From contig NZ_KB893314.1 of the NCBI RefSeq assembly GCF_000374045.1, positions 124,001 to 188,000 on the forward strand: 64,000 nucleotides of DNA, written 5' to 3'. A program made the position numbers and the translations under genes. The notes below the pieces were generated by a model. The model made no database searches. It saw nothing but the letters and a program-made list of their open reading frames with translations, and had not been told where the DNA came from. Below are positions 1-64,000 of this stretch, piece by piece. This DNA is from Segetibacter koreensis DSM 18137. Lineage in GTDB: Bacteria > Bacteroidota > Bacteroidia > Chitinophagales > Chitinophagaceae. The stretch's first letter is position 1. Every line of letters starts with the position of its first letter.

Positions 1-87
1 CAATAATTGCTGCAGTTCATTCAATAAATTATACAGGCGATAATATTTATGATACAAATAATTTTATTTCTGTAATATTTTGCTTCT

Positions 88-1740
88 ATGATAAAATATT
101 TGCCAGCACTGATTTTACTTTTTTGTTTCAACCAGGTCAAATCGCAGCCACTCATTTCATTTGATACTGTAGTAAGCGGATTGTCGAAACCGGTAGATAT
201 AAAAGAAGTAAATGATAGCTCGCACCGTCTTTTTATAGTGGAGCAAACAGGTAAAATACGAATATGGAATGGCACATCTCTTTTACCCTCTCCCTACCTC
301 GATGTTGCATCAAAGATAACTACCTCGGGAGGCGAACAAGGACTGCTTAGCCTTGCTTTTCATCCTAACTATAGCAGCAACGGTTACTTTTATATTTACT
401 ATACAAATATATCGGGTGACATTACTATTGCACGTTATACCCGCTCTTCTGCCGATGTAGCAGACTCTTCTTCTGGGGTAATTCTCATGACCATTCCAAA
501 GCCCTTTGCAAATCATAATGGTGGAAATCTTGTTTTTGGGGCTGACGGGTATTTGTATTTCGGAACCGGGGATGGAGGTTCGGCCGGAGACCCCAACAAT
601 AATGCACAAAATGTCTCTTCTTTATTGGGCAAAATGCTTCGAATTGATGTAAATAACGCTAACCCACCATACTACCGCATACCTGCTACCAATCCTTTTG
701 CTGGAAGTACAACAAAACGGCCAGAAATAATTGCATCAGGTCTCAGAAATCCGTGGCGTTGGAGCTTTGACAAACAAAGTGGAGATATGTGGATTGGAGA
801 TGTAGGACAAAACGCCTGGGAGGAAGTTGACTGTGTAAAGGCAGACAGTATTCTTAATAAAAATTATGGTTGGCACTGTTATGAAGGAACACATCCATAC
901 AATTCAAATTGCTCTGCACAATCAAACAATGTTTTTCCAATTTTTGAATACTCACATAATAATGCTACAGGAGGACTATCTATAACCGGCGGTTACGTGT
1001 ACAGGGGAAGCGAATTTCCTTCCCTGCAAGGCTTTTATATTTGTACCGATTACTTAAGCAGTAATGGTTGGTTAATAAAGCCTGGTGACAATGGCGGGTG
1101 GAACAGTACTATGCAAACCAACTGGCCGGCGGGTATCAGCTCTTTTGGTGAAAGAGCCGATGGTACTCTATATGCTACCACTTTAAGCGGCACTTTGTAT
1201 AAAGTTGTTGCAAGTAACGCATTACCGGTACGCCTCGCATCTCTTACAGGAAGGGAAACAGGAACGAAATATGAAATAAACTGGCAGGTACAGAATGAAG
1301 AAAAAGGAGACATTTACATAATAGAAAAGAGAATTGGACCATCTGATCTCTTCACCGAGGTTAGCAGAATAACTGCAGAAAGTGAAAAGGCTTCAAATAA
1401 CTACTCTTTAAAAGTACCCCTGACCTCAGGACAAACCTTTTACCGCCTCAAAATTATTTCTGTCACAGGCCAGGTTAGTTATTCTAACATCATTAGTGCA
1501 AATGGTATTAACCGGCAAATGCTAAGAGCCTTTATCACAGGAACAATTCTTATGCTCAAACTTCCGTCGAAAACTACTACCATTGAATTATATGATGCTG
1601 CCGGAAAATCTGTGCTAAAGCAGGAAACAGACCCTACCTCTTCCCAAACAAATATCCCTCTTACAACTATAGCAAAAGGGATAATAACAATAAGAGCGCT
1701 GGCAGATAACGAGTGGCAGGTTACAAGAGTACTCTATTAA
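88..1740 (+). CDS. Secreted PQQ-dependent sugar dehydrogenase (glucose/sorbosone dehydrogenase family)
   Basis: The 550-aa product begins with a signal peptide (MIKYLPALILLFCFNQVKSQ). A beta-propeller of the GSDH family follows, at about residues 25-390. Family motifs visible in order are GGEQGLLSLAFHPNY near residue 85, NHNGGNLVFGADGYLYFGTG near 142 and SGLRNPWRWSFD near 216. By family it should oxidise aldoses with pyrroloquinoline quinone in the periplasm or outside the cell. The last 80 residues (IELYDAAGKSVLKQ to the terminal VTRVLY) look like a degenerate type IX secretion C-terminal sorting domain, which is inferred. The gene stands alone ahead of tamB. The family is certain; the substrate is not. 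Confidence 0.9.
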   Translation: MIKYLPALILLFCFNQVKSQPLISFDTVVSGLSKPVDIKEVNDSSHRLFIVEQTGKIRIWNGTSLLPSPYLDVASKITTSGGEQGLLSLAFHPNYSSNGYFYIYYTNISGDITIARYTRSSADVADSSSGVILMTIPKPFANHNGGNLVFGADGYLYFGTGDGGSAGDPNNNAQNVSSLLGKMLRIDVNNANPPYYRIPATNPFAGSTTKRPEIIASGLRNPWRWSFDKQSGDMWIGDVGQNAWEEVDCVKADSILNKNYGWHCYEGTHPYNSNCSAQSNNVFPIFEYSHNNATGGLSITGGYVYRGSEFPSLQGFYICTDYLSSNGWLIKPGDNGGWNSTMQTNWPAGISSFGERADGTLYATTLSGTLYKVVASNALPVRLASLTGRETGTKYEINWQVQNEEKGDIYIIEKRIGPSDLFTEVSRITAESEKASNNYSLKVPLTSGQTFYRLKIISVTGQVSYSNIISANGINRQMLRAFITGTILMLKLPSKTTTIELYDAAGKSVLKQETDPTSSQTNIPLTTIAKGIITIRALADNEWQVTRVLY

Positions 1741-1921
1741 AAGCTATGTTGTATGTATCGTTAATAAAGCAACCTTTGGTGATGGTTGTACGGTAAAATG
1801 AAGGCACGTGGCAGGAAATTTAGAAACTCGTGTACGATCTGTTTCCATATTCTTTTCTGGTAAATAAAAAATCAATTTGTTATTATTTTGCAGAATCGCA
1901 TATACGGCTTGCGCAGCCGTT

Positions 1922-4900
1922 ATGTTTCTTTATTTTTACTATTCAAACTTTAACTTTCTGAAGAGATTTATTTCCATAACTGGCAGAATAGTATTAAGCA
2001 TTATAGGATTATTGCTTTTTGTATGGATTCTTATTCAAACGAGTCTTGTTCAAAACTGGATAGTGGGCAAGATTACAAAACGTTTGAGGCGTGACTTGCA
2101 TACGGAAGTAAAAATTGATCATGTCAGTCTAACTCTTTTCAACAGCATGAACCTGGAGGGAATGCTGATCAAAGATCTTAATAAAGATACTTTGTTGTAT
2201 GCAAAGCAGGTAAAGGTCAGAATTACCGATTGGTTTTTTCTAAGAAACGAATTGATTCTTAAATATGTGGGCCTGGAAGATGCACACGTGAATATGTATA
2301 GAAAAGACTCCGTATGGAATTACCAGTTTTTAGTTGATTATTTCTCGCCGACAACGCCAAAACAAAAGAAGAAGAAAAGCACGCTGAAGTTTGACCTCAA
2401 AAAACTTGATTTTAAAAATATTTCCTTTGTAAAAAAAGATCTATGGGTTGGCAGCCTGATGGAGGCCAGGCTGGGAAACATGCAACTGGAGGCAGATAGC
2501 TTTAACCTGGATGAAAACCGCATTGATATAAAACAACTGGATCTTGACAAACCGTATTTTTCATTATCAAATTTTGAGGGGTTAAGACTACCGGTAGTTA
2601 AAAAGAAAACACCTGTGGCCGATACAGGTATGTATTTTAATGAAGGCGATCTCCGGTTAACAGTGGGCAAACTTTCTATAAAAAATGGCACATTTCAAAA
2701 TGCAAAGCGCACCGATCGTGCTCCTTATCCCTATTTTGACGTGCTTCACCTTCTTTTGGAAAAGATAAGCGGAAACGTCTCTAATCTCAGTTTTATAAAA
2801 GACACTATAAAAGCCAACATTGATCTCGCCGCGAAAGAAAGAAGCGGATTTGACATACGAAAGCTAAAGACGAGTTTTAAGCTTACACCTCAAATAATGG
2901 AATTGTCAAAACTTGAGCTTGTTACGCCAAGAAGCCACCTTCAAAACTATCTTGCATTTCATTACACAGATTTCAATAAAGACTTTTCAGACTTTATTGC
3001 GAAAGTGACGATGGATGTAAGGTTAAAAAACAGTGAGGTTGACAGTTACGACCTTTCTTACTTTGCGCCTGCTACAAAAACGTGGAATAAAAAAATAAGC
3101 ATTTCTGGTTTTGGTAAAGGAACGGTAGGAAACCTTGCAGTAAAAAACCTGTTTGCAAGAGCAGGAAATAACACAACTGTAAGCGGTGATCTTACTTTGA
3201 CGGGCTTGCCTGATATAAACAAAACCATCATTGATTTACAATCTGGGAATTTGCAGACTTCCTACAGAGATGCAGCCACTTTTATTCCTGCGATTGCAAA
3301 GGTGGAGGTGCCATCCTTGTCAAGCCTGGGCGATGTTAAGTTTAAAGGAAATTTTAAAGGTACTATCTCCAAGTTTGAAACAAATGGAACTTTTAGTACT
3401 AACCTGGGTGGCTTTAGTGCAAATATTGTGATGGAATTACCTGATAAAAATCCGACAATATACAGTGGGCACCTGGTAACGCAAAAGTTTGATTTAGGGA
3501 GATTTCTATCAATAAAGGATATGGGAACACTGTCTTTTGATGGTGGAGTTAAGGGAGTCGGATTAAGCTTAAATACTTTAAAAACAAGTGTTACCGGCAA
3601 AATCGGGCAGTTTAATTTTAAAGACTATATTTATAAAAAGATAAATGTTGAAGGAACTTTTCAACGCAGACAATTTGACGGTACTGTAAAAATAGATGAC
3701 GAAAACATTGATTTCGTCACAACGGTTAAAATGGATTTCAGGAACGAACAACCCCAGTTTAATGTTCTGGGAGATCTTGCACACAGCAACTTTCAGAATT
3801 TGAAATTGTATAATAAAAACCTTGAAATTACCGGGCTGTTTGACCTTAACTTCAGCGGAAAAAACATTGATCGTTTTCTTGGTACCGTTAAAATTTATAA
3901 TGCTAATCTGATCCAGGACAGTGTTCGGCTAAACTTTGATTCACTTACGTTACAGTCAAGATTTGAAGGAGGCCGCAGGTCTTTATCTTTATCCAGCAAC
4001 GAATTTGATGCGGCGGTGGAGGGAGAATATAATATTCTTGATCTGCCCAATACTTTTCAAACATTCTTAAACAAGTACTACCCTGCTTACATCAATAAGC
4101 CACGGAGTATGGCTAAAGACCAGGAATTTAATTTTATATTAAATACAAAAAATATCGAAGGATACACTTTGTTGTTTAATAAAGACCTTTCGGGCTTTAG
4201 CAATAGCAGCATTACCGGAACTATAAATACCGTTGATACTGTTTTTGAAGTTAATGCTGATATTCCCGATTTTGCATTTAAGAAAAACAGGTTTAAAGAC
4301 ATTAGTATCAATGGACGAGGCAACCTGGATGTACTGCAATTGAATGGGAAAATAGGCAACATTGGCGTTGGCGACAGTTCTTATTTCCCGAATACTACAA
4401 TCAATATTATTTCCCAAAAAGATCAATCGCAGATCAGCATTAAAACAAAGGCAAATAATACTTTAAACGAGCTTAATCTTAATGCTGATCTTACCACCTT
4501 TCCTGATGGTGTAAAAATTAAATTTAATCCTTCTGATTTTGTTCTCAACGAAAAAAGATGGATACTGGAAAAGGAAGGAGAAATAATAATAAGAAAGGAC
4601 TTTGTATCTGCAGAAAACGTTCGGTTTACACAAAATGATCAGCATATCAGTGTTCAGACAACTCATGACGCACAAGCGAACAAAAGTAATCTTCTTGTTG
4701 AATTACAAAGCCTGAATATTGGCGACTTTGCTCCTTTCCTTACCAGTAATCCGAGACTGGAAGGTCTTGCATCCGGGAACATAATAATGAGCGATTTTTT
4801 TGGAAAGTTTAAAATAGATGCTAACATAAAAGCGGAACAGTTCAGGCTTGATAACGACTCTGTTGGCGTTGTAAGCGTAAATGGAAATTATAACAGTGTC

Positions 4901-6754
4901 AACCGAAAGATTGCTTTTAAGGCGATATCAAAAAATGAACTATATAACTTCACTGCAGATGGCAGTTACGATCTTTATGACTCAACCGGCACTCCCCTTT
5001 TGACATCTTTGAAATTTGATAATACCAAAGTAAATATTGTAAATAAATTTCTCAGCACCATTTTCACTGATGTGGAAGGACTGGCTACCGGAGAACTACA
5101 AATAAATGGGAACATTAAAAGCCCTGATTTATTAGGAAGGGTAAGATTGACCAAAGGTAGTCTTATCGTTAATTTTACCCAAGTAAAGTATACAGTTGAC
5201 TCAGCCGTATTTGTTTTTTCAAGAGATGGAATTGATTTTGGCAAGTTTAATATTAAAGATAAGTTTGGTAATATCGGGCAGGTGTCTGGCAGGTTAGACC
5301 AACATCAATTTAAAGATGTAAAATTCGATTTTGATATAACCTCAAACCGACTGTTATTAATAGATACAAAGGCTAGCGATAACAGCCAGTTTTATGGAAC
5401 AGCTATCGGCAAGGCATCCATGAGTATAACCGGTCCGCAGGAAAATATGCATATTTCAATAGCAGCAGAACCGGTTGATAGCTCGCATATTTTTATTCCT
5501 ATAACCACTGCCAGAGAAAGCGGCACTGCTGATTTCATAGTTTTCAAACAATATGGCACAGAAATGAAGGAAGCGCCAACTGCAAATGAAACCAACGTAG
5601 TTGTTGACCTCGATCTTACAGCAAATCCTTTAGCTAAAATCGATGTTATATTAGACCCTGTAACGGGCGACATTATAAAAGCTGTTGGAAACGGAAGATT
5701 AAAGATTCACGCAGGAACAGTAGATGCGCTTACGATCAAAGGCAGGTACGAAATACAGCGTGGAAGTTATGATTTTAATTTTCAGTCATTCATCAAAAAG
5801 CCCTTCATTTTAAGAGAAGGAGCCAATAGTTTTATAGAATGGAATGGAGATCCTTATGATGCAAAAATGCACGTAGAAGCTTTGTATGTTGCAGAAAACG
5901 TACGGTTGGGAGATCTTGTAGGCGGTCAGAATTTAAGCGGTACGGTACAAGGCTATCAGGGCAATGTGTATGTAATCGCTGACCTTACCGGCAATCTTAA
6001 ACAGCCAACTATCCATTTTCTCATTGATTTCCCGACCGGCGAGCAGGTAAAAAACGATGAAACCTTTAACCAGTTTTTGTCTAAACTTGAGAAAGATGAT
6101 AATGAAATGCTCAAGCAGGTGACGTATCTCATCGTTTTTGGCTCATTTGCCCCCTACGGTGAAGGAAGAAATATTGGCGTAAATTTTACCACGTTAGGAG
6201 TTAACACCATTTCTGAATTAATTGCCAAACAGGTAAATAACCTCGTTTCAAATATTTTATTTAGAATTACAGGAGATCGTAGTTTGCAATTCGACGTTAG
6301 TACTACAGTTTATAACAGCAGTAATTTGTTTAGTGGAAACGTGACTGCCACTAATGCAATAGATCGCCAAAAAGTGAATTTCAAGTTAGGTAAAAGCCTG
6401 TTTAATAATAAAGTAGTCGTAACATTTGGTGGCGATCTTGATTTTAGAATGGGCAGCAACACAGCCACCTCACAACAATTGGGAAATCTGCAGTGGCTTC
6501 CTGATCTTACGGTAGAAATTATTTTATCTAAAGACCGTAAGCTGAGAGCAATTGTTTTTAGCCGGAATAATCTTGACATTACCACCAGTGCAGTTGGCCG
6601 TCGTAACCGCCAGGGAGCAAGTATTTCGTACAGAAAAGATTTCCAAAACTTTTTTTCAAAATCGCCAGAAAAGCTTCCAAAAAATCCCCTTCCCACTTCA
6701 GCGCCTCCCGCCCAACCCGCAACGCTAACTAAAGCGCAGGAAGAAGAAAAGTGA
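1922..6754 (+). CDS. tamB: TamB-like translocation/assembly module protein (DUF490)
   Basis: This is a 1610-aa protein with one N-terminal membrane anchor (about residues 10-35, rich in I/L/V). A very long stretch of beta-strand repeats follows, and a C-terminal TamB/DUF490 domain lies at about residues 1200-1570. That domain includes 'LGVNTISELIAKQ' and 'RITGDRSLQFDVSTTVYN', which are typical of TamB C-termini. TamB-family proteins span the periplasm and support outer-membrane protein assembly or lipid transport. I chose the ATG at 1922; an in-frame TTG at 1877 would add 15 residues. No tamA/BamA-like gene is adjacent in the window. The last 25 residues are Pro/Ala-rich and probably flexible. 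Confidence 0.9.
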   Translation: MFLYFYYSNFNFLKRFISITGRIVLSIIGLLLFVWILIQTSLVQNWIVGKITKRLRRDLHTEVKIDHVSLTLFNSMNLEGMLIKDLNKDTLLYAKQVKVRITDWFFLRNELILKYVGLEDAHVNMYRKDSVWNYQFLVDYFSPTTPKQKKKKSTLKFDLKKLDFKNISFVKKDLWVGSLMEARLGNMQLEADSFNLDENRIDIKQLDLDKPYFSLSNFEGLRLPVVKKKTPVADTGMYFNEGDLRLTVGKLSIKNGTFQNAKRTDRAPYPYFDVLHLLLEKISGNVSNLSFIKDTIKANIDLAAKERSGFDIRKLKTSFKLTPQIMELSKLELVTPRSHLQNYLAFHYTDFNKDFSDFIAKVTMDVRLKNSEVDSYDLSYFAPATKTWNKKISISGFGKGTVGNLAVKNLFARAGNNTTVSGDLTLTGLPDINKTIIDLQSGNLQTSYRDAATFIPAIAKVEVPSLSSLGDVKFKGNFKGTISKFETNGTFSTNLGGFSANIVMELPDKNPTIYSGHLVTQKFDLGRFLSIKDMGTLSFDGGVKGVGLSLNTLKTSVTGKIGQFNFKDYIYKKINVEGTFQRRQFDGTVKIDDENIDFVTTVKMDFRNEQPQFNVLGDLAHSNFQNLKLYNKNLEITGLFDLNFSGKNIDRFLGTVKIYNANLIQDSVRLNFDSLTLQSRFEGGRRSLSLSSNEFDAAVEGEYNILDLPNTFQTFLNKYYPAYINKPRSMAKDQEFNFILNTKNIEGYTLLFNKDLSGFSNSSITGTINTVDTVFEVNADIPDFAFKKNRFKDISINGRGNLDVLQLNGKIGNIGVGDSSYFPNTTINIISQKDQSQISIKTKANNTLNELNLNADLTTFPDGVKIKFNPSDFVLNEKRWILEKEGEIIIRKDFVSAENVRFTQNDQHISVQTTHDAQANKSNLLVELQSLNIGDFAPFLTSNPRLEGLASGNIIMSDFFGKFKIDANIKAEQFRLDNDSVGVVSVNGNYNSVNRKIAFKAISKNELYNFTADGSYDLYDSTGTPLLTSLKFDNTKVNIVNKFLSTIFTDVEGLATGELQINGNIKSPDLLGRVRLTKGSLIVNFTQVKYTVDSAVFVFSRDGIDFGKFNIKDKFGNIGQVSGRLDQHQFKDVKFDFDITSNRLLLIDTKASDNSQFYGTAIGKASMSITGPQENMHISIAAEPVDSSHIFIPITTARESGTADFIVFKQYGTEMKEAPTANETNVVVDLDLTANPLAKIDVILDPVTGDIIKAVGNGRLKIHAGTVDALTIKGRYEIQRGSYDFNFQSFIKKPFILREGANSFIEWNGDPYDAKMHVEALYVAENVRLGDLVGGQNLSGTVQGYQGNVYVIADLTGNLKQPTIHFLIDFPTGEQVKNDETFNQFLSKLEKDDNEMLKQVTYLIVFGSFAPYGEGRNIGVNFTTLGVNTISELIAKQVNNLVSNILFRITGDRSLQFDVSTTVYNSSNLFSGNVTATNAIDRQKVNFKLGKSLFNNKVVVTFGGDLDFRMGSNTATSQQLGNLQWLPDLTVEIILSKDRKLRAIVFSRNNLDITTSAVGRRNRQGASISYRKDFQNFFSKSPEKLPKNPLPTSAPPAQPATLTKAQEEEK

Positions 6755-6829
6755 TTTTATAAATATCGTTAATAATTGAGTTATTGGCTGCGCCATTAAC
6801 AGAAGTCTGGGGAATAGAAAACCAATAAG

Positions 6830-6862
6830 TTTTATAAGCTGAGCAATATGCTTTTATAAAAT
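6830..6862. terminator. Weak imperfect hairpin between tamB and nuoN
   Basis: TTTTATAAGC and GCTTTTATAAAA form an imperfect inverted repeat between the convergent ends of tamB and nuoN. It may act as a weak bidirectional terminator. The arms are AT-rich and mispaired, so this is tentative. Confidence 0.25.
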
Positions 6863-7018
6863 ACTTTCTTCCTTTACAAATTTAAATAAAGTCAGTATTG
6901 AACAGATATTTTCTACAACCTTTGAAACTAATTGAAAACGTTCTATTGAAAATTAGATTAAGAGGTAGACTTGACCTGCTCTCACGACTTGTAGAAATTA
7001 TAACTTGAAAAGTTTATT

Positions 7019-8389
7019 CTAAAAATAAAGTAAGCTTAATAGTGCATTGGGATAAACACCAAGAAACACAATTATGACAGCTACGGCCAATAAAAGATAT
7101 TTAAAGCTATTTGTAACAGGTGCCAAAACGATGTTTCCATCTTTAAAATACATTGCCTGTATCACTTTAAAATAGTAATAGACACTAACAGCAGCAAACA
7201 GTACACCTATTATTGCAAGACCAATGTAATGATTTGTCTTAATGATCGCAGCCAGCATATAATATTTAGCAAAAAAACCTGCAGTTAAAGGAATACCGGC
7301 AAGCGACAAGAAAAAGATAGCTAAAAGTGCTGCAATTAATGGTTGAGATTTAGCCAGGCCATTAAATCCTTCAAATGTCATATCATCCATTTTTGCCAAC
7401 ACGGCGAATATTCCAATTGTGGCAAGTGAATATGCTGCAGCGTAAAGGAGCAGTCCTTCTTTAGCAACATCATTTACAGCAAACAAAGCAAACAACATAA
7501 AACCGGCTTGCGCTATACTGGAATACGCCAGCATTCTTTTTACACTTTGTTGAAATACTGCAGTAAGGTTACCAAAAGCAAGGGTTAAAATGATCACTAT
7601 AGCAATTAATCGGTCTGTCTGGCTGCCCATAGTGCCTAGACGGCCTTCAAACAAACGGATAAAAGCGGCAAAGCCTGCTACCTTCACAACAGTTGCCATA
7701 AAAGAGGTAATTACTGTAGGTGCACCATCATACACGTCAGGTGTCCAAAAATGAAAGGGAGCAGCAGACACTTTAAATGATAAGGCGACAAAAATAAGCA
7801 CCATACCAAGTGCTTCAAGATAGGAAAGCATACCAGCGGAGGCGACATGTTCAACTGCAAAGGTGCCCGCTGCACCATATAACAATGCAATGCCCATTAG
7901 CATAATTCCCGTTGAAAAAGATCCCATTAAAAAATACTTCAAAGCCGCTTCATTTCCCTTCAGGTTTCTTTTATCGCTACCCGTTAATATATATAAGGGT
8001 ATTGAGAGAATTTCAATACCTACAAATAACATGAGTAAGTTGGTGTATGAAGTGACGATACCTATACCACATAAAACAAAAAAGATAAGTGCAAATGCCT
8101 CAGCAGTGTTCGCGCCTGCTTTTTCAATATCCTTTCCGCTTAACAATACGTATACTAAGGTTGAAAAAATACAGATACTGGTGAATAATAAACCAAATTT
8201 TTCAAAATGAAGAAAATAGTCAGCATTAACATTAAACAATACAAAACCATGCGTTTCATAAATATTAAATACAAGCAATACCAATAATGCTATAGCAGCA
8301 ACATGTTTATAAGCAGCGCGATTGCTTATAAATATACCCGTAAACATCATCACTACCCCAAAGATTGCTGAAAGTATAATCGTATTCAT
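7019..8389 (-). CDS. nuoN: NADH-quinone oxidoreductase subunit N
   Basis: This 456-aa hydrophobic protein has about 13-14 membrane segments and belongs to the proton-conducting antiporter-like family (ND2/NuoN). Typical motifs are 'FHFWTPDVYDGAPTVITSF' in the middle and 'VKRMLAYSSIAQAGFMLFAL'. It forms part of the membrane arm of complex I and takes part in proton pumping. It is the last gene of the nuo operon, 22 bp after nuoM. Length is normal and the ATG start is clear. Confidence 0.97.
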   Translation of the reverse strand: MNTIILSAIFGVVMMFTGIFISNRAAYKHVAAIALLVLLVFNIYETHGFVLFNVNADYFLHFEKFGLLFTSICIFSTLVYVLLSGKDIEKAGANTAEAFALIFFVLCGIGIVTSYTNLLMLFVGIEILSIPLYILTGSDKRNLKGNEAALKYFLMGSFSTGIMLMGIALLYGAAGTFAVEHVASAGMLSYLEALGMVLIFVALSFKVSAAPFHFWTPDVYDGAPTVITSFMATVVKVAGFAAFIRLFEGRLGTMGSQTDRLIAIVIILTLAFGNLTAVFQQSVKRMLAYSSIAQAGFMLFALFAVNDVAKEGLLLYAAAYSLATIGIFAVLAKMDDMTFEGFNGLAKSQPLIAALLAIFFLSLAGIPLTAGFFAKYYMLAAIIKTNHYIGLAIIGVLFAAVSVYYYFKVIQAMYFKDGNIVLAPVTNSFKYLLLAVAVIIVFLGVYPNALLSLLYF

Positions 8390-8411
8390 AAAGTAAACTT
8401 ACTGAAGGCCG

Positions 8412-9845
8412 CTATTTTAATTGAGCTATAATTTTTGTAACAGTATCACTGGTAAGACTAATCATGGGTTGTGGATACACCCCAAATATCAATACGACTG
8501 CTACTAAAATTACCAGCATTAATCTTGTGTTTGCAGGAACTTTTAGCCTCGTGTCCTCTGCGTCTCTTACTTCACCGAAAAATATTTTTTGCACCATCCA
8601 CAATGTATATACTGCCGCAAGAATGATACTGATAGCTGCTACTGCACCTAATATTTTATTGTAATGGAATACACTGTTAAACATAAGAAATTCACCAATA
8701 AATGAATTAGTCAGAGGCAATGCTATGTTAGCAAGGGCCATTATAACAAACAGAATAGCCAGGGCCGGCGCTTTTTGTGCGAGTCCCCCCAATTCACTGA
8801 ATTTTCGTGTTCCCATTTGTTGCTCTATTACATCTACCACTATCCACAATCCTATTATGTTTACACCGTGTGCAAACATCTGGAATATAACTCCCTGCAT
8901 GCCTGTTGCATCACCTGTGAACATGCTTGCGGCCATTAAACCAATATGGGCAATAGAAGAATATGCTATCAGCCTTTTAATATCATCCTGGCGAATTGCA
9001 ATAAGGCTTGCATATAACATCCCTATAACTGCAAGTATAATTACTGCATCAGACATTCTTACAGAAGCATTAGGAAACATAGGTAGAAGCCATCTTATTA
9101 CAGCGAAGACTCCCATCTTCACCATAACCCCACTCAATACCATAGTAACTGCAGTAGGTGATTGCTCATAAGTATCGGGCTGCCATGTATGAAAAGGAAA
9201 TACAGGCATCTTAATGGCAAAAGCAATAAAAAACAGCCAAAAAGCAAAATTTTCTTCCCCTGCCGTTAATGATAAATTATGAAGAGATGTTATAGCAAAT
9301 GAATGGTCAGGAGTTTTGTAATAAACAAACAAAATGCCTACAAGCATGAGCAAAGAACCAATAAATGTATAAATGAAGAATTTAAAAGTTACTGGTATTC
9401 TTCTTTCGCCGCCCCATTTAGAACAAAGGAAATAAGCAGGAATAAGAGCAAGTTCCCAGAAAAAATAAAAAAGCAATAAATCCATTGAACAAAAGACACC
9501 TGTTAACCCTGCTTGCGTCAATAACATGAAGCCGTAAAAGGCGTTAGGGCTTTTGTAATGGTTATTATATGTAGAGGCAAAAATAATCGGAAAGGATACG
9601 GCGGTTAAAAGTGTAAGCATTTTGCCCATTCCATCCAAAGAAACTGTAAAACGGCTACCCATCATAGGTAACCAGGATGCATCGAAAGTAAGTGAATTGG
9701 TATTTTGAAAAATGCTTATCAGCGAAATAACAAGCGTTGCCACAGCGCTTAACAAAGCCCACCCTTTTGCACTTTTTTCGTCTTTAATAAAAAAAGATAC
9801 GAAGCCGGCCAGCACAGGAACAATAATTAATAAAACAGTAATCAT
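8412..9845 (-). CDS. nuoM: NADH-quinone oxidoreductase subunit M
   Basis: This 477-aa polytopic membrane protein is of the ND4/NuoM antiporter-like family. Visible motifs include 'FPFHTWQPDTYEQSPTAVT' and 'IKRLIAYSSIAHIGLMAASM', and the conserved glutamate of TM5 lies in 'FFWELALIPAYFL'. It is a proton-translocating subunit of the complex I membrane arm. It sits between nuoL (19 bp upstream) and nuoN, in the canonical L-M-N order. Length is slightly shorter than the E. coli protein but normal for the family. Confidence 0.97.
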   Translation of the reverse strand: MITVLLIIVPVLAGFVSFFIKDEKSAKGWALLSAVATLVISLISIFQNTNSLTFDASWLPMMGSRFTVSLDGMGKMLTLLTAVSFPIIFASTYNNHYKSPNAFYGFMLLTQAGLTGVFCSMDLLLFYFFWELALIPAYFLCSKWGGERRIPVTFKFFIYTFIGSLLMLVGILFVYYKTPDHSFAITSLHNLSLTAGEENFAFWLFFIAFAIKMPVFPFHTWQPDTYEQSPTAVTMVLSGVMVKMGVFAVIRWLLPMFPNASVRMSDAVIILAVIGMLYASLIAIRQDDIKRLIAYSSIAHIGLMAASMFTGDATGMQGVIFQMFAHGVNIIGLWIVVDVIEQQMGTRKFSELGGLAQKAPALAILFVIMALANIALPLTNSFIGEFLMFNSVFHYNKILGAVAAISIILAAVYTLWMVQKIFFGEVRDAEDTRLKVPANTRLMLVILVAVVLIFGVYPQPMISLTSDTVTKIIAQLK

Positions 9846-9864
9846 ACTTTATTTTTACCTGCAA

Positions 9865-11787
9865 TTATTTTGAAAAGTAATTTAAAACCGGGTTCAGATT
9901 ATTTCCATAAAATACCAATATGATCATTAGCACTATACTTAATACCATAAGCAGGATGTAATTTCCGACCTGCCCGCTTTGCATCAGCCTTATCTGCCTG
10001 CCGGCATATTGCACACCACGTCCCACCCCGTTTACTACACCATCTATCCCACTCTTTTCTACAACATTTTTAAATACGCCTGCTATTCCCAACAAAGGCC
10101 TGGCAATTATAGCATCATACAATTCATCTACATACCACTTGTTTGCTAAGAACTTACCGGTTCCTTCAGGTTCAGCTATTTCAGGTTTTTTGCTAAATCG
10201 CGTCCAGGCATAAATGATTGCTATAACTGCAACAACAACCGAAACAGCCATTAACATCATTTCCGTACCGGGAGTTAAATGTTCTGTCGCCTCAGTAGAT
10301 TTTACAATAACGGGTGAAAGAAAATGTTCTAAAGCATGAGCATTTGAAGCAAATACTTCAGGAATGCCGACAAATCCTCCAACTACACTTAATATAGCCA
10401 AAATGATTAAAGGAATGGTCATTGCCGAAGGACTTTCGTGCAAATGATGTTCCTGCTCGTGCGTGCCACGGAAATGTCCCAAAAAAGTCATTGCATATAA
10501 CCGGAACATATAGAAAGCTGTCATTCCTGCTGTAATAACGCCTATTATCCAAAACACTTTATTATGCTCGTACGCTGCTGCCAATATTTCATCTTTACTA
10601 AAAAAGCCACTGAACGGAGGAATACCTGATATAGCTAAACAAGCAAGCAAAAAAGTAATATGTGTTATCGGCATATATTTCTTTAAGCCACCCATAAAAC
10701 GAACATCCTGTTGGTTCTGCATAGCGTGAATAACGCTACCTGCACCAAGAAATAGCAAAGCTTTGAAAAAAGCATGGGTCATTACATGAAAAACAGCACC
10801 GGTATAAGCACCCACGCCTAATCCCAAAAACATATAACCTAACTGACTAACGGTAGAATAAGCCAGTACTTTTTTAATATCATTTTGTTTTAAAGCAATA
10901 GTTGCCGCCAGGAAAGCTGTGGAAAGACCAATGATAGCTACAAAAGTCTGTGTTGCCGGAGCCATAGTGTACAACACATTGCTGCGGACAATCATATAAA
11001 TACCAGCCGTAACCATAGTAGCTGCATGTATCAATGCAGACACCGGTGTAGGACCAGCCATTGCGTCTGGTAACCAGGTATATAAAGGAATTTGTGCACT
11101 TTTACCCATTGCGCCAACAAACAATAACAGTGTAATTGCTGTCACCTCGTAATTGCTGAAAGTGGATGCTTTTGAAAAAACTTCACTATAAGTAACAGTT
11201 CCCAGCTTACCTAATATCCAAAAAACAGCCAATAGAAACCCCAGGTCCCCAATACGATTCATTACAAATGCCTTTCTCGCTGCATAGTTATAATTGTTGT
11301 TTTTAAACCAGTAACCAATCAACAAATAAGAGCAGAGGCCGACACCTTCCCAACCAATAAACATAATAACATAGTTTGCTCCCAATACTAGCAATAACAT
11401 AGAGAAAACAAAAAGATTCAAATAAGAGAAGTATCGCCCGTAGTGCTGTGGCTCCTCTTCATGCATATAAGACGTGGAATAAACATGAATAAGAAATCCC
11501 ACGCCAGTAATAATTAATAAGAACAGTGTAGACAATTGATCCACCTGGAAAGCAAAAGGAATATTAAATGCAGGAACTTTTATAAAAGGAAAAAGGCTTA
11601 CAATAACCGGTTGAAATCCATCTTGTTTAACTTCGAAAAAAATGCCAAGGCTTACAGCAAAAGAAGCAAGAATGACTCCGCTGCCAATAATACCAATCAA
11701 AGATTTAGTTAATAATTTACGTCCCAGCCCATTAATAAGAAACCCTATCAAAGGAAACAGCGGTACTAAGTAAACAAGTTTTGCCAT
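9865..11787 (-). CDS. nuoL: NADH-quinone oxidoreductase subunit L
   Basis: The product has 640 residues from the ATG at 11787; an upstream in-frame non-ATG extension of six residues is unlikely to be used. It is a ND5/NuoL protein with about 16 membrane segments, motifs such as 'TWLPDAMAGPTPVSALIHAA' and 'KKVLAYSTVSQLGYMFLGLG', and the long C-terminal lateral helix region. It is the distal proton-pumping subunit of complex I. The 104-bp spacer to nuoK contains a small inverted repeat (CTCCT/AGGAG near 11866-11880), possibly an intra-operon processing or attenuation site; that role is only inferred. Confidence 0.97.
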   Translation of the reverse strand: MAKLVYLVPLFPLIGFLINGLGRKLLTKSLIGIIGSGVILASFAVSLGIFFEVKQDGFQPVIVSLFPFIKVPAFNIPFAFQVDQLSTLFLLIITGVGFLIHVYSTSYMHEEEPQHYGRYFSYLNLFVFSMLLLVLGANYVIMFIGWEGVGLCSYLLIGYWFKNNNYNYAARKAFVMNRIGDLGFLLAVFWILGKLGTVTYSEVFSKASTFSNYEVTAITLLLFVGAMGKSAQIPLYTWLPDAMAGPTPVSALIHAATMVTAGIYMIVRSNVLYTMAPATQTFVAIIGLSTAFLAATIALKQNDIKKVLAYSTVSQLGYMFLGLGVGAYTGAVFHVMTHAFFKALLFLGAGSVIHAMQNQQDVRFMGGLKKYMPITHITFLLACLAISGIPPFSGFFSKDEILAAAYEHNKVFWIIGVITAGMTAFYMFRLYAMTFLGHFRGTHEQEHHLHESPSAMTIPLIILAILSVVGGFVGIPEVFASNAHALEHFLSPVIVKSTEATEHLTPGTEMMLMAVSVVVAVIAIIYAWTRFSKKPEIAEPEGTGKFLANKWYVDELYDAIIARPLLGIAGVFKNVVEKSGIDGVVNGVGRGVQYAGRQIRLMQSGQVGNYILLMVLSIVLMIILVFYGNNLNPVLNYFSK

Positions 11788-11891
11788 AATTAACCCTCTA
11801 CCCACTTCCCTGTAGGGGGAGGTGTATATTTTTTAATTTTATTATAATGCCCTTCGTTCTTTTCACTCCTCTCAGGAGAGTAGTAAAGGGA

Positions 11892-12227
11892 TTAATTCTT
11901 CAATCTATTCAAAAAATTTACATCAACAGAGTGAGTATTTCTGTACATCATTACTATAATAGAAAGACCCACACAAACTTCTGCAGCTGCCACAACCATT
12001 ATAAAAAACACAAACAACTGTCCATCAATTCCTGCCAGTGAGGTAGGATTTGTTGCCAATGCTTTTCCATTATGCATTTTAGAGAATGCTACCAGCAAAA
12101 GGTTGACAGCATTCAGCATGAGCTCAATGCACATAAAAATAATAATTGCATTTCTGCGTGTTAATACCCCTACAACTCCAATGCAGAACAAAACAATAGC
12201 AAGTGTTATATAATATGTTATTGGCAT
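11892..12227 (-). CDS. nuoK: NADH-quinone oxidoreductase subunit K
   Basis: This 111-aa, three-helix membrane subunit (ND4L/NuoK) carries '[19 protein letters not shown]', with the conserved membrane glutamate in '[13 protein letters not shown]'. It is part of the proton path at the membrane-arm junction of complex I. The start is set at the ATG at 12227 ([10 protein letters not shown]); the longer frame begins at a TTG three codons earlier. It sits between nuoJ and nuoL as in other nuo operons. The spacer to nuoJ (12228-12347) shows no gene. Confidence 0.96.
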
Positions 12228-12347
12228 AGTTACCAAACCCGCATAAGGGCTTCTTTAACACTTAAATCCAACCGGACTTAAGGTATTTATAAATAAAATT
12301 CTTTTCAATGTAATATTCGCTTCGTTATTTCCCCTGTAACGATAACG

Positions 12348-12851
12348 CTAATCTTTCTTCCCTATCACTACAGCTCCGATCATTGCACTTAAAAACAAAA
12401 CACTCGTAATTTCAAATGGTACTACATAATCGACAAATAATACTTTACCTAGTGTTTTTATCAATCCTATATTTCCTTCTCTCACCATTGCGGTAGCATT
12501 TTGCACTTCGGAGGCGCTTCTCACTACATCAATCATTATAAGCATAAGACAACCACCAGCAATTGTGCCTGCAAGTCTCAATCGGTTGTTTTTCTGCGGT
12601 TCGGAGTCGCTGTTAAGATTCATAAGCATCACTACAAAGAGAAAAAGTACCATGATAGCCCCTGCATATACAATAAGATTAACTATTGCTATAAACTGTG
12701 CATTTAGTAAAATATAGTGACCTGAAATTGCAAAGAAAACAATGATAAGCCATAATATACTGTGTACAGGATTTTTGCTTATCAAAACCATTGTGGCACT
12801 CAGGAGGGCCAGGGCAGACAGGAACCAGAATAATATTGCAGTTGTACTCAT
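12348..12851 (-). CDS. nuoJ: NADH-quinone oxidoreductase subunit J
   Basis: This 167-aa protein has five predicted membrane segments (ND6/NuoJ family). The segment 'AQFIAIVNLIVYAGAIMVLF' is the hallmark TM3 region containing the pi-bulge glycine. It is a membrane-arm subunit of complex I near the quinone site. It starts with ATG 22 bp after the nuoI stop and is followed by nuoK. Length is normal for the family. Confidence 0.96.
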   Translation of the reverse strand: MSTTAILFWFLSALALLSATMVLISKNPVHSILWLIIVFFAISGHYILLNAQFIAIVNLIVYAGAIMVLFLFVVMLMNLNSDSEPQKNNRLRLAGTIAGGCLMLIMIDVVRSASEVQNATAMVREGNIGLIKTLGKVLFVDYVVPFEITSVLFLSAMIGAVVIGKKD

Positions 12852-12873
12852 TAGTTACAGTTAGTAAAGGGCT

Positions 12874-13422
12874 TTAATGTGTTGCAGGTGCTCTTTCCCC
12901 TTTTGCCTTTTCATATTCTTCAGGCTGTGTCAGCGGGTCAGGTATCAGCAAATCCTCTTTACCATATATAAATCCTTTTCGCTTGTAGTTAGCAGGCGCA
13001 AAAGTTTCACTTAAATAAATCGCATCTTTAGGACAAGCCTCTTCACACAATCCACAAAAGATGCACCTAAGCATGTTTATTTCATACTTTGCCGCATACT
13101 TTTCTTCCCGATACAAGTTTTCTTCTCCTCTTTGTCTTTCTGCCGCCTCCATTGTTATTGCTTCTGCAGGGCATGCTAATGCGCACAATCCGCAGGCAGT
13201 ACAGCGTTCGCGTCCTTCTTCATCCCTGTTCAATACCTGTAGTCCCCGAAACACCTTCGCGAATGGTCGTTTCTCTTCAGGATAACGAATAGTAGGAACT
13301 TTTTTAAATATATGGCTAAACGTAATAGCCATGCCTTTAAATATTGATGGAAGGTATATCCTTTCCAGCAAGGTCATTGGCTTACGCTCAAGTTGTTTTA
13401 CTTTCTTTGTTAACGGTTGCAT
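12874..13422 (-). CDS. nuoI: NADH-quinone oxidoreductase subunit I (ferredoxin-like)
   Basis: The product has 182 residues from the ATG at 13422; a TTG three codons upstream is not needed. It has two [4Fe-4S] ferredoxin motifs, CTACGLCALACPAEAI and CIFCGLCEEACPKDAI. These bind clusters N6a and N6b, which pass electrons from the NuoG arm to NuoB. The acidic/basic C-terminus is slightly longer than in E. coli. It lies between nuoH and nuoJ. The upstream spacer 13423-13668 (246 bp) is AT-rich with no ORF, unusually long for a point inside this operon. Confidence 0.97.
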   Translation of the reverse strand: MQPLTKKVKQLERKPMTLLERIYLPSIFKGMAITFSHIFKKVPTIRYPEEKRPFAKVFRGLQVLNRDEEGRERCTACGLCALACPAEAITMEAAERQRGEENLYREEKYAAKYEINMLRCIFCGLCEEACPKDAIYLSETFAPANYKRKGFIYGKEDLLIPDPLTQPEEYEKAKGERAPATH

Positions 13423-13668
13423 ATTGTTCAAAGCTTGTCAATTTAAGACTAAAGCTTCTTTAAAAATGATTGCAAAAATATTTTTCTACTGCTATCCTAC
13501 CAACTTTTATTTACCCTAAATCTGTAACGCTACTTTTTGTAAATCTTTTGTTAGCAGGCATTCTATTTCTTAAACGTTTGAAGCCGTGCCCATGACCTAA
13601 TACTACTGATTATAACTTAGACCTTATTCGTTTTTTTCTAAACATTGCTTGTTGTGTGAGCATTCAAA

Positions 13669-14724
13669 CTAGCCCTGTCTCCACAAAATAACCGCGCCAG
13701 TAATAAACATATTTACCAGGGCCAGTGGAATTAAAGATTTCCACCCCAAGTTCATTAATTGGTCATAACGAAAACGTGGCAATGTCCAGCGTACCCACAT
13801 GAATATGAAAATAAAAATAAACGCTTTGACTAACAATGCTACGACGCCTATAAGTGCCGCGATATTAACAGGCAGGTTAGCTTCATTTAGAAACGGAACG
13901 TCGTAACCTCCGAAATACAATGTAGCCATAATAACACTACTTATAAACATATTGATATATTCAGCGAAAAGGTAAAAGCCTAACTTCATACTTGAATACT
14001 CCTGGTGATAACCAAAGTTCAGTTCATTCTCCGCCTCCGGCAAATCAAAAGGCGCTCTGTTACATTCTGCAAAAGCACAAATTAAAAAAATGAGAAAACC
14101 AAGGGGTTGGTAAATAATATTCCAGTGGCCGTGTACCTGCTGCTCAACAATCGTCTTCATACTTAATGAACCGGTAAGCATTAGCAAGGCAATAAAAGAA
14201 AGCCCCATAGCAAGCTCGTAACTAATCACCTGCGACGCACCCCGCATAGCAGCCATTAGAGAAAATTTATTATTACTTGCCCATCCACCTATCATAATTC
14301 CATAAACACCGGTACTTACAACACCAAAAATGAAAAGAACACCAATGTTAATATCAGCTATCTGCAATGGTATATGACGGTCAGCACCAAATAAAGTAAA
14401 ATGAATTTCATTGCCCCACGGAATTACCGCACTGGTCATCATAGCAGTAAGCATTGCAAGGCATGGGCCTAAGACAAACAATAACTTATTTGATGTATTT
14501 GGTATAATTTCTTCTTTAAAGAATAATTTCATACCATCTGCAAGTGGTTGTAAAAGACCGAAAGGGCCGGCTCTGTTTGGACCAACCCGATCCTGTAGGA
14601 TCGCTGCAACTTTTCGCTCTCCATACGTAGCATACATGGCAATGACCAGTGAAGCTGTAATAATTACTGCAATTAATACAAGTTTTTCAATTAATAAAGT
14701 CCAATCAATAGCTAGTAGAGTCAT
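13669..14724 (-). CDS. nuoH: NADH-quinone oxidoreductase subunit H
   Basis: This 351-aa membrane protein (ND1/NuoH) has about eight helices. Motifs include 'ERKVAAILQDRVGPNRAGPF' near the N-terminus and 'NRAPFDLPEAENELNFGYHQ', which lines the quinone-binding chamber. It connects the peripheral and membrane arms of complex I. The start is the ATG at 14724; the frame could begin one codon earlier at a TTG. Spacers on both sides are about 240 bp without ORFs, so nuoH may carry its own expression signals, which is inferred. Confidence 0.97.
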   Translation of the reverse strand: MTLLAIDWTLLIEKLVLIAVIITASLVIAMYATYGERKVAAILQDRVGPNRAGPFGLLQPLADGMKLFFKEEIIPNTSNKLLFVLGPCLAMLTAMMTSAVIPWGNEIHFTLFGADRHIPLQIADINIGVLFIFGVVSTGVYGIMIGGWASNNKFSLMAAMRGASQVISYELAMGLSFIALLMLTGSLSMKTIVEQQVHGHWNIIYQPLGFLIFLICAFAECNRAPFDLPEAENELNFGYHQEYSSMKLGFYLFAEYINMFISSVIMATLYFGGYDVPFLNEANLPVNIAALIGVVALLVKAFIFIFIFMWVRWTLPRFRYDQLMNLGWKSLIPLALVNMFITGAVILWRQG

Positions 14725-14960
14725 CAAATTCTTTTATAAGTTTTTCAATAATCCTTTTAAGTTTTGTTATAACCATTTGTGTGACGGCTCACAACCGTTC
14801 AAGTCTATCTAAAATATGTATAACATTACATGTAATCCTTTTTCTCATCTGCCTCACTCCTTATGCAGGAAACGAAATTGCCAAATTTTCTTACAGATTT
14901 ATCTTTGATAATTGCTGATTATCTTCTTACTATCATCATTTTTCAAAACCATGCTTAAAG

Positions 14961-16109
14961 TTATTTAGGCGAAGGTAATACTGTACCCTTCCCGTTATTG
15001 AAAACTTCAGCCGTTGCAGGTCCTTCTATGGCGCTTAAGTGTACAGAATTTTTATTTACTTCGCTTACAGTATGTATATCCATCAGTAATTTAGGATGTC
15101 TTCCACCCATTACTTCTGCAATAGTTTCATGCGGTTTTTTAGTTCCAACATAATGTCCGGCTGAAATGACTGAGTGCCTTTTTATCTTCCTCGGCCCCTC
15201 AATAATCCAGTCGCTTGTCTTCTTTTTATCGAAGCGGCATGTGTTGCAAATCCATCCTGGTTTTCCATCCGGTGCATCTTCCACTTCACCCCACTCATCT
15301 TTTCGGGCAGTTACCCTAAACACTTCATCTCCACGGTTCCATAAAGTTACTCGTCCACAGCACTTATCACAGTCTCTGTGTGCATCCATTGGTTTTAAAA
15401 ACCACACACGATTTTTAAAACGGAATGTTCTGTCCGTTAGTGCACCTACCGGGCAAACATCAATCATATTTCCGCTAAAATCGTTGTCGATAGCTTTAGA
15501 GATATAAGTGCTTATTTGCGCATGCTCACCGCGATCGAGAATACCGTGAACACGAGTATTAGTAATCTGGTCAGCAACATATGTACAACGATAGCAAAGT
15601 ATGCAACGTGTCATGTGCAGTTGAATATATGGCCCTATGTCCTCCCGTTCGAACAACCTTCGTTGAAACTCGTAACGGGTGCCTTCGCTTCCATGTTCGT
15701 AGCTTAAGTCCTGCAAATGACATTCGCCTGCCTGGTCGCAAATAGGACAGTCTAAAGGATGATTTAACAATAAAAATTCGACAATTCCCTTACGTGCATC
15801 CAAAACTTTTTCGCTGGTGATGCTTTTTACAATCATTCCATCCATCACGTTGGTACGGCAACTTGCCACCAATTTTGGCATGGGGCGAGGATCAGCCGTT
15901 GAGCCCGCGGCTACCTCTACAAGGCATGTCCTGCACTTGCCACCGCTTCCTTTCAGCTTACTGTAAAAGCACATAGCCGGTGGTGTTACATCACCGCCAA
16001 TCTTTCTTGCCGCAAGCAAGATGGATGTTCCCGGAGCAACCTCGACTGTTATATTGTCAATGGTTACTTTAAACATTTGCGGAACCTCTTTTTTTACTTC
16101 TTCAGCCAT
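14961..16109 (-). CDS. nuoG: NADH-quinone oxidoreductase subunit G, short form
   Basis: This 382-aa protein begins with a [2Fe-2S] ferredoxin domain (GSGGKCRTCLVEV). It continues with the His/Cys [4Fe-4S] segment (HPLDCPICDQAGECHLQD) and a second cluster motif (CILCYRCTYV). A short C-rich region (CDKCCGRVTLW, WICNTCRFDKK) resembles only the start of the molybdopterin-oxidoreductase domain. The large catalytic-like domain of the roughly 700-900-aa proteobacterial NuoG is absent. The reading frame ends cleanly and nuoH follows, so this looks like a natural short form rather than a disrupted gene. It carries electrons within the hydrophilic arm. Confidence 0.93.
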   Translation of the reverse strand: MAEEVKKEVPQMFKVTIDNITVEVAPGTSILLAARKIGGDVTPPAMCFYSKLKGSGGKCRTCLVEVAAGSTADPRPMPKLVASCRTNVMDGMIVKSITSEKVLDARKGIVEFLLLNHPLDCPICDQAGECHLQDLSYEHGSEGTRYEFQRRLFEREDIGPYIQLHMTRCILCYRCTYVADQITNTRVHGILDRGEHAQISTYISKAIDNDFSGNMIDVCPVGALTDRTFRFKNRVWFLKPMDAHRDCDKCCGRVTLWNRGDEVFRVTARKDEWGEVEDAPDGKPGWICNTCRFDKKKTSDWIIEGPRKIKRHSVISAGHYVGTKKPHETIAEVMGGRHPKLLMDIHTVSEVNKNSVHLSAIEGPATAEVFNNGKGTVLPSPK

Positions 16110-16184
16110 ATTATATTGTTTTACGTATCGCCATACTGGCAGAGACGTAAATTTTTGTATAGTTTGTATCCAATTTAAAAGTGC

Positions 16185-17528
16185 TTATGCAACCACTTCC
16201 CTCGCATCAGCATAATGTGCCAATCCAAAATTTCTTACCTGGGATTCTTCAGGATTTAATACATGCCACTCAAACTCGTCTCTAAAATGCCTGATTGCTG
16301 CTGCTACGGGCCAAGCGGCTGCGTCCCCCAGCGGACAAATGGTATTTCCTTCAATCTTCCTTTGAATATCCCATAACAGATCTATATCACTCAACTTACC
16401 TTTTCCATATTCAATGTTATACAAAACCCGTTTCATCCATCCGGTGCCTTCCCTACAAGGGCTGCATTGTCCACAACTTTCATGATGGTAAAAACGAGCT
16501 AAAGTTAACGTATTACGCACCACACATTGGTCTTCATCCAATACTATAAAACCTCCGGAACCCATCATGCTCCCGGTAGCAAATCCGCCGTCAGATAAAC
16601 TTTCATAATTCATATAACGTGTTTCGCCTTTTGCGGTCTTTAGTAACAGGTTAGCAGGTAAGATAGGAACCGATGATCCACCGGGAATACATGCCTTTAA
16701 TCTTTTACCGTTAGGTATGCCACCACAATACTCGTCACTATAAATGAATTCTTCAACACTAATGGTCATGTCTATTTCATAAACGCCAGGCTTGTTGATA
16801 TTTCCACAGGCGCTTATTAATTTTGTGCCGGTAGATTTACCTATCCCAATCTTCGCATACTCAATTCCTCCCATATTTATTATAGGAACGATCGCAGCTA
16901 AAGTTTCTACATTATTTACCACTGTAGGACAATCCCATAAACCTTTGATTGCGGGAAAAGGTGGTTTTATTCTTGGATTTCCTCTTTTACCTTCAAGGCT
17001 TTCAATTAAGGCTGTTTCCTCACCGCAAATGTAAGCTCCTGCACCACGCTGTACATAGATCTGGCAGTCAAAGCCGCTTCCTAAGATGTTCTTACCCAGC
17101 CAGCCGTTTTGGTTTGCCTCATAAATAGCCTGCTCTAAAATATCCGGTATCCATGCATACTCTCCACGTATATAAATATAGGTCCTGTTGCTTCCTAAAG
17201 CAAAAGACGATATAATTAAGCCCTCAATTAACAAATGGGGCAAAAACTCCATCAAATACCGGTCTTTAAATGTACCGGGTTCACTCTCATCTGCATTGCA
17301 AACAAGGTAACGAGGTATACCTTCAGGCTTAGCAAGAAAACTCCATTTCAATCCTGTCGGAAAACCAGCACCGCCCCGTCCTCGCAGTCCACTTTTTTTA
17401 ACCTCTTCCACAATATCGGCCGGCGCCATTTTGAAAGCCTTTTCCACAGAAGAATAACCGCCGTTTTTGCGGTATGCTTCGTAAAAACGAATACCTTCAA
17501 CGTTTGCCTTATCTAATAATAATTTCAT
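16185..17528 (-). CDS. nuoF: NADH-quinone oxidoreductase subunit F (NADH/FMN-binding)
   Basis: The 447-aa protein starts at the ATG at 17528. It contains the FMN/NADH-binding loop 'GLRGRGGAGFPTGLKW', 'GAGAYICGEETALIESLEG', and the [4Fe-4S] N3 site 'ESCGQCSPCREG' with a further Cys in 'GNTICPLGDAAA'. It is the NADH-oxidising subunit of complex I. It is separated from its usual partner nuoE by two unrelated small genes (DUF4440 and VOC). Length is normal. Confidence 0.97.
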   Translation of the reverse strand: MKLLLDKANVEGIRFYEAYRKNGGYSSVEKAFKMAPADIVEEVKKSGLRGRGGAGFPTGLKWSFLAKPEGIPRYLVCNADESEPGTFKDRYLMEFLPHLLIEGLIISSFALGSNRTYIYIRGEYAWIPDILEQAIYEANQNGWLGKNILGSGFDCQIYVQRGAGAYICGEETALIESLEGKRGNPRIKPPFPAIKGLWDCPTVVNNVETLAAIVPIINMGGIEYAKIGIGKSTGTKLISACGNINKPGVYEIDMTISVEEFIYSDEYCGGIPNGKRLKACIPGGSSVPILPANLLLKTAKGETRYMNYESLSDGGFATGSMMGSGGFIVLDEDQCVVRNTLTLARFYHHESCGQCSPCREGTGWMKRVLYNIEYGKGKLSDIDLLWDIQRKIEGNTICPLGDAAAWPVAAAIRHFRDEFEWHVLNPEESQVRNFGLAHYADAREVVA

Positions 17529-17597
17529 ATGCCTTAAATCCAAAAAGGACTTTTAATATCTTGTTATCTTAATTGTGCAATACTTACATTAAAAAAC

Positions 17598-18005
17598 CTA
17601 CTTTTTCAATTCCTGGTTAAACATCCAGCTTACGCCAAATTTGTCTTTCAGCATTCCAAACCGGGCTCCCCAGAAAGTATCCTGCAAAGGCATCGCAACC
17701 GTTCCGCCTTCGGCCATTTTATTAAAAACTGACTCAAGTTCCTCATTTTCTAAAACGTCAACTGATAGCTGGATATTTCCATCAGTAGAAACTTCCTGGC
17801 CTTTAAAAACATCAGAGATCATTATAAGGTTGTCACCAAATGTTAATCTGCCATGCATTATCTTCTGTTTGTAATCCTCATCGGAAGGCATAGGACTGTC
17901 GCCATATCGTTGAAGGTAAGCAATACTACCTCCTAAAGCGGTTGCATAAAAATTCATTGCTTCTTCGGCGTTTCCCTGAAAATGTATATAAGGTACAAGT
18001 TTCAT
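17598..18005 (-). CDS. VOC-superfamily (PhnB/glyoxalase-like) protein
   Basis: This 135-aa protein has the opening 'MKLVPYIHFQGNAEEAMNFY' and the closing 'GARFGMLKDKFGVSWMF' typical of the PhnB-like branch of the vicinal-oxygen-chelate superfamily. The family forms beta-alpha-beta-beta-beta dimers. Many members are uncharacterised, and no specific substrate can be read from the sequence. It lies inside the nuo operon, 17 bp after the DUF4440 gene and about 70 bp before nuoF, so it is probably co-transcribed. A role in complex I is not implied by the family. Confidence 0.85.
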   Translation of the reverse strand: MKLVPYIHFQGNAEEAMNFYATALGGSIAYLQRYGDSPMPSDEDYKQKIMHGRLTFGDNLIMISDVFKGQEVSTDGNIQLSVDVLENEELESVFNKMAEGGTVAMPLQDTFWGARFGMLKDKFGVSWMFNQELKK

Positions 18006-18022
18006 ATAAGTTCAGATTATAG

Positions 18023-18460
18023 TTACTTAGGATTAACCTTAACTGCCTGTCTTGCAAATAACCTCCACTTTCCTTTATCCTTTGCCCACACCTGCATGAT
18101 TCCGATATTTAAAGGATATGTACTGCCTTCTTTAGAAACCTGAGCACGAAGAATATAACGAATTATAGCTGATTGTCCTGCATAAGTAGTGCTTAGCCGT
18201 TCTAATGACAAATCTTTATAAGATTCCAGCGAGTGCACTGCGTTATGAAGCATTACGGGCTTATTTTCTAAAACGCCAGTGGAATGACCGTAAGTAACAT
18301 TCTCAGCTACCAAATCCTGTATCGCCGCACTGTCTTTAGTTTCGAACACTGCCTTATTTAAGGCCTCAACTTTTGTCCAGACTTCAGCATCTTTACCTGA
18401 CTGGCTAAAAACAGTTGAAGCAAAAAAAGACAGCAATAAGATCAATAATAATTTTTCCAT
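18023..18460 (-). CDS. Secreted SnoaL/DUF4440-like (NTF2-fold) protein
   Basis: The 145-aa product has a signal peptide (MEKLLLILLLSFFASTVFSQ). An NTF2-like domain follows, with 'VEALNKAVFETKDSAAIQDL', 'VTYGHSTGVLENK' and 'MQVWAKDKGKWRLFARQAVK', as in DUF4440 proteins. It is probably periplasmic; the function is unknown. It starts 4 bp after the nuoE stop codon, so translation may be coupled to nuoE. Its position within the respiratory complex operon is unusual. Confidence 0.82.
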   Translation of the reverse strand: MEKLLLILLLSFFASTVFSQSGKDAEVWTKVEALNKAVFETKDSAAIQDLVAENVTYGHSTGVLENKPVMLHNAVHSLESYKDLSLERLSTTYAGQSAIIRYILRAQVSKEGSTYPLNIGIMQVWAKDKGKWRLFARQAVKVNPK

Positions 18461-18463
18461 GCA

Positions 18464-18964
18464 TTAATTGTTTATAGCTGAAAAACTACGGCATTCTTCA
18501 ATGATGGCATCTACTTTTTCAGGTGTTAAATGCTCCCGGAAGAGTTTACCTAACTGCATCATCGGAGCATAGCCGCATGCGCCCAGGCATTCAACAGTTT
18601 TTAAAGTAAATAGACCATCAGGCGTAGTTTCACCTACATTTATTCCTAATTTGCTTTTTATATAATTAATTATATCGTCGCTTCCTCTCAACATACATGG
18701 ACCCGTTTGACAAACCTCAAAAAGAAATTTACCTACCGGTTTCATATTGTACATGCTGTAGAAGGTCGCTACTTCATATACTTCAATTGGAGTAATATCA
18801 AGTAGCCCGGCTACGTAATCCATTACAGGTACGTCTAACCAGCCGCCAAATTCTTCCTGTGCCAAGTGAAGTACAGGTAGCAATGCGCTTTTCTGTTTCC
18901 CTTCAGGATATCGTGCTATGATTTCCTGTACTTTAGATAAACTCTTTTCCGAAAATTGTATCAT
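18464..18964 (-). CDS. nuoE: NADH-quinone oxidoreductase subunit E
   Basis: This 166-aa thioredoxin-like [2Fe-2S] protein has the first Cys pair in 'CQTGPCMLRG' and the second in 'VECLGACGYAPMM', the N1a cluster ligands. It works with NuoF in NADH oxidation. Length and motifs are standard. It follows nuoD after about 70 bp of AT-rich spacer containing an 'ATTTTTAATTTTTAA' run, and it is directly followed by the DUF4440 gene rather than by nuoF. Confidence 0.96.
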   Translation of the reverse strand: MIQFSEKSLSKVQEIIARYPEGKQKSALLPVLHLAQEEFGGWLDVPVMDYVAGLLDITPIEVYEVATFYSMYNMKPVGKFLFEVCQTGPCMLRGSDDIINYIKSKLGINVGETTPDGLFTLKTVECLGACGYAPMMQLGKLFREHLTPEKVDAIIEECRSFSAINN

Positions 18965-19032
18965 TTATAAAACAAAATGCAAAAATGAAAAGGTAAAAGC
19001 ACTTTCATTTTTAATTTTTAATTTTTAATTTT

Positions 19033-20262
19033 CTAGCCATCCATTTCACCTGCAATGAGGTTAAGTGAACTCATACAAATGATTGCATCGCTTAACATAC
19101 TGCCTTTTACCAATTCCGTAAATGCCTGGTAATATATAAAACATGGCCTGCGGAAGTGTAACCTGAAAGGCGTGCGTCCACCGTCACTTATTAAATAAAA
19201 TCCCAATTCGCCATTTCCTCCCTCAACACTATGATATACTTCTCCCACCGGCATTTCAACTTCGCCCATAATTATCTTAAAATGATAGATCAAGGCTTCC
19301 ATTTTGGTATAAACGTCTTTCTTCTCAGGTAAATAATATTCGGGAGCGTCAGCATGAAAAACTTCAGCATCCTTTCCCTTAAAATCCTGTACTTTCTGGT
19401 AAGCCTGTCTTATTATACTAAGCGATTGCCTCATTTCTTCATTACGAACCAGGAAACGATCATACACATCCCCTGTTTTACCAACAGGAACATTGAAATC
19501 AAAATCTTCATAACTGCTATAAGGCGAATGAACACGAACATCATAATCAACGCCCGCTGCACGAAGATTTGGACCGGTAAATCCATAATTAAGCGCTCTT
19601 TCAGCACCAATTCCTCCTACTCCCTGGGTACGCTCCATAAAAATACGGTTGCGGGTAAAAAGGTTTTCAAACTCTTTCAAAACCTTCGGGTATTCATCTA
19701 AAAACTTTTCAAGCTTTCTAAAAGCAATATCATTAAAGTTTCTTTCAAAACCTCCGATACGACCAATGTTGGTCGTTAAACGGCTACCACACACTTCTTC
19801 CCATATTTCATAAATCAATTCACGGTATTGCATCACGTATAAAAAGCCTGTAAAAGCACCCGTATCCACGCCAATTACAGAGTTGCAAATAAGATGATCA
19901 GCAATTCGTGCAAGCTCCATTATAATAATACGAAGGTACTCAACACGTTTGGGAAGGCTTATCCCTAAAAGTTTTTCACATGTCATATGCCAGCCCATGT
20001 TATTTATAGGGCTGCTGCAATAATTTAACCTGTCAGTCAAAGGCGTTATCTGGTACAAAGGCCGACGCTCTGCTATTTTTTCAAATGCACGATGTATATA
20101 GCCAACGGTTTGTTCTGCATCTACAATTCTTTCTCCATCAACTTCCAATATATTTTGAAACACCCCATGCGTAGCCGGATGCGTCGGTCCCAGGTTAAGG
20201 GTGGTTGTCGTCTTCTCTATACTTCCGTCCGGAAGTCTTCTATGATGTTCTGCAACAGACAT
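19033..20262 (-). CDS. nuoD: NADH-quinone oxidoreductase subunit D
   Basis: This 409-aa protein of the 49-kDa subunit family carries 'LNLGPTHPATHGVFQNILE', with the quinone-site histidines, 'CGSRLTTNIGRIGGFERNFN', and the C-terminal region ending 'SSLNLIAGEMDG'. It forms the quinone-reduction chamber with NuoB. It is a separate gene, not fused to nuoC. The ATG at 20262 is well placed. The 76-bp spacer to nuoC is occupied by a dispersed repeat. Confidence 0.97.
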   Translation of the reverse strand: MSVAEHHRRLPDGSIEKTTTTLNLGPTHPATHGVFQNILEVDGERIVDAEQTVGYIHRAFEKIAERRPLYQITPLTDRLNYCSSPINNMGWHMTCEKLLGISLPKRVEYLRIIIMELARIADHLICNSVIGVDTGAFTGFLYVMQYRELIYEIWEEVCGSRLTTNIGRIGGFERNFNDIAFRKLEKFLDEYPKVLKEFENLFTRNRIFMERTQGVGGIGAERALNYGFTGPNLRAAGVDYDVRVHSPYSSYEDFDFNVPVGKTGDVYDRFLVRNEEMRQSLSIIRQAYQKVQDFKGKDAEVFHADAPEYYLPEKKDVYTKMEALIYHFKIIMGEVEMPVGEVYHSVEGGNGELGFYLISDGGRTPFRLHFRRPCFIYYQAFTELVKGSMLSDAIICMSSLNLIAGEMDG

Positions 20263-20267
20263 TCTTT

Positions 20268-20336
20268 ATTTTTTATGTAGTCAGCCCTTTGTAATTCTAT
20301 TCAGCATCGTTGTGTCACTCACTTGTACCGCAACGC
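20268..20336 (+). repeat. Dispersed intergenic repeat, copy 1 (nuoC/nuoD spacer)
   Basis: A T-rich start, GTAGTCAGC, then TTCAGCATCGTTGTGTCACT and ACTTGTAC: the shared pattern seen at four other sites in this window. It fills almost the whole spacer between nuoC and nuoD, antisense to the genes, and ends 2 bp from the nuoC stop codon. Confidence 0.75.
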
Positions 20337-20338
20337 TT

Positions 20339-20926
20339 TTATAACCAGGTGTTATCCTTGTCAGCTTCACTAATTGTTTTTGGAGCATCTTGTGCTCTTT
20401 CATCACCAAAATCGTCACTGCCGCCCCTGCCAAACATTTCATCATCCTTGTCAATTCTGCTTTGGTCTTCAAGCGGGTATTCCTTGCGCATTGGGAAATA
20501 ATCCATCTCATCAACGTTTAAAATACGCTTTAAATTAGGATGACCGATGAAATTAACGCCGTAAAAATCATAGGTCTCTCTTTCCATCCAGTTTGCAGCT
20601 TCAAAAAGTTTTGTAGCAGTAAAAACATCCGGCTGTTGAATAGGGAGATACACTTTAAATCTTATGCGGACATTCTCAACAAGATTGTGCAGGTGATATA
20701 CCACAGCCAGTTCCTCCCCTGTCCTATCAGGAAAATGAACTGCACATAAATCAGTAAGAAAGGTAAACTGCAATTCTGCATCATCATATAAAAACTGCAT
20801 TACTTTCAGGTTCAAATCGCGGGGGGCAGAAAAGGTAAGCATTCCGTAGGGCTCTTCAAAGCCATCCAGTACATCTCCAAATTTTTCCTGTAAGCGTTGT
20901 TTAATCAGTTCGTTATTTAACGGCAT
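20339..20926 (-). CDS. nuoC: NADH-quinone oxidoreductase subunit C
   Basis: This 195-aa protein of the 30-kDa subunit family has the signature 'ERETYDFYGVNFIGHPNLKR' followed by 'MDYFPMRKEYPLED'. It is a structural subunit of the hydrophilic arm next to NuoD. The C-terminal tail (about residues 165-195) is acidic and of low conservation. The 168-bp spacer upstream to nuoB is AT-rich with repeated 'GAAAATTTGAAAA'-like runs and no ORF. Confidence 0.95.
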   Translation of the reverse strand: MPLNNELIKQRLQEKFGDVLDGFEEPYGMLTFSAPRDLNLKVMQFLYDDAELQFTFLTDLCAVHFPDRTGEELAVVYHLHNLVENVRIRFKVYLPIQQPDVFTATKLFEAANWMERETYDFYGVNFIGHPNLKRILNVDEMDYFPMRKEYPLEDQSRIDKDDEMFGRGGSDDFGDERAQDAPKTISEADKDNTWL

Positions 20927-21094
20927 TTATTATATTAATTTGAAAATGAAGTAATCTGAAAATTTGAAAACCTATTGATTTTTGTAAACTTTCAAATTCT
21001 TGCATTTATTCATTTCTGACAGTTAAATTAAAAAATCTCAATCCCGGTTTTAAAACCTTTCAAACTATTCAAGTGTCCAACCTGACATGTCTTT

Positions 21095-21658
21095 CTATTG
21101 TATTCCGTAGCTCTCCATCAACCCCTTGTAGGTTTCACCATTTCTGCGCCGCAGGCTTTCATTATGCACTAAATCCTGAATACGTAAAACGCCATCTATA
21201 ATAGCTTCAGGTCGTGGAGGACAACCTGGTACATACACATCTACCGGAACTACCTGGTCAATACCCTGTAGTACGCTGTAGGAGTCAAATATACCACCGG
21301 AGCAGGCACATGCACCCACTGCCATTACCCACCTTGGCTCTGCCATTTGCAGGTAAACTTGTTTTACAATCGGAGCCATTTTTTTTGCTATGGTGCCCAT
21401 AACCATTAATAAATCACACTGGCGCGGCGAAAAACCTAATCTCTCACTTCCAAAACGTGACATATCATAGTGTGAACCCATCGTTGCCATAAACTCGATG
21501 CCGCAACAACTTGTAGCAAATGGTAAAGGCCATATTGAATTTTTTCGGGCGATACCTACAATCTTCTCAAAAGAAGTAGCCATAAACCCTTCTCCCATAT
21601 AACTTTCAGGAGCTTCTAACTCCTTAACCTGTGTGTGAAATCTTACTGGACGACCCAT
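21095..21658 (-). CDS. nuoB: NADH-quinone oxidoreductase subunit B (N2 cluster)
   Basis: This 187-aa protein holds the [4Fe-4S] N2 ligands: the tandem Cys in 'FATSCCGIEFMATMGSHYD', then 'GACACSGGIFDSY' and 'VPGCPPRPEAIIDG'. N2 donates electrons to quinone. It is the first nuo gene present. Upstream lies a 308-bp region with no ORF instead of the expected nuoA. Start is the ATG at 21658. Confidence 0.97.
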   Translation of the reverse strand: MGRPVRFHTQVKELEAPESYMGEGFMATSFEKIVGIARKNSIWPLPFATSCCGIEFMATMGSHYDMSRFGSERLGFSPRQCDLLMVMGTIAKKMAPIVKQVYLQMAEPRWVMAVGACACSGGIFDSYSVLQGIDQVVPVDVYVPGCPPRPEAIIDGVLRIQDLVHNESLRRRNGETYKGLMESYGIQ

Positions 21659-21750
21659 AATTTATCTGATTTTATTCATCCTCAAATAACTACAATACGA
21701 ATAATAATCTCATAAAAAGCAGAAGCCTTATGATGGCTGTAATTTAATGT

Positions 21751-21783
21751 CAAAAGTAATACAAGTGTGTCAATTACAGTCAA
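21751..21783 (-). promoter_or_regulatory. Candidate promoter of the nuo operon
   Basis: On the minus strand there is TACTTTTG (21751-21758), a match to the Bacteroidota -7 consensus TAnnTTTG. A TTG lies 22 bp upstream (21781-21783). It is about 90 bp before the nuoB ATG, in the 308-bp region 21659-21966. Nothing else was recognised in that region, and the long stop-rich AT stretch argues against a hidden nuoA. Confidence 0.4.
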
Positions 21784-21966
21784 ATGATTTAAACAGAATC
21801 TATCAGTTTCTATAATAAAACAACAATTAGTTACTTATATAGTTATTTAAAAACGGTTAATAATTATAATAAACGAAAAAACGGCAGAAAACTTTTAATA
21901 GTAAAAAAAATAATATTATAACTTTCTCATAAATTATTATACCAGCAAAATTTCGTTTACGGCGGA

Positions 21967-22545
21967 TTATAATGTATTTACGAGTTCATCTATTTCACTG
22001 GCATCAATTATACGATCTACCACTACGTCTGCGATAGCATGTTGGGGCATATATGCAACTTTAGCCGTAACAGGATTTTGCACAATCACTATTCCGTCAT
22101 GTTTTTTTACTACTTTCAAACCTTCTGTACCGTCAGCACTTGCGCCCGAAAGCAACAGGCAAACTAATTCAGGACCGAACGCTTCTGCTGCGGTTTCAAA
22201 AGTAACATCTATACTGGGCCTGCTATAATTTACCTTTTCTGAATAATCAAGTGACAAGGTTCCATCTTTTTCTACAAGCAAATGATAATCTGCGGGAGCA
22301 ACATAAATAATACCGGGTGTAAGAATATCTTTTTCTTCTGCCTCTTTCACCGGGAGCGTGGTTTTAGAAGCCAAAAGATCAGTCAAAGTTGAGTCAAAAC
22401 TATTTTTTCTATGAAGTACAATAATAATGGGAAATGATAAACCTGGCCGCAAAGATGGAAGTAGCATGAGTATGACATCAAGACTACCGGCAGAACCGCC
22501 GATAATAAGAAGACTGCAATGATGCCTTATGCTACTTTTCTCCAT
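21967..22545 (-). CDS. cheB: CheB-type methylesterase, catalytic domain only
   Basis: The 192-aa protein consists of the CheB catalytic domain alone. The catalytic triad can be placed: Ser18 in GGSAGS, His45 in IVLHRKNS and Asp138 in LLSGASADGTEG. No receiver domain is present, so regulation may come from a separate receiver such as the single-domain protein encoded in the same operon (inferred). By family it demethylates or deamidates receptor glutamates. No chemoreceptor gene is nearby. It overlaps the cheR end by 19 bp, which suggests translational coupling. Confidence 0.92.
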   Translation of the reverse strand: MEKSSIRHHCSLLIIGGSAGSLDVILMLLPSLRPGLSFPIIIVLHRKNSFDSTLTDLLASKTTLPVKEAEEKDILTPGIIYVAPADYHLLVEKDGTLSLDYSEKVNYSRPSIDVTFETAAEAFGPELVCLLLSGASADGTEGLKVVKKHDGIVIVQNPVTAKVAYMPQHAIADVVVDRIIDASEIDELVNTL

Positions 22546-23348
22546 ATTTTTTCCTTTCCAACCTGGTTATACTTTGATGAAAGAGAAGAAAAGCGCAGCG
22601 TTTCTTTATTGCCTAGCGCTAAAAAACCTAATGGTTCCAGACTTTGGTCGAAAAGGGTGAATACTTTCTGCTGCAAATTATGATCAAAATAAATTAAAAC
22701 ATTCCTACATAAAATTAATTGAAATTCATTAAAAGAGCGATCTGATACCAGGTTATGGGTGGCAAATATTACTTTAGCCCGCAAATCCTCATTAAACTTT
22801 ACATGATTGTATTTGGCAGAGTAGTAGGAGGAAAAATCGCGGATACCGCCTGAAAGAATGTAGTTTTCCGAATATTGTTTCATTTGGCTTAAAGGAAAGA
22901 TGCCTGCCATTGCTTTTTTTATGACATCAGGATTTAAATCGGTAGCATATAGCAAGGATTTTTGTAACAAGTTTGCCTCCTGCAGCATTATGGCCATAGA
23001 ATATACTTCTTCACCAGTTGAGCAGCCTGCGTGCCATATACGAATGAGAGGATAAGTAGACAGCACCGGCAAAATCTCAAGGCGAAGAACTTTGTAAAAA
23101 AAAGGATCACGAAACATTTCTGTTACATTCACCGTAATTTCTTCAACAAACCTTTTTAAATATTCGGGGCTGGCTCTTACTTTATAGCGAAACTCAGCAA
23201 AGCTTGGAAACTTATCTATCTGGAGCAACCGGTTTACCCGCCTTTTTAAAGAAGCGCGGGAGTAATCTGTGAAATCATATCCATATACCTCCAGCAAATC
23301 ATTTAGTAAAATATCTAATTCATCGTCGTCAATTGTTCCTAATTCCAC
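22527..23348 (-). CDS. cheR: CheR-type protein-glutamate methyltransferase
   Basis: The 273-aa protein has the N-terminal helical CheR domain (to about residue 70) and a SAM-dependent methyltransferase domain. Visible motifs are NVTEMFRDP (74-82) and the SAM loop IWHAGCSTGEEVYSMAI (104-120), with 'LILCRNVLIYFD' later. It uses a GTG start at 23348; no ATG fits better and the spacing to the upstream receiver gene (11 bp) is tight. By family it methylates glutamates of chemoreceptor-like proteins. Here it is paired with hybrid kinases, so the target is unclear. Confidence 0.92.
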   Translation of the reverse strand: MELGTIDDDELDILLNDLLEVYGYDFTDYSRASLKRRVNRLLQIDKFPSFAEFRYKVRASPEYLKRFVEEITVNVTEMFRDPFFYKVLRLEILPVLSTYPLIRIWHAGCSTGEEVYSMAIMLQEANLLQKSLLYATDLNPDVIKKAMAGIFPLSQMKQYSENYILSGGIRDFSSYYSAKYNHVKFNEDLRAKVIFATHNLVSDRSFNEFQLILCRNVLIYFDHNLQQKVFTLFDQSLEPLGFLALGNKETLRFSSLSSKYNQVGKEKIWRKVA

Positions 23349-23359
23349 AGATACTATTT

Positions 23360-23731
23360 TTAAAATTTGTCCAATTTCTTAAGCAATTCATCTACATTAA
23401 CAGGTTTAGAAATATAATCATCGGCCCCGGCCTTCAGGCATTTCTCCTTGTCACCAGTCATAGCTTGTGCAGTCACTGCAATTACTGTTAAGAACGACAA
23501 TTTATTATTATTTCTAATTCTGTTTATTGCTTCATAACCATCCATTTCTGGCATCATCATGTCCATTAATACAATCTTTATACCTGAATTCTGTAACAGC
23601 AGGTCTATTCCTTCCCGGGCAGTTAAAGATGTATAACAAGTATACCCCTGTGAAACAAGGGTGGCTTTTAAAGCAAAAATGTTTCGACTATCGTCATCTA
23701 TTATAAGAACTTGTTTTTGCAATTCATTCAT
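23360..23731 (-). CDS. Single-domain response regulator (CheY-like receiver)
   Basis: The 123-aa protein is one receiver domain: acidic pocket IDDD (11-14), phospho-acceptor Asp57 in VLMDMMMPEMDGY, and the conserved Lys in 'ADDYISKPVNVDEL'. It has no output domain. The start is the ATG at 23731. It is very similar in sequence to the third receiver of the hybrid kinase encoded upstream (both have 'VTAQAMTGD/VTAKAMTGD' and 'YISKPV'), which suggests duplication or shared phosphotransfer. It lies 11 bp before cheR. Confidence 0.93.
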   Translation of the reverse strand: MNELQKQVLIIDDDSRNIFALKATLVSQGYTCYTSLTAREGIDLLLQNSGIKIVLMDMMMPEMDGYEAINRIRNNNKLSFLTVIAVTAQAMTGDKEKCLKAGADDYISKPVNVDELLKKLDKF

Positions 23732-23825
23732 TTCCAGCAATTGGATTAATTAAACTGTTTCATTACTGGCTTCCGTTTCCGAAAACCCCAACGGGTATTT
23801 GTGACCATATGGAACCGTAGCAGGT

Positions 23826-26800
23826 CTATTCATACAGCCACACACGAAGCAGCGAAAGCAACTGATCTATGTCGACAGGCTTGGAGATATAATCGGAAGC
23901 TCCTGCCTCAACACACTTTTCCCTGTCTCCTGTCATTGCCTTTGCCGTGACAGCTATTATTGGCAGATCTTTATATTTAAAATTTTCTCTTATTTTTTTT
24001 GTGGCCTCATAGCCATCCATAACCGGCATCATTACATCCATGAGCACAATGTCTACATCAGTATTTTCCTCTAAGCGTGTTAATGCTTCTTCCCCGTCCA
24101 TTGCAGATAATACTTTCATATTATTTTGCTCTAAGACTTTTGTCAGGGAAAAAATGTTTCTAACATCATCATCAACAATTAATATTGTTTTATCACTTAA
24201 AACTTCTATAAGGATTCCTGAATTTTTATACTTGGCGGGCTGTTTTTCATTTTGCTTATTCTCTTCCACAAGATGCAGGAACAGTGAAACCTCATCTAAT
24301 ATGCGCTGATAAGAAAAAGCGGTTTTAATAACAATAGAATCAGCATATTGTTTTATTTTTTGTTCTTCGCCTTTAGAAAGGTTTTTACCCGTGAAAATAA
24401 TAATGGGCAAATTTTCAAGTTCGTTATCTTTCCGTATTGTTTCCAGCGTTTCGTAGGCATTCGTATCAGGAATACCCATGTCAAGAATAACACATTCTAC
24501 ATCTTCACGTTTTAATGCTGTAATTCCAGTATTAATATTATTTGAAATTTCCGGTTTTATATTAAAAGTCTGAAGAAAATAAGCGAGGGCCTGGGCATGT
24601 TTTGGGTTCTCTTCTACGATCAGGACTTTTTTACCTCGTCGTGAAACTACCTGTTCTATTTTTTTAAACACTTGCTGCAATTGTTCTACGGCTACCGGCT
24701 TATTTATAAAATCGATAGCACCTTTTTGCAGGCTTTCTTTCCTTGCAGAATTCGCCGACATCATATGTACGGGAATATGGCGGGTAAAAGGATTACTCTT
24801 TAATTCTTCCATTACCTCCCACCCATCTTTTACAGGAAGCTGAATATCGAGCAAAATGCCTGTAGGATTATATTCCCGCGCCAAATCGATACCTTCATCA
24901 CCTCTTACGGCCACGACCGCTTTGTATCCTTTTGAGCGCGTATAGTCGAGTAAAGCTTTTGCAAAAGCTATGTCATCTTCAACAATCAATATCGTTTTGT
25001 CATTAGCTGAAACACTGTTTCTGTCGTCCTGCACTACAGGAGAAATTAAGGGAGTTTTAGGTTCTGAATTCTCCGGTGATCTATTTTCTCCTGTTTCTTT
25101 TACCGGGATTTCTAACGCAATATCATCAAAAACGGAAGGCTTTTCTTTGTTTTTTTCAACAGATCTTGTCTTAGGTATATGAACAATAAATTCGCTTCCT
25201 TTGCCAGGCTCGCTTGTTACACTTATTTCTCCTCCCAACAGCTTACTTAGTTGCCTGCTGATTGATAATCCTAATCCTGTACCACCGAATTTTCTACGGG
25301 TAGAGCCATCCTCCTGTTGAAACGCTTCGAATATCATTTGCTGCTTTTCTTTGACAATACCTATGCCGGTGTCTTTAACGGAAAAAGCTATAAATGAACT
25401 GTTCTCAGACGCATTAGACACATGAACTTTTACACACCCGTTAGACGTGAACTTGAGTGCATTTGAAATAAGATTTTTTAAAACCTGCCCAAGTCTCATC
25501 TTGTCGGTTTCGATAGAAGGGGAAACATCTTCATCTATACTTATACTAAAATCCAGCTTTTTTTCTTTTGCTATTGGTGAAAATAGTGATTGAAGGTCAT
25601 TGGTAATTGTTGTAATATCAACTTTATCAAATTCAAGCTCCATTTTACCAGCCTCTATTTTAGACAAATCAAGTATCTCATCTATTAACGCTAATAAACC
25701 ATTGCCCGAGCTTTGTATAACCTGTGCATATTCTACCTGCTCGCCCGAAAGATTTTTTTGTGTATTTTCTGCAAGTAATCTTGATAACAATAAAATAGAG
25801 TTAAGAGGTGTTCTTAGTTCATGAGACATGTTAGCAAGAAATTCTGACTTATACCGAGTGCTCAACTCTAACTCCCGGGCCTTTTGCTGTATTTCTATAT
25901 TTCGCTCTACAATTAACTGGTTTCTTTCTTCAACTATTTTTGTACGTTCTTCCAGTTCCTGGTTGGTCTGCATCAACTCTTCCTGTTGTACGCGGAGCTC
26001 CTCTTCTGATGCCTGCAGCTTTTGGGCCTGTGCCTCCAGTTCGGTGTTCATGTTTTCAAGCTCACTGTGCTGCACCCTTAATTCTTCCGCCTGCGACTTT
26101 GTTCTATCCAAAAGCTCCTGCAAGCGGGCACGGTTCTTTGCAGTTATCAGCGCAACAGTAATATTTGATTTTACCTGTTCAACCATTGCGAGTGCCGTAT
26201 CGCTAAACGCAGATAGAGATCCGATTTCTATAACACCTTCCAGCACTTTTTCGCGCACCAAAGGAATTATTAAAACATGTTTTGGCTTCGCACTTCCGGT
26301 AGCTGACTTTATTACCATATATTCATCTGGCAGGTCTTGCAGATAAAGAGTTTCGTTTTTCAAAGCAGCCTGTCCCACCAGGGTTTCTCCTAATTTAATT
26401 TTCGCCGGAACAGTGTTTACATCGGGAACAGCATAACCTGCTTTATATTCTAAAACGTTATTTTCTAATGAATAGAACAAACCCACCTCGCAACCCAAAT
26501 AACCAACTAAAGCATTTAGTGCGTCTTTTGCCACTAAACACACGTCTTTTTCACCTGCTATGCTGTCGTTTACTGCTTCAACTCCTGTATGTATCCATAT
26601 CTTATCCTGGTTTTCCTTATTAAAGCCGCGCAGCGCCAGCGTCATTCTTTTTATAGAATTTGAAAGAATATCTTCTTCACTCCTGGGTGTTATTACCACA
26701 TTAAAGTTTCCTTGTCCTATAGCATCTGCAGCGTCTGCCAGCACTTTGTTATTTGCATCTATTTTTAAAATAGATTCCGCAACTTTACCTATTACATCAC

Positions 26801-27857
26801 GAGATTTGATAGTAAACGATACACCAGTCTTTCCTTCAGAGATTTTTTCTGCAGCAACGTTTACTTCAGTCAACATTTTATTTATAACTGTGATAGTATA
26901 AGTAACTATAATGACTACAGTGATCAAACCAATAACAATAAAAATAAGAGTATCTCTTTTGTCATTCTTTTCGTTGGTATAAATAATGTTTACAGAGTCA
27001 TCAACTTGTCTTAACAAATTTCTCTGCAGTTTTTTTAATTCGTCTACTCCGTTTGCAGAAATCGTCCACCAGGTTTCTGCATTTAAAGTATTATCAATAT
27101 TCCCTTTATAAAAGAGGTTATCAAGGTATTGAATCGTTGTTTTCAAATCACCTCTATTCCTTATTTTGTTGTAATTAAAAATCGATTTGGTAGAAGATTT
27201 AATTAAAAATTCCGTTTGAAAAGAATTGTATATATCATAAATATTATGTAGTTGGGTAATAATTTGAGCGGGCGGAACTTTTTTATACAAATCATAATAT
27301 ATGTTTGCCCTTAGTATTCCAAGATAGGTTATAAGTTCAGAAAGCAATTTCTGACCTGCGAGTTCACGGCTTACAGGCCTAAGGTAAATAATGTTACCGG
27401 CAGAAACGTTATTTAAATTGTTTAATCTGAAAATAGTATTGGTATAAAAGTTCATTAAATCCTCAGGCGAGATACGATTGCCATCAATCATACGGCGTGT
27501 GTCTTCAAGCCGATTGAGCATTGTATAACCATCAAAGCCTGTTAACATTTCATCTGTAGAGTCCTTTAGCTTATTATACGCTTCATCTGTTTTTACCCGT
27601 TGCAATACCAACTGGTTTTGATTGTCTTTTTTTATCACGTACCCGAAACTGTAGCGCCTTTCAGTTTGTAGTTCATCAATAAGTCCACTTATGGCCGATG
27701 ACCTGTCGATACGCTTTTGATATTCCTCAAGTATATTTATTCTTTCTGTTTTTTCTTTATATACTTCTGAAGCAAGGAAAATAAAAAAGACAAGCGGAAG
27801 AAACGCTATAAGCATTAGTTTCGCAGGGAGAGCCAACTTGCTAAAAAAACTATTCAT
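23826..27857 (-). CDS. Large hybrid sensor histidine kinase (NIT/HAMP/GAF/HisKA/HATPase/3xREC)
   Basis: This is a 1343-aa membrane-anchored hybrid kinase. TM1 is at about 13-31, followed by a helical periplasmic sensor (about 35-300, NIT-like, containing 'DELQTERRYSFGYV'). TM2 is at about 303-325, then HAMP regions (about 325-415), a GAF domain (about 430-570) and a long coiled coil rich in E/Q (575-668). The HisKA has His679 in FLANMSHELRTPLNS, and the HATPase is at 780-900 (N-box NLISNALKF, GTGLGLSI). Three receivers follow, with Asp1004, Asp1126 and Asp1274. The middle receiver has IKT instead of the usual K-P pair. It is likely a multi-input phosphorelay node with CheR/CheB downstream. 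Confidence 0.93.
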   Translation of the reverse strand: MNSFFSKLALPAKLMLIAFLPLVFFIFLASEVYKEKTERINILEEYQKRIDRSSAISGLIDELQTERRYSFGYVIKKDNQNQLVLQRVKTDEAYNKLKDSTDEMLTGFDGYTMLNRLEDTRRMIDGNRISPEDLMNFYTNTIFRLNNLNNVSAGNIIYLRPVSRELAGQKLLSELITYLGILRANIYYDLYKKVPPAQIITQLHNIYDIYNSFQTEFLIKSSTKSIFNYNKIRNRGDLKTTIQYLDNLFYKGNIDNTLNAETWWTISANGVDELKKLQRNLLRQVDDSVNIIYTNEKNDKRDTLIFIVIGLITVVIIVTYTITVINKMLTEVNVAAEKISEGKTGVSFTIKSRDVIGKVAESILKIDANNKVLADAADAIGQGNFNVVITPRSEEDILSNSIKRMTLALRGFNKENQDKIWIHTGVEAVNDSIAGEKDVCLVAKDALNALVGYLGCEVGLFYSLENNVLEYKAGYAVPDVNTVPAKIKLGETLVGQAALKNETLYLQDLPDEYMVIKSATGSAKPKHVLIIPLVREKVLEGVIEIGSLSAFSDTALAMVEQVKSNITVALITAKNRARLQELLDRTKSQAEELRVQHSELENMNTELEAQAQKLQASEEELRVQQEELMQTNQELEERTKIVEERNQLIVERNIEIQQKARELELSTRYKSEFLANMSHELRTPLNSILLLSRLLAENTQKNLSGEQVEYAQVIQSSGNGLLALIDEILDLSKIEAGKMELEFDKVDITTITNDLQSLFSPIAKEKKLDFSISIDEDVSPSIETDKMRLGQVLKNLISNALKFTSNGCVKVHVSNASENSSFIAFSVKDTGIGIVKEKQQMIFEAFQQEDGSTRRKFGGTGLGLSISRQLSKLLGGEISVTSEPGKGSEFIVHIPKTRSVEKNKEKPSVFDDIALEIPVKETGENRSPENSEPKTPLISPVVQDDRNSVSANDKTILIVEDDIAFAKALLDYTRSKGYKAVVAVRGDEGIDLAREYNPTGILLDIQLPVKDGWEVMEELKSNPFTRHIPVHMMSANSARKESLQKGAIDFINKPVAVEQLQQVFKKIEQVVSRRGKKVLIVEENPKHAQALAYFLQTFNIKPEISNNINTGITALKREDVECVILDMGIPDTNAYETLETIRKDNELENLPIIIFTGKNLSKGEEQKIKQYADSIVIKTAFSYQRILDEVSLFLHLVEENKQNEKQPAKYKNSGILIEVLSDKTILIVDDDVRNIFSLTKVLEQNNMKVLSAMDGEEALTRLEENTDVDIVLMDVMMPVMDGYEATKKIRENFKYKDLPIIAVTAKAMTGDREKCVEAGASDYISKPVDIDQLLSLLRVWLYE

Positions 27858-27892
27858 ATTGTTTAGAGCCTTATTTTAGATTTCAATATTTT

Positions 27893-29473
27893 TCACTCTG
27901 TAACTTTCGATTGTTTCAGGGGTAAGATAATTTTGAAAGTTGATCCTACATTCTCTTTACTGCTTGCAGTAATACATCCGTGATGTTTATCCATAATTTT
28001 TTTGGCTACGGCAAGACCGATACCTGTGCCTTCATATTTGTCTCTTGAATTTAATCTTTGAAACAACGTAAAAATCTTATTAGAATATTTTTCATCAAAT
28101 CCAATTCCATTATCTTGTATTTCCATTACACAGTACTTTTCGGCACCTTTTACTAAATCTGCTACTTCTTCTGATTCTACAATTTCTGATGTTACTTTTA
28201 TGACTGGCGCTACATCTTTTTTTGAAAATTTAAGCGCATTACTAATTAAATTTTGAAACAACTGCCTTATTAAACCCGGTATTACTTCAGCCTGAGGCAG
28301 TTGGTGAACGTTTATGGTTGCTTTTTTTTCAGCTATCAATAATTCAAGATCAAAAAGTATTTCCTGCAATATTTTATTAAGGTCGGCCACTTCAAAAAAA
28401 TGTGCGTGAGACAAGCGTGAGTAATTGAGCAAGTCATTTATTAACCTGCTCATTCGAGCTGAAGATGTAATGACTTTATCAAGATAATTATCAAGATTAT
28501 TATTCTCAAGCAAACTCTTTTCTTTAATAATATTGCTATATACCTGTATTTTGCGCAAAGGCTCTTTTAGATCGTGTGAAGCAACAGATGCAAACTGCTG
28601 CAGATCATTGTTACTAACTTCAAGCTCGGTATTTAATTTCTGAAGTTCCTGCGTTCTTTCTTCTACTTTTTTCTCCAATATTTCGTTCATCATTTTTTGA
28701 TGATTGATATCGGTAAAAGTTCCAACCCATTTTGCAATATTTTCATCAGTTATTACAGGTATCGCTCTTAATAAATGATACCTGTATTCCTGAGACTGCA
28801 TTTTTTTTATTTGCACCTCCATCTCAAGCGTTTGCCCAAACTGTACCGTTTCTATCCACTGTTTAGAAAGATCTATATTATTTTTATAAGTCTCGGGAAA
28901 CCGGTTTTTATCAGGCGCATATTCATACCAATGTTCATTAACATACTCAATAGTACCATCTGCATTTGCAGTGAAAGCTATTTGCGGTATTGATTCAAGA
29001 ATAGAAGTTAACTCTTTTGCCTTTTTATTTAAAGCTTTTTCTGCCTCTTTCCTTACTTCAACCTCTTTCTGCAATGCAACCTGCGCCTCCTTAAGATCGT
29101 TTGTCTGCTCATACAGCCGATAAAAAGTTTTTACTTTGAGCATCAAAATATCCGGATCAACGGGCTTGGTTATATAATCGATTGCCCCTGAAGTATATCC
29201 TTTAGTAATGAATTTTTTATGTGTACTGACGGCTGAAAGAAAAATGATAGGAGTTGCCTGGGCCTTTTTATATCCGGAAATAGCCTCAGCTACTTCAAAA
29301 CCGTCCATAGAAGGCATTTGAACATCAAGTATTATTAAAGCATATGTTTTTCTCAAAACTTTTTTCAACGCCTCCTCACCTGAAAGGGCAGTATCAACCT
29401 CAAAATTGTTGAGCTCTAAGACTTTTCTTAAGGAAAAAAGATTTTCACTTTTGTCGTCAACTATCAAAATCAT
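27893..29473 (-). CDS. Response regulator-PAS-histidine kinase
   Basis: This 526-aa soluble protein has an N-terminal receiver (Asp50 in IILDVQMPSMDGF; Lys in YITKPVDP), a coiled-coil linker and a PAS domain (about 155-265, 'GTIEYVNEHWYEYAP'). A HisKA with His300 in SVASHDLKEPLRK follows, then a HATPase ending near 520 (GTGIGLAVAKKIMDKHHG). The phytochrome-like HisKA motif (H-D-L-K-E-P-L) is of the HisKA subtype common in Bacteroidota. The start is the ATG at 29473; a TTG three codons earlier is less likely. It is first in the signalling operon, 35 bp before the large hybrid kinase. With its receiver at the N-terminus, it may be controlled by phosphorylation from another kinase. Confidence 0.93.
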   Translation of the reverse strand: MILIVDDKSENLFSLRKVLELNNFEVDTALSGEEALKKVLRKTYALIILDVQMPSMDGFEVAEAISGYKKAQATPIIFLSAVSTHKKFITKGYTSGAIDYITKPVDPDILMLKVKTFYRLYEQTNDLKEAQVALQKEVEVRKEAEKALNKKAKELTSILESIPQIAFTANADGTIEYVNEHWYEYAPDKNRFPETYKNNIDLSKQWIETVQFGQTLEMEVQIKKMQSQEYRYHLLRAIPVITDENIAKWVGTFTDINHQKMMNEILEKKVEERTQELQKLNTELEVSNNDLQQFASVASHDLKEPLRKIQVYSNIIKEKSLLENNNLDNYLDKVITSSARMSRLINDLLNYSRLSHAHFFEVADLNKILQEILFDLELLIAEKKATINVHQLPQAEVIPGLIRQLFQNLISNALKFSKKDVAPVIKVTSEIVESEEVADLVKGAEKYCVMEIQDNGIGFDEKYSNKIFTLFQRLNSRDKYEGTGIGLAVAKKIMDKHHGCITASSKENVGSTFKIILPLKQSKVTE

Positions 29474-29829
29474 ACGCGTCAAAGATATTTTTAAATATTG
29501 ATATGGAAGTTTGCCAAAAGCATTTAAGAAAAATCTATAATAGCTGTTGTAAGCATATTTTTTGCTATAACCATTTGTTCTGTTTCTATCGCGAATACCA
29601 CACTCAACTTATATAGTGTTTCATTGCGCAAATATTAGAGTTTATGATTTCATCTTTGCCCGTACTACAAAATTTTATAAAAATTGTTATATCTTCTTTC
29701 GACAATCTACTTTGAATTATAAAAGCGAGGCGGATCAAAGTTTAAATAAATCAACTTTCCATAATGATTTAACAAATATTCTTTTTATAAAATCGGTACC
29801 ACTATAGTCTTATAAATAAAAATTACGCC
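29474..29829. other. Divergent intergenic region between signalling operon and small secreted gene
   Basis: The region is about 356 bp of AT-rich DNA between genes read in opposite directions, so it should hold both promoters. Short frames in it have no credible start or composition. No repeat, RNA structure or strong promoter match was recognised. Confidence 0.5.
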
Positions 29830-30102
29830 ATGAAAATGTTTTATCATTTTTTCACGATATTTATTCTTATTTCTTCTACTATGCATGCCCAGAATCCTCA
29901 GGACTCAGTACATGCAAAACCTTCTGAGCAAAAAGAAATTAAGGCAACAAATCGTTTAAAAAAAGAACTCGAGCAAAAGCAATTATCTGCCCCTCCCGAA
30001 AGAATAGCCGTTACAAAGGATGACTGGCAACATACGGTTAAAAAAAAGAATAAAAAGTGTAAACCTGCAGGTTTAAAAAAACGTAATAAACAAAGTGAGT
30101 AA
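29830..30102 (+). CDS. Small Lys-rich secreted protein of unknown function
   Basis: The 90-aa frame starts with a signal peptide (MKMFYHFFTIFILISSTMHA, cleavage near AQN). The mature part of about 69 residues is rich in Lys and Gln/Glu, with 'KKKNKKCKPAGLKKRNKQ' at the end and one Cys. It is probably exported and strongly basic. No family was recognised. A good signal peptide and an A-rich leader support it as a real gene, but it is short. The intergenic hairpin at 30220 may terminate it. Confidence 0.6.
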   Translation: MKMFYHFFTIFILISSTMHAQNPQDSVHAKPSEQKEIKATNRLKKELEQKQLSAPPERIAVTKDDWQHTVKKKNKKCKPAGLKKRNKQSE

Positions 30103-30219
30103 AAGAGTTGGGCTGCAATAATTAGTACACGTCTACGCAATGCTATTGCGGACGCATCTAAAGCTAAAGTTGGATTGAAAAACAATTATTTTCATAGGTT
30201 GACGCCAGGTTTGATGTAT

Positions 30220-30256
30220 AAAAAAGTCCGCGACAAGTTGTTGTCCGGACTTTTTT
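30220..30256. terminator. Bidirectional intrinsic terminator
   Basis: The arms AAAAAAGTCCG and CGGACTTTTTT flank an inner ACAA/TTGT pair, with A and T runs on both sides. It lies between the convergent small secreted gene (+) and the S41 protease (-), and can serve both strands. Confidence 0.85.
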
Positions 30257-30276
30257 GGTGTAAAAGAATTTTTATT

Positions 30277-31728
30277 TTATTTATTCTTTTCTATAAACAT
30301 ACCATTGAAGTGTTTACTCTCAAGGGTGCGGTTGGCGGAGTCAAACTGTTTTTGCATTTTCATCTGCTTTTTATATACCTGCTCACCTTGCTCGGTGGCT
30401 CTGAACGAACCGGTGCTGATATACTTTAGCGCACTGGCCAAAGATGGTTCGGTAATATCTCCCCAGTTTTTACTAACACCATCCGGAGCTATCTTATCGG
30501 GAGCAAAACCATTATAATAATCGGCATTGCCAGCACTGTTTACAGTTTTAAAAGATATAGGATAAATGGAATAATTAAAAATATCTACAGGAAAGAAGCC
30601 GACTGGTTTTCCATAAGTTGTATCACCAATCAACTTCACATCCATATAAGGTTTTAAATTGTTGATCAGCAATTCGCTGGCTGAAGCCGTACCGCCGGTA
30701 ACGATAAAAAATACGCGATTTAAATTAAGTGAGCCGGTATTTGCAAAATTCTGCGTATTGTTTGCCTCTGAGAATGATTCGTTTTCAAAACCTGCTTTAT
30801 GTTTTAACAAAGGAAAATCGCCCTTTTGCAAAGATTCGTTATAAACATATTTATACATTGTCTTATTGTTTACAGAGGCAGGGGCAATAAGGTCGGCAAG
30901 TGCATCTTGCGTTGCCGTAGAGCCACCGGGATTGTAACGTAAGTCTACTACCAGTTCATTAATTCCCTGTGATTTGAAATTACTGAAAACTGTATTCAAT
31001 TCAGTACGCGAAGGGGCGCCAAAAAATTGTTTATAAACAAAATAACCAATTTTTTTGCCTCCATAATTGATAACATTACTATACAAGACAGAATTGGAGA
31101 TAAAGCTTGTTTTGCTTAAACTGGCAGTAGCCGTGGTGCCATCTGGTTTTACAAAACCGAAAGAAGCGCTGGTAGTGTTGCCAAAAAAAACTTTATTTAA
31201 AAGATCTATACTCGATTGCGAATAAGTAACAGGAGTATTATTTATTGAATTAATAGACCAGCCTCGATTTACGCCCGCTAAACCTGCAGGTGATTTATCA
31301 AAAACATAGGTAACAAACCAACGAACAGAATCTATCGGATCAGCCTTATCAATTGAAGCAGCTTTGATAAAAAAGCCATAGTCAACGTCTGCGCCGGTCT
31401 GAAGCCCTTCAGAAGTCTCTTTTGTAGTAACAAAACTAAAACGATCAAGCGGTTCAAGATTACGAATTGCGTTCATTACTAATGAGGCAGATTTCTCATC
31501 ATCTGAACCTTGGTACTGACGGGGATTAAAAGCTTCATATGAAGGAAGAACATCGCGCCACAAATAAATCTCTTTAGAATATAAGTAAACAGAATCTTTT
31601 AAAAGATCGGTTTGAGATAAAGAAGAAGTATCTGATTTGGAGGGCGAAGGAGTATTATTTATATCCTTTTTGCAGGAAGTAATAAAAAGGATAAGAATAG
31701 TGGAAATCGTTATTGGTATTTTGGGCAT
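30277..31728 (-). CDS. S41-family (C-terminal processing type) peptidase, lipoprotein
   Basis: The 483-aa protein starts with a lipoprotein signal peptide (TILILFITSCKKD, Cys at about residue 19). A Ser-rich linker, an N-terminal region, a PDZ-like segment ('DKSPAGLAGVNRGWSINSIN') and an S41 catalytic domain follow. That domain has 'ELVVDLRYNPGGSTATQDAL' and the nucleophile region 'VTGGTASASELLINNL'. The family cleaves unstructured C-termini. It is likely anchored to the periplasmic or outer membrane face. It is a single gene whose 3' end is served by a strong bidirectional terminator. Its physiological substrate is unknown. Confidence 0.92.
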   Translation of the reverse strand: MPKIPITISTILILFITSCKKDINNTPSPSKSDTSSLSQTDLLKDSVYLYSKEIYLWRDVLPSYEAFNPRQYQGSDDEKSASLVMNAIRNLEPLDRFSFVTTKETSEGLQTGADVDYGFFIKAASIDKADPIDSVRWFVTYVFDKSPAGLAGVNRGWSINSINNTPVTYSQSSIDLLNKVFFGNTTSASFGFVKPDGTTATASLSKTSFISNSVLYSNVINYGGKKIGYFVYKQFFGAPSRTELNTVFSNFKSQGINELVVDLRYNPGGSTATQDALADLIAPASVNNKTMYKYVYNESLQKGDFPLLKHKAGFENESFSEANNTQNFANTGSLNLNRVFFIVTGGTASASELLINNLKPYMDVKLIGDTTYGKPVGFFPVDIFNYSIYPISFKTVNSAGNADYYNGFAPDKIAPDGVSKNWGDITEPSLASALKYISTGSFRATEQGEQVYKKQMKMQKQFDSANRTLESKHFNGMFIEKNK

Positions 31729-32052
31729 GGTTTTTAAAAAATTATTGTAAATAACACTAAAAAAAGGAATATAGATTTTAATGAATTGTCAATTATACAA
31801 ACGTAGGCAGACTTTATATTAGTCTTAAGAAAACATACACTAATTCTTTCGTTATTAACAACCAAAACTTTTACAACTCTTTTACTATTAATGATGTACA
31901 TTTGCATCATTCGTATATTTTCTCTTAGCCGACCCGATAATCTTCCTTCTCCTTTTAAAGCTTCATCTGGTCATATGATGAGCATTATATTCAATCAATC
32001 TTCACATACTTTTTGGAAGATTGTAATTTATTTATAAAAACATTCATTTCAA
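31729..32052. other. Divergent intergenic region / rhlE leader
   Basis: This is a 324-bp non-coding stretch between the S41 gene (-) and rhlE (+). A near-consensus 'TACTTTTTGG' lies about 45 bp before rhlE. The rest is AT-rich with no recognised motif. Helicase genes of this type often have long cold-responsive leaders, but nothing in this sequence demonstrates that. Confidence 0.4.
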
Positions 32053-33312
32053 TTGTTGTTCGAAAATTTAAATCTAATCGAGCCTATTTTAAAAGCGCTC
32101 AAAAAAGAAGGATATACAAATCCTACACCAATACAGGAACAATCTATTCCTGTTGTATTAGAAAGAAAAGACCTTTTAGGATGTGCACAAACAGGCACCG
32201 GTAAAACTGCTGCTTTTGCTATTCCCATACTACAAATATTGCATCAGCAAAAACCGGTTCAAAAAGAACGTAAGCAAATACAGTGTCTGATACTTACCCC
32301 TACCCGTGAATTGGCCATACAAATTGGCGAAAGTTTTATGGCTTATGGAGAATATACAGGTCTTAACCACCTGGTTGTTTTTGGTGGAGTATCGCAGGTG
32401 CCACAGGTTAATGCATTGCGTCATGGGATAGATATACTGATTGCTACTCCCGGCAGATTACTTGATCTTGTTGATCAACGACACATTCATTTGCAAAACA
32501 TAAACATGTTTGTTTTGGATGAAGCGGATCGCATGCTTGACATGGGCTTTATACATGATGTTAAAAAAGTAATAGCCAAATTACCAGCTAAAAAACAAAC
32601 ACTGTTTTTCTCAGCTACTATGCCTGCGGAAATATCGAAGCTGGCAGATACTATTTTAAATAATCCTGTAAAAGTAGAAGTAACCCCCGTTTCTTCCACA
32701 GCAGAGAAAGTTGAGCAGGCAATATATTTTGTAGAAAAAGAAAATAAGCCTTCATTGTTGCTGCATCTTTTACAAGACAACGACATTAAAAGTGCGTTGG
32801 TGTTTACGCGTACCAAACATGGCGCAGATAAAGTTGTAAAATTTTTAAACCGGTCAAATGTAGAGGCCGAAGCAATACATGGCGAAAAATCGCAGACGGC
32901 AAGGCAACGTGCTTTATCGCTCTTTAAAAATGGCGAGTTAAGAGTACTTGTAGCAACTGATATTGCATCGAGAGGGATTGATGTCAATGATCTTTCGCAC
33001 GTTATCAATTTTGAACTGCCAAACGTTCCTGAAACTTATGTACACCGCATCGGTCGTACAGGCCGGGCGGGCGCTAGTGGTATCGCCTTATCTTTTTGCG
33101 ATGCTGAAGAGCGTGCTTACCTTAAAGACATTAATAAGCTTACTGCTCAATCCGTTCCTGTTGTTGAAGATCATCCTTACCATAGTAACAACAGTAGGGT
33201 TAAAAATACCAGCAGCAGTAATTTTAACAGGTCTGCAGCCCGTAATAACGCACAAAGAAGAGAAAGAACCTGGACAAGAAATCCGATTCCTAAATTGAAA
33301 GCGGCTTTATAA
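32053..33312 (+). CDS. rhlE: DEAD-box ATP-dependent RNA helicase, RhlE-like
   Basis: The 419-aa protein has all helicase core motifs: the Q-motif ([15 protein letters not shown]), Walker A (AQTGTGKT), PTRELA, DEAD in [15 protein letters not shown], '[18 protein letters not shown]' and [10 protein letters not shown]. The C-terminal tail (from about 370) is Asn/Arg/Ser-rich and probably binds RNA. It unwinds RNA in ribosome assembly or mRNA turnover by family. The start appears to be TTG (32053), giving [16 protein letters not shown], which matches the usual RhlE N-terminus. No ATG is available nearby. A strong terminator follows immediately. Confidence 0.94.
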
Positions 33313-33313
33313 A

Positions 33314-33352
33314 TAAAAAAACTCTCCAAAAAAATTGGAGAGTTTTTTATTT
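33314..33352 (+). terminator. Intrinsic terminator of rhlE
   Basis: The stem is ACTCTCCAA/TTGGAGAGT with flanking A and T runs, starting just after the rhlE stop codon. It is a perfect short hairpin followed by TTTTTTAT. Confidence 0.9.
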
Positions 33353-33422
33353 AGGGGGATTTATGAATACAGTTAGCAGCTGCGCTTGTCTTTCTTCCTT
33401 GTAATGTTGTAGCTAATTCAAT

Positions 33423-33821
33423 TTATTTCTGCAATTTTTGTCCATTATTTCCTATTGAATAATATCCTTTATTAATCCCAGGAATCATATTTTGAATAAC
33501 CTTCGAATTTGTTTCGATATAGAAATAAAACCTGTCGGATGTAAATGGATACTTAATTTTTTCAATGTTACTTTCAATAGAATAATACCCTTTTGGTTTT
33601 GTAGCTAAAATGTTGCTTTTGAGAGTGCTGCTGTCTTCGTTTTTCCTTATTGAATTCGTTCTGGCTGCAACACGATTAAGCTTTTCTCCATTATTATATA
33701 TTGAATAATAACCTTTAGCTGCAGCAGTCGATAAAGATTTTTGTGCTAATGAACATGTAGTGATATATAGAAAGCATGCTGATAAAATAAAAGCGAGTGC
33801 TTTGGGTTTATTTTTTTCCAT
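33423..33821 (-). CDS. Small secreted protein with three KGYYSI repeats
   Basis: The 132-aa protein has a signal peptide (ALAFILSACFLYITTCSLAQ). Three copies of a repeat follow: KGYYSIYNNGEKLNR (about 36-50), KGYYSIESNIEKIKY (about 77-91) and KGYYSIGNNGQKLQK at the very C-terminus. The spacers are basic and Ser/Asn-rich. The repeats suggest a small binding or assembly module exported from the cell. No family name can be given. Neighbours are another small exported protein and, upstream, rhlE. Real coding is supported by the repeat conservation at the protein level. Confidence 0.75.
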   Translation of the reverse strand: MEKNKPKALAFILSACFLYITTCSLAQKSLSTAAAKGYYSIYNNGEKLNRVAARTNSIRKNEDSSTLKSNILATKPKGYYSIESNIEKIKYPFTSDRFYFYIETNSKVIQNMIPGINKGYYSIGNNGQKLQK

Positions 33822-33947
33822 AATTAAAAAAAATTATCTGAAAAACCTTTGTGTGCGCTATTAGAATTATGAAAAGGAATTTCTTGATTTTTAATAGAAT
33901 TGTCTAATGATTGTAGTTGTAACAGAAGTATTTGCTGCAGGACAATC

Positions 33948-34298
33948 TCAAATTCTTAACACACAGTTTTTTATGAAGATGTTGACAGTGGAAGATTGAG
34001 ATAATATTTTATTAGCTGAATTGGTATGAAGGTAGTACGGCGAGATATAAACTGTAGCAGATGGAGCGAAAAAAATTATTCCAGGTATTTTAAATACTCG
34101 TGATGCTGGAAACTGTCTGTGAAGCTTACATAGCTTACAGCCTTTTAAACAAGGCAGATCTTTACTTAAATCACCCTTATCATCTTTGAATAAGCTTCTG
34201 CTAAAATGCGAATCCAAACAATAAGGTTTGGAGATGACTGCACCAGCAGTAAAGCTGAAATATATTATGACTAATATGCAAGCAATAATTCGTCGCAT
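33948..34298 (-). CDS. Small exported Cys-containing protein, possible divergent HYC_CC_PP family member
   Basis: The 116-aa protein has an N-terminal membrane or signal segment (MRRIIACILVIIYFSFTAGA), then 'KPYC' and a Cys cluster 'CLKGCKLCKLH'. Its C-terminus 'VNIFIKNCVLRI' resembles the terminal motif of HYC_CC_PP proteins of Bacteroidota, in which His-Tyr-Cys follows the signal peptide. Here KPYC replaces HYC, so membership is tentative. Such proteins are thought to be linked to metal or redox stress, but no metal gene is adjacent. It is probably periplasmic. Confidence 0.5.
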   Translation of the reverse strand: MRRIIACILVIIYFSFTAGAVISKPYCLDSHFSRSLFKDDKGDLSKDLPCLKGCKLCKLHRQFPASRVFKIPGIIFFAPSATVYISPYYLHTNSANKILSQSSTVNIFIKNCVLRI

Positions 34299-34503
34299 CG
34301 TGAAGCAAAACTACCTTTTGACCACTCAATAAAAATTCTCCAATTTGTTAAAAATGAAGCTTACGCTTCTACAAATTCGATTTCTAATTTGTCGGGATTA
34401 TTAATATTTACGATAGGGCATTTCTATCTTTTTTACCAAAAAATTCAAAAAAAATTTTAATCATTTTGCAAAACCAGTATATGCGATACTATAGTTAGAA
34501 AGA

Positions 34504-35595
34504 CTAGGTCCAATACAAAATGTCAGCTTTAGGAAACCGGTCTTTAATCTCCTGGTAAAAAAATTTCTTCATTACATTCATTGTCTCTTGGGGGTAAACA
34601 TATTTACTTCCTCCAAACTTATTTCGCTTTACAGCCCTGCTGCTTTCATCCATTTCGAGGCTGGTATTTGGGTACCACTCTAAAAGCACTTCTTTAGAAC
34701 CCGGCGTGAAACGATGAGTAATGAGCTCAAAGGTAAGATTTGCAGGAAAGTCAAGGTTTTCCTGAATTTGATCTAATAATAAACTATATTCTTCCTGCCA
34801 GTTAGCAACGGGCATAATAGGTGCAAGCACAATACCAATCGGGTACGCACCTCCCCCATTTTCTCGTGGGAAAGCTAACTTTCGTAAAGCTTGTATTCGT
34901 GCATTTATAGTTGCAGTACCACCTTCTAAATGCCGACTGACAGCGTTAGCATTTAAACTTACTCGCCAGCGACTGCGACCATTATGATCAATATTCAGCA
35001 AAGGATCAACAGCGGTAAATTTTGTTACGAACCTTAAATGACCGTCATGGCGGTTGCCAAAAAATTGTATTGTTTCAGCGAGACTGCCGGTCAAATGTTC
35101 TATACTAAGCGGATCAGTATAACAACTGGCTTCAAACGAAGTAACTTTTCCCGGTAACTTATAATTTAATGTATTTTGCAAAATTGAAGGCAGATTAGCA
35201 AATACACGAATTGCAGGTGGACCCTGCAGGCTTCCTGCAAGATAACAATACTGGCAATGTGCAGGACAACCTTCAGCCAGGTGAAACTGAAAATCAGCCG
35301 AGGGGGGAATAGGACGAAGCTTAAAAGCAGACGGTGGCGCATTTACTATAGCCAAGGTACTTTTGGCCAATTGATACGTTTCCCTCTCCGTTTCACCCCG
35401 CAAACCCGTGAGGCGGTTATTTTTTAAAACCTCAATTGGTAAATTATATTGATTAACCCGCTCATAAATTTTTTCCCCAAAAGGTTCCTTTATTGCATCT
35501 GGCGTAAAAAGTACTTTCTTAGGCATCCAAAGTTTAGCAGGTTTTCCTGGCTCAATTGCCGTGTCACCAGTAGAAAAAGTGTTTAATGTTTTCAT
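34504..35595 (-). CDS. Spore-photoproduct-lyase-like radical SAM protein
   Basis: The 363-aa protein has the radical-SAM cluster motif CPAHCQYCYLAGS (CxxxCxxC) near residue 114, plus the flanking 'FHLAEGCPAHCQYCYLAGSL' context of the spore photoproduct lyase family. The C-terminal segment 'MKKFFYQEIKDRFPKADILY' also fits that family. True SPL repairs thymine dimers in spores. In non-spore-formers, homologues are of unknown role, possibly DNA photoproduct repair (inferred). It is a single gene; upstream 35596-35825 is non-coding. Confidence 0.88.
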   Translation of the reverse strand: MKTLNTFSTGDTAIEPGKPAKLWMPKKVLFTPDAIKEPFGEKIYERVNQYNLPIEVLKNNRLTGLRGETERETYQLAKSTLAIVNAPPSAFKLRPIPPSADFQFHLAEGCPAHCQYCYLAGSLQGPPAIRVFANLPSILQNTLNYKLPGKVTSFEASCYTDPLSIEHLTGSLAETIQFFGNRHDGHLRFVTKFTAVDPLLNIDHNGRSRWRVSLNANAVSRHLEGGTATINARIQALRKLAFPRENGGGAYPIGIVLAPIMPVANWQEEYSLLLDQIQENLDFPANLTFELITHRFTPGSKEVLLEWYPNTSLEMDESSRAVKRNKFGGSKYVYPQETMNVMKKFFYQEIKDRFPKADILYWT

Positions 35596-35825
35596 TCAAT
35601 TTATAACACGATTCGCAGCCCCTTTGTTGGTCTTTGACATTATGGCCGGTATAAGAATTCGTTAAAAGAAAAGCTATTTATAGCCTCCCTAATTCCGGGA
35701 TTATTTACAAAAAAGAGTTCTGTAATGTAAAATACGGCAGCACAATCCTTCGATTTTAATTAACACTCATTTATACGCTTATACTTAAACTTCTATTATA
35801 ACCCTAGGTCTACTTATCTCAAACA

Positions 35826-36470
35826 ATGATTGCAATGAAAAAAATAACATTAGGCGTAATGGCACTCGCAATAGGTTTTTCTTCAATGGCGCAAATTGCA
35901 GATTCTACCTCTAACAAACACAAGACATTTCATAACCGTGAAAATCATTTAGGTGGTCAAAATCTTGAAAAGCTGAATTTAACGGACGATCAAAAAGCAC
36001 AGATAAAAATCGTTAATGAAAACTTCAGGCAGCAAATGCAGGATGTAAGGAAAAATGCAAATAATAATGCAGACGATCTAAAAGCGAAAAGACGGGACCT
36101 GATGAAGGAGCATAAAGAAAAAATCAATGCAATTCTTACTCCTGCACAAAGAAAACAGGCAGAAGATATGAGGCAGGAATTTGCAAAAGAAAATAAAGGG
36201 CAAATGCATGGTCAAAGATTTGAAGAAATGACAAAAGACTTACATCTCACACCAGAGCAGGCAGCAAAAATGAAAGATTTAAATGCTGCGTTTAGAACAG
36301 ACATACAAAGCATTCGTCAAAACAACTCTTTAAGTCAGCAAGAAAAGAAAGAACAGTTGAAAAGTCTTATGAAGAAGCACAGGGCCGATATGGAAACATC
36401 ACTTACCGACGAGCAAAAAGAACAATTGAAAAATAACCGCCAAAACAGGCGGCATAAGGCTGTTAAATAA
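35826..36470 (+). CDS. Periplasmic Spy/CpxP-like (LTxxQ) protein
   Basis: The 214-aa exported protein has a signal peptide (KKITLGVMALAIGFSSMAQ) and a charged helical body. Repeated LTxxQ-type motifs are visible: LNLTDDQKAQIK, ILTPAQRKQAEDM, LHLTPEQAAKMKD and SLTDEQKEQLKNN, so it looks like two tandem Spy-like units. Such proteins are periplasmic chaperones or metal-stress sensors by family. The frame could start at the ATG at 35826 or at 35835; both keep the signal peptide. A strong terminator follows at 36506. Confidence 0.85.
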   Translation: MIAMKKITLGVMALAIGFSSMAQIADSTSNKHKTFHNRENHLGGQNLEKLNLTDDQKAQIKIVNENFRQQMQDVRKNANNNADDLKAKRRDLMKEHKEKINAILTPAQRKQAEDMRQEFAKENKGQMHGQRFEEMTKDLHLTPEQAAKMKDLNAAFRTDIQSIRQNNSLSQQEKKEQLKSLMKKHRADMETSLTDEQKEQLKNNRQNRRHKAVK

Positions 36471-36505
36471 TCAGTAAAAGATTTAAAGTGCTATTCCTAT
36501 GAGGT

Positions 36506-36531
36506 AAGCAGACCAGATGGTCTGCTTTTTT
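36506..36531 (+). terminator. Intrinsic terminator after the Spy-like gene
   Basis: Perfect hairpin AAGCAGACC-AGAT-GGTCTGCTT followed by a T run, 35 bp after the stop codon. Confidence 0.92.
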
Positions 36532-36596
36532 AATTCTACCTTTGCCAACTAAAAATTATTTACTGTTGTAAAACAGCAAGCGTTAAAAAATTACAG

Positions 36597-37652
36597 ATGC
36601 CACGCACAGATAACTTTCAAAAGTTTGTAAAACAAAAGAAAGCAGGTACGGTTAAAGAAGAAGTCCGTCAACAAAAAAAGAAAGAAAAAAAAGAAAAAGC
36701 TGCAGCAATTGAAGCTCACTTCGAAAGAAAAAGAGCAGAAAGAGCCCAAAGGCAGCCCCTGACAAGTTCAGGCATCGGCAAAACCGCAAGGCCAAATAAA
36801 TATCCGAAAAGCGAAGCAGAACAGCCTGTAGCCAGAACCGGAAAACCCAATAAGTATCCTAAAAAAATAACGGCGGAAACAGATGTAAAAAGTTCCACGG
36901 GCAGAGTTTCAACAGAACAAATGCCGTTAAACAAGTACATTGCTCATGGCGGCTTGTGTTCGCGTCGCGATGCAGCCCAGTTAGTGAAAGACGGAAAAGT
37001 AACGGTAAATGGCACAGTCGTAACGGAGCCGGGTACAAAGATCAGCGAAAATGACGTAGTAAAAGTTGGCGCCAAAAAAGTTACTCCCAGCAACAATTTA
37101 GTTTACATATTGCTTAATAAGCCAAAAGACTTTATTACTACATCAGAAGACCCCCAGGGTCGCAAAACTGTTCTTGATCTTGTTCGCACCGCAACTGATG
37201 AAAGAGTGTATCCCGTCGGCCGTTTAGACAGAAATACTTCCGGAGTTTTATTGCTAACCAACGATGGCGAACTCGCACAGAAATTGTCGCATCCAAGCCA
37301 CGAGGTGAAAAAGGTATACGAAGTAAAACTTGATAGGGCTCTTACCAAATCTGATATGGATACAATTGCTTCCGGCATTACGTTGGAAGATGGTTTTGTA
37401 GCACCAGACGTTATTGCCTACGCAGACGCAAAAGACAAAAGCGTAATTGGTGTCGAAATTCACAGTGGACGTAACCGTATCGTCCGCCGTATGTTTGAAC
37501 ACTTGAAGTACGATGTAAAGGGCCTTGACCGCGTTATGTTTGCCGGGCTTACAAAAAAAGATGTTCAGCGAGGCAGGTGGCGGTTCTTAAAAGATAAGGA
37601 AATACGATTGCTTAAATTTATGAATCAATCTTTCGTAAAAGCCAAGGACTAA
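36597..37652 (+). CDS. rluB: 23S rRNA pseudouridine synthase, RsuA/RluB family
   Basis: The 351-aa protein has an S4 RNA-binding domain (about 105-160, 'LNKYIAHGGLCSRRDAAQLV') and a pseudouridine synthase core with the catalytic-Asp motif GRLDRNTSGVLLLTNDG near 208. The C-terminal part reads 'GRNRIVRRMFEHLKYDVKGL'. An unusual 100-residue N-terminal Lys/Arg-rich extension with 'ARPNKYPK' and 'GKPNKYPK' repeats precedes the S4 domain and probably binds RNA. It modifies large-subunit rRNA by family. It is followed by an RluA-family gene in the same direction across a repeat. Confidence 0.92.
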   Translation: MPRTDNFQKFVKQKKAGTVKEEVRQQKKKEKKEKAAAIEAHFERKRAERAQRQPLTSSGIGKTARPNKYPKSEAEQPVARTGKPNKYPKKITAETDVKSSTGRVSTEQMPLNKYIAHGGLCSRRDAAQLVKDGKVTVNGTVVTEPGTKISENDVVKVGAKKVTPSNNLVYILLNKPKDFITTSEDPQGRKTVLDLVRTATDERVYPVGRLDRNTSGVLLLTNDGELAQKLSHPSHEVKKVYEVKLDRALTKSDMDTIASGITLEDGFVAPDVIAYADAKDKSVIGVEIHSGRNRIVRRMFEHLKYDVKGLDRVMFAGLTKKDVQRGRWRFLKDKEIRLLKFMNQSFVKAKD

Positions 37653-37663
37653 CACAAACATTC

Positions 37664-37729
37664 TTTTTGGTAACCAGCTAAGGCTTTCTGTTCAGTCATC
37701 GTTGCGTCGCACACTTGTGCAGCAACAAT
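37664..37729 (+). repeat. Dispersed intergenic repeat, copy 2 (rluB/rluA spacer)
   Basis: TTTTTGGTAACCAGCTAAGG, then TTCAGTCATCGTTGCGTCGC and ACACTTGTGC. Shares the core CATCGTTGCGTCGCACACTT with copy 3 exactly. It occupies most of the 107-bp spacer between two pseudouridine synthase genes. Confidence 0.8.
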
Positions 37730-37759
37730 TCTAATTCATTTTATTTTTCATTTCCTCAT

Positions 37760-38482
37760 ATGAAATTTGATATTATTTTCGAAAACGAATATTTTATTGC
37801 TATAAACAAACCGGCAGGTTTATTATCAATACCAGACCGGTTTGGAAAAGACCCTTCGCTTAAAAGCCTCTTGCAGGAGCAACTTGGTAAAATTTACACT
37901 GTTCACCGCCTCGATAAAGACACAAGCGGCCTTATCATTTTTGCTAAAGATGAGATAACACACAAAGATTTATCTCAGAAATTTGAAGGGCGTGATGTAG
38001 AAAAGTACTACCTCGGCATCGTAAACGGTACCATGATGAACCGCGAAGGGACAATTGATGTTCCCATTATGGAAGCGCCTGGCAAATCCACTTTAATGAT
38101 TACTAACAAAAAAGGGAAGCCATCAGTTACAGATTATAAAGTACTTGAAGAGTTTGGATTATATTCGTGGGTAGAGTTTCAAATTCATACGGGCAGAACT
38201 CACCAGATACGTGTACATGCAAAATACCTCGGCAACTCTATTGTTTGTGATGAGTTATATGGAGACGGACAACCGATATTACTATCATCAATAAAAAGAA
38301 AATTTAAATTAAGCAAAAATGAACTGGAAGAACGTCCAATTCTTAGCCGTCTTGCCCTTCATTCCTATCAATTGAAATTTACTGATGCCGGGGGAAATAA
38401 ACATGAATTGGAAGCTCCATTATCAAAAGATTTAAGGGCTTTGTTGACACAATTAAGAAAAAACGTTAGAACGACTATTTAA
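37760..38482 (+). CDS. RluA-family pseudouridine synthase
   Basis: The 240-aa protein has the RluA catalytic motif HRLDKDTSGLIIFAKDE near residue 50, plus 'GRTHQIRVHAKYLGNSIVCD' and a C-terminal 'LHSYQLKF'. No S4 domain is present. It isomerises uridine in rRNA or tRNA; the exact site cannot be told. I set the start at the ATG at 37760; the longer frame to 37715 would translate part of the dispersed repeat. It follows rluB by 107 bp and is closed by a strong terminator. Confidence 0.9.
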   Translation: MKFDIIFENEYFIAINKPAGLLSIPDRFGKDPSLKSLLQEQLGKIYTVHRLDKDTSGLIIFAKDEITHKDLSQKFEGRDVEKYYLGIVNGTMMNREGTIDVPIMEAPGKSTLMITNKKGKPSVTDYKVLEEFGLYSWVEFQIHTGRTHQIRVHAKYLGNSIVCDELYGDGQPILLSSIKRKFKLSKNELEERPILSRLALHSYQLKFTDAGGNKHELEAPLSKDLRALLTQLRKNVRTTI

Positions 38483-38554
38483 CGACGTAATAAAACTCGG
38501 GAATAAAATAATCTTAACAGAATTAATTTTACCGGGACCATTTGTATTAAATAG

Positions 38555-38598
38555 AAAAGGATTTTGAGAAACGAAAAAACTTCTCAAAATCCTTTTTT
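38555..38598. terminator. Bidirectional intrinsic terminator
   Basis: A perfect 16-bp stem, AAAAGGATTTTGAGAA with TTCTCAAAATCCTTTT, lies between convergent rluA-family (+) and peroxiredoxin (-) genes. Confidence 0.92.
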
Positions 38599-38663
38599 AT
38601 TTACGTTTATGCTCGTCTAATTCCTCGTATTCCTTTAAATACCCAAAAAACAGGCAACGACAA

Positions 38664-39299
38664 TTATTTATTTGGCTGAGGTGTATATCTCAAATAAGGC
38701 TTCACCTCTTTTACACCTTTTGGAAACTTTTTAATAGCATCAGGGGTACTGATTGAAGGTACAACAATAACATCTTGTCCTTCTTCCCAGTTTGCAGGAG
38801 TAGCTACACTGTAATCTGCAGTAAGTTGAAGACTATCGATCACACGTAAAACCTCGAAGAAATTACGACCTGTACTTGCCGGATAAGTAATATATAATTT
38901 TAATTTTTTATCGGGCCCGATTATATATAAAGAACGAACGGTTGCGGTTGCAGATGCGTTCGGATGAATCATGTCATACAAGGTGGCTACTTTTTTGTCT
39001 TCATCAGCAATAATCGGAAACTCAACAGTCACGTTCTGTGTTTCGTTAATGTCATTTATCCAACCATGATGTTTATCAAGTGGATCAACACTAAGTGCCA
39101 GTACTTTTACATTTCTCTTTGCAAACTCATCCTTTAATGCAGCAGTTCTTCCTAACTCAGTAGTGCACACAGGCGTGTAATCGGCAGGGTGAGAAAATAG
39201 AACACCCCAGCTGTCTCCAAGGTACTCGTAAAAATCAATAGGACCGATGGTTGTATTTGCTTGAAAATTTGGAACTTCATCTCCTAAGTGTAAACTCAT
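38664..39299 (-). CDS. 1-Cys peroxiredoxin (Prx6/AhpC-TSA family)
   Basis: The 211-aa thioredoxin-fold peroxidase has the peroxidatic Cys in 'HPADYTPVCTTELGR' near residue 46. Its long C-terminal Prx6-type domain contains 'GRNFFEVLRVIDSLQLT'. No second resolving Cys motif is seen, as expected for the 1-Cys class. It reduces hydrogen peroxide and organic peroxides in the cytoplasm. It is a single gene; an AT-rich 140-bp region separates it from dinB. Confidence 0.94.
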   Translation of the reverse strand: MSLHLGDEVPNFQANTTIGPIDFYEYLGDSWGVLFSHPADYTPVCTTELGRTAALKDEFAKRNVKVLALSVDPLDKHHGWINDINETQNVTVEFPIIADEDKKVATLYDMIHPNASATATVRSLYIIGPDKKLKLYITYPASTGRNFFEVLRVIDSLQLTADYSVATPANWEEGQDVIVVPSISTPDAIKKFPKGVKEVKPYLRYTPQPNK

Positions 39300-39440
39300 A
39301 AAAGAAAGATTTATATTGTTTTAATAAAAGGTGCACAAAAGTAATAAATATCCCACCAAATTCGTAGAGTAATCTTCTAACATTATCTCTACATCATTTT
39401 TCCAGGTAATTCCACAGATTGCAGATTCAGATTGCTTACC

Positions 39441-40589
39441 TCAGACTGTTCTTGCTTTTTTCAATGCATATTTACCAAACTTGTTTTTTACATCGTCTAT
39501 GGCTTTGTACAATTCATTTTTTTTCAGACCGTCATCAAATAAACTTCCCTGAACAGGGTTATTGGTAAGCTCGCTAAGACGAACTCCTAATAATCTTACC
39601 GGTGTTCCCGGTTTATATAATTTTTTAAATAAATCTTTGGCTATTACAATCAGTTCATCATCGCGAAATGTATAATCAATCGCTACTTGTTTATTATAAG
39701 TATTAAAATCTCCATAACGGATCTTAACAGCAACGCATCCTGCAAGTTTTTCATCCTGTCTTAGCTCATATGCAACTTTTTCTGTCATTCGCACAAGTTC
39801 AGCAAGCAGAAATTCCATGTCAGACTTATTTTCTTCGAATGTATTTTCTGTCGATATTGATTTTGCTTCATGGTAAGAAGTTACTTCTCCCGTATGAATA
39901 CCTTGTGATTTATTCCAAAGTTCTATTCCGTACTTACCCAATTTCGATTCCAGTTTTTTTATATCATATTCACTAACATCTTTAATTGTTTTTATGCCCA
40001 TCGACAACAAAGTATGGTAGGTCTGTTCCCCAACTCCCGGTATTTTATTCACCTGCAAAGGGGCCAAAAATTCCTTTTCAAAGCCTGGGGCTATTTGTAT
40101 GTATCCATTTGGTTTAGCTTCGTCTGTTGCAATTTTTGCCACCATTTTATTAGTGGCCAAAGCAAATGAGATTGGCAATCCTGTTTTATCGGTTATTTCC
40201 TGCCTCAGGTCTATAGTCCATTTGTAAGGGTCGAAATATTTATCCATACCTGTGAGGTCCAGATAAAACTCATCTATCGATGCTTTTTCAAACAGAGGCG
40301 CCCTGGCTGCAATTATTTCAGTTACCATACGGGAATACTTGCTGTAATCGCTATGACTTCCCTTCAATACAATTGCATGTGGACAGAGTTTTATCGCTTT
40401 TTTCGTAGGCATTGCACTATGAACCCCAAATTTTCGGGCTTCATAACTGCATGCTGCAACAACTCCCCTTTCGCTATGCCCGCCAACTAAAACAGCTTTG
40501 CCCTTAAGAGAGGGTTCTTTCAACACTTCAACAGAGACAAAAAAGCTGTCGAGGTCAAAGTGAGCAATATATCGTTGAGGACTTTGCAT
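39441..40589 (-). CDS. dinB: DNA polymerase IV (Y-family translesion polymerase)
   Basis: The 382-aa protein has the Y-family catalytic motifs 'HFDLDSFFVSVE' at the N-terminus and 'SIDEFYLDLTG' near residue 105. The helix-hairpin-helix thumb is 'NKIPGVGEQTYHTLLSMGI' and a little-finger domain follows. It carries out error-prone bypass synthesis of damaged DNA. Near the C-terminus, 'QGSLFDDG' resembles a beta-clamp binding motif (inferred). It is a single gene; the 423-bp region upstream holds only a decayed ORF. Confidence 0.95.
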   Translation of the reverse strand: MQSPQRYIAHFDLDSFFVSVEVLKEPSLKGKAVLVGGHSERGVVAACSYEARKFGVHSAMPTKKAIKLCPHAIVLKGSHSDYSKYSRMVTEIIAARAPLFEKASIDEFYLDLTGMDKYFDPYKWTIDLRQEITDKTGLPISFALATNKMVAKIATDEAKPNGYIQIAPGFEKEFLAPLQVNKIPGVGEQTYHTLLSMGIKTIKDVSEYDIKKLESKLGKYGIELWNKSQGIHTGEVTSYHEAKSISTENTFEENKSDMEFLLAELVRMTEKVAYELRQDEKLAGCVAVKIRYGDFNTYNKQVAIDYTFRDDELIVIAKDLFKKLYKPGTPVRLLGVRLSELTNNPVQGSLFDDGLKKNELYKAIDDVKNKFGKYALKKARTV

Positions 40590-40707
40590 TGAATTACTAA
40601 ATTAATTTAAAACCTACATTTTTGAGTAATAATTATTCTGAGGTGAAAGGTTGGGCATTTTAGTAACACAGGTTTATTAACTAAATGTTTTAACTACTAT
40701 CGAATGG

Positions 40708-40974
40708 ATGGAGTTGGCTGCAATTACACGGCAACCTTTCAGGCTAAAAGAAAAGCTATTTTAACAGCTGAATACAGAAAAATATCCATTTTTTGTAGAA
40801 GGAGTGCAAAGAGGATTTCATGTTAAAAGAAGCGAAAGTGGCTGCGTCAATTGCATAACTTATACGCCACAGGTGGGAGATACTACTAATTTCCTCGTAA
40901 CACATAATTACCGTTTAGGTATCGCAGGACGAAACCCAGGGGCTAAGGGACAAACTAATGAGGTAAAAGCATGA
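40708..40974 (+). pseudogene. Possible decayed ORF with one in-frame stop
   Basis: In the 423-bp gap between dinB and rimM one plus-strand frame reads MELAAITRQPFRLKEKLF, a TAA at 40762-40764, and then about 70 open codons to TGA at 40972. The open part includes 'TEKYPFFVEGVQRGFHVKRS' and 'NYRLGIAGRNPGAKGQTNEV'. Composition looks protein-like, but no family is recognised. It could be a broken small gene or chance. The rest of the gap shows nothing else. Confidence 0.3.
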
Positions 40975-41012
40975 CTGATCTTTTTACATTCCTTATTGAA
41001 CTTTTAAGCTTT

Positions 41013-41537
41013 TTATAAATTGCCTGCGTAAATATCCAATAAACCTTCCGGAAGATTTACGTATACCTGCTTTTTCTTTTTATCAATTTTTTCCAGGCTT
41101 TCCTCATGAATGGGAATGAGCGCCTCGTTGCCACCATACATAATTTTGCATAATACCTGCATCGGCTGTTCAATTACTTCAATTACTTCGCCAATTTCCT
41201 TACCCTCACTTATCATCATATAACCAAGAAGGGAGATAGGTGAAGACTGCCCGGCGTACTTGTCAAAATCAGCCTTTAGCAACCATACTTCTTTTTGAGA
41301 AAGTCTTCGCGCACTTTCTTTGGTATTAAATCCTTCCAGTTTAATATACACTTCCGCCGCATTTTTTATGGCTGTACTTTCAACAAAATAAGGTAAAAAC
41401 GATTTATCTTTTTCCTCAATAAATAAGGTTTCCAATCCCTTTAGGTCCGTCTTTTTACCAAGTGCATGTTGCAATACAACTTCGCCTGTAAGGCCATGGG
41501 TCGCTACAATTTTTCCTATGCTAAAATAATCTTTCAT
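41013..41537 (-). CDS. rimM: 16S rRNA processing protein RimM
   Basis: The 174-aa protein has the N-terminal RimM domain ('FSIGKIVATHGLTGEVVLQH') and a C-terminal PRC-barrel ('LLGYMMISEGKEIGEVIEV'). It assists 30S head assembly with S19. The start is the ATG at 41537 (MKDYFSIGKIV); an extension of 11 residues uses a non-ATG codon. It lies downstream of rpsP, the usual partner, but a strong terminator separates the two. No trmD or rplS follows on this strand in the window. Confidence 0.93.
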   Translation of the reverse strand: MKDYFSIGKIVATHGLTGEVVLQHALGKKTDLKGLETLFIEEKDKSFLPYFVESTAIKNAAEVYIKLEGFNTKESARRLSQKEVWLLKADFDKYAGQSSPISLLGYMMISEGKEIGEVIEVIEQPMQVLCKIMYGGNEALIPIHEESLEKIDKKKKQVYVNLPEGLLDIYAGNL

Positions 41538-41710
41538 TATTAAGATACAGTTGGAGGGTTTGAGGTACAAGGTTTAATTCCTTAACCTGTTTTTGAAAAC
41601 TCAAAATTAATATCCGGCTTATATAATTTAATAAAGGCTTAAAAATGACTTGTTGGCAAATGAGATGTAACCCAACTGATGATTCCATACAGAACTTCTG
41701 GCTGCATAAC

Positions 41711-41741
41711 AAAAAAGTCTCTAACAAATGTTAGAGACTTT
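41711..41741 (-). terminator. Intrinsic terminator between rpsP and rimM
   Basis: Perfect 12-bp stem AAAGTCTCTAAC-loop-GTTAGAGACTTT. On the minus strand it is followed by a T run. It lies 27 bp after the rpsP stop codon, so most rpsP transcripts should end here and rimM would depend on read-through or its own promoter. Confidence 0.9.
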
Positions 41742-41767
41742 AAAATTTGTATCAGTATAGTTGCTAT

Positions 41768-42226
41768 TTATGCAGGAGGATTTCCACCGGCAGCGGGAGC
41801 GTCATTGCTTCTTTCAACGCGTCTTACAACTGGAGGGTTTCTTCTTGCCCTTTGATTTCTACGATTTTCTTCCGTACGCTTTTTTACCTGGGCTTCGTGC
41901 TCGGTGTGCCATACCTGAAATTTCTCCATAGCTGTAGCATCATCAAACAAACCTAATTTAACACCACGCAACAGGTGTTTCAGGTACAATACGCCTTTAA
42001 AGGAAAGAATTCTACGAACCGTATCTGTTGGCTGTGCACCTTTGTGCAACCAATCCAAAGCTTTTTGACGGTCTAATTGCACCGTAGCAGGTACAGTTAG
42101 TGGGTTGTAAGTTCCAATTTTTTGGATAAACTTACCATCTCTTGGTGCACGGGCATCGGCCACTACAATAAAGTAGAAGGGACGTTTTTTACTGCCGTGT
42201 CTTTGCAGTCTCATTTTTACTGGCAT
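41768..42226 (-). CDS. rpsP: 30S ribosomal protein S16, with C-terminal extension
   Basis: The 152-aa protein starts at the ATG at 42226 with '[20 protein letters not shown]'. Its S16 core includes '[20 protein letters not shown]' and '[16 protein letters not shown]'. The core is about 80 residues; a further 70 basic residues ([15 protein letters not shown], then a Pro/Ala/Gly tail) form a C-terminal extension, often seen in Bacteroidota. It is a primary-binding small-subunit protein. Confidence 0.94.
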
Positions 42227-42270
42227 CTTAAATAGAAATTTAAATGCGTTAAACAATTAATTATACAGCG

Positions 42271-42302
42271 CGAAGATAAAACATCACGACTAAAGTTCCA
42301 AA
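42271..42302 (-). promoter_or_regulatory. Candidate rpsP promoter
   Basis: On the minus strand TATCTTCG (42271-42278), close to the TAnnTTTG -7 motif, is preceded after 19 bp by TTTGG (42298-42302). It lies about 45 bp before the rpsP ATG. Confidence 0.5.
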
Positions 42303-42418
42303 GGAAAATATACCGCAAGTTTCATATTATTCATTACAATTTTTTCTTTAACTTTTTTAGTTGTTACTGGAATTGGCTCATAATTATAATTACTGGCAAA
42401 GCAACGACCAAAAGTCTA

Positions 42419-42461
42419 CAAAAAAGCGGCGGCAATTAAAAATGCAATAATTGCTGCCGCT
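42419..42461 (-). terminator. Strong intrinsic terminator of the tetR-tolC-MFP-RND operon
   Basis: Near-perfect 14-bp stem, AGCGGCGGCAATTA pairing with TAATTGCTGCCGCT (one wobble), followed on the minus strand by TTTTTTG. It lies about 30 bp after the end of the RND gene. Confidence 0.92.
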
Positions 42462-42489
42462 GTCAGTTCAGTTTTTTATTCAATATATT

Positions 42490-45400
42490 CTAAAACCAGC
42501 TTCTTATCCAGGTTTCGCTGGCTTTTCCCCGCAATCTTTTATAGCGCCTGCTTACCTCTGCCCTATGGCGCATCATAGTAATAACCATTAGCGGGATAAA
42601 TAATAATGTAAATGGCGGAATACCTAACATGCTAACCCAGGTTCCTCCATATTGTCTGCGCATCGGACGTCTCAAGCGCTCTGCTATCAGGTACATTGAA
42701 GGCACAATAACAAGTGTCATGAAAAAGGCAAATGTCAAACCGAAAATAATGGTCCACGCTAACGGTTTCCAAAAACTGGCACTTGCTCCGCCAAAGAAAA
42801 TATGTGGGTTCAACTCTGCGAACATAGCTACAAAGTCGATGTTAAAACCGATGCCCAGGGGTATTAGTGCTAGTATAGCTGCCAAAGCGGTTAATAGTAC
42901 CGGAATGATACGCGTTTTACCTGCCTGTACTACAGCTTCTCTTGTCTTAAGTCCACGGCCTCTCAGTTCGTCAGCAAATTCAATCACAAGAATACCATTT
43001 TTAACGACGATGCCTGCCAACCCTATCACACCGACACCTGTCATTACCACCGATACAGTCATGCCAGTAAGTGCAAAACCAATAAGTACACCTATGATAC
43101 TAAATACTATTTCTGTAAGGATAATCACGGGCTTGCTTACAGAATTAAATTGTAAAACCAGTACAAACAAAATAATCATTAAAGCAAAAAGTAACGCTTT
43201 TGTAAGAAATGCACCTGTTTCTGCCTGTTGCGCTCCCTCACCTGTCTGGGTTATGGAAACATCATCACCTACTTTTTTAAAATCATCTATAGCATCTTTT
43301 AGTTTGGCATTCACATCAGTTGGGGTGTAACCACTCAATACATTTGAATATAAAGTAATGGTACGTTTGTTACTTTTGTGCTTTATGCTACCATAAGTGC
43401 TTGTATAGTCTACGTGAACGAGAGAACTTATTGGTATCTGTTTTATTCCGCCTGTCATTTCACGAAATACGATCCGCATATTTAGCAGGTCTCCCAGGCT
43501 TTTGCGCTGCAGCTCAAGATTACGCAACTGTATTTTATACTCATCTTCCCCTTCCTTTATTTTAGATACTTCCCTTCCAAACAAAGCAGTACGAAGCGCC
43601 ATACCAATTTGTGCAGTAGAGACACCTTCAATCATTGCCCTTTCCCGATCTATTGTGAGGGTAATTTCGGGATTGGTTAAATCCACGTCAAGTTTTAAAT
43701 CTTCAACCCCTGCTATTTTTAATGTATCGAGATAATTTTTAAGGTCAAGTGCTGTTTTTGTCAGGTGCTCAAAGTCTTCGCTGGTTACTTCAATATTTAT
43801 CTGAGGATCAGTAGGCGGACCACTTGCCTCCTGGTCTACCGAAATGGCTGCACCGGGAATACCTTTCATAACAGCTCGAATAGAATCAAGGTAAGGAGCC
43901 GATGAAACACCATGCCGTTTTTCAAACTCTACAAAAGAAACTTGTATACGGCCTAATTCAGGCCGCGTACTTCTATCTCCGCTACTGGGATCAGACGCAC
44001 CAATAGCTACGTTTGATATTACACTTTCTACAATAGGATTTGTTTTTCCGTTTTCAATTCCCAATACATGGTTTACTCTTGCTTCTAACCTTCTTGTAAC
44101 AGAGTCTGTGTAGTCTACGCTTGTTCCCACAGGCAACTTCAGATACACATACACCTGGTTGGGATCACCTTTTGGAAAAAACACTATTGGAACTTTTCGT
44201 ATCGCAAAAATGAAAATTGATAAGAAGAACAAACCTACTGTGCCTAATAATAACCAAACCGGTCTCCATCCATGCAATGCCCACCTCAACAGATTTTCGT
44301 AATGACCCATGATCCATGGCAGCGCATTATTTTGAAATTTGTGAATCAAATCGTCTATCACATACCTGTTTAAAACCATCAGAAGCGCAAATAAAATAAG
44401 CAGGTTACCTCCAAAGAAGAATCCGAAAAGGTCTAGCAGAATGCCAACACCTAAAAGACCAAGAAAAGCCGGGCTTTTAAACACGGCTGATTTTGCAGGT
44501 TTGGTTTCTCCTTCCGGATGATTCATAAAATCAACTGCAAAAACAGGATTCATGATAAATGCAACTACCAACGATGCAGCCAATGTAAATATGAGCATAG
44601 TAGGCAGGTAAATCATAAACTTGCCTATAATACCCGGCCAGAACAATAAAGGAAAGAAAGGTGCAAGTGTGGTCAACGTACCTGCAAGAACGGGGACAAA
44701 CACTTCACCCGCTGCCATTCTTGCCGAAATTTTTGATGACAAACGCCCCGCACCCTGCACAAATATGCGATGCGTATTTTCAATAACAACAATAGCATCA
44801 TCCACTATAATTCCTAGGCCAAACAACAATGCAAACAGTACAATAAAGTTTAAAGTAACATTAGAGCCTGTTATTATTTCTGCCATTGGCAAAAACAAAA
44901 ATGCAACGAACATACTCAACGGAACTGACAAGGCTACAAAAAAAGCATTTGTGACGCCCATAAAAAACATAAGGATAAGCAGCACCAGTACAAAACCAAT
45001 AACAATTGAGTTAACGAGGTCATTAAAAGAAGTTCTTGTTGCCTTACTGAGGTCGCTTGTAATAACTACTTTCAGGTTTTCAGGCAAAGTAGTCCCCTTC
45101 ATTTCTTCTACCGTCTTTTTAACATTATCAGAGGTTTCAATGAGGTTTTCTCCGGCTCGTTTAATGATATTTAGCGTAACGACATTTTTACCATCTAACC
45201 GAGCATAGCTTTCTCTTTCTTTTACTGTATCTTTTATCTCTGCTATGTCTTTGAGATAAATAGGCATTCCTGACGTGTTGCGAACAATTATTTTCTGAAT
45301 GTCAAAGACATTTTTAAACTGTCCTTTTACCTGTAGTGTCCGTTTGGTATTTCCTACTTCGAGCAACCCACCCGATATGTCTGCATTTTCTCGAGAGACA

Positions 45401-46059
45401 GCATTGGCAATATCATCAAAAGTTATATTAGATGACTGCATTTTGTAGTTGTCTACATTTATCTGGAACTCCCTTTCCGGAGCACCAACAATATCAACAC
45501 GGGTAATTTGAGACAATTCTTCGATCCTGTCCTGGATATCATCGGCAAACTTCTTCAGTTTTACCATATCATAATCGCCACTTATGTTTACGTACATAAT
45601 GGGTATATCACTCAGGTTCACTTCCAATACACTAGGTTGTTCCGTGAGATCAGTAGGCAGATCTGTTTTTGCCTTATCTACAGCGTCTTTTACCTTTTGT
45701 AACGCCACATCCTTTTCAACTTCTGTATCAAACTCTACTACTACCGCGGAGTAATCCTGCAGAGAGGTACTGGTAAGCTTATTTATTTTTGCGCCGGTAA
45801 TTCCTTTTAATTGTTTTTCAATCGGCTGCGTTACAAGATTTTCAATATCTCGTGGTGAATTACCAACATAAATGGTTTGAACATATATTGTTGGTATTAC
45901 AATATCAGGATACTGCTCTTTGGGAAGCGTAACAAATTGAGTAACACCAATCACCGATACAAAAATGACCAGCAGGTAAATGGAAGTTTTATTTTTAATG
46001 GACCACGTAGTTGGGCCAAATTCTTTAAACTTTTCTTTAAAATTTTCAAATGCACTCAT
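42490..46059 (-). CDS. RND-family multidrug/solute efflux permease
   Basis: The 1189-aa inner-membrane transporter has the usual two halves of six TM helices and two large periplasmic loops. The TM4 charge motif is in 'GLGIIVDDAIVVIENTHR'. The N-terminal periplasmic start 'PKEQYPDIVIPTIYVQTIYV' is typical. Compared with AcrB (about 1050 aa) it has an extra membrane insert at about 515-570 ('LLGVGILLDLFGFFFGGNLL') and an extra C-terminal hydrophobic tail, both frequent in Bacteroidota RND pumps. It works with the adaptor and outer-membrane factor encoded upstream. Substrate unknown. Confidence 0.94.
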   Translation of the reverse strand: MSAFENFKEKFKEFGPTTWSIKNKTSIYLLVIFVSVIGVTQFVTLPKEQYPDIVIPTIYVQTIYVGNSPRDIENLVTQPIEKQLKGITGAKINKLTSTSLQDYSAVVVEFDTEVEKDVALQKVKDAVDKAKTDLPTDLTEQPSVLEVNLSDIPIMYVNISGDYDMVKLKKFADDIQDRIEELSQITRVDIVGAPEREFQINVDNYKMQSSNITFDDIANAVSRENADISGGLLEVGNTKRTLQVKGQFKNVFDIQKIIVRNTSGMPIYLKDIAEIKDTVKERESYARLDGKNVVTLNIIKRAGENLIETSDNVKKTVEEMKGTTLPENLKVVITSDLSKATRTSFNDLVNSIVIGFVLVLLILMFFMGVTNAFFVALSVPLSMFVAFLFLPMAEIITGSNVTLNFIVLFALLFGLGIIVDDAIVVIENTHRIFVQGAGRLSSKISARMAAGEVFVPVLAGTLTTLAPFFPLLFWPGIIGKFMIYLPTMLIFTLAASLVVAFIMNPVFAVDFMNHPEGETKPAKSAVFKSPAFLGLLGVGILLDLFGFFFGGNLLILFALLMVLNRYVIDDLIHKFQNNALPWIMGHYENLLRWALHGWRPVWLLLGTVGLFFLSIFIFAIRKVPIVFFPKGDPNQVYVYLKLPVGTSVDYTDSVTRRLEARVNHVLGIENGKTNPIVESVISNVAIGASDPSSGDRSTRPELGRIQVSFVEFEKRHGVSSAPYLDSIRAVMKGIPGAAISVDQEASGPPTDPQINIEVTSEDFEHLTKTALDLKNYLDTLKIAGVEDLKLDVDLTNPEITLTIDRERAMIEGVSTAQIGMALRTALFGREVSKIKEGEDEYKIQLRNLELQRKSLGDLLNMRIVFREMTGGIKQIPISSLVHVDYTSTYGSIKHKSNKRTITLYSNVLSGYTPTDVNAKLKDAIDDFKKVGDDVSITQTGEGAQQAETGAFLTKALLFALMIILFVLVLQFNSVSKPVIILTEIVFSIIGVLIGFALTGMTVSVVMTGVGVIGLAGIVVKNGILVIEFADELRGRGLKTREAVVQAGKTRIIPVLLTALAAILALIPLGIGFNIDFVAMFAELNPHIFFGGASASFWKPLAWTIIFGLTFAFFMTLVIVPSMYLIAERLRRPMRRQYGGTWVSMLGIPPFTLLFIPLMVITMMRHRAEVSRRYKRLRGKASETWIRSWF

Positions 46060-46110
46060 TGAAGTCAGTTTTTACCCTAAGCACCAAAGTACTTAGTGGT
46101 GGTTGTTTTA

Positions 46111-46180
46111 TTTTTTGGTAGTCAGCTGAAGTTCCTTTTATCATCATCGTTGCGTCGCACACTTATACTTCTGCTCGTTA
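46111..46180 (+). repeat. Dispersed intergenic repeat, copy 3 (MFP/RND spacer)
   Basis: TTTTTTGGTAGTCAGCTGAA, then TTTTATCATCATCGTTGCGT and CGCACACTTATAC. The core CATCGTTGCGTCGCACACTT is identical to copy 2. It fills half of the 147-bp spacer between adaptor and permease genes of one operon, and lies antisense to the genes. Confidence 0.8.
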
Positions 46181-46206
46181 TTCACCCATACTACTACTAT
46201 TATTTT

Positions 46207-47406
46207 TTATGCGCTTGTTGTTATAGCCTGTCCGTCGAACAGGTTCTGAAAACCTTCGGTTATAATAATGTCACCTGTTTTCAGTCCGCTTTTAACTTCA
46301 AGTCTTTCTCCATAAAGCTCACCTACCTGTATTTGCCTTTTTTGTGCAACCATATTATTTCCTTGTTTTACCGCAACCAAAACAAATTTGCCTTGTTCAT
46401 CTGTTTGTAAAACATTTACAGGAACAGTCATAGCATTTGGTACACTATAATCCTGTATTCTAACCATTGCGGTAAGATTAGGCTTTAAACTTTTATCATT
46501 AGGAATTTTAGCCTCTGCTATAAAACCTCTCGATGTAGCACTGATAGACTGACTAATTAAAGAAATAGTAGAATTGTACGATTTATTAATATCAGGAACT
46601 GAAATAATCACAGGAGTTCCCTTTGAAACACGTGCTAAATAGTTTTCAGGGATATCTGTAACTACTTTAAGATTACTCGTATTTACAATTTTAATTCCTG
46701 CAGCCGGGCCGCCTGTAAACATTTCCCCGACATGAATATTTACTTCATCCGCAACTCCTGAAACATTGCTTATAACGGAAGTAGTACTTAACTGCTCTTC
46801 TGCTGATTTTATATTTTCCTGTTGGGTTTTCAGTTGATTTTCAAGAACTTCTACGTTTGTTTTAGCTTGAAGCAACTGTACTTCAGTGCCTATGTGCTGA
46901 TCCCATAAATTTTTTGTACGCTCATAAACGCTTTTCGCGAGTTCAAGCTGGTTTTTTGTTGCGGCCAAACCTTGTCTTGCAGCAACAACATTCTGCCGAA
47001 TAATTGCATCATCAAGCTTTAAAAGCAATTGACCTTTTTTTACATATTGGCCTTCTTTCACATAAACTGCTTTTACCTGTCCACCCGTGCCACGTGGGCT
47101 TACATAAGAAATATTTTCAGCATCTACCCTACCCTGCAAGTCTATGTAATGTGTGAACTTTTCATCTTTTATTGTATCTAGTACTACAAGTTTCGCCTTC
47201 TTTACATTAGCACCTGCTGTATCCAGCTCGCTTATTTCGAGTTCCAGCTTTCTAATTTCTGCGGTGGCTTGTGCTTCCTCTTTTTTAAGCTTTTCAAGCT
47301 TGTCCTTCTTTTCCTGTAAGCCGTTATTAGTACTGTTATTTCCGCCACACGACACTATAAAAAATGCTATGGCAGCTAGAAAAGAAACTTTTATAAATGA
47401 ATTCAT
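46207..47406 (-). CDS. RND efflux periplasmic adaptor (MFP/HlyD family), lipoprotein
   Basis: The 399-aa protein starts at the ATG at 47406 with a lipoprotein signal ('LAAIAFFIVSCGGNN'). Domains in order are a coiled coil (about 24-65), barrel-sandwich (lipoyl-like) halves ('VSPRGTGGQVKAVYVKEGQY', 'VSGVADEVNIHVGEMF') around a long hairpin, and beta-barrel and membrane-proximal domains. It bridges the RND pump and TolC. Longer frames to 47535 start within the tolC gene and are rejected. It follows tolC by 35 bp. Confidence 0.94.
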   Translation of the reverse strand: MNSFIKVSFLAAIAFFIVSCGGNNSTNNGLQEKKDKLEKLKKEEAQATAEIRKLELEISELDTAGANVKKAKLVVLDTIKDEKFTHYIDLQGRVDAENISYVSPRGTGGQVKAVYVKEGQYVKKGQLLLKLDDAIIRQNVVAARQGLAATKNQLELAKSVYERTKNLWDQHIGTEVQLLQAKTNVEVLENQLKTQQENIKSAEEQLSTTSVISNVSGVADEVNIHVGEMFTGGPAAGIKIVNTSNLKVVTDIPENYLARVSKGTPVIISVPDINKSYNSTISLISQSISATSRGFIAEAKIPNDKSLKPNLTAMVRIQDYSVPNAMTVPVNVLQTDEQGKFVLVAVKQGNNMVAQKRQIQVGELYGERLEVKSGLKTGDIIITEGFQNLFDGQAITTSA

Positions 47407-47441
47407 ATAAAGGGTAATTTTGATATTAAACGTAATAATCC

Positions 47442-48833
47442 TTAATTTAATTTTCCCAAAGAAGACTGGTATGAAATTTTTGCCACAATCGCATTGTACA
47501 ACCCGTTGAAATAATTTGACTGAGCCGTCTGCCAATCAGTATCAGCCTGCAAAACTTCAAAGCTGGAACCAATACCCGCTTCAAACTTCTTCTTGGTTGT
47601 ATTATAAACATTTTCTGCAAGCTGTACGTTTCGTTGTTGTGCATCCAGGTTAAGCAAGGCGTTTTTAAGGCTTTCTTTTGATGCCGTTTGCTGCAGATCT
47701 ATCACCTGTTTTAAATTCTCGATATTATTATCAACTTTTCGAAGATTAAATTTCTCTTGTTGTATTTTGTACTTTCGCTGGAAACCGTCAAAAATTGGTA
47801 CACTCAGATTCAATCCTATTAACGAGTTTTTTAACCAAAATGTACTTTTATCTGTTATAAAGTTCTGTCCCTGGCCCTGTGCCGTATAACTTAACATAGC
47901 TGACAAAGTGGGAATATATTCCAGCTTATATCTTTTAACGTTCAACTCCTGTAAACGGCGCGAATAACCTATCGCCTGTATCTCTTTGCGGTCCTCGTAT
48001 CTAAAATTATCATCCAAAACATTTCGCTTAACATCTTCATTAGTAAGACTTTCTTTTAAAATGACCGAATCGTTTTGAGAAATACCCAAAGCATATTTAA
48101 GACCAGCATAAGCAAGTTTTACAGAATTGTTTAAAACACTTTGCGATGTCTGCAAATTGGTCAATTGCACCTGCACTTTATCAAGGTCAAGTTTTTCGGC
48201 AAACCCATTTACCAACATGATGGAATCATCATGATACAACTTTTGTAACCTTTTGATACCAGAGTCTAAAAATTCTGATTGCTTTTGTGCGATGAGAATA
48301 GCATAATATCTCCTGTACGCAGAGTCTTTGACTCCTTCTTTTATAAGTTCGAGATTAGCCTTAGATAGATTTAAAGCAGTTTGCCGGGCTTGCAACCCTA
48401 CAAAAACGTCGGGCTGAAATAGTAATTGGGAAAGCGTACCTCCAATGCTCGTGTTCCAGGGCTGAAAAAAGCTAATAGCCTGCAATTTTGGGTCAGGTAT
48501 CTTAGTGTTTTGCGGTATTAATTTTTCGTTTTTTAAAACGGAATATATACCTGCTTCTGACGCATCAGGAAATAATATTTTAGGCAATTGTAAATAACGG
48601 TTAAGGGAAGCTGTACCAGAAACCTGGGGTAAGGCCTGCCCAGTAATTTCGTTATTTTGCGCTTGCTGAATCTGGATGTCGAGCGCTGCGTTTTTTACCG
48701 CTGTCACATTATCAAACGCTAACTCTACCGCCTCCTTCACCGTTAGCTCGTACTTTTTCTGTGCAAAAGAAAAATGTACAATAGCGAGAAACAAAAGGGT
48801 AAACATCCATCGTAACTGTATCTGTTTACTCAT
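47442..48833 (-). CDS. tolC: TolC-family outer-membrane efflux channel
   Basis: The 463-aa protein has a signal peptide (MFTLLFLAIVHFSFAQ) and two OEP repeats of long helices and beta-strands. Motifs include 'GGTLSQLLFQPDVFVGLQAR', 'SLIGLNLSVPIFDGFQRKYK' and 'VLQADTDWQTAQSNYF' near the C-terminus. It forms the outer-membrane exit duct of the tripartite pump. It starts 4 bp after the tetR stop, so it is coupled to the regulator. Confidence 0.93.
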   Translation of the reverse strand: MSKQIQLRWMFTLLFLAIVHFSFAQKKYELTVKEAVELAFDNVTAVKNAALDIQIQQAQNNEITGQALPQVSGTASLNRYLQLPKILFPDASEAGIYSVLKNEKLIPQNTKIPDPKLQAISFFQPWNTSIGGTLSQLLFQPDVFVGLQARQTALNLSKANLELIKEGVKDSAYRRYYAILIAQKQSEFLDSGIKRLQKLYHDDSIMLVNGFAEKLDLDKVQVQLTNLQTSQSVLNNSVKLAYAGLKYALGISQNDSVILKESLTNEDVKRNVLDDNFRYEDRKEIQAIGYSRRLQELNVKRYKLEYIPTLSAMLSYTAQGQGQNFITDKSTFWLKNSLIGLNLSVPIFDGFQRKYKIQQEKFNLRKVDNNIENLKQVIDLQQTASKESLKNALLNLDAQQRNVQLAENVYNTTKKKFEAGIGSSFEVLQADTDWQTAQSNYFNGLYNAIVAKISYQSSLGKLN

Positions 48834-48837
48834 CTTA

Positions 48838-49455
48838 CTAATTATTTTTGAATCTTTGTTGTTTATATTTCTTGATTAATTTTTGGCCTTCGAGGGTTGA
48901 AATCCCATATAAATACAATTCAATGGTTTCTAACTCGATTTCGGCCAGGTTGTACTTACCATAAGGAAAAATATCCTGGTTAAAAGGAATAAACAGAGTC
49001 GCAATCCGGAACTTTGTAATTATGTCAACGTTTAGCTCTGCTCTGAAAAGGCCTTCTTCTATACCTCTTTTAATGTTTTTCTGCACCTTTTCTGAGATAT
49101 AATTGTTTTTATAGCGAAAGAATTTCGCAAAAACAGCAGGAAAAAATTTTTCCATATCTTCATAAACTGCAGGATTCATTTCAAACATTAACTCCTGTGA
49201 CATGTCTATGTTTAAAAAAATTTCGTGAATAGCATTTTCCGCTTTGGCCAAATTTGCTTCACACATCAGTACACTTTTATTTAAAATATCTTCGACTACT
49301 GCGTCAACGATCTCATCTTTATTAGCAAAGGATTGATAAATCGTTTTCTTGCTCATCCCTGTTTTCATCGCGATCTCATCCATTGTTACCCTTCTGAAAC
49401 CAAACCGGCAAAACAACTCGTGTGCTTTGCAAAGTATTCTTTCTTTCTGTTCCAT
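48838..49455 (-). CDS. TetR-family transcriptional repressor
   Basis: The 205-aa protein starts at the ATG at 49455 (MEQKERILCKAHELFCRFGF). An N-terminal HTH follows with 'VTMDEIAMKTGMSKKTIYQSF', then 'FANKDEIVDAVV' and a helical ligand domain. As first gene of the efflux operon it probably represses its own promoter, since a 13-bp perfect palindrome lies over the promoter-like elements just upstream. The inducer is unknown. Confidence 0.93.
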   Translation of the reverse strand: MEQKERILCKAHELFCRFGFRRVTMDEIAMKTGMSKKTIYQSFANKDEIVDAVVEDILNKSVLMCEANLAKAENAIHEIFLNIDMSQELMFEMNPAVYEDMEKFFPAVFAKFFRYKNNYISEKVQKNIKRGIEEGLFRAELNVDIITKFRIATLFIPFNQDIFPYGKYNLAEIELETIELYLYGISTLEGQKLIKKYKQQRFKNN

Positions 49456-49466
49456 ATTAGTGAGAA

Positions 49467-49510
49467 CAAAACTATGGAAACTATTATTACAAAACAAGTT
49501 TCCATAGTTT
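49467..49510 (-). promoter_or_regulatory. Efflux operon promoter overlapped by palindromic TetR operator
   Basis: Inverted repeat AAACTATGGAAAC (49469-49481) and GTTTCCATAGTTT (49498-49510) with a 16-bp spacer. On the minus strand TTG (49495-49497), 20 bp, then TAGTTTTG (49467-49474) matches the Bacteroidota promoter. The operator covers both elements, so binding would block polymerase. The leader is very short (about 12 bp from the -7 element to the ATG). Confidence 0.75.
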
Positions 49511-49855
49511 AAAAGCAACTATTATTTTATCTGCTACAACAATTCTTCTATTTATAACGGTATTGAATGAAAAAAATTTTATTTATATAACAATCCTTTT
49601 CTCTTTTTTATCAATAGAATACCTGCCCGCTTCTTGAAAATCTATGTACTTAACTATTTACACACCGTAATTGTTTAGTTAACATTACTCTCAAGGTATG
49701 TTATACATATATATTTTTTTAATAAAAAACATTTAAAACCTTTTATCTTCTTTTGCTTCTGTAACTTTTAAAATATCTGTCGTACTTTTATCACCATAAA
49801 AAAATGATTAGCATGTTCTTTGCTGACAAAGTTTATTTTATTCAAATTGCCCTTC
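49511..49855. other. Divergent intergenic region before the ECF sigma operon
   Basis: This AT-rich region of about 345 bp between tetR (-) and the ECF gene (+) must contain the promoter of the latter. A loose 'TACTTTTATC' lies about 70 bp before the ECF start. No gene, repeat or structured RNA was seen. Confidence 0.4.
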
Positions 49856-50401
49856 ATGTTTTTAGATGACAAGGACTTATTGCAACAGTTCAAACAACCC
49901 GCAGAAAAAGAAAGGGCTTTTACCGAAATAATAAAAAAATACCAGGAAAAGCTTTATTGGCACATAAGAAGAATAGTGGTAGACCATGATGACGCAAATG
50001 ACATTTTGCAGAACATGTTTATAAAAGTCTGGAATTCATTAAATAACTTCAGGGAAGATAGCCAGTTGTACACCTGGCTTTATAGAATAGCAACCAATGA
50101 GTGTTTTACATTTTTAGAACAACTAAAACGTAGAAGTGCAGTAAGTTTAACTGACGTAGAAAGCGGATTAGTCAATAAACTTAAGGCTGACCAAAACTTT
50201 AACGCAAATAAACTGGAATGGAAACTTCAACTGGCCATCCAACACTTGCCCGAAAAACAAAGAATTGTATTTACCTTGCGTTACTATGACGAGATGCCTT
50301 ACGAGGAAATGAGCCGGGTTTTAGAGACAAGTGAAGGAGCATTAAAAGCAAGCTATCATCATGCGGCTAAAAAAATAGAGAATTATATAGTAAATCATTA
50401 A
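49856..50401 (+). CDS. ECF (sigma-70 family, group 4) RNA polymerase sigma factor
   Basis: The 181-aa protein has sigma region 2 ('DHDDANDILQNMFIKVWNSL', 'LYTWLYRIATNECFTFLEQL') and region 4 ('LPEKQRIVFTLRYYDEMPYE', then 'ALKASYHHAAKKIENYI'). There are no regions 1 or 3. I set the start at the ATG at 49856 (MFLDDKDLL); the longer frame adds 12 unlikely residues. It is first in a three-gene operon whose second product is a predicted membrane protein, probably its partner. Confidence 0.93.
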   Translation: MFLDDKDLLQQFKQPAEKERAFTEIIKKYQEKLYWHIRRIVVDHDDANDILQNMFIKVWNSLNNFREDSQLYTWLYRIATNECFTFLEQLKRRSAVSLTDVESGLVNKLKADQNFNANKLEWKLQLAIQHLPEKQRIVFTLRYYDEMPYEEMSRVLETSEGALKASYHHAAKKIENYIVNH

Positions 50402-50472
50402 ACTTTTTAAAATTATTTCGGCGCAAATATTAAACTTTCATTACCTAATGCATGTCTTAGTGAGATAGCTAT

Positions 50473-51189
50473 ATGAAAAATGAGAATAACATAGTAGAGG
50501 AATTGAAGACAATTAGCCCTTTAATAATGAATATTAATCGAAATGGACCCTATTCGGTTCCGCCATCTTATTTTAATAATCTATCTATAAACATTTTAAA
50601 GAGGATACACAAAGAACGTGCCTATTTTGGTTCTGTCACCCCTTATAGTATTCCTGCAAATTATTTCAACGATCTCCCTCAAATAATACTGAAAAATGCC
50701 TTATCAGAGGCGAAAAAAGTGGACGATGTTTTTGCAGAACTGGAGAATATATCTCCATTGCTTAACACTATTAGTAAAAAACCTGTACACACTATTCCAG
50801 CTAATTTCTTCGATAAAATACAATCGCCTGTTTTAGACTCTCAAAAGCAAGAAGTCAAAGTTGTTGTACTTAAAAAGCGGTCGAGATTTTTCAGAATTGC
50901 CGCCGCGGCTGTTATTATTCCTTTTTTAGCTATTGGCTTGTATACGCTGACAGGAAGAGATTTTTTGTTGGTAAGGGGTAATAATAGTAATGCTAAAAAC
51001 AAGGTAAAGAGTTTGAGTAAAGAAGAAATTATAAATTATTTAAAGAATAATAGTTTAATTGAAAACGCATCTTCAACATCGCAAAATACTTCTATTAACA
51101 ATACTGAAATCAAGAGCTCGCTGAAACGAATATCTGATAAAGAGATTAAACAATTCCTGAAGGAAACCGGGGAATCAGATGAGATTTAA
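50473..51189 (+). CDS. Putative membrane anti-sigma-like protein with VPxxYF repeats
   Basis: The 238-aa protein has three repeats of a motif: 'YSVPPSYFNNL' (about 27-37), 'YSIPANYFNDL' (about 57-67) and 'HTIPANFFDKI' (about 107-117). One TM segment follows at about 140-160 (FRIAAAAVIIPFLAIGLYTL) and then a Ser/Asn/Lys-rich periplasmic tail. This architecture is usual for proteins encoded after ECF sigma factors in Bacteroidota; an anti-sigma role is inferred. It lacks a clear ZAS domain. Its stop overlaps the start of the next gene. Confidence 0.75.
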   Translation: MKNENNIVEELKTISPLIMNINRNGPYSVPPSYFNNLSINILKRIHKERAYFGSVTPYSIPANYFNDLPQIILKNALSEAKKVDDVFAELENISPLLNTISKKPVHTIPANFFDKIQSPVLDSQKQEVKVVVLKKRSRFFRIAAAAVIIPFLAIGLYTLTGRDFLLVRGNNSNAKNKVKSLSKEEIINYLKNNSLIENASSTSQNTSINNTEIKSSLKRISDKEIKQFLKETGESDEI

Positions 51190-51580
51190 AAAGAGCTTAA
51201 ATATGACAAAAAAAGTTACTGTATTATTAGTGATTCTCCTAAATATTAATTACTTTTGTTATGCGCAAGCACAGGAAGGAAATTCTAAACGGATAGATTC
51301 CCTACAGGTAGAATATTTCAATAAAGAGTTAGTACTTACACCGGAAGAATCGGACAAGTTTTGGCCTGTTTACAATAGTTATAAAAATGAAATTAAGAGT
51401 GTCAGGAAGGAGAACGAAAGTGATCCTATTGCTCTTGAAGAAAAGGTCTTAAACATAAGGAAGAAGTACAAGAACGATTTTAAAAGAATTTTAAATACCG
51501 ATGACAGAGTAAATAAAGTATATGTTTTAGAGAAGAACTTTAGGGATATGTTGAGAAACGAGTTATTAGAACGACAGTGA
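51179..51580 (+). CDS. Small exported Spy-like protein of the ECF operon
   Basis: The 133-aa protein has a signal peptide (VTVLLVILLNINYFCYAQA). The mature part starts with 'LVLTPEESDKFWPVYNSYKN' and is helical and charged, close to the periplasmic Spy/LTxxQ-type proteins. The start may be 51179, overlapping the previous stop by 11 bp, or the ATG at 51203. It is likely co-expressed with the ECF sigma factor and may sense or respond to envelope stress (inferred). Confidence 0.75.
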   Translation: MRFKKSLNMTKKVTVLLVILLNINYFCYAQAQEGNSKRIDSLQVEYFNKELVLTPEESDKFWPVYNSYKNEIKSVRKENESDPIALEEKVLNIRKKYKNDFKRILNTDDRVNKVYVLEKNFRDMLRNELLERQ

Positions 51581-51678
51581 AAAGGAGAAAAACTCAAAGA
51601 ATCCTAAAAGCGATTAATTTATATTGATAGTAATCTAAACCCAGATTATAAACTTGGTGTTTTTCATAGGTTAGCAAC

Positions 51679-51708
51679 GGCCAGCTCTGTTCAGGGCAGG
51701 CCTTTTTT
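51679..51708 (+). terminator. Terminator of the ECF operon
   Basis: The hairpin is GGCCAGCTCTG-TT-CAGGGCAGGCC, with mismatches, followed by TTTTTT. It is placed between convergent genes. Confidence 0.7.
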
Positions 51709-51719
51709 ATGTACATCTT

Positions 51720-52460
51720 TTACGATGCCTTGAAAAACGGGGTCTTTATATCATGATAAAATAAAAAGGTCCAGTTTTCCTGCCGCCCCTGCTGCCACCA
51801 TTTTTGCCTTAATTCCATGCTTTTTTTACCATCAAAATCATACTTAGCCACAAACTTGCTTTTCATTTGCTGAAGTTGGGGAGCAACATCACCGCCAAAA
51901 AAAACGATTTCTTCATTTTCTTTAATCCAAAATGCATAATGAAATGGGCTATGGCCTCCGACAAGTTCATAGTGAATATAGCTATCAATAGTTCCTGAAT
52001 GGTCTAATAATACGGCTTTGTTGTTATTAAGCAAAATAGAAAATTCGTCTGATATATAGCTGGGGAAACCAGTTTCAAAAGCATAATCCAGCTCGTCAGA
52101 AGGAAGATAATATGTTGCATTGGGAAAGGCCAAAGTATAATGTCCTAATTTGTCTTTTATACTAATTCCCCCCGCATGATCTTTATGCAAATGTGAGAGA
52201 AGTACTTTTGTAACCTGCAGGTTGTTTATTCCATTCTTCTCCAGGTTATTGTATATCTGCAACTTTCCGTCTATAGAAAAACCCAGCCCAGTGTCTAATA
52301 ATATAATATCTTTTGAGGTTATTACTACAAAAGGCTGTATTTCCACTAATAAACTTCCTATGGGGCGATCTTGCAGTTCATCCAGATTGTGTGCAAATGG
52401 AACAAAAACTTTTGACTTATCTATTGTAAAAGATCCCTCGCTTAATGGAATAATTTTCAT
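51720..52460 (-). CDS. Metallo-beta-lactamase-fold hydrolase
   Basis: The 246-aa protein has the metal-binding signature SHLHKDHAGG (HxHxDH) near residue 84 and further conserved positions, including 'ELVGGHSPFHYAFWI' and 'FFGGDVAPQ'. It resembles MBL hydrolases of the lactonase/glyoxalase-II-like group; the substrate is unknown. I used the ATG at 52460; an extension of four residues uses a TTG. It lies about 60 bp downstream of rodA on the same strand, so it may be read with the cell-shape genes. Confidence 0.85.
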   Translation of the reverse strand: MKIIPLSEGSFTIDKSKVFVPFAHNLDELQDRPIGSLLVEIQPFVVITSKDIILLDTGLGFSIDGKLQIYNNLEKNGINNLQVTKVLLSHLHKDHAGGISIKDKLGHYTLAFPNATYYLPSDELDYAFETGFPSYISDEFSILLNNNKAVLLDHSGTIDSYIHYELVGGHSPFHYAFWIKENEEIVFFGGDVAPQLQQMKSKFVAKYDFDGKKSMELRQKWWQQGRQENWTFLFYHDIKTPFFKAS

Positions 52461-52522
52461 GCATTCCTCCAACTTCCTAAAGGAAAGTTTATTTAAAGTT
52501 TTAAATAATTATATTTTATTTA

Positions 52523-53872
52523 TCAACGTAAGATCATTTGCCTGTCAGCATCAAGCCTTATTAAAATAAATAATAGGATGGTAAAGGTAAGTAAAGAAGA
52601 GCCGCCATAACTGACTAATGGAAGCGGTATACCAATAACAGGAGCGAGTCCAATTGTCATGCAAATGTTTATTGTAATATGAAACAAAAAGATACTTGCT
52701 ACTCCATACGCATATACCCTGCTGAATGTACTACGTTGTCTTTCTGCAATAACTATTGTTCTAAATAACAAAACTGCGTATAAGCTTAAAAACACGATGC
52801 TTCCGACAAACCCAAAACCTTCGCCTATTGTACAAAAAATAAAGTCAGTTCTTTGCTCGGGAACAAAATCATAACGGGTTTGAGTACCTTTTAAATATCC
52901 CTTCCCCAAAAGTCCTCCTGAGCCAATAGCTATTTTTGATTGAATAACATTGTATTCGCTCTGGTTCTGACTTTTACCGCGACTTTTCGATTTCAATTTT
53001 TCAAGCTCCGCCCGCTCAACCGGATCCTGCGGTACATATGGTTTGCCTACCAGGCTATAAATTCTATCGCGCTGGTAAGGTTTCATTACATTATTTATCA
53101 GATAAGGAATCGCTAAAGACGAAATTATACTCGCAACTGCCCAGCCTGCTACAATAATCCATAGTAAAAACCGATTCCGCTTAAACATTTTTCGTGTAAA
53201 AAAAATCACCAAAATGGCAATAGCAGCATAAGCAATGAAAAGGGTTTGCGGCGAAAATATAAGCGATAAAATAAGAATAACTGCAATTGATGCCCCTGCG
53301 ATTAGTATAAACGGAGGAAGACCTTCCCGGTACATTACAAGGAAAAAAGAAAAATACACTAATGCAAGACCGGTTTCATTTTGAGCGATAGTAATGACGG
53401 CCGGAAGCAAAGAAATAGCGGCACCTATTATTTGAGAATGTATTTTACTAAAATTAGTTTCCTGCCTGCTTATATATTTAGCCAGCGCCAGGCAGGTAAA
53501 AACCTTTGATAGCTCAGAAGGTTGTAGCCGGAAACCGCCCAAAACCAGCCATGACTTAGAACCTTTGACTTCAGAACCTACAAAAAGGGCAGCAAGGCAG
53601 AGCATAATACCAAAACCATAAAGCAGGTTGGCGGTGGCAGTAAAAAATTTACTGTCGGTTAATAAAATAAAAATGGCCAGAACGGAGCAAATTCCAACCC
53701 ACAACGCCTGCTTTCCGTAATCCCTGCTTTGATTAAGAACAGGATCAAAAATATTTTCCCCTTCTTTATACTCATTAGCAAAAATCATAAGCACACCAAT
53801 AGTTACAAGAGCAGCATATAAGAGTACCATGCTCCAGTCAATTCCTTTGGATATTGTATTACTATTTCTCAT
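52523..53872 (-). CDS. rodA: Rod-shape SEDS glycosyltransferase RodA
   Basis: The 449-aa membrane protein has about 10 helices of the SEDS family. 'WLVLGGFRLQPSELSKVFTC' is the conserved loop and 'GIPLPLVSYGGSSLLTF' is near the C-terminus. It polymerises peptidoglycan glycan strands with its partner PBP2. It overlaps the end of mrdA by 11 bp. A cytoplasmic/periplasmic loop of about 60 residues (positions 270-330) is longer than in E. coli. Confidence 0.95.
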   Translation of the reverse strand: MRNSNTISKGIDWSMVLLYAALVTIGVLMIFANEYKEGENIFDPVLNQSRDYGKQALWVGICSVLAIFILLTDSKFFTATANLLYGFGIMLCLAALFVGSEVKGSKSWLVLGGFRLQPSELSKVFTCLALAKYISRQETNFSKIHSQIIGAAISLLPAVITIAQNETGLALVYFSFFLVMYREGLPPFILIAGASIAVILILSLIFSPQTLFIAYAAIAILVIFFTRKMFKRNRFLLWIIVAGWAVASIISSLAIPYLINNVMKPYQRDRIYSLVGKPYVPQDPVERAELEKLKSKSRGKSQNQSEYNVIQSKIAIGSGGLLGKGYLKGTQTRYDFVPEQRTDFIFCTIGEGFGFVGSIVFLSLYAVLLFRTIVIAERQRSTFSRVYAYGVASIFLFHITINICMTIGLAPVIGIPLPLVSYGGSSLLTFTILLFILIRLDADRQMILR

Positions 53873-55943
53873 GTTTACTACTGTCTGACTTATTTTTTTT
53901 ATCGTCCGGCAAAAGCATCGAGTTTTTTTCTAAATTAATCTCGCCGGTATCCTTTCGGTTCGGCTCCGCCTCAGGATCAAAAGTGGTTTTTTTGGGAACT
54001 ACTACAGGCTGTTCTATAACCGTATCTACATTTACCTCTTTAACTACCAGCTTAGCCTGTCGGATAGAGTCTTTTACATAGTACCAATGCTTTATAGCTG
54101 CAGGTATTAAATCCGCCTTTGTCACTCTTTCAAAATTTGCCATACTTTGAGCAGAAATAGTGTCATTTATAAATTTTTCCATTAAAAGTGTTCCTATGGG
54201 ACCAGCCCAGGTAGCGCCGTACCCTGCATTTTCTACTACTACTGACACTGCAATTTTAGGATTGTCTCGTGGTGCAAAGCATGTGAAAATAGAGTGGTTT
54301 TTGCCGTGAGGGTTTTGTGCGGTACCAGTTTTTGCACAATATTCCACTCCGGGAATCTTCAGAAAACTTGCAGTACCATATACTGTTACATCGTGCATTC
54401 CCTCTAACACAGCCTGGTATGCTTCATCTGAAATGTTTGTTACTGTATGCTTTTGGCGATATTTAGCTAAAAAAACAGTGTCGGCAGGTGTTTCATTTTC
54501 GATGCTGTCGACAAAGTGAGGTACATAATAATACCCTTTATTAGCAATGATACTCATTACGTTTGCCATTTGCAAAGGAGTAGCCGTCATGCGATCCTGG
54601 CCAATACCAAGTGTAAGAATATTACAACTGTTCCACCGGCCAAATCTAAAATCCCTGTTGTAAGTACTTGTATCAGGAACGCTTGCATGATCCTCACTTG
54701 GCAGGTCAACACCTAACCTTACTCCCATACCAAAGGCGTTCATGTACTCCTTCCATTTCAGATATCCCTTTATTGTATTGTGATAAGCGGGGTTATCTAT
54801 AGCCATGCGAAATATGCTGGAAAAATATGAGTTACAAGAGTTAGCGAGAGCGGTGCGAAGACTTGCAGCATGGCCATGTCCTGCATGTTCACATTTAACG
54901 GGACGGCCACATGCGTAATAAGCTCCGTTACAAGGATAACCATATGAAGGAGTGATAAGACCCTCATCCAAAGCTATTAATGCACCCAAAGGCTTGAAAG
55001 TAGAACCAGGCGGATACTGGCCTTTAATAGCGCGGTTGTATAATGGCCGGGCAGTATCCAAAGCCATTCTTCCCCAATTTTTTCTAAATGCAGCCCCTGC
55101 CAGGTCATTTGGATCATAAGTGGGACCCGAGGCCATAGCAAGTATTCCACCAGTTTTGGGATTTATAGCGACAATTCCGCCGATTTTATTGGTCAGAAGC
55201 TTTTCAGCAAGCTGCTGCAACTCTATATCAACACTGGAATACAAGTTGCGGCCCGCTTCTGACGCTGTGTCAAAAACGCCTTTTTCAAAACTTCCCTGTA
55301 TGCGATTTTTATTATCTTTAATAAGATATTTAATACCGCGCTGACCCATTAAAACCTTTTCATAAGATTTTTCTAAGCCACTCCGCCCAACAAGATCACC
55401 CATTTGATAATAATAACCAGACTTTCGTATAATGGAAGTATCAACTTCTGCAACATACCCTAAAATATGTGCTGCCGCTTTATAAGGGTAAGAACGAACA
55501 GGCCTTTCAGAAAGATCAAAGCCAGGCAATTTATACATATTCTCATCTAACTGGGCTTGTAGTCTCGCAGAAAGAAATGGTTCAAAAATACTTGGTCTGT
55601 ATCTTCCATTTTTAATAATGGCAGTAACCATGCGTTTGTTAAACTCAGCAGTATCTATATTTAAAAGATGACACAAAACTGCAGTATCGACGCCTTTTAT
55701 CTGGAACGGAGTTACTACAAGGTCAAAGCGAGCAACGTTATCAAGTATAGCCCTTGCTTTGCGATCATAGATAATTCCACGGCTGGGATAATCGATTTTT
55801 TTCGCAATAGCATTGTCTTCTGCAAGCTTTGCATACTTACGTGATATTATTTGAAGGTTAAATAACTGACCTATAATGATCAAAAAAACTACAAAGAATA
55901 TTAACTGAATAACTCTCTTGCGAGACTGATTAAACTCCGGCAT
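53862..55943 (-). CDS. mrdA: Penicillin-binding protein 2
   Basis: The 693-aa protein has an N-terminal TM helix (about 10-28), a dimerisation domain and a transpeptidase domain. Catalytic motifs are the Ser in GSTFKPLGAL, the SxN motif 'SCNSYF', and KTGTAQ. It cross-links peptidoglycan in lateral wall growth with RodA. The C-terminal 50 residues are Lys/Asp-rich. It is preceded by a 244-bp spacer after mreD, with no ORF. Confidence 0.95.
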   Translation of the reverse strand: MPEFNQSRKRVIQLIFFVVFLIIIGQLFNLQIISRKYAKLAEDNAIAKKIDYPSRGIIYDRKARAILDNVARFDLVVTPFQIKGVDTAVLCHLLNIDTAEFNKRMVTAIIKNGRYRPSIFEPFLSARLQAQLDENMYKLPGFDLSERPVRSYPYKAAAHILGYVAEVDTSIIRKSGYYYQMGDLVGRSGLEKSYEKVLMGQRGIKYLIKDNKNRIQGSFEKGVFDTASEAGRNLYSSVDIELQQLAEKLLTNKIGGIVAINPKTGGILAMASGPTYDPNDLAGAAFRKNWGRMALDTARPLYNRAIKGQYPPGSTFKPLGALIALDEGLITPSYGYPCNGAYYACGRPVKCEHAGHGHAASLRTALANSCNSYFSSIFRMAIDNPAYHNTIKGYLKWKEYMNAFGMGVRLGVDLPSEDHASVPDTSTYNRDFRFGRWNSCNILTLGIGQDRMTATPLQMANVMSIIANKGYYYVPHFVDSIENETPADTVFLAKYRQKHTVTNISDEAYQAVLEGMHDVTVYGTASFLKIPGVEYCAKTGTAQNPHGKNHSIFTCFAPRDNPKIAVSVVVENAGYGATWAGPIGTLLMEKFINDTISAQSMANFERVTKADLIPAAIKHWYYVKDSIRQAKLVVKEVNVDTVIEQPVVVPKKTTFDPEAEPNRKDTGEINLEKNSMLLPDDKKNKSDSSKHEK

Positions 55944-56187
55944 ATTGCCTATCTGTTTTTAAAGAATATCGAAATACTTTTGCTCATACAAATTTGCAGT
56001 ATGTTTAGCTATTTAACTAATAGTTATAAGAGTTTTAAGGTTACGGCCTTTAATTTTAAGAATTTGCAAAGTTTTTTATAAAAGTGGCAACAAACGTTTG
56101 AGGTCTAAGCAACTAATACTGCAATGAAATTTGTATTTGCTTCTCCCGGTTTTAATATTTATTAAACTGAAGATTGCAAAACCTGTT

Positions 56188-56721
56188 CTACGCCGTATTT
56201 GTTCTAAACTTCTGTTTTCTAAAAAACAGCATTTCAGTGATAAAGATAAGCAGTAGACTAATTCCGGTGGTCGCAGTAACTTTTCCGATAAAATAAAGAA
56301 AGTTTCCAAAGTGCAGCCATTCTATCAATACAAGGTAAAAATGGTGAATGAAAGTAAACACAAGCACGTACAGTCCATACGGCGCTATACCCATACTTTT
56401 TATAGAAGGTTCCGCGTAATTTAGTTCTGCACCTTCCTGCGAAATAAGAATATTAATCAGGAAAGGTCTTAAATATGCAATTAGAACACAGGGTGCCGCA
56501 TGCAGGCCGGGGGTACTTAAAAAGTAATCAAGTGTTAAACCAAACAGAAATGAGACAAGCAATAAGCTAAAGCGCGAGATATTAAACGGCAACCAGAGAA
56601 TAAATAAAAAGTACAGATAGGGTGTTATAAACTGGTGCAATGGCGGTATCTGGCTGAGCACATATACCTGCACTAGAATAAAAAGGATAAACCGGATGAT
56701 ATTTTTTACTAACAGGCTCAT
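56188..56721 (-). CDS. mreD: Rod-shape-determining protein MreD
   Basis: This 177-aa hydrophobic protein has about five to six membrane segments, with the mreD-type start and 'LLVSFLFGLTLDYFLSTPGL'. It anchors the cell-shape complex in the membrane. The family is poorly conserved, so the call rests on size, hydrophobicity and position. It overlaps mreC by 4 bp (ATGA), which indicates coupled translation. Confidence 0.9.
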   Translation of the reverse strand: MSLLVKNIIRFILFILVQVYVLSQIPPLHQFITPYLYFLFILWLPFNISRFSLLLVSFLFGLTLDYFLSTPGLHAAPCVLIAYLRPFLINILISQEGAELNYAEPSIKSMGIAPYGLYVLVFTFIHHFYLVLIEWLHFGNFLYFIGKVTATTGISLLLIFITEMLFFRKQKFRTNTA

Positions 56722-57569
56722 TGATTCTTTACAGGTGCAGCCTCCAGTCTGCGCTGCTCATCCCATTGAACATTTTCTACCAGGTTTACATATTCTAAGT
56801 TATAAAAATTTGTAGCGGTTTTAAGCCGTATAACTAAAAAGTTACTTCCCGGATCTTTTGATATTTCATCTACAAAACCTACCAAAATATCAGAAGGAAA
56901 GTTAGCTGAATAACTGCTTGTAACCACAGTATCGCCCTTAGCAACAGGAGTACTTTTGGGTATATTTCTCAAAGTTATAAAACGAGGATCTTTTCCATCC
57001 CATTCTACTGTGCCTTGTATATTGCCTTTTTTAAGCATTGAGCTTACCTTGCTATTGCGGTGTAATAAGCTCATAACACGGCTAAAATTTTCACTTACAT
57101 CTATTACCGTACCCACAACACCTTGCGGACCAATCACCGCCATATCTTTTTTAACGCCCTGGTTTGCCCCACGATGAAGAGTGAGATAATTTAACTGCTG
57201 AGAAACAGTATTATTTACAACTTTTGCAGGAAGCCAGATAAATTTACGTTGACGGCCAAGTGTATCTCTCACAAGGGTATCTAGTACTGCAAGTCGTGAA
57301 CTATCAGGACTTTCGAAATCAGTACGCAACATATTCTTTAACCGGGTATTTTCCTCAAGTAGCAACTTGTTGTTCTCCTTTAAATGAAAATAGTTTTGGA
57401 TTTTATTGTATTGCAAATTTATCCGGCCTGTAATTTCATTAGCGACACCGGCGTAAACGGCTTCATGCGTTTGGTTATACCTTATTAATAGAATAAGCGA
57501 TACTATCTGCAACACCAGAAAAAACAGAAAATTAAAATATCTCCTGATAAAAATGAAAATATTCTTCAT
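56718..57569 (-). CDS. mreC: Rod-shape-determining protein MreC
   Basis: The 283-aa protein has one N-terminal membrane helix (about 10-28), a coiled coil ('LLLEENTRLKNML') and a beta-domain with 'LTLHRGANQGVKKDMAVIGP' and 'VVGTVIDVSENFSRVMSLLH'. It links MreB-associated machinery to periplasmic synthases. It lies between mreB and mreD in the standard order, separated from mreB by about 160 bp containing a C-rich 'ACTCCCTCCCCC' tract. Confidence 0.94.
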   Translation of the reverse strand: MKNIFIFIRRYFNFLFFLVLQIVSLILLIRYNQTHEAVYAGVANEITGRINLQYNKIQNYFHLKENNKLLLEENTRLKNMLRTDFESPDSSRLAVLDTLVRDTLGRQRKFIWLPAKVVNNTVSQQLNYLTLHRGANQGVKKDMAVIGPQGVVGTVIDVSENFSRVMSLLHRNSKVSSMLKKGNIQGTVEWDGKDPRFITLRNIPKSTPVAKGDTVVTSSYSANFPSDILVGFVDEISKDPGSNFLVIRLKTATNFYNLEYVNLVENVQWDEQRRLEAAPVKNQ

Positions 57570-57728
57570 AAACTCCCTCCCCCAAAATAACTCATTTGTA
57601 CCACCGGCAGAGGCAGGATGAGGCTAGAAAATAGGATTTTATAGAAAAATAAAGATTTCAGTTTCAGTAGACTTTAGGTATTTTCCGCATGAGGAATAAT
57701 TAGAAGGACGATCTTGATTTATTTAATT

Positions 57729-58754
57729 TTACCTCATAATAAATGGAAACCGCTGATAGTTTTTAAGTGCAATACCCGTTCCACGAACAACACTCTTAAG
57801 AGGATCGTCAGCGACATGCACAGGCAATTTAATTTTTTGGCTTAAGCGTTTATCTAACCCACGTAGTAATGCTCCGCCACCTGTTAAGTACAAACCCCTT
57901 CTATAAATGTCGGCTGCCAGCTCCGGCGGGGTTGTTTCAAGAGCTTTAAGAATAGCTTCTTCAATTTTAAAAATACTCTTGTCCAAGGCTTCGGCAACCT
58001 CCTGGTAGCTTACCATAATTTGTTTAGGTATACCGGTTACAAGGTCGCGGCCATTTACAGGAATGTCATCTGGTGGTGTTTCCAAATCCTTCATTGCGGC
58101 CCCAATCTGAATTTTAATTTGTTCTGCAGTACGTTCACCAATCAGTAAGCTATGATACCTACGGAGAGCTTCCATGATATCTGCTGTAAATTCATCTCCA
58201 GCTATACGGATGCTTTGATCACATACTATACCGGCTAAAGCAATTACGGTAATCCCGGTAGTTCCACCACCTATATCGATGATCATATTTCCTACAGGCT
58301 CTTCGACATCTATACCTATACCCAGTGCAGCAGCCATTGGCTCGTGCAACAGGTAAACTTCTTTAGCTCCCGCCTGCTCAGCACTGTCGCGAACGGCGCG
58401 TTTTTCTACTTCCGTAATACTACTAGGTATACAAATCATCATTCTCCAACTTGGTGCGAACAATGGTTTTTTTGGATAGATCATTTTGATCATTTCCCGT
58501 ATCATTAATTCTGCAGCATTAAAATCTGCTATAACTCCATCTTTCAGAGGACGTATTGTTCGAATACTTTCATGAGTTTTTTCATGCATCATTAAAGCAC
58601 GTTTACCTACCGCTAAAACAGTTTTCAGGTTGTTGCGGTCAAGTGCTACAATTGATGGTTCATTCACTACTACTTCTTCGTTATGAATAATCAGGGTGTT
58701 AGCTGTACCCAGATCCATTGCTATCTCTTGTGTAAACCAGTTGAAAAGTCCCAT
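57729..58754 (-). CDS. mreB: Rod-shape-determining protein MreB (actin homologue)
   Basis: The 341-aa protein has actin-fold phosphate loops 'MDLGTANTLI' and 'IDIGGGTTGITVIALAGIV', and the adenosine motif 'LTGGGALLRGLDKRL'. It forms membrane-bound filaments that position elongation machinery. It is first in the cell-shape operon mreB-C-D-mrdA-rodA. The start is the ATG at 58754 with a clear promoter-like element upstream. Confidence 0.96.
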   Translation of the reverse strand: MGLFNWFTQEIAMDLGTANTLIIHNEEVVVNEPSIVALDRNNLKTVLAVGKRALMMHEKTHESIRTIRPLKDGVIADFNAAELMIREMIKMIYPKKPLFAPSWRMMICIPSSITEVEKRAVRDSAEQAGAKEVYLLHEPMAAALGIGIDVEEPVGNMIIDIGGGTTGITVIALAGIVCDQSIRIAGDEFTADIMEALRRYHSLLIGERTAEQIKIQIGAAMKDLETPPDDIPVNGRDLVTGIPKQIMVSYQEVAEALDKSIFKIEEAILKALETTPPELAADIYRRGLYLTGGGALLRGLDKRLSQKIKLPVHVADDPLKSVVRGTGIALKNYQRFPFIMR

Positions 58755-58789
58755 TTATATTTAAGTTCCTTGTAAGTTATTAATGGCTG

Positions 58790-58820
58790 CAAAGTTGTGT
58801 GAAATAATCCGAAATAACAA
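58790..58820 (-). promoter_or_regulatory. Candidate mreB operon promoter
   Basis: On the minus strand TTG (58818-58820), a 20-bp gap and CAACTTTG (58790-58797), one mismatch from TAnnTTTG. It lies 35 bp before the mreB ATG. Confidence 0.5.
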
Positions 58821-58941
58821 AGTGCAAGTTTTTAAGATGGTATAAGGTAAATAATGTGTGTATAAATAATAAAAATGAAAGTATAATTAACCCGATATAA
58901 GAGAGGAAATTTCAACAGAAGGATTTCAAAACGTATTAGGT

Positions 58942-58985
58942 AAAAAGAAAAGCGCTGACAATAACTGTGTTGCCAACGCTTTTTC
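58942..58985 (-). terminator. Terminator of the lemA/TPM operon
   Basis: The arms AGCGCTGACAA and TTGCCAACGCT pair with two wobbles; on the minus strand a T-rich run follows. It lies about 25 bp after the end of the Gly-rich TPM gene. Confidence 0.7.
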
Positions 58986-59005
58986 TAACTATTCTTTACT
59001 ATCTT

Positions 59006-59794
59006 TTACCAGTTTCCACCTGAGCCGCCACCACCAAAACTGCCGCCACCAAATCCACCAAAGCCGCCGCCTGAGCTACCTCCACCACCCCAGTTGTCCC
59101 GGCCTCCTCTTCCGCCACCTAACAGGCTACCTAATATAGCGCCAGTGGCAAAGTCTCCGTATCCTCTCCGGCTAAACATTCCTCCGCCTCCACCACGTCC
59201 GCCGCCTCTGCGACCTACAAGTATTAAAATAATGAATATGATAATTATTATCCCTAAAATACTTCCACCTCCCCCACCATCTTTATTACGCCTATATCCC
59301 TCGGGGGCTTTGTATTCTCCCGCTGCAGCTTTAAAAATTGCCGTAGTTCCTAAATCTAATCCACGATAAAAGTCATCTTTTTTAAAATTGGGCGTTATTT
59401 CATTGTCAATAATAGATTTACAAGTAATGTCAGGTAATGCGCCTTCTAACCCATAACCAGGCGCAATAAATATCTGGTGATCATTTTTTGCAACTAAAAG
59501 AACGACGCCATTGTTTGTCTTCTTGTTACCAATTCCCCAGGCTCGCCCAAGTTTAGTAGCATAATCTACCGGGGCGTAATCATTGGTAGTAGGCACAATA
59601 ACAACTGCCACCTGGTTACTCGTACTGTCATCATAGGCAACCAGTTTTTGCTCAAGCGCTGCTTTTTGATCTTCAGTAAGCGTATTGGTGTAATCATTAA
59701 CCAACCTTGGCGGCGAAGGCCTTTCTGGTATGTCTTGCGTTATTCCTGCTATAACAGGAATAAAAAATAATATGGTAAATAAAAAACGCTTCAT
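59006..59794 (-). CDS. TPM-domain (YgcG-like) membrane protein with Gly-rich tail
   Basis: The 262-aa protein has a signal peptide (LFTILFFIPVIAGITQD) and a TPM domain at about 25-150 ('RLVNDYTNTLTEDQKAALEQ', 'GYGLEGALPD'). A TM helix follows (about 175-193, GIIIIIFIILILVGRR), then an extremely Gly-rich tail of about 65 residues. TPM domains are linked to membrane or photosystem maintenance in plants and phosphatase activity in some bacteria; function here is unknown. The start is the ATG at 59794. It is third in a lemA-TPM-TPM cluster. Confidence 0.85.
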   Translation of the reverse strand: MKRFLFTILFFIPVIAGITQDIPERPSPPRLVNDYTNTLTEDQKAALEQKLVAYDDSTSNQVAVVIVPTTNDYAPVDYATKLGRAWGIGNKKTNNGVVLLVAKNDHQIFIAPGYGLEGALPDITCKSIIDNEITPNFKKDDFYRGLDLGTTAIFKAAAGEYKAPEGYRRNKDGGGGGSILGIIIIIFIILILVGRRGGGRGGGGGMFSRRGYGDFATGAILGSLLGGGRGGRDNWGGGGSSGGGFGGFGGGSFGGGGSGGNW

Positions 59795-59813
59795 GTGGTT
59801 TATAAGAAAAAGC

Positions 59814-59833
59814 AATCCCGCTTATGCGGGATT
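59814..59833 (-). terminator. Intra-cluster hairpin (attenuator-like)
   Basis: Perfect 8-bp stem AATCCCGC-TTAT-GCGGGATT between the two TPM genes, followed on the minus strand by TTGCTTTTTC. It may reduce expression of the distal gene. Confidence 0.6.
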
Positions 59834-59837
59834 TACT

Positions 59838-60296
59838 TTAATTTCCAAAAATTATTTCATCCGGGAGCTCATTTTTATCCTCTTTTTCATAAGGAAATTC
59901 TTTCTGCAATGCCAAACCGATATCTCTGATAGCATGACAAATACCGCCAGTGTAATTGTCTTTTGTAAAATGTGCAATTATTTTTTTGACTTCCTCGGTC
60001 CAATACTGGCGACCTAATCGCTGATAAATACCTTCGTCTGCAAATAAAGCCAACTGATGATCATCCATTGCCATATACAACAAAACAGCATTCCGGTCTT
60101 TTGTTTGTTCCATTTTAAGACTGAAAAATATTTCTTTTGCCCTATCTACAGCATCAACATATGCGCATTTGCTTTCTACAAAAAACCTTATCTCTCCGCT
60201 TGTATTTTTCTCGGCTTCCTGTATTGCTTCTACCATAAGAAACTGTTGTTCTTTGGTAAAAAACTCTCTTTTATTCTTTGAAGGAAAAAGTGACAA
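59838..60296 (-). CDS. Short TPM-domain protein
   Basis: The 152-aa protein is essentially one TPM domain ('EAEKNTSGEIRFFVESKCAY', 'RNAVLLYMAMDDHQLALFAD'). It has no signal peptide or TM segment, so it should be cytoplasmic. The start is a TTG (60296), giving MSLFPSKNKREFF; no in-frame ATG fits the conserved domain start. It starts 18 bp after lemA, a common arrangement in this phylum. Confidence 0.85.
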   Translation of the reverse strand: MSLFPSKNKREFFTKEQQFLMVEAIQEAEKNTSGEIRFFVESKCAYVDAVDRAKEIFFSLKMEQTKDRNAVLLYMAMDDHQLALFADEGIYQRLGRQYWTEEVKKIIAHFTKDNYTGGICHAIRDIGLALQKEFPYEKEDKNELPDEIIFGN

Positions 60297-60314
60297 TGCT
60301 AAGAATTATTAGTT

Positions 60315-60905
60315 TTAAAATTTTACTTCCGGAGCCTTTTCAGATCCTGCTTCTGCCGCAAATCCCTGTCTTTGTTTAAAGCCCATCATACCTGCAAAAA
60401 TGTTTGTAGGAAAAGTACGCACTTTTGTATTATAAGTTTGAACAGCATCATTAAAATCGTTTCTTGCTGTCTTTATCCTGTTTTCAGTTCCCTCCAATTG
60501 AGCCTGCAAGCCACGGAAAGCATCGTTAGCACGAAGATTAGGATAGGCCTCTGCAACTGCCAGCAAACGCCCTAAGCTTTGTGATAATTGCCCTTGGGCT
60601 GCCTGAAACTGCTGAATTTTTTCAGGTGTAAGATTATTTGGATCTACTTTTACCTGTGTAGCGGACGCCCTTGCATTGATTACATTAGTCAAAGTTGTTT
60701 GTTCAAAGTTAGCTTCACCCTTAACTGTATTAACAAGGTTAGGAATAAGGTCTGCGCGACGCTGGTAATCACTTTGAACCTTGTTCCAGGAATTTTTCAC
60801 TGCTTCATCCTGTTGAACCAAGCTGTTATAACTGCCACAACCACAGCCTCCTAATATTAATACAGCAGCCAAAATAACTATAAGTGTTAGATTTTTTGAA
60901 TTCAT
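60315..60905 (-). CDS. lemA: LemA family protein
   Basis: The 196-aa protein has an N-terminal lipoprotein or membrane segment ('LTLIVILAAVLILGGCGCGS') and the LemA helical domain ('RRADLIPNLVNTVKGEANFE', 'VAEAYPNLRANDAFRGLQAQ'). The family is mostly membrane-associated with the C-terminal helices exposed; function not established. It leads the cluster with two TPM proteins, suggesting a shared envelope role. Confidence 0.92.
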   Translation of the reverse strand: MNSKNLTLIVILAAVLILGGCGCGSYNSLVQQDEAVKNSWNKVQSDYQRRADLIPNLVNTVKGEANFEQTTLTNVINARASATQVKVDPNNLTPEKIQQFQAAQGQLSQSLGRLLAVAEAYPNLRANDAFRGLQAQLEGTENRIKTARNDFNDAVQTYNTKVRTFPTNIFAGMMGFKQRQGFAAEAGSEKAPEVKF

Positions 60906-61005
60906 TGTCGTAATTGATTTTTTTAAATTTTAATTAAAAATCATTTTAAATGACTTTTCTAAGCATTGCAAAAAAGCGGCCACCTATAAAAACTGCCTTT
61001 ATGTC

Positions 61006-62202
61006 TTATTGCTTTATCGCGGCAATACCAGGTAATTCTTTTCCTTCAAAATATTCAAGCATTGCTCCACCGCCGGTACTAACATAACTAACTTTGTCAG
61101 CAAGTCCGAATTGGTTTACTGCAGCGACACTGTCACCACCACCTACCAGTGAAAATGCACCTTTTGAAGTAGCTTCAACAATATAATCCGCTATAGCTTT
61201 TGTTCCTTTTTTAAATTTTTCCATCTCAAAAACACCCATTGGTCCATTCCACAAAATGGTCCTGCTTTGCAAAATAACTTGTCCGAAGTCCTTTATCGCC
61301 TGGTCTCCGATATCAAGTCCCATCCATCCTTTTTCAATATTATCGTTGCTTTCTAATTTGGTATTTGCGTTAGCATCAAATTTATCCGCAACTATGCTGT
61401 CTTCAGGTAAATGAAAAGATACACCTTTTGCTTTCGCTTTTGCCAGCAGATCGTTAGCAAGGTCCAACTTATCTTCCTCGCACAAGCTGCTTCCTATTTC
61501 TTTGCCCTGTGCTTTCAAAAACGTATATGCCATTCCTCCACCTATAATGATATTATCAGCTCTTTCAAGCAGATTTTCAATAATTAAAATTTTGTCGCTC
61601 ACTTTAGCACCGCCTAAAATGGCAGTAAAAGGCTTTTCATTACTGTGTAAAACTTTCTCAGCACTACTCACTTCATTTTCCATTAATAGCCCGAACATCT
61701 TTTTATCACCTGGAAAAAATTTTGCAATGATAGCCGTAGAAGCATGAGCACGATGTGCGGTTCCAAATGCATCATTCACATATACATCTCCCAGTTTGCT
61801 TAACTTTTCTGCAAACGCTTCATCACCTTTTTCTTCCTGCTTATAAAAACGAAGATTTTCGAGCAGCAATACTTCCCCCGGTTGTAACGATGCAGCCTTT
61901 TGTACGGCTTCTTCACCTATACAATCATTTGCAAATAAAACTTTGGTACCGCCTAACAATTTTTCCAAATGAGGAACTAGGTGACGTAATGAATATTTAT
62001 CAGTTGGGCCGTCTTTAGGGCGACCAAGATGGCTCATAAGAATAACACTGCCACCGTCGTTTAAAATCTTTTGGATAGTTGGGATGGCAGCGCGCATCCT
62101 GTTATCATCCGTTATTTCAAACTTATCGTTTAACGGCACGTTGAAGTCGACCCGAATAAGGGCTTTTTGTCCGGCGAAGTTATGGTTTTGAAAGTTGCTC
62201 AT
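61006..62202 (-). CDS. pgk: Phosphoglycerate kinase
   Basis: The 398-aa protein has the N-terminal '[13 protein letters not shown]' and '[12 protein letters not shown]' substrate-binding motifs and the C-terminal nucleotide motif '[15 protein letters not shown]'. It catalyses 1,3-bisphosphoglycerate + ADP to 3-phosphoglycerate + ATP. The ATG at 62202 gives the normal length; the longer frame to 62286 would translate a repeat element. It follows gap by 193 bp, almost entirely repeats. Confidence 0.96.
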
Positions 62203-62232
62203 TTTGTTAGAATTAATTGTATAAATAAAAAA

Positions 62233-62316
62233 GCCGCAAAGAACGAAATATACGCAAAGAAATCGCAAAGTAAAACCTTTGCGCAACTCTGCGATGTCCT
62301 CGCGCTCTTTGCGGTC
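62233..62316. repeat. TTTGCG-type imperfect palindromic repeat in the pgk leader
   Basis: The outer arms GCCGCAAAGA and TCTTTGCGGT are inverted, with inner GCAAAG/CTTTGC pairs. The structure looks like a small non-coding repeat (MITE-like) inserted ahead of pgk. No second copy was seen in this window. Confidence 0.55.
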
Positions 62317-62337
62317 AGTATAATTAAGAACTTACAG

Positions 62338-62394
62338 TCGAAGTAAGTGACACAACGATGCTGAATAGAATTGCATCCGTCCACTCACAAAAAC
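62338..62394 (-). repeat. Dispersed intergenic repeat, copy 4 (gap/pgk spacer), reversed
   Basis: On the minus strand TTCTATTCAGCATCGTTGTG, then TCACTTACTTCGAC. It shares CTATTCAGCATCGTTGTGTC with copy 1 exactly. It begins 1 bp past the gap stop codon and lies in the gap/pgk spacer. Confidence 0.75.
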
Positions 62395-62395
62395 A

Positions 62396-63409
62396 TTATT
62401 TACTAATAAGACCTGCAAAATACCTTACGGTACGTACCAATTGGCTTACATAGCTCATTTCATTGTCGTACCAACTTACGGTTTTAACAAGTTGTCTGTC
62501 ACCTGCAGTAACTACTTTGGTTTGAGAAGCATCAAACAGTGAACCATAAGTAATACCAATGACATCACTGCTTACAATTTCGTCTTCTGTATAGCCAAAA
62601 CTTTCGTTTTTTGCATTTCTCATTGCAGTATTTACTTCTTCCACTGTCACCTGCTTTTCGAGAATAGTTGTCAATTCTGTTAGCGAACCGGTAATAACAG
62701 GAACACGCTGTGCACTACCGTCTAGTTTGCCTTTCAACTCAGGAAGAACAAGGCCTATTGCCTTTGCAGCACCAGTGCTGTTTGGCACAATGTTTTGAGC
62801 CGCAGCCCTTGCCCGACGCAAATCTCCTTTTGGATGTGGAGCATCTAAAGTATTCTGGTCGTTGGTGTAAGCGTGAATTGTAGTCATGAGACCCATTACA
62901 ATTTTAAACTGGTCATTCATAACCTTTGCCATTGGCGCCAAACAGTTGGTTGTACATGATGCACAACTGATGATTGTTTCACTACCATCAAGTATTTCAT
63001 GGTTTACATTAAATACTACGGTTTTAAGATCGCCAGTCGCAGGGGCTGAAATTACAACACGCTTTGCACCTGCTTTCAGGTGAGCTTCAGCTTTTGCTTT
63101 ATCAGTAAAGAAACCGGTACTTTCAATAACGACATCTACCTGGTGCTCGCCCCATGGAATTTGAGAAGGGTCTTTTTGAGCATATATTTTTACTTCATCA
63201 CCATTAACAACTATAGAGTTTTCGGTGCTTTTCACGTCACCCTCGAAGCGGCCTTGTGCACTATCATATTTTAATAAGTGAGCCAGTACTTTAGGGCTGG
63301 TAAGGTCGTTGATAGCTACAACATCTATACCTTCCATATTATAAATCTGGCGAAATACCAAACGGCCGATACGTCCAAAGCCATTAATGGCGACTTTAAC
63401 TGTACTCAT
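62396..63409 (-). CDS. gap: Glyceraldehyde-3-phosphate dehydrogenase, type I
   Basis: The 337-aa protein has the NAD-binding start '[17 protein letters not shown]' and the catalytic Cys in '[17 protein letters not shown]'. It also has '[20 protein letters not shown]', and '[20 protein letters not shown]' at the C-terminus. It converts glyceraldehyde-3-phosphate to 1,3-bisphosphoglycerate. With pgk next it forms a glycolytic pair. Confidence 0.97.
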
Positions 63410-63440
63410 ATTTTTATTTTTTCTGTTTTAAAAAACTTTG

Positions 63441-63448
63441 CAAAATTA
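63441..63448 (-). promoter_or_regulatory. Candidate -7 promoter element of gap
   Basis: Minus-strand TAATTTTG (exact TAnnTTTG), 31 bp before the gap ATG. No clear TTG -33 element was seen at the right distance. Confidence 0.4.
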
Positions 63449-63474
63449 CAAGGAAAGAAGAGAACTTTAGCTTT

Positions 63475-63540
63475 ATTTTTTTGTAATCAACTTTCATTCC
63501 ATCCCTCAGCTTCTCTTGCGTCGCACTCTTGTACATCAAA
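63475..63540 (+). repeat. Dispersed intergenic repeat, copy 5 (upstream of gap)
   Basis: TTTTTTTGTAATCAACTTTC, then CTTCTCTTGCGTCGCACTCT and TGTACATC. This is the most diverged copy; it keeps CTTGCGTCGCACTCTTGTAC. It lies between the gap promoter region and tRNA-Glu. Confidence 0.65.
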
Positions 63541-63649
63541 TCTTTATGCATCTAAAAAAGGTGCCTGATAATATTTTTTTCAAACTATTTAAAAAAAGTT
63601 TTGGCAGGAATACGTGATGCTACTATTTTTGCACTCCCAATTACAAAAC

Positions 63650-63721
63650 GGAGCGTTGGTCAAGGGGTTAAGACACCTCCCTTTCACGGAGGAATCACGG
63701 GTTCGATTCCCGTACGCTCTA
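63650..63721 (+). tRNA. tRNA-Glu (anticodon UUC)
   Basis: A cloverleaf can be folded: acceptor GGAGCGT with ACGCTCT (G-U at the end), D-arm around GTCAAGGGGTTAAGAC, and anticodon arm CCTCC-CTTTCAC-GGAGG with UUC. The T-arm is CGGGTTCGATTCCCG, followed by discriminator A at 63721. CCA is not encoded. A hairpin terminator follows. Confidence 0.93.
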
Positions 63722-63726
63722 CTTCT

Positions 63727-63751
63727 GAAACCCAGTCTGGTACTGGGTTTC
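63727..63751 (+). terminator. Hairpin downstream of tRNA-Glu
   Basis: GAAACCCAG-TCTGGTA-CTGGGTTTC: a perfect 9-bp stem immediately after the tRNA. The T tract is weak (ATTCTTCT). Confidence 0.65.
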
Positions 63752-63759
63752 ATTCTTCT

Positions 63760-64000
63760 GACAAAATAAGTCGGGCATTGGTGCGTGAGTTTCGTAACTC
63801 AGCAAACCTATGCTATCTGTTATTTTTTATGCATGGGCACGACCGATCGAAATCACAAGGCTTACTATAGGCGAGTTTGAATTATCGCTAGAGCTAATCC
63901 GTTTTAAAAAAGGAAAAACTAAAAATGGCGAAGCGTCCTACGTACAGATAGTACCACCACTTAAAGAGCTTATTAAAAAGCTGAATTTGCAGCAATATCC
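63760..64000 (+). pseudogene. Tyrosine recombinase (phage-type integrase) remnant, 5'-truncated and frameshifted
   Basis: Two adjacent frames carry parts of an integrase catalytic domain. The first reads 'ISRALVREFRNSANLCYLLF'. After a T6 run (63823-63828) the second frame continues with 'FYAWARPIEITRL', holding the first catalytic Arg motif. It then reads 'LIRFKKGKTKNGEASYVQIV' and 'PPLKELIKKLNLQQYP' to the end of the window. The N-terminal DNA-binding domain is missing and a stop lies in the second frame upstream (TAA at 63796-63798). It sits just after tRNA-Glu, a usual attachment site. A frameshift in a homopolymer could also be a sequencing error. Confidence 0.65.

Follow-up and report, generated by a model that had tools for sequence, protein, structure and literature searches.

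An undescribed repeat of about 80 bp at gene edges in Segetibacter koreensis and related Chitinophagaceae

Five spacers in the 64,000-nucleotide stretch of Segetibacter koreensis DNA analysed here (the window) carry similar sequence, raising the question of whether the copies are remains of a mobile element, parts of transcripts or sites that act on the DNA. We found that they belong to an undescribed element of about 80 bp, present at more than 100 gene-edge places in S. koreensis and relatives. The evidence for its possible function is weighed below against the other explanations.

Five copies in the window and their anatomy

A sequence-only profile of 33 genomic copies matched the window five times (E 4.3e-17 to 7.2e-12; next-best E = 0.11); the five window copies are among the 33, so their match is partly by construction. 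All five copies proposed by the initial annotation were re-found, the matches running slightly past its limits at each spacer, and the genes it named beside them (nuoC/nuoD, rluB-/rluA-like, MFP/RND and gap/pgk) were correct by family matches (Table 1). The shared words it listed were confirmed: copies 2 and 3 share CATCGTTGCGTCGCACACTT, and copies 1 and 4 share CTATTCAGCATCGTTGTGTC. Copy 2 additionally holds an exact TGCGACGCAA at window 37702-37711. Five 20-mers of the window reach 17/20 matches to a core, and six first-order Markov windows gave none even at 16/20. The gap gene is flanked by copies 4 and 5 with their A-rich ends (A ends) inward, and the spacer of copy 5 has gap on one side and a tRNA gene on the other.

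Table 1. Copies of the element and neighbouring genes in the window, with the Segetibacter genomes in which the same site is filled
Feature	Positions	Strand	Description	Match	Site also filled in
Copy 1	20262..20339	-	GTG-type core; nuoC/nuoD spacer; A-rich end toward nuoD start	57.6 bits, E 6.4e-17	G006, G008, G009, G001 (same orientation)
Copy 2	37656..37730	-	GCG-type core; rluB-like/rluA-like spacer; A-rich end toward rluB-like stop	58.1 bits, E 4.3e-17	G009, G005, G006, G001
Copy 3	46103..46176	-	GCG-type core; MFP/RND spacer; A-rich end toward RND start	56.2 bits, E 1.8e-16	G006, G008, G009; split copy in G005; G001 (MFP there 48% identical, perhaps a paralogue)
Copy 4	62326..62406	+	GTG-type core; gap/pgk spacer; A-rich end toward gap stop	41.4 bits, E 7.2e-12	G005, G008, G009, G006, G001, G004; weak in G002
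Copy 5	63467..63545	-	GCG-type core; upstream of gap; A-rich end toward gap start	45.4 bits, E 4.0e-13	G005, G009, G006, G003, G001 (upstream of gap)
nuoD	19033..20262	-		TIGR01962, E 4.4e-131	
nuoC	20339..20926	-		TIGR01961, E 1.5e-34	
rluB-like	36597..37652	+	RluB/RluF-like pseudouridine synthase	TIGR00093, E 8.6e-43	
rluA-like	37715..38482	+	RluA-family pseudouridine synthase; true start probably 37760	TIGR00005, E 3.5e-58	
RND	42490..46059	-	RND permease	NF033617, E 1.3e-155	
MFP	46207..47535	-	RND periplasmic adaptor	TIGR01730, E 2.4e-56	
pgk	61006..62286	-	Listed start TTG 62286; first in-frame ATG 62202	NF010569, E 5e-160	
gap	62396..63409	-	Type I GAPDH	TIGR01534, E 1.2e-133	
tRNA gene	63650..63721	+	Beside copy 5	Rfam RF00005, 64.5 bits	

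Read on the strand opposite to that of the initial annotation, the element consists of a loose GCTSAATAR box, a 20-bp core, a variable linker of about 33 bp and GGTNACCAAAAAA. GCTSAATAR boxes flank the core, and the A-tract keeps a nearly fixed distance from it (about 33 bp, three helical turns). The T-rich start noted earlier is the outer, gene-facing end. The core begins with GTAC and has no stem, and the consensus has no terminal GTAG/CGTC tag outside a stem. The core takes two forms, GTACAAGWGTGCGACGCAAC or GTACAAGTGAGTGACACAAC, and holds a 7-bp dyad, GCGACGC or GTGACAC. In 98% of 264 copies core positions 11 and 15 (0-based) complement each other, with two main states; three linked positions set these states apart, and intermediates are few. 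Median identity among copies is 0.80 in the core and 0.38 in the linker for S. koreensis, and 0.75 and 0.36 for S. aerophilus (genome G009).

A general coding role was ruled out, the three codon positions of the core being about equally fixed among copies. A 104-aa ORF at 46096-46410 overlaps copy 3 and is taken as mechanical; the listed rluA ORF starts at a TTG inside copy 2, the first in-frame ATG being 37760. Two phage ORFs, L182 and L185, extend into the core or across it, by our reading in the same frame.

Distribution and placement relative to genes

The profile search detected at least 150 places in the S. koreensis genome, bearing out the description of a dispersed, largely intergenic family rather than one limited to these few spacers, as the initial annotation had allowed. 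The analyses below cover 148 of them, two places being left out. Twenty S. koreensis stretches, a non-random sample chosen after the match list was known, held no copy above 22 bits, fewer than the density predicts, which shows only that the list misses few strong copies. Of 99 exact TGCGACGCAA words in this genome, 16 lie outside the list. Conserved sites are favoured in these counts because detection requires an intact core.

The element is frequent in Segetibacter, patchy across other Chitinophagaceae and was not found in 15 genomes from other families of the order. Matches occur in G013, G016 and G018-G022, and G010-G012, G017 and G023 gave none. Copy number among Segetibacter genomes runs from 10 matches (G007) to hundreds; S. 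aerophilus has 116 copies in 0.8 Mb, or about 850 if extrapolated. Phage genomes also carry copies, one filling a 73-bp spacer within a head-tail gene cluster and another lying in a 91-bp spacer of a second phage. In line with the initial annotation, which recognised no named family, none was found in the literature or in an Rfam gathering scan of the window and four loci, where the sole match was a tRNA.

In S. aerophilus 110/115 classed copies are intergenic; a rough ORF caller placed 20/148 S. koreensis copies inside ORFs, nine of these ORFs being shorter than 280 nt. The median distance to the gene edge is 46 bp from the A end and 119 bp from the other end (110 S. aerophilus copies), the non-A end being the farther one in 77/110 (p 3e-5). 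On the GTAC side the nearest start codon is never less than 44 bp away (57 cases, S. aerophilus), while on the A side stop codons are near (median 31.5 bp) and a start codon sometimes follows the element directly, as at nuoD and one phage gene.

The same 110 copies show no clear tie between element orientation and transcription: 30 share the direction of both neighbours and 39 oppose both, 23 sit between genes that converge and 18 between genes that diverge. Replication polarity was considered too; it is countered by the complete genome G013, where both strands are used in 16/17 bins of 300 kb (the remaining bin has 3/3 plus).

A common regulon was likewise rejected. Among 125/142 listed A-end neighbour proteins (the 17 omitted were mostly short or a duplicate) we detected 223 Pfam families, and the 25 commonest, which include every family with three or more members, share no common function. 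HlyD adaptors (6) and ACR_tran (4) head the list, counts that would fit an MFP/RND site copied together with its operon.

Persistence, turnover and possible role of the element

S. koreensis and S. aerophilus are distant enough for silent sites to be nearly randomised (fourfold-site identity 0.396, 1094/2763; saturation 0.279). Nevertheless, of the 14 S. koreensis copies beside a gene whose orthologue falls in the 0.8 Mb sampled from S. aerophilus, 9 have a counterpart at the same place and in the same orientation (seven judged by the A-end gene, two by the other neighbour only), when about 1.15 shared copies are expected by chance (110 copies, 1336 gene ends; p 2e-7). The core is conserved beyond neutral expectation at old sites, and a core near-unchanged in scrambled surroundings suggests that the element probably has a job and is not merely mobile.

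All five window sites are filled, in the same orientation, in some other Segetibacter genomes. The initial annotation had said that conservation of the segment at orthologous sites in all relatives, as part of ordinary leaders, would count against its reading; this is half borne out, the window sites being filled in 5-7 of the 9-10 Segetibacter genomes and not in every one. Seen from S. aerophilus, only 7/70 copies match a site among the 148 S. koreensis copies, indicating large turnover; these are 70 of the 73 best copies. The other three had been dealt with before, and C5:55811 and C1:42488 among them are shared sites. The core state differs at 5/18 sites shared by the two species in spite of the three linked differences and the rarity of intermediates, a pattern that simple selection acting site by site does not explain.

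On the reading that we favour, the element is quite possibly a DNA site for a putative Chitinophagaceae protein, kept by selection, although we place this reading somewhat below an even chance. The copies would be candidate binding sites at gene edges, retained by selection; the putative protein would bind the core as a dimer, and the A-tract may aid bending or wrapping of the DNA. The job would be done on DNA and not on RNA, potentially the marking or insulating of gene ends, chromosome organisation or broad regulation. The traits of a family of sites for a DNA-binding protein are present, namely a conserved word with a dyad, free orientation and conserved sites. Persistence of the core despite nearly randomised silent sites, intergenic placement with the A end usually toward the gene edge, and the occupied phage spacers all speak for such a site; mixed orientation relative to genes and the lack of pairs in RNAalifold speak for a role at the DNA level. 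Against it stand the wide copy-number differences among congeners, the turnover, the swaps of core state at shared sites, A-end neighbours that share no function, the detection bias to intact cores and the S. koreensis copies placed in ORFs by the rough caller.

The strongest competing explanation is that of an old ERIC- or MITE-like mobile element, non-autonomous, that transposed to many places in a family ancestor, came to lie near gene ends and survives vertically with no present function or with incidental ones. Such repeats are usually explained as old mobile debris. We regard this as a serious possibility while inclining against it. Copies are dispersed, AT-rich and largely intergenic, congeners differ widely in copy number and phages carry the element. 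Paired copies are moreover oriented like terminal inverted repeats: an inverted partner within 500 bp lies on the GTAC side of 15/148 S. koreensis copies and on the A side of two, none has a same-orientation partner within that distance, and in G013 10/10 neighbouring pairs closer than 500 bp (among the 150 copies listed) point their A ends outward. The outward arrangement would equally arise if every copy faced its own gene with its A end. In addition, PMC10969869 cites ERIC copy numbers between 30 and 711.

However, no near-identical copies occur among the 264 compared (148 from S. koreensis, 116 from S. aerophilus; best linker identity 0.84), and 131/148 S. koreensis copies have no inverted partner within 500 bp, leaving 17/148, too few for a two-ended MITE as the general form. 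The S. koreensis places 82 and 141 resemble each other at 0.78 on either side of the core and may reflect a larger duplication. No target site duplication was seen by eye; short ones would be masked by the A/T-rich ends, and all relatives were too distant to supply an empty site. PF01797 (Y1/RAYT transposase) has no match in the S. koreensis genome, with control matches in 5/14 genomes, which rejects it as the mobility gene, and none of the 25 commonest A-end neighbour families is a transposase. Finally, the constraint on the core at old sites speaks against this reading. The suggestion of a dispersed family holds, and a non-autonomous mobile element remains a possibility for it; near-identical copies and a transposase partner were not found, though a rare autonomous copy may exist elsewhere, and the copies are mostly single units.

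The Uma2 nuclease was also tried as a mobility gene, an idea that came from Uma2 genes in the nuoC/nuoD spacer of relatives. It was rejected: S. koreensis and G018-G021 have elements without Uma2, and G024 has 22 Uma2 matches without elements. Among 17 Segetibacter Uma2 loci, drawn from 65 matches across the genus, 7 have an element within about 150 bp, and in 8/8 of these elements it is the GTAC end that faces Uma2; this proximity is a lead only, because some loci may be orthologous.

An RNA element, that is, a processing site, 3'-UTR structure or riboswitch-like leader in the transcript, would agree with the close A-side stop codons and with positions just ahead of a start codon, yet it is very improbable. 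RNAalifold predicted 0 pairs across 116 aligned copies, mutual information gave no complementary long-range pair among the strongest 45, the only clearly complementary covarying pair lies within the 7-bp dyad, and Rfam matched no element in the window and four loci. The mRNA-processing role raised by the initial annotation is disfavoured because the elements are not oriented according to transcription.

A promoter or promoter-proximal regulatory site is fainter still as an explanation. There is a copy upstream of gap, copies occupy phage intergenic spacers, and TTTG is mildly enriched 20-40 bp left of the core on the element strand (88 in the bin, about 50 in most others); TAnnTTTG has no peak outside the element on either strand, its sole peak (14 in a 20-bp bin, opposite strand) being the element's own T-run, and copies between converging genes do not suit a promoter. 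A DNA uptake signal that has two dialects and spreads through biased transformation can be nearly dismissed in spite of the two core forms, the A/T tract at a nearly fixed distance and the absence of a clear orientation preference: uptake words accumulate in genes too, whereas 99/102 exact cores in the 0.8 Mb of S. aerophilus are intergenic. Just two genic exact cores are not part of an element, against 1 and 1 for the reversed-word controls, so genes show no build-up of bare cores.

Returning to the protein-bound site, a more specific form of it, unlikely as we judge it, is that the elements are oriented DNA-level boundary marks, read by a putative clade-specific protein whose two core specificities (GCGACGC and GTGACAC) are interchangeable. 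If so, Chitinophagaceae and some phages would carry hundreds of such marks, with core specificities swapping at the same site. 

A core kept amid near-randomised linkers and silent sites, together with intergenic placement and a preferred end toward genes, in host and phage, offers a testable case for a genome-wide DNA signal; signal and putative reader would belong to a large, little-studied bacterial family, and the two core states at orthologous sites are a natural probe for finding the reader protein.

Comparison with known repeats and uptake sequences

Like ERIC, the element is intergenic, has tens to hundreds of copies in numbers that vary by taxon, is kept at orthologous sites and is not known to have an autonomous parent. 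ERIC is a long imperfect palindrome; the element differs in being asymmetric, with no predicted fold and a constrained core of 20 bp. Neisseria DUS and Pasteurellaceae USS have a short constrained core, dialects and a nearby A/T tract, as the element does, but element cores are confined to intergenic elements and are not amassed in genes. MITEs, for example BrickBuilt of Porphyromonas gingivalis, are similarly intergenic and AT-rich with some inverted pairs; in contrast, the element occurs mostly as single units, with no near-identical copies among those compared, no target duplication seen by eye and no parent transposase found among neighbour families.

GTAG/CGTC REPs are described in PMC3733652 as high-copy and extragenic in several genomes of one clade, with CGTC REPs recorded in Bacteroidetes, and in copy number, extragenic placement and occurrence across genomes of one clade the element is comparable. 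The proposed REP likeness was not otherwise supported: a REP is a palindrome that has a stem of 5-13 bp and a GTAG/CGTC tag, while the element has no stem beyond the 7-bp dyad and ends in GTAC, and the RAYT (Y1) transposase that accompanies GTAG-type REPs was not found in the S. koreensis genome. The Caulobacter CIR, according to a passage of PMC10969869, is a long, strictly intergenic repeat whose name is tied to the DNA methylation enzyme CcrM; the element resembles it as a long intergenic repeat, CIR itself being tied to CcrM.

Distribution of the repeat in bacterial and viral genomes

We confirmed the five copies of the repeat, a unit of ~80 bp in our analysis, claimed for the window by the initial annotation: the sequence-only profile R1 matched all five (all E <1e-11; next-best E = 0.11), partly by construction, since R1 was built from 33 genomic copies that include these five. 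Five 20-mers of the window had at least 17 of 20 matches to a core, and six Markov control windows contained no 20-mer reaching even 16. The neighbouring genes, as originally named, were verified with NCBIfam; copy 5 is flanked by gap on one side and by a tRNA gene on the other.

A genome-wide search with R1 detected at least 150 places in the window's own genome, consistent with the dispersed repeat proposed earlier. Exact matches to TGCGACGCAA number 99 there, versus one for the reversed-word control, and 16 of the 99 fall outside the R1 list, so the copy number is 150 or somewhat higher. Another 20 stretches of 20 kb from this genome, picked with the list already seen and serving as a completeness test only, contained no copy above 22 bits.

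R1 was applied to 39 genomes (E <=0.001), and matches were detected in all nine other Segetibacter genomes, eight of which had at least 110 and G007 only 10. In the rest of the family, 9 of 14 genomes matched (seven at least 13 times, G014 and G015 once), and none of 15 genomes from other families of the same order did. The complete genome of a second genus, G013, holds at least 150 copies, and both strands were represented in 16 of its 17 300-kb bins among the matches listed. An exact-pattern scan of named genomes matched at least 116 stretches; those listed belong to Segetibacter, Foetidibacter, Pinibacter and Ferruginibacter, and to genomes labelled merely Chitinophagaceae, Sphingobacteriales or Bacteroidota.

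The exact GCG-type core, one of two main core states, was found in 11 stretches of viral contigs, several of them the same phage, and the GTG-type core in 10 stretches of putative viral contigs. At least two GCG-type contigs are genuine phage, encoding tail sheath, tape measure and head protease (L184) or primase/helicase (L178). In these contigs the elements occupy spacers of 73 and 91 bp with co-directional genes on both sides. L178 and L180 are related phages whose similarity covers the surroundings of the element and its right side but not its left (aligned stretch and inspection by eye), so the element may mark a boundary of mosaicism in these phages. Two phage ORFs enter or cross the core (see table), both in one frame on manual reading.

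Anatomy and placement at gene edges

The anatomy was derived from 148 of the 150 own places listed, on the strand opposite to that of the initial annotation. The core is GTACAAGWGTGCGACGCAAC in 78 copies, GTACAAGTGAGTGACACAAC in 57 and a third type, GATGAACGAAATGCGACGCAAC, in 13. A weaker GCTSAATARAGA box lies left of the core. After the core come GATGYTGAATAG or a close variant and a segment of variable sequence, then GGTNACC and a run of A at a near-constant distance. Core positions 9, 11 and 15 (0-based) covary in 264 copies from two species; positions 11 and 15 are complementary in 98% of them, therefore the core centre is GCGACGC or GTGACAC, and 248 of the 264 carry one of the two full core states.

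Placement was analyzed in 0.8 Mb of S. aerophilus (G009), two contiguous blocks chosen regardless of matches, with genes from a simple ORF caller. The intergenic placement reported earlier was borne out: genes cover 85% of these blocks, yet 110 of 116 matches (E <=0.01) were intergenic, with five within predicted genes and one without a neighbour. A rougher caller placed 128 of 148 own copies between genes; of the 20 ORFs overlapped, nine are shorter than 280 nt and the other 11 are taken only as called.

Of the 110 intergenic copies, 30 were oriented with both genes and 39 against both, while 23 had converging and 18 diverging neighbours; spacers of at least 60 bp in the same DNA numbered 293 co-directional, 73 converging and 89 diverging. 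The A-rich end lay at a median of 46 bp from a gene and the opposite, GTAC end at 119 bp, the A-rich end being nearer in 77 of 110 copies (p 3e-5). This bias was strongest in copies against both genes (34/39) and absent in copies with both (16/30). The A end facing a stop codon had a median distance of 31.5 bp, and on the GTAC side the nearest start codon was never closer than 44 bp (57 cases). The direction classes and A-end distances thus tie the element's orientation to gene edges more than to transcription direction.

Conservation of sites and divergence of copies

Orthologous sites were counted as clear profile matches across ten Segetibacter genomes, and orientation relative to the genes was identical at all occupied sites counted. 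The same segment is therefore shared at orthologous sites, yet in 5-7 of 9-10 genomes and not in all relatives.

Occupancy of orthologous sites in Segetibacter and coordinates of individual features
Feature	Coordinates	Occupancy
gap/pgk site		7/10, plus one weak match
Site upstream of gap		6/10
nuoC/nuoD site		5/10
rluB/rluA site		5/9
MFP/RND site		5/10 (in one, MFP identity is only 48%), and a split copy in one more
gap bracketed by two elements, A ends inward	own contig C1, 186326-187545 (window 62326-63545)	
Second repeat between two elements	L188 1649-1748 (own C1); L237 1655-1759 (own C14)	
Split element, MFP/RND spacer of G005	L521 1209-1476	
Elements of related phages	L178 4184; L180 1705	
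Phage ORFs entering or crossing the core	L182 11066; L185 6895	

The bracketing of gap was also seen in G005, G009, G006 and G001.

Fourteen own copies had a neighbour orthologue in the sampled G009 blocks, and nine of them occupied the same place in the same orientation (seven by the A-end gene, two by the other neighbour only, table rows read manually; p 2e-7 versus 110 copies over 1336 gene ends); two were opposite in the same spacer and three had no copy. Fourfold-site identity between the two genomes was 0.396, near the saturation value of 0.279, and neutral spacer DNA is therefore expected to be hard to recognise, like the flanks. Linker identity was 0.43 at shared versus 0.40 at different sites overall (0.59 at nuoC/nuoD, 0.34 at gap/pgk); the somewhat more alike linkers at some shared sites suggest, weakly overall, descent there and not re-insertion. 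The core type was the same at 13 and different at 5 of 18 shared sites, though intermediates are scarce; one possibility is short-tract conversion from another copy. Conversely, only 7 of 70 G009 copies examined (from the best 73; two of the three omitted are shared sites) matched a site among own copies. G009 has several times the own copy number, so many sites were lost in the own genome or gained in G009.

Within one genome, median core identity among copies was 0.80 (own) and 0.75 (G009), linker identity was 0.38 and 0.36, and that of the left 40 bp was 0.30. The most similar linker pair had 0.84 identity, and one own pair, with an identity of 0.78 both left and right of the core, is perhaps a larger duplication. 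Pairwise core and linker comparison revealed no burst of recent copies in own or G009 copies.

Possible nature of the element

We tentatively rank first, at somewhat under even probability, a selected DNA site, which would account for the constrained core amid randomised surroundings, the fixed sites, the intergenic confinement and the phage use. An old mobile element, now passive, is a possible but less probable alternative that accounts for dispersal, copy-number swings and outward pairs. All 10 neighbouring pairs closer than 500 bp among the 150 G013 copies listed have outward A ends, and own copies share this bias: inverted partners lie on the GTAC side of 15 and the A side of two of 148, with no same-orientation partner. 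Such pairs are compatible with a single unit bounded by two terminal repeats and equally with two separate copies, each facing its own gene. PF01797 (transposase) had no match in the own genome, and neither a binding protein nor a transposase partner was found. The selected site and the old mobile element are compatible, as an element that formerly spread may later have been co-opted as such a site.

An RNA function is argued against directly by RNAalifold, which predicted zero long-range pairs on 116 aligned copies, by the lack of a long-range complementary pair among the 45 strongest couplings of the 264 copies and by the orientation relative to genes; direct evidence likewise opposes promoter and uptake functions, and Uma2 fails as the element's partner.

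Other sequences were observed near the element. The nuoC/nuoD spacer of four relatives (L299, L300, L302, L306) contains a Uma2-like (PF05685) gene, seen by eye and with Uma2 matches at three (G008, G005, G007), beside a clear element in L299 and L300. An ORF resembling a GxxExxY-family protein was seen by eye where the MFP and RND genes adjoin in G005 and G007 (L521, L523), lying in the spacer that separates them. The split G005 element is broken after GTACAAGTGTGCGAC by an insert starting CCTTCGACAAACTCAGGGT, a REP-like word also present in other genomes. Words such as CCCCGTAGGAGCC/GGCTCCGTAGGAGCC and GGCGCTGCAT recur between the arms of paired elements in G013 (L489, L496) and are perhaps another repeat family. 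In the own genome, a second repeat, CGTCATTGCGAGGAG...CAATGACG, forms an inverted pair between two elements and is similar to REPs of the CGTC-tagged superfamily, whose occurrence in Bacteroidetes is noted in the consulted part of PMC3733652.

We found no published description of the element in the open-licence literature, such absence being weak evidence. The REP-like reading of the initial annotation was not upheld, as the defining features of REPs, so far as the consulted part of PMC3733652 sets them out, fail for this element. Judged by the consulted part of PMC10969869, the nearest known family in behaviour is ERIC.
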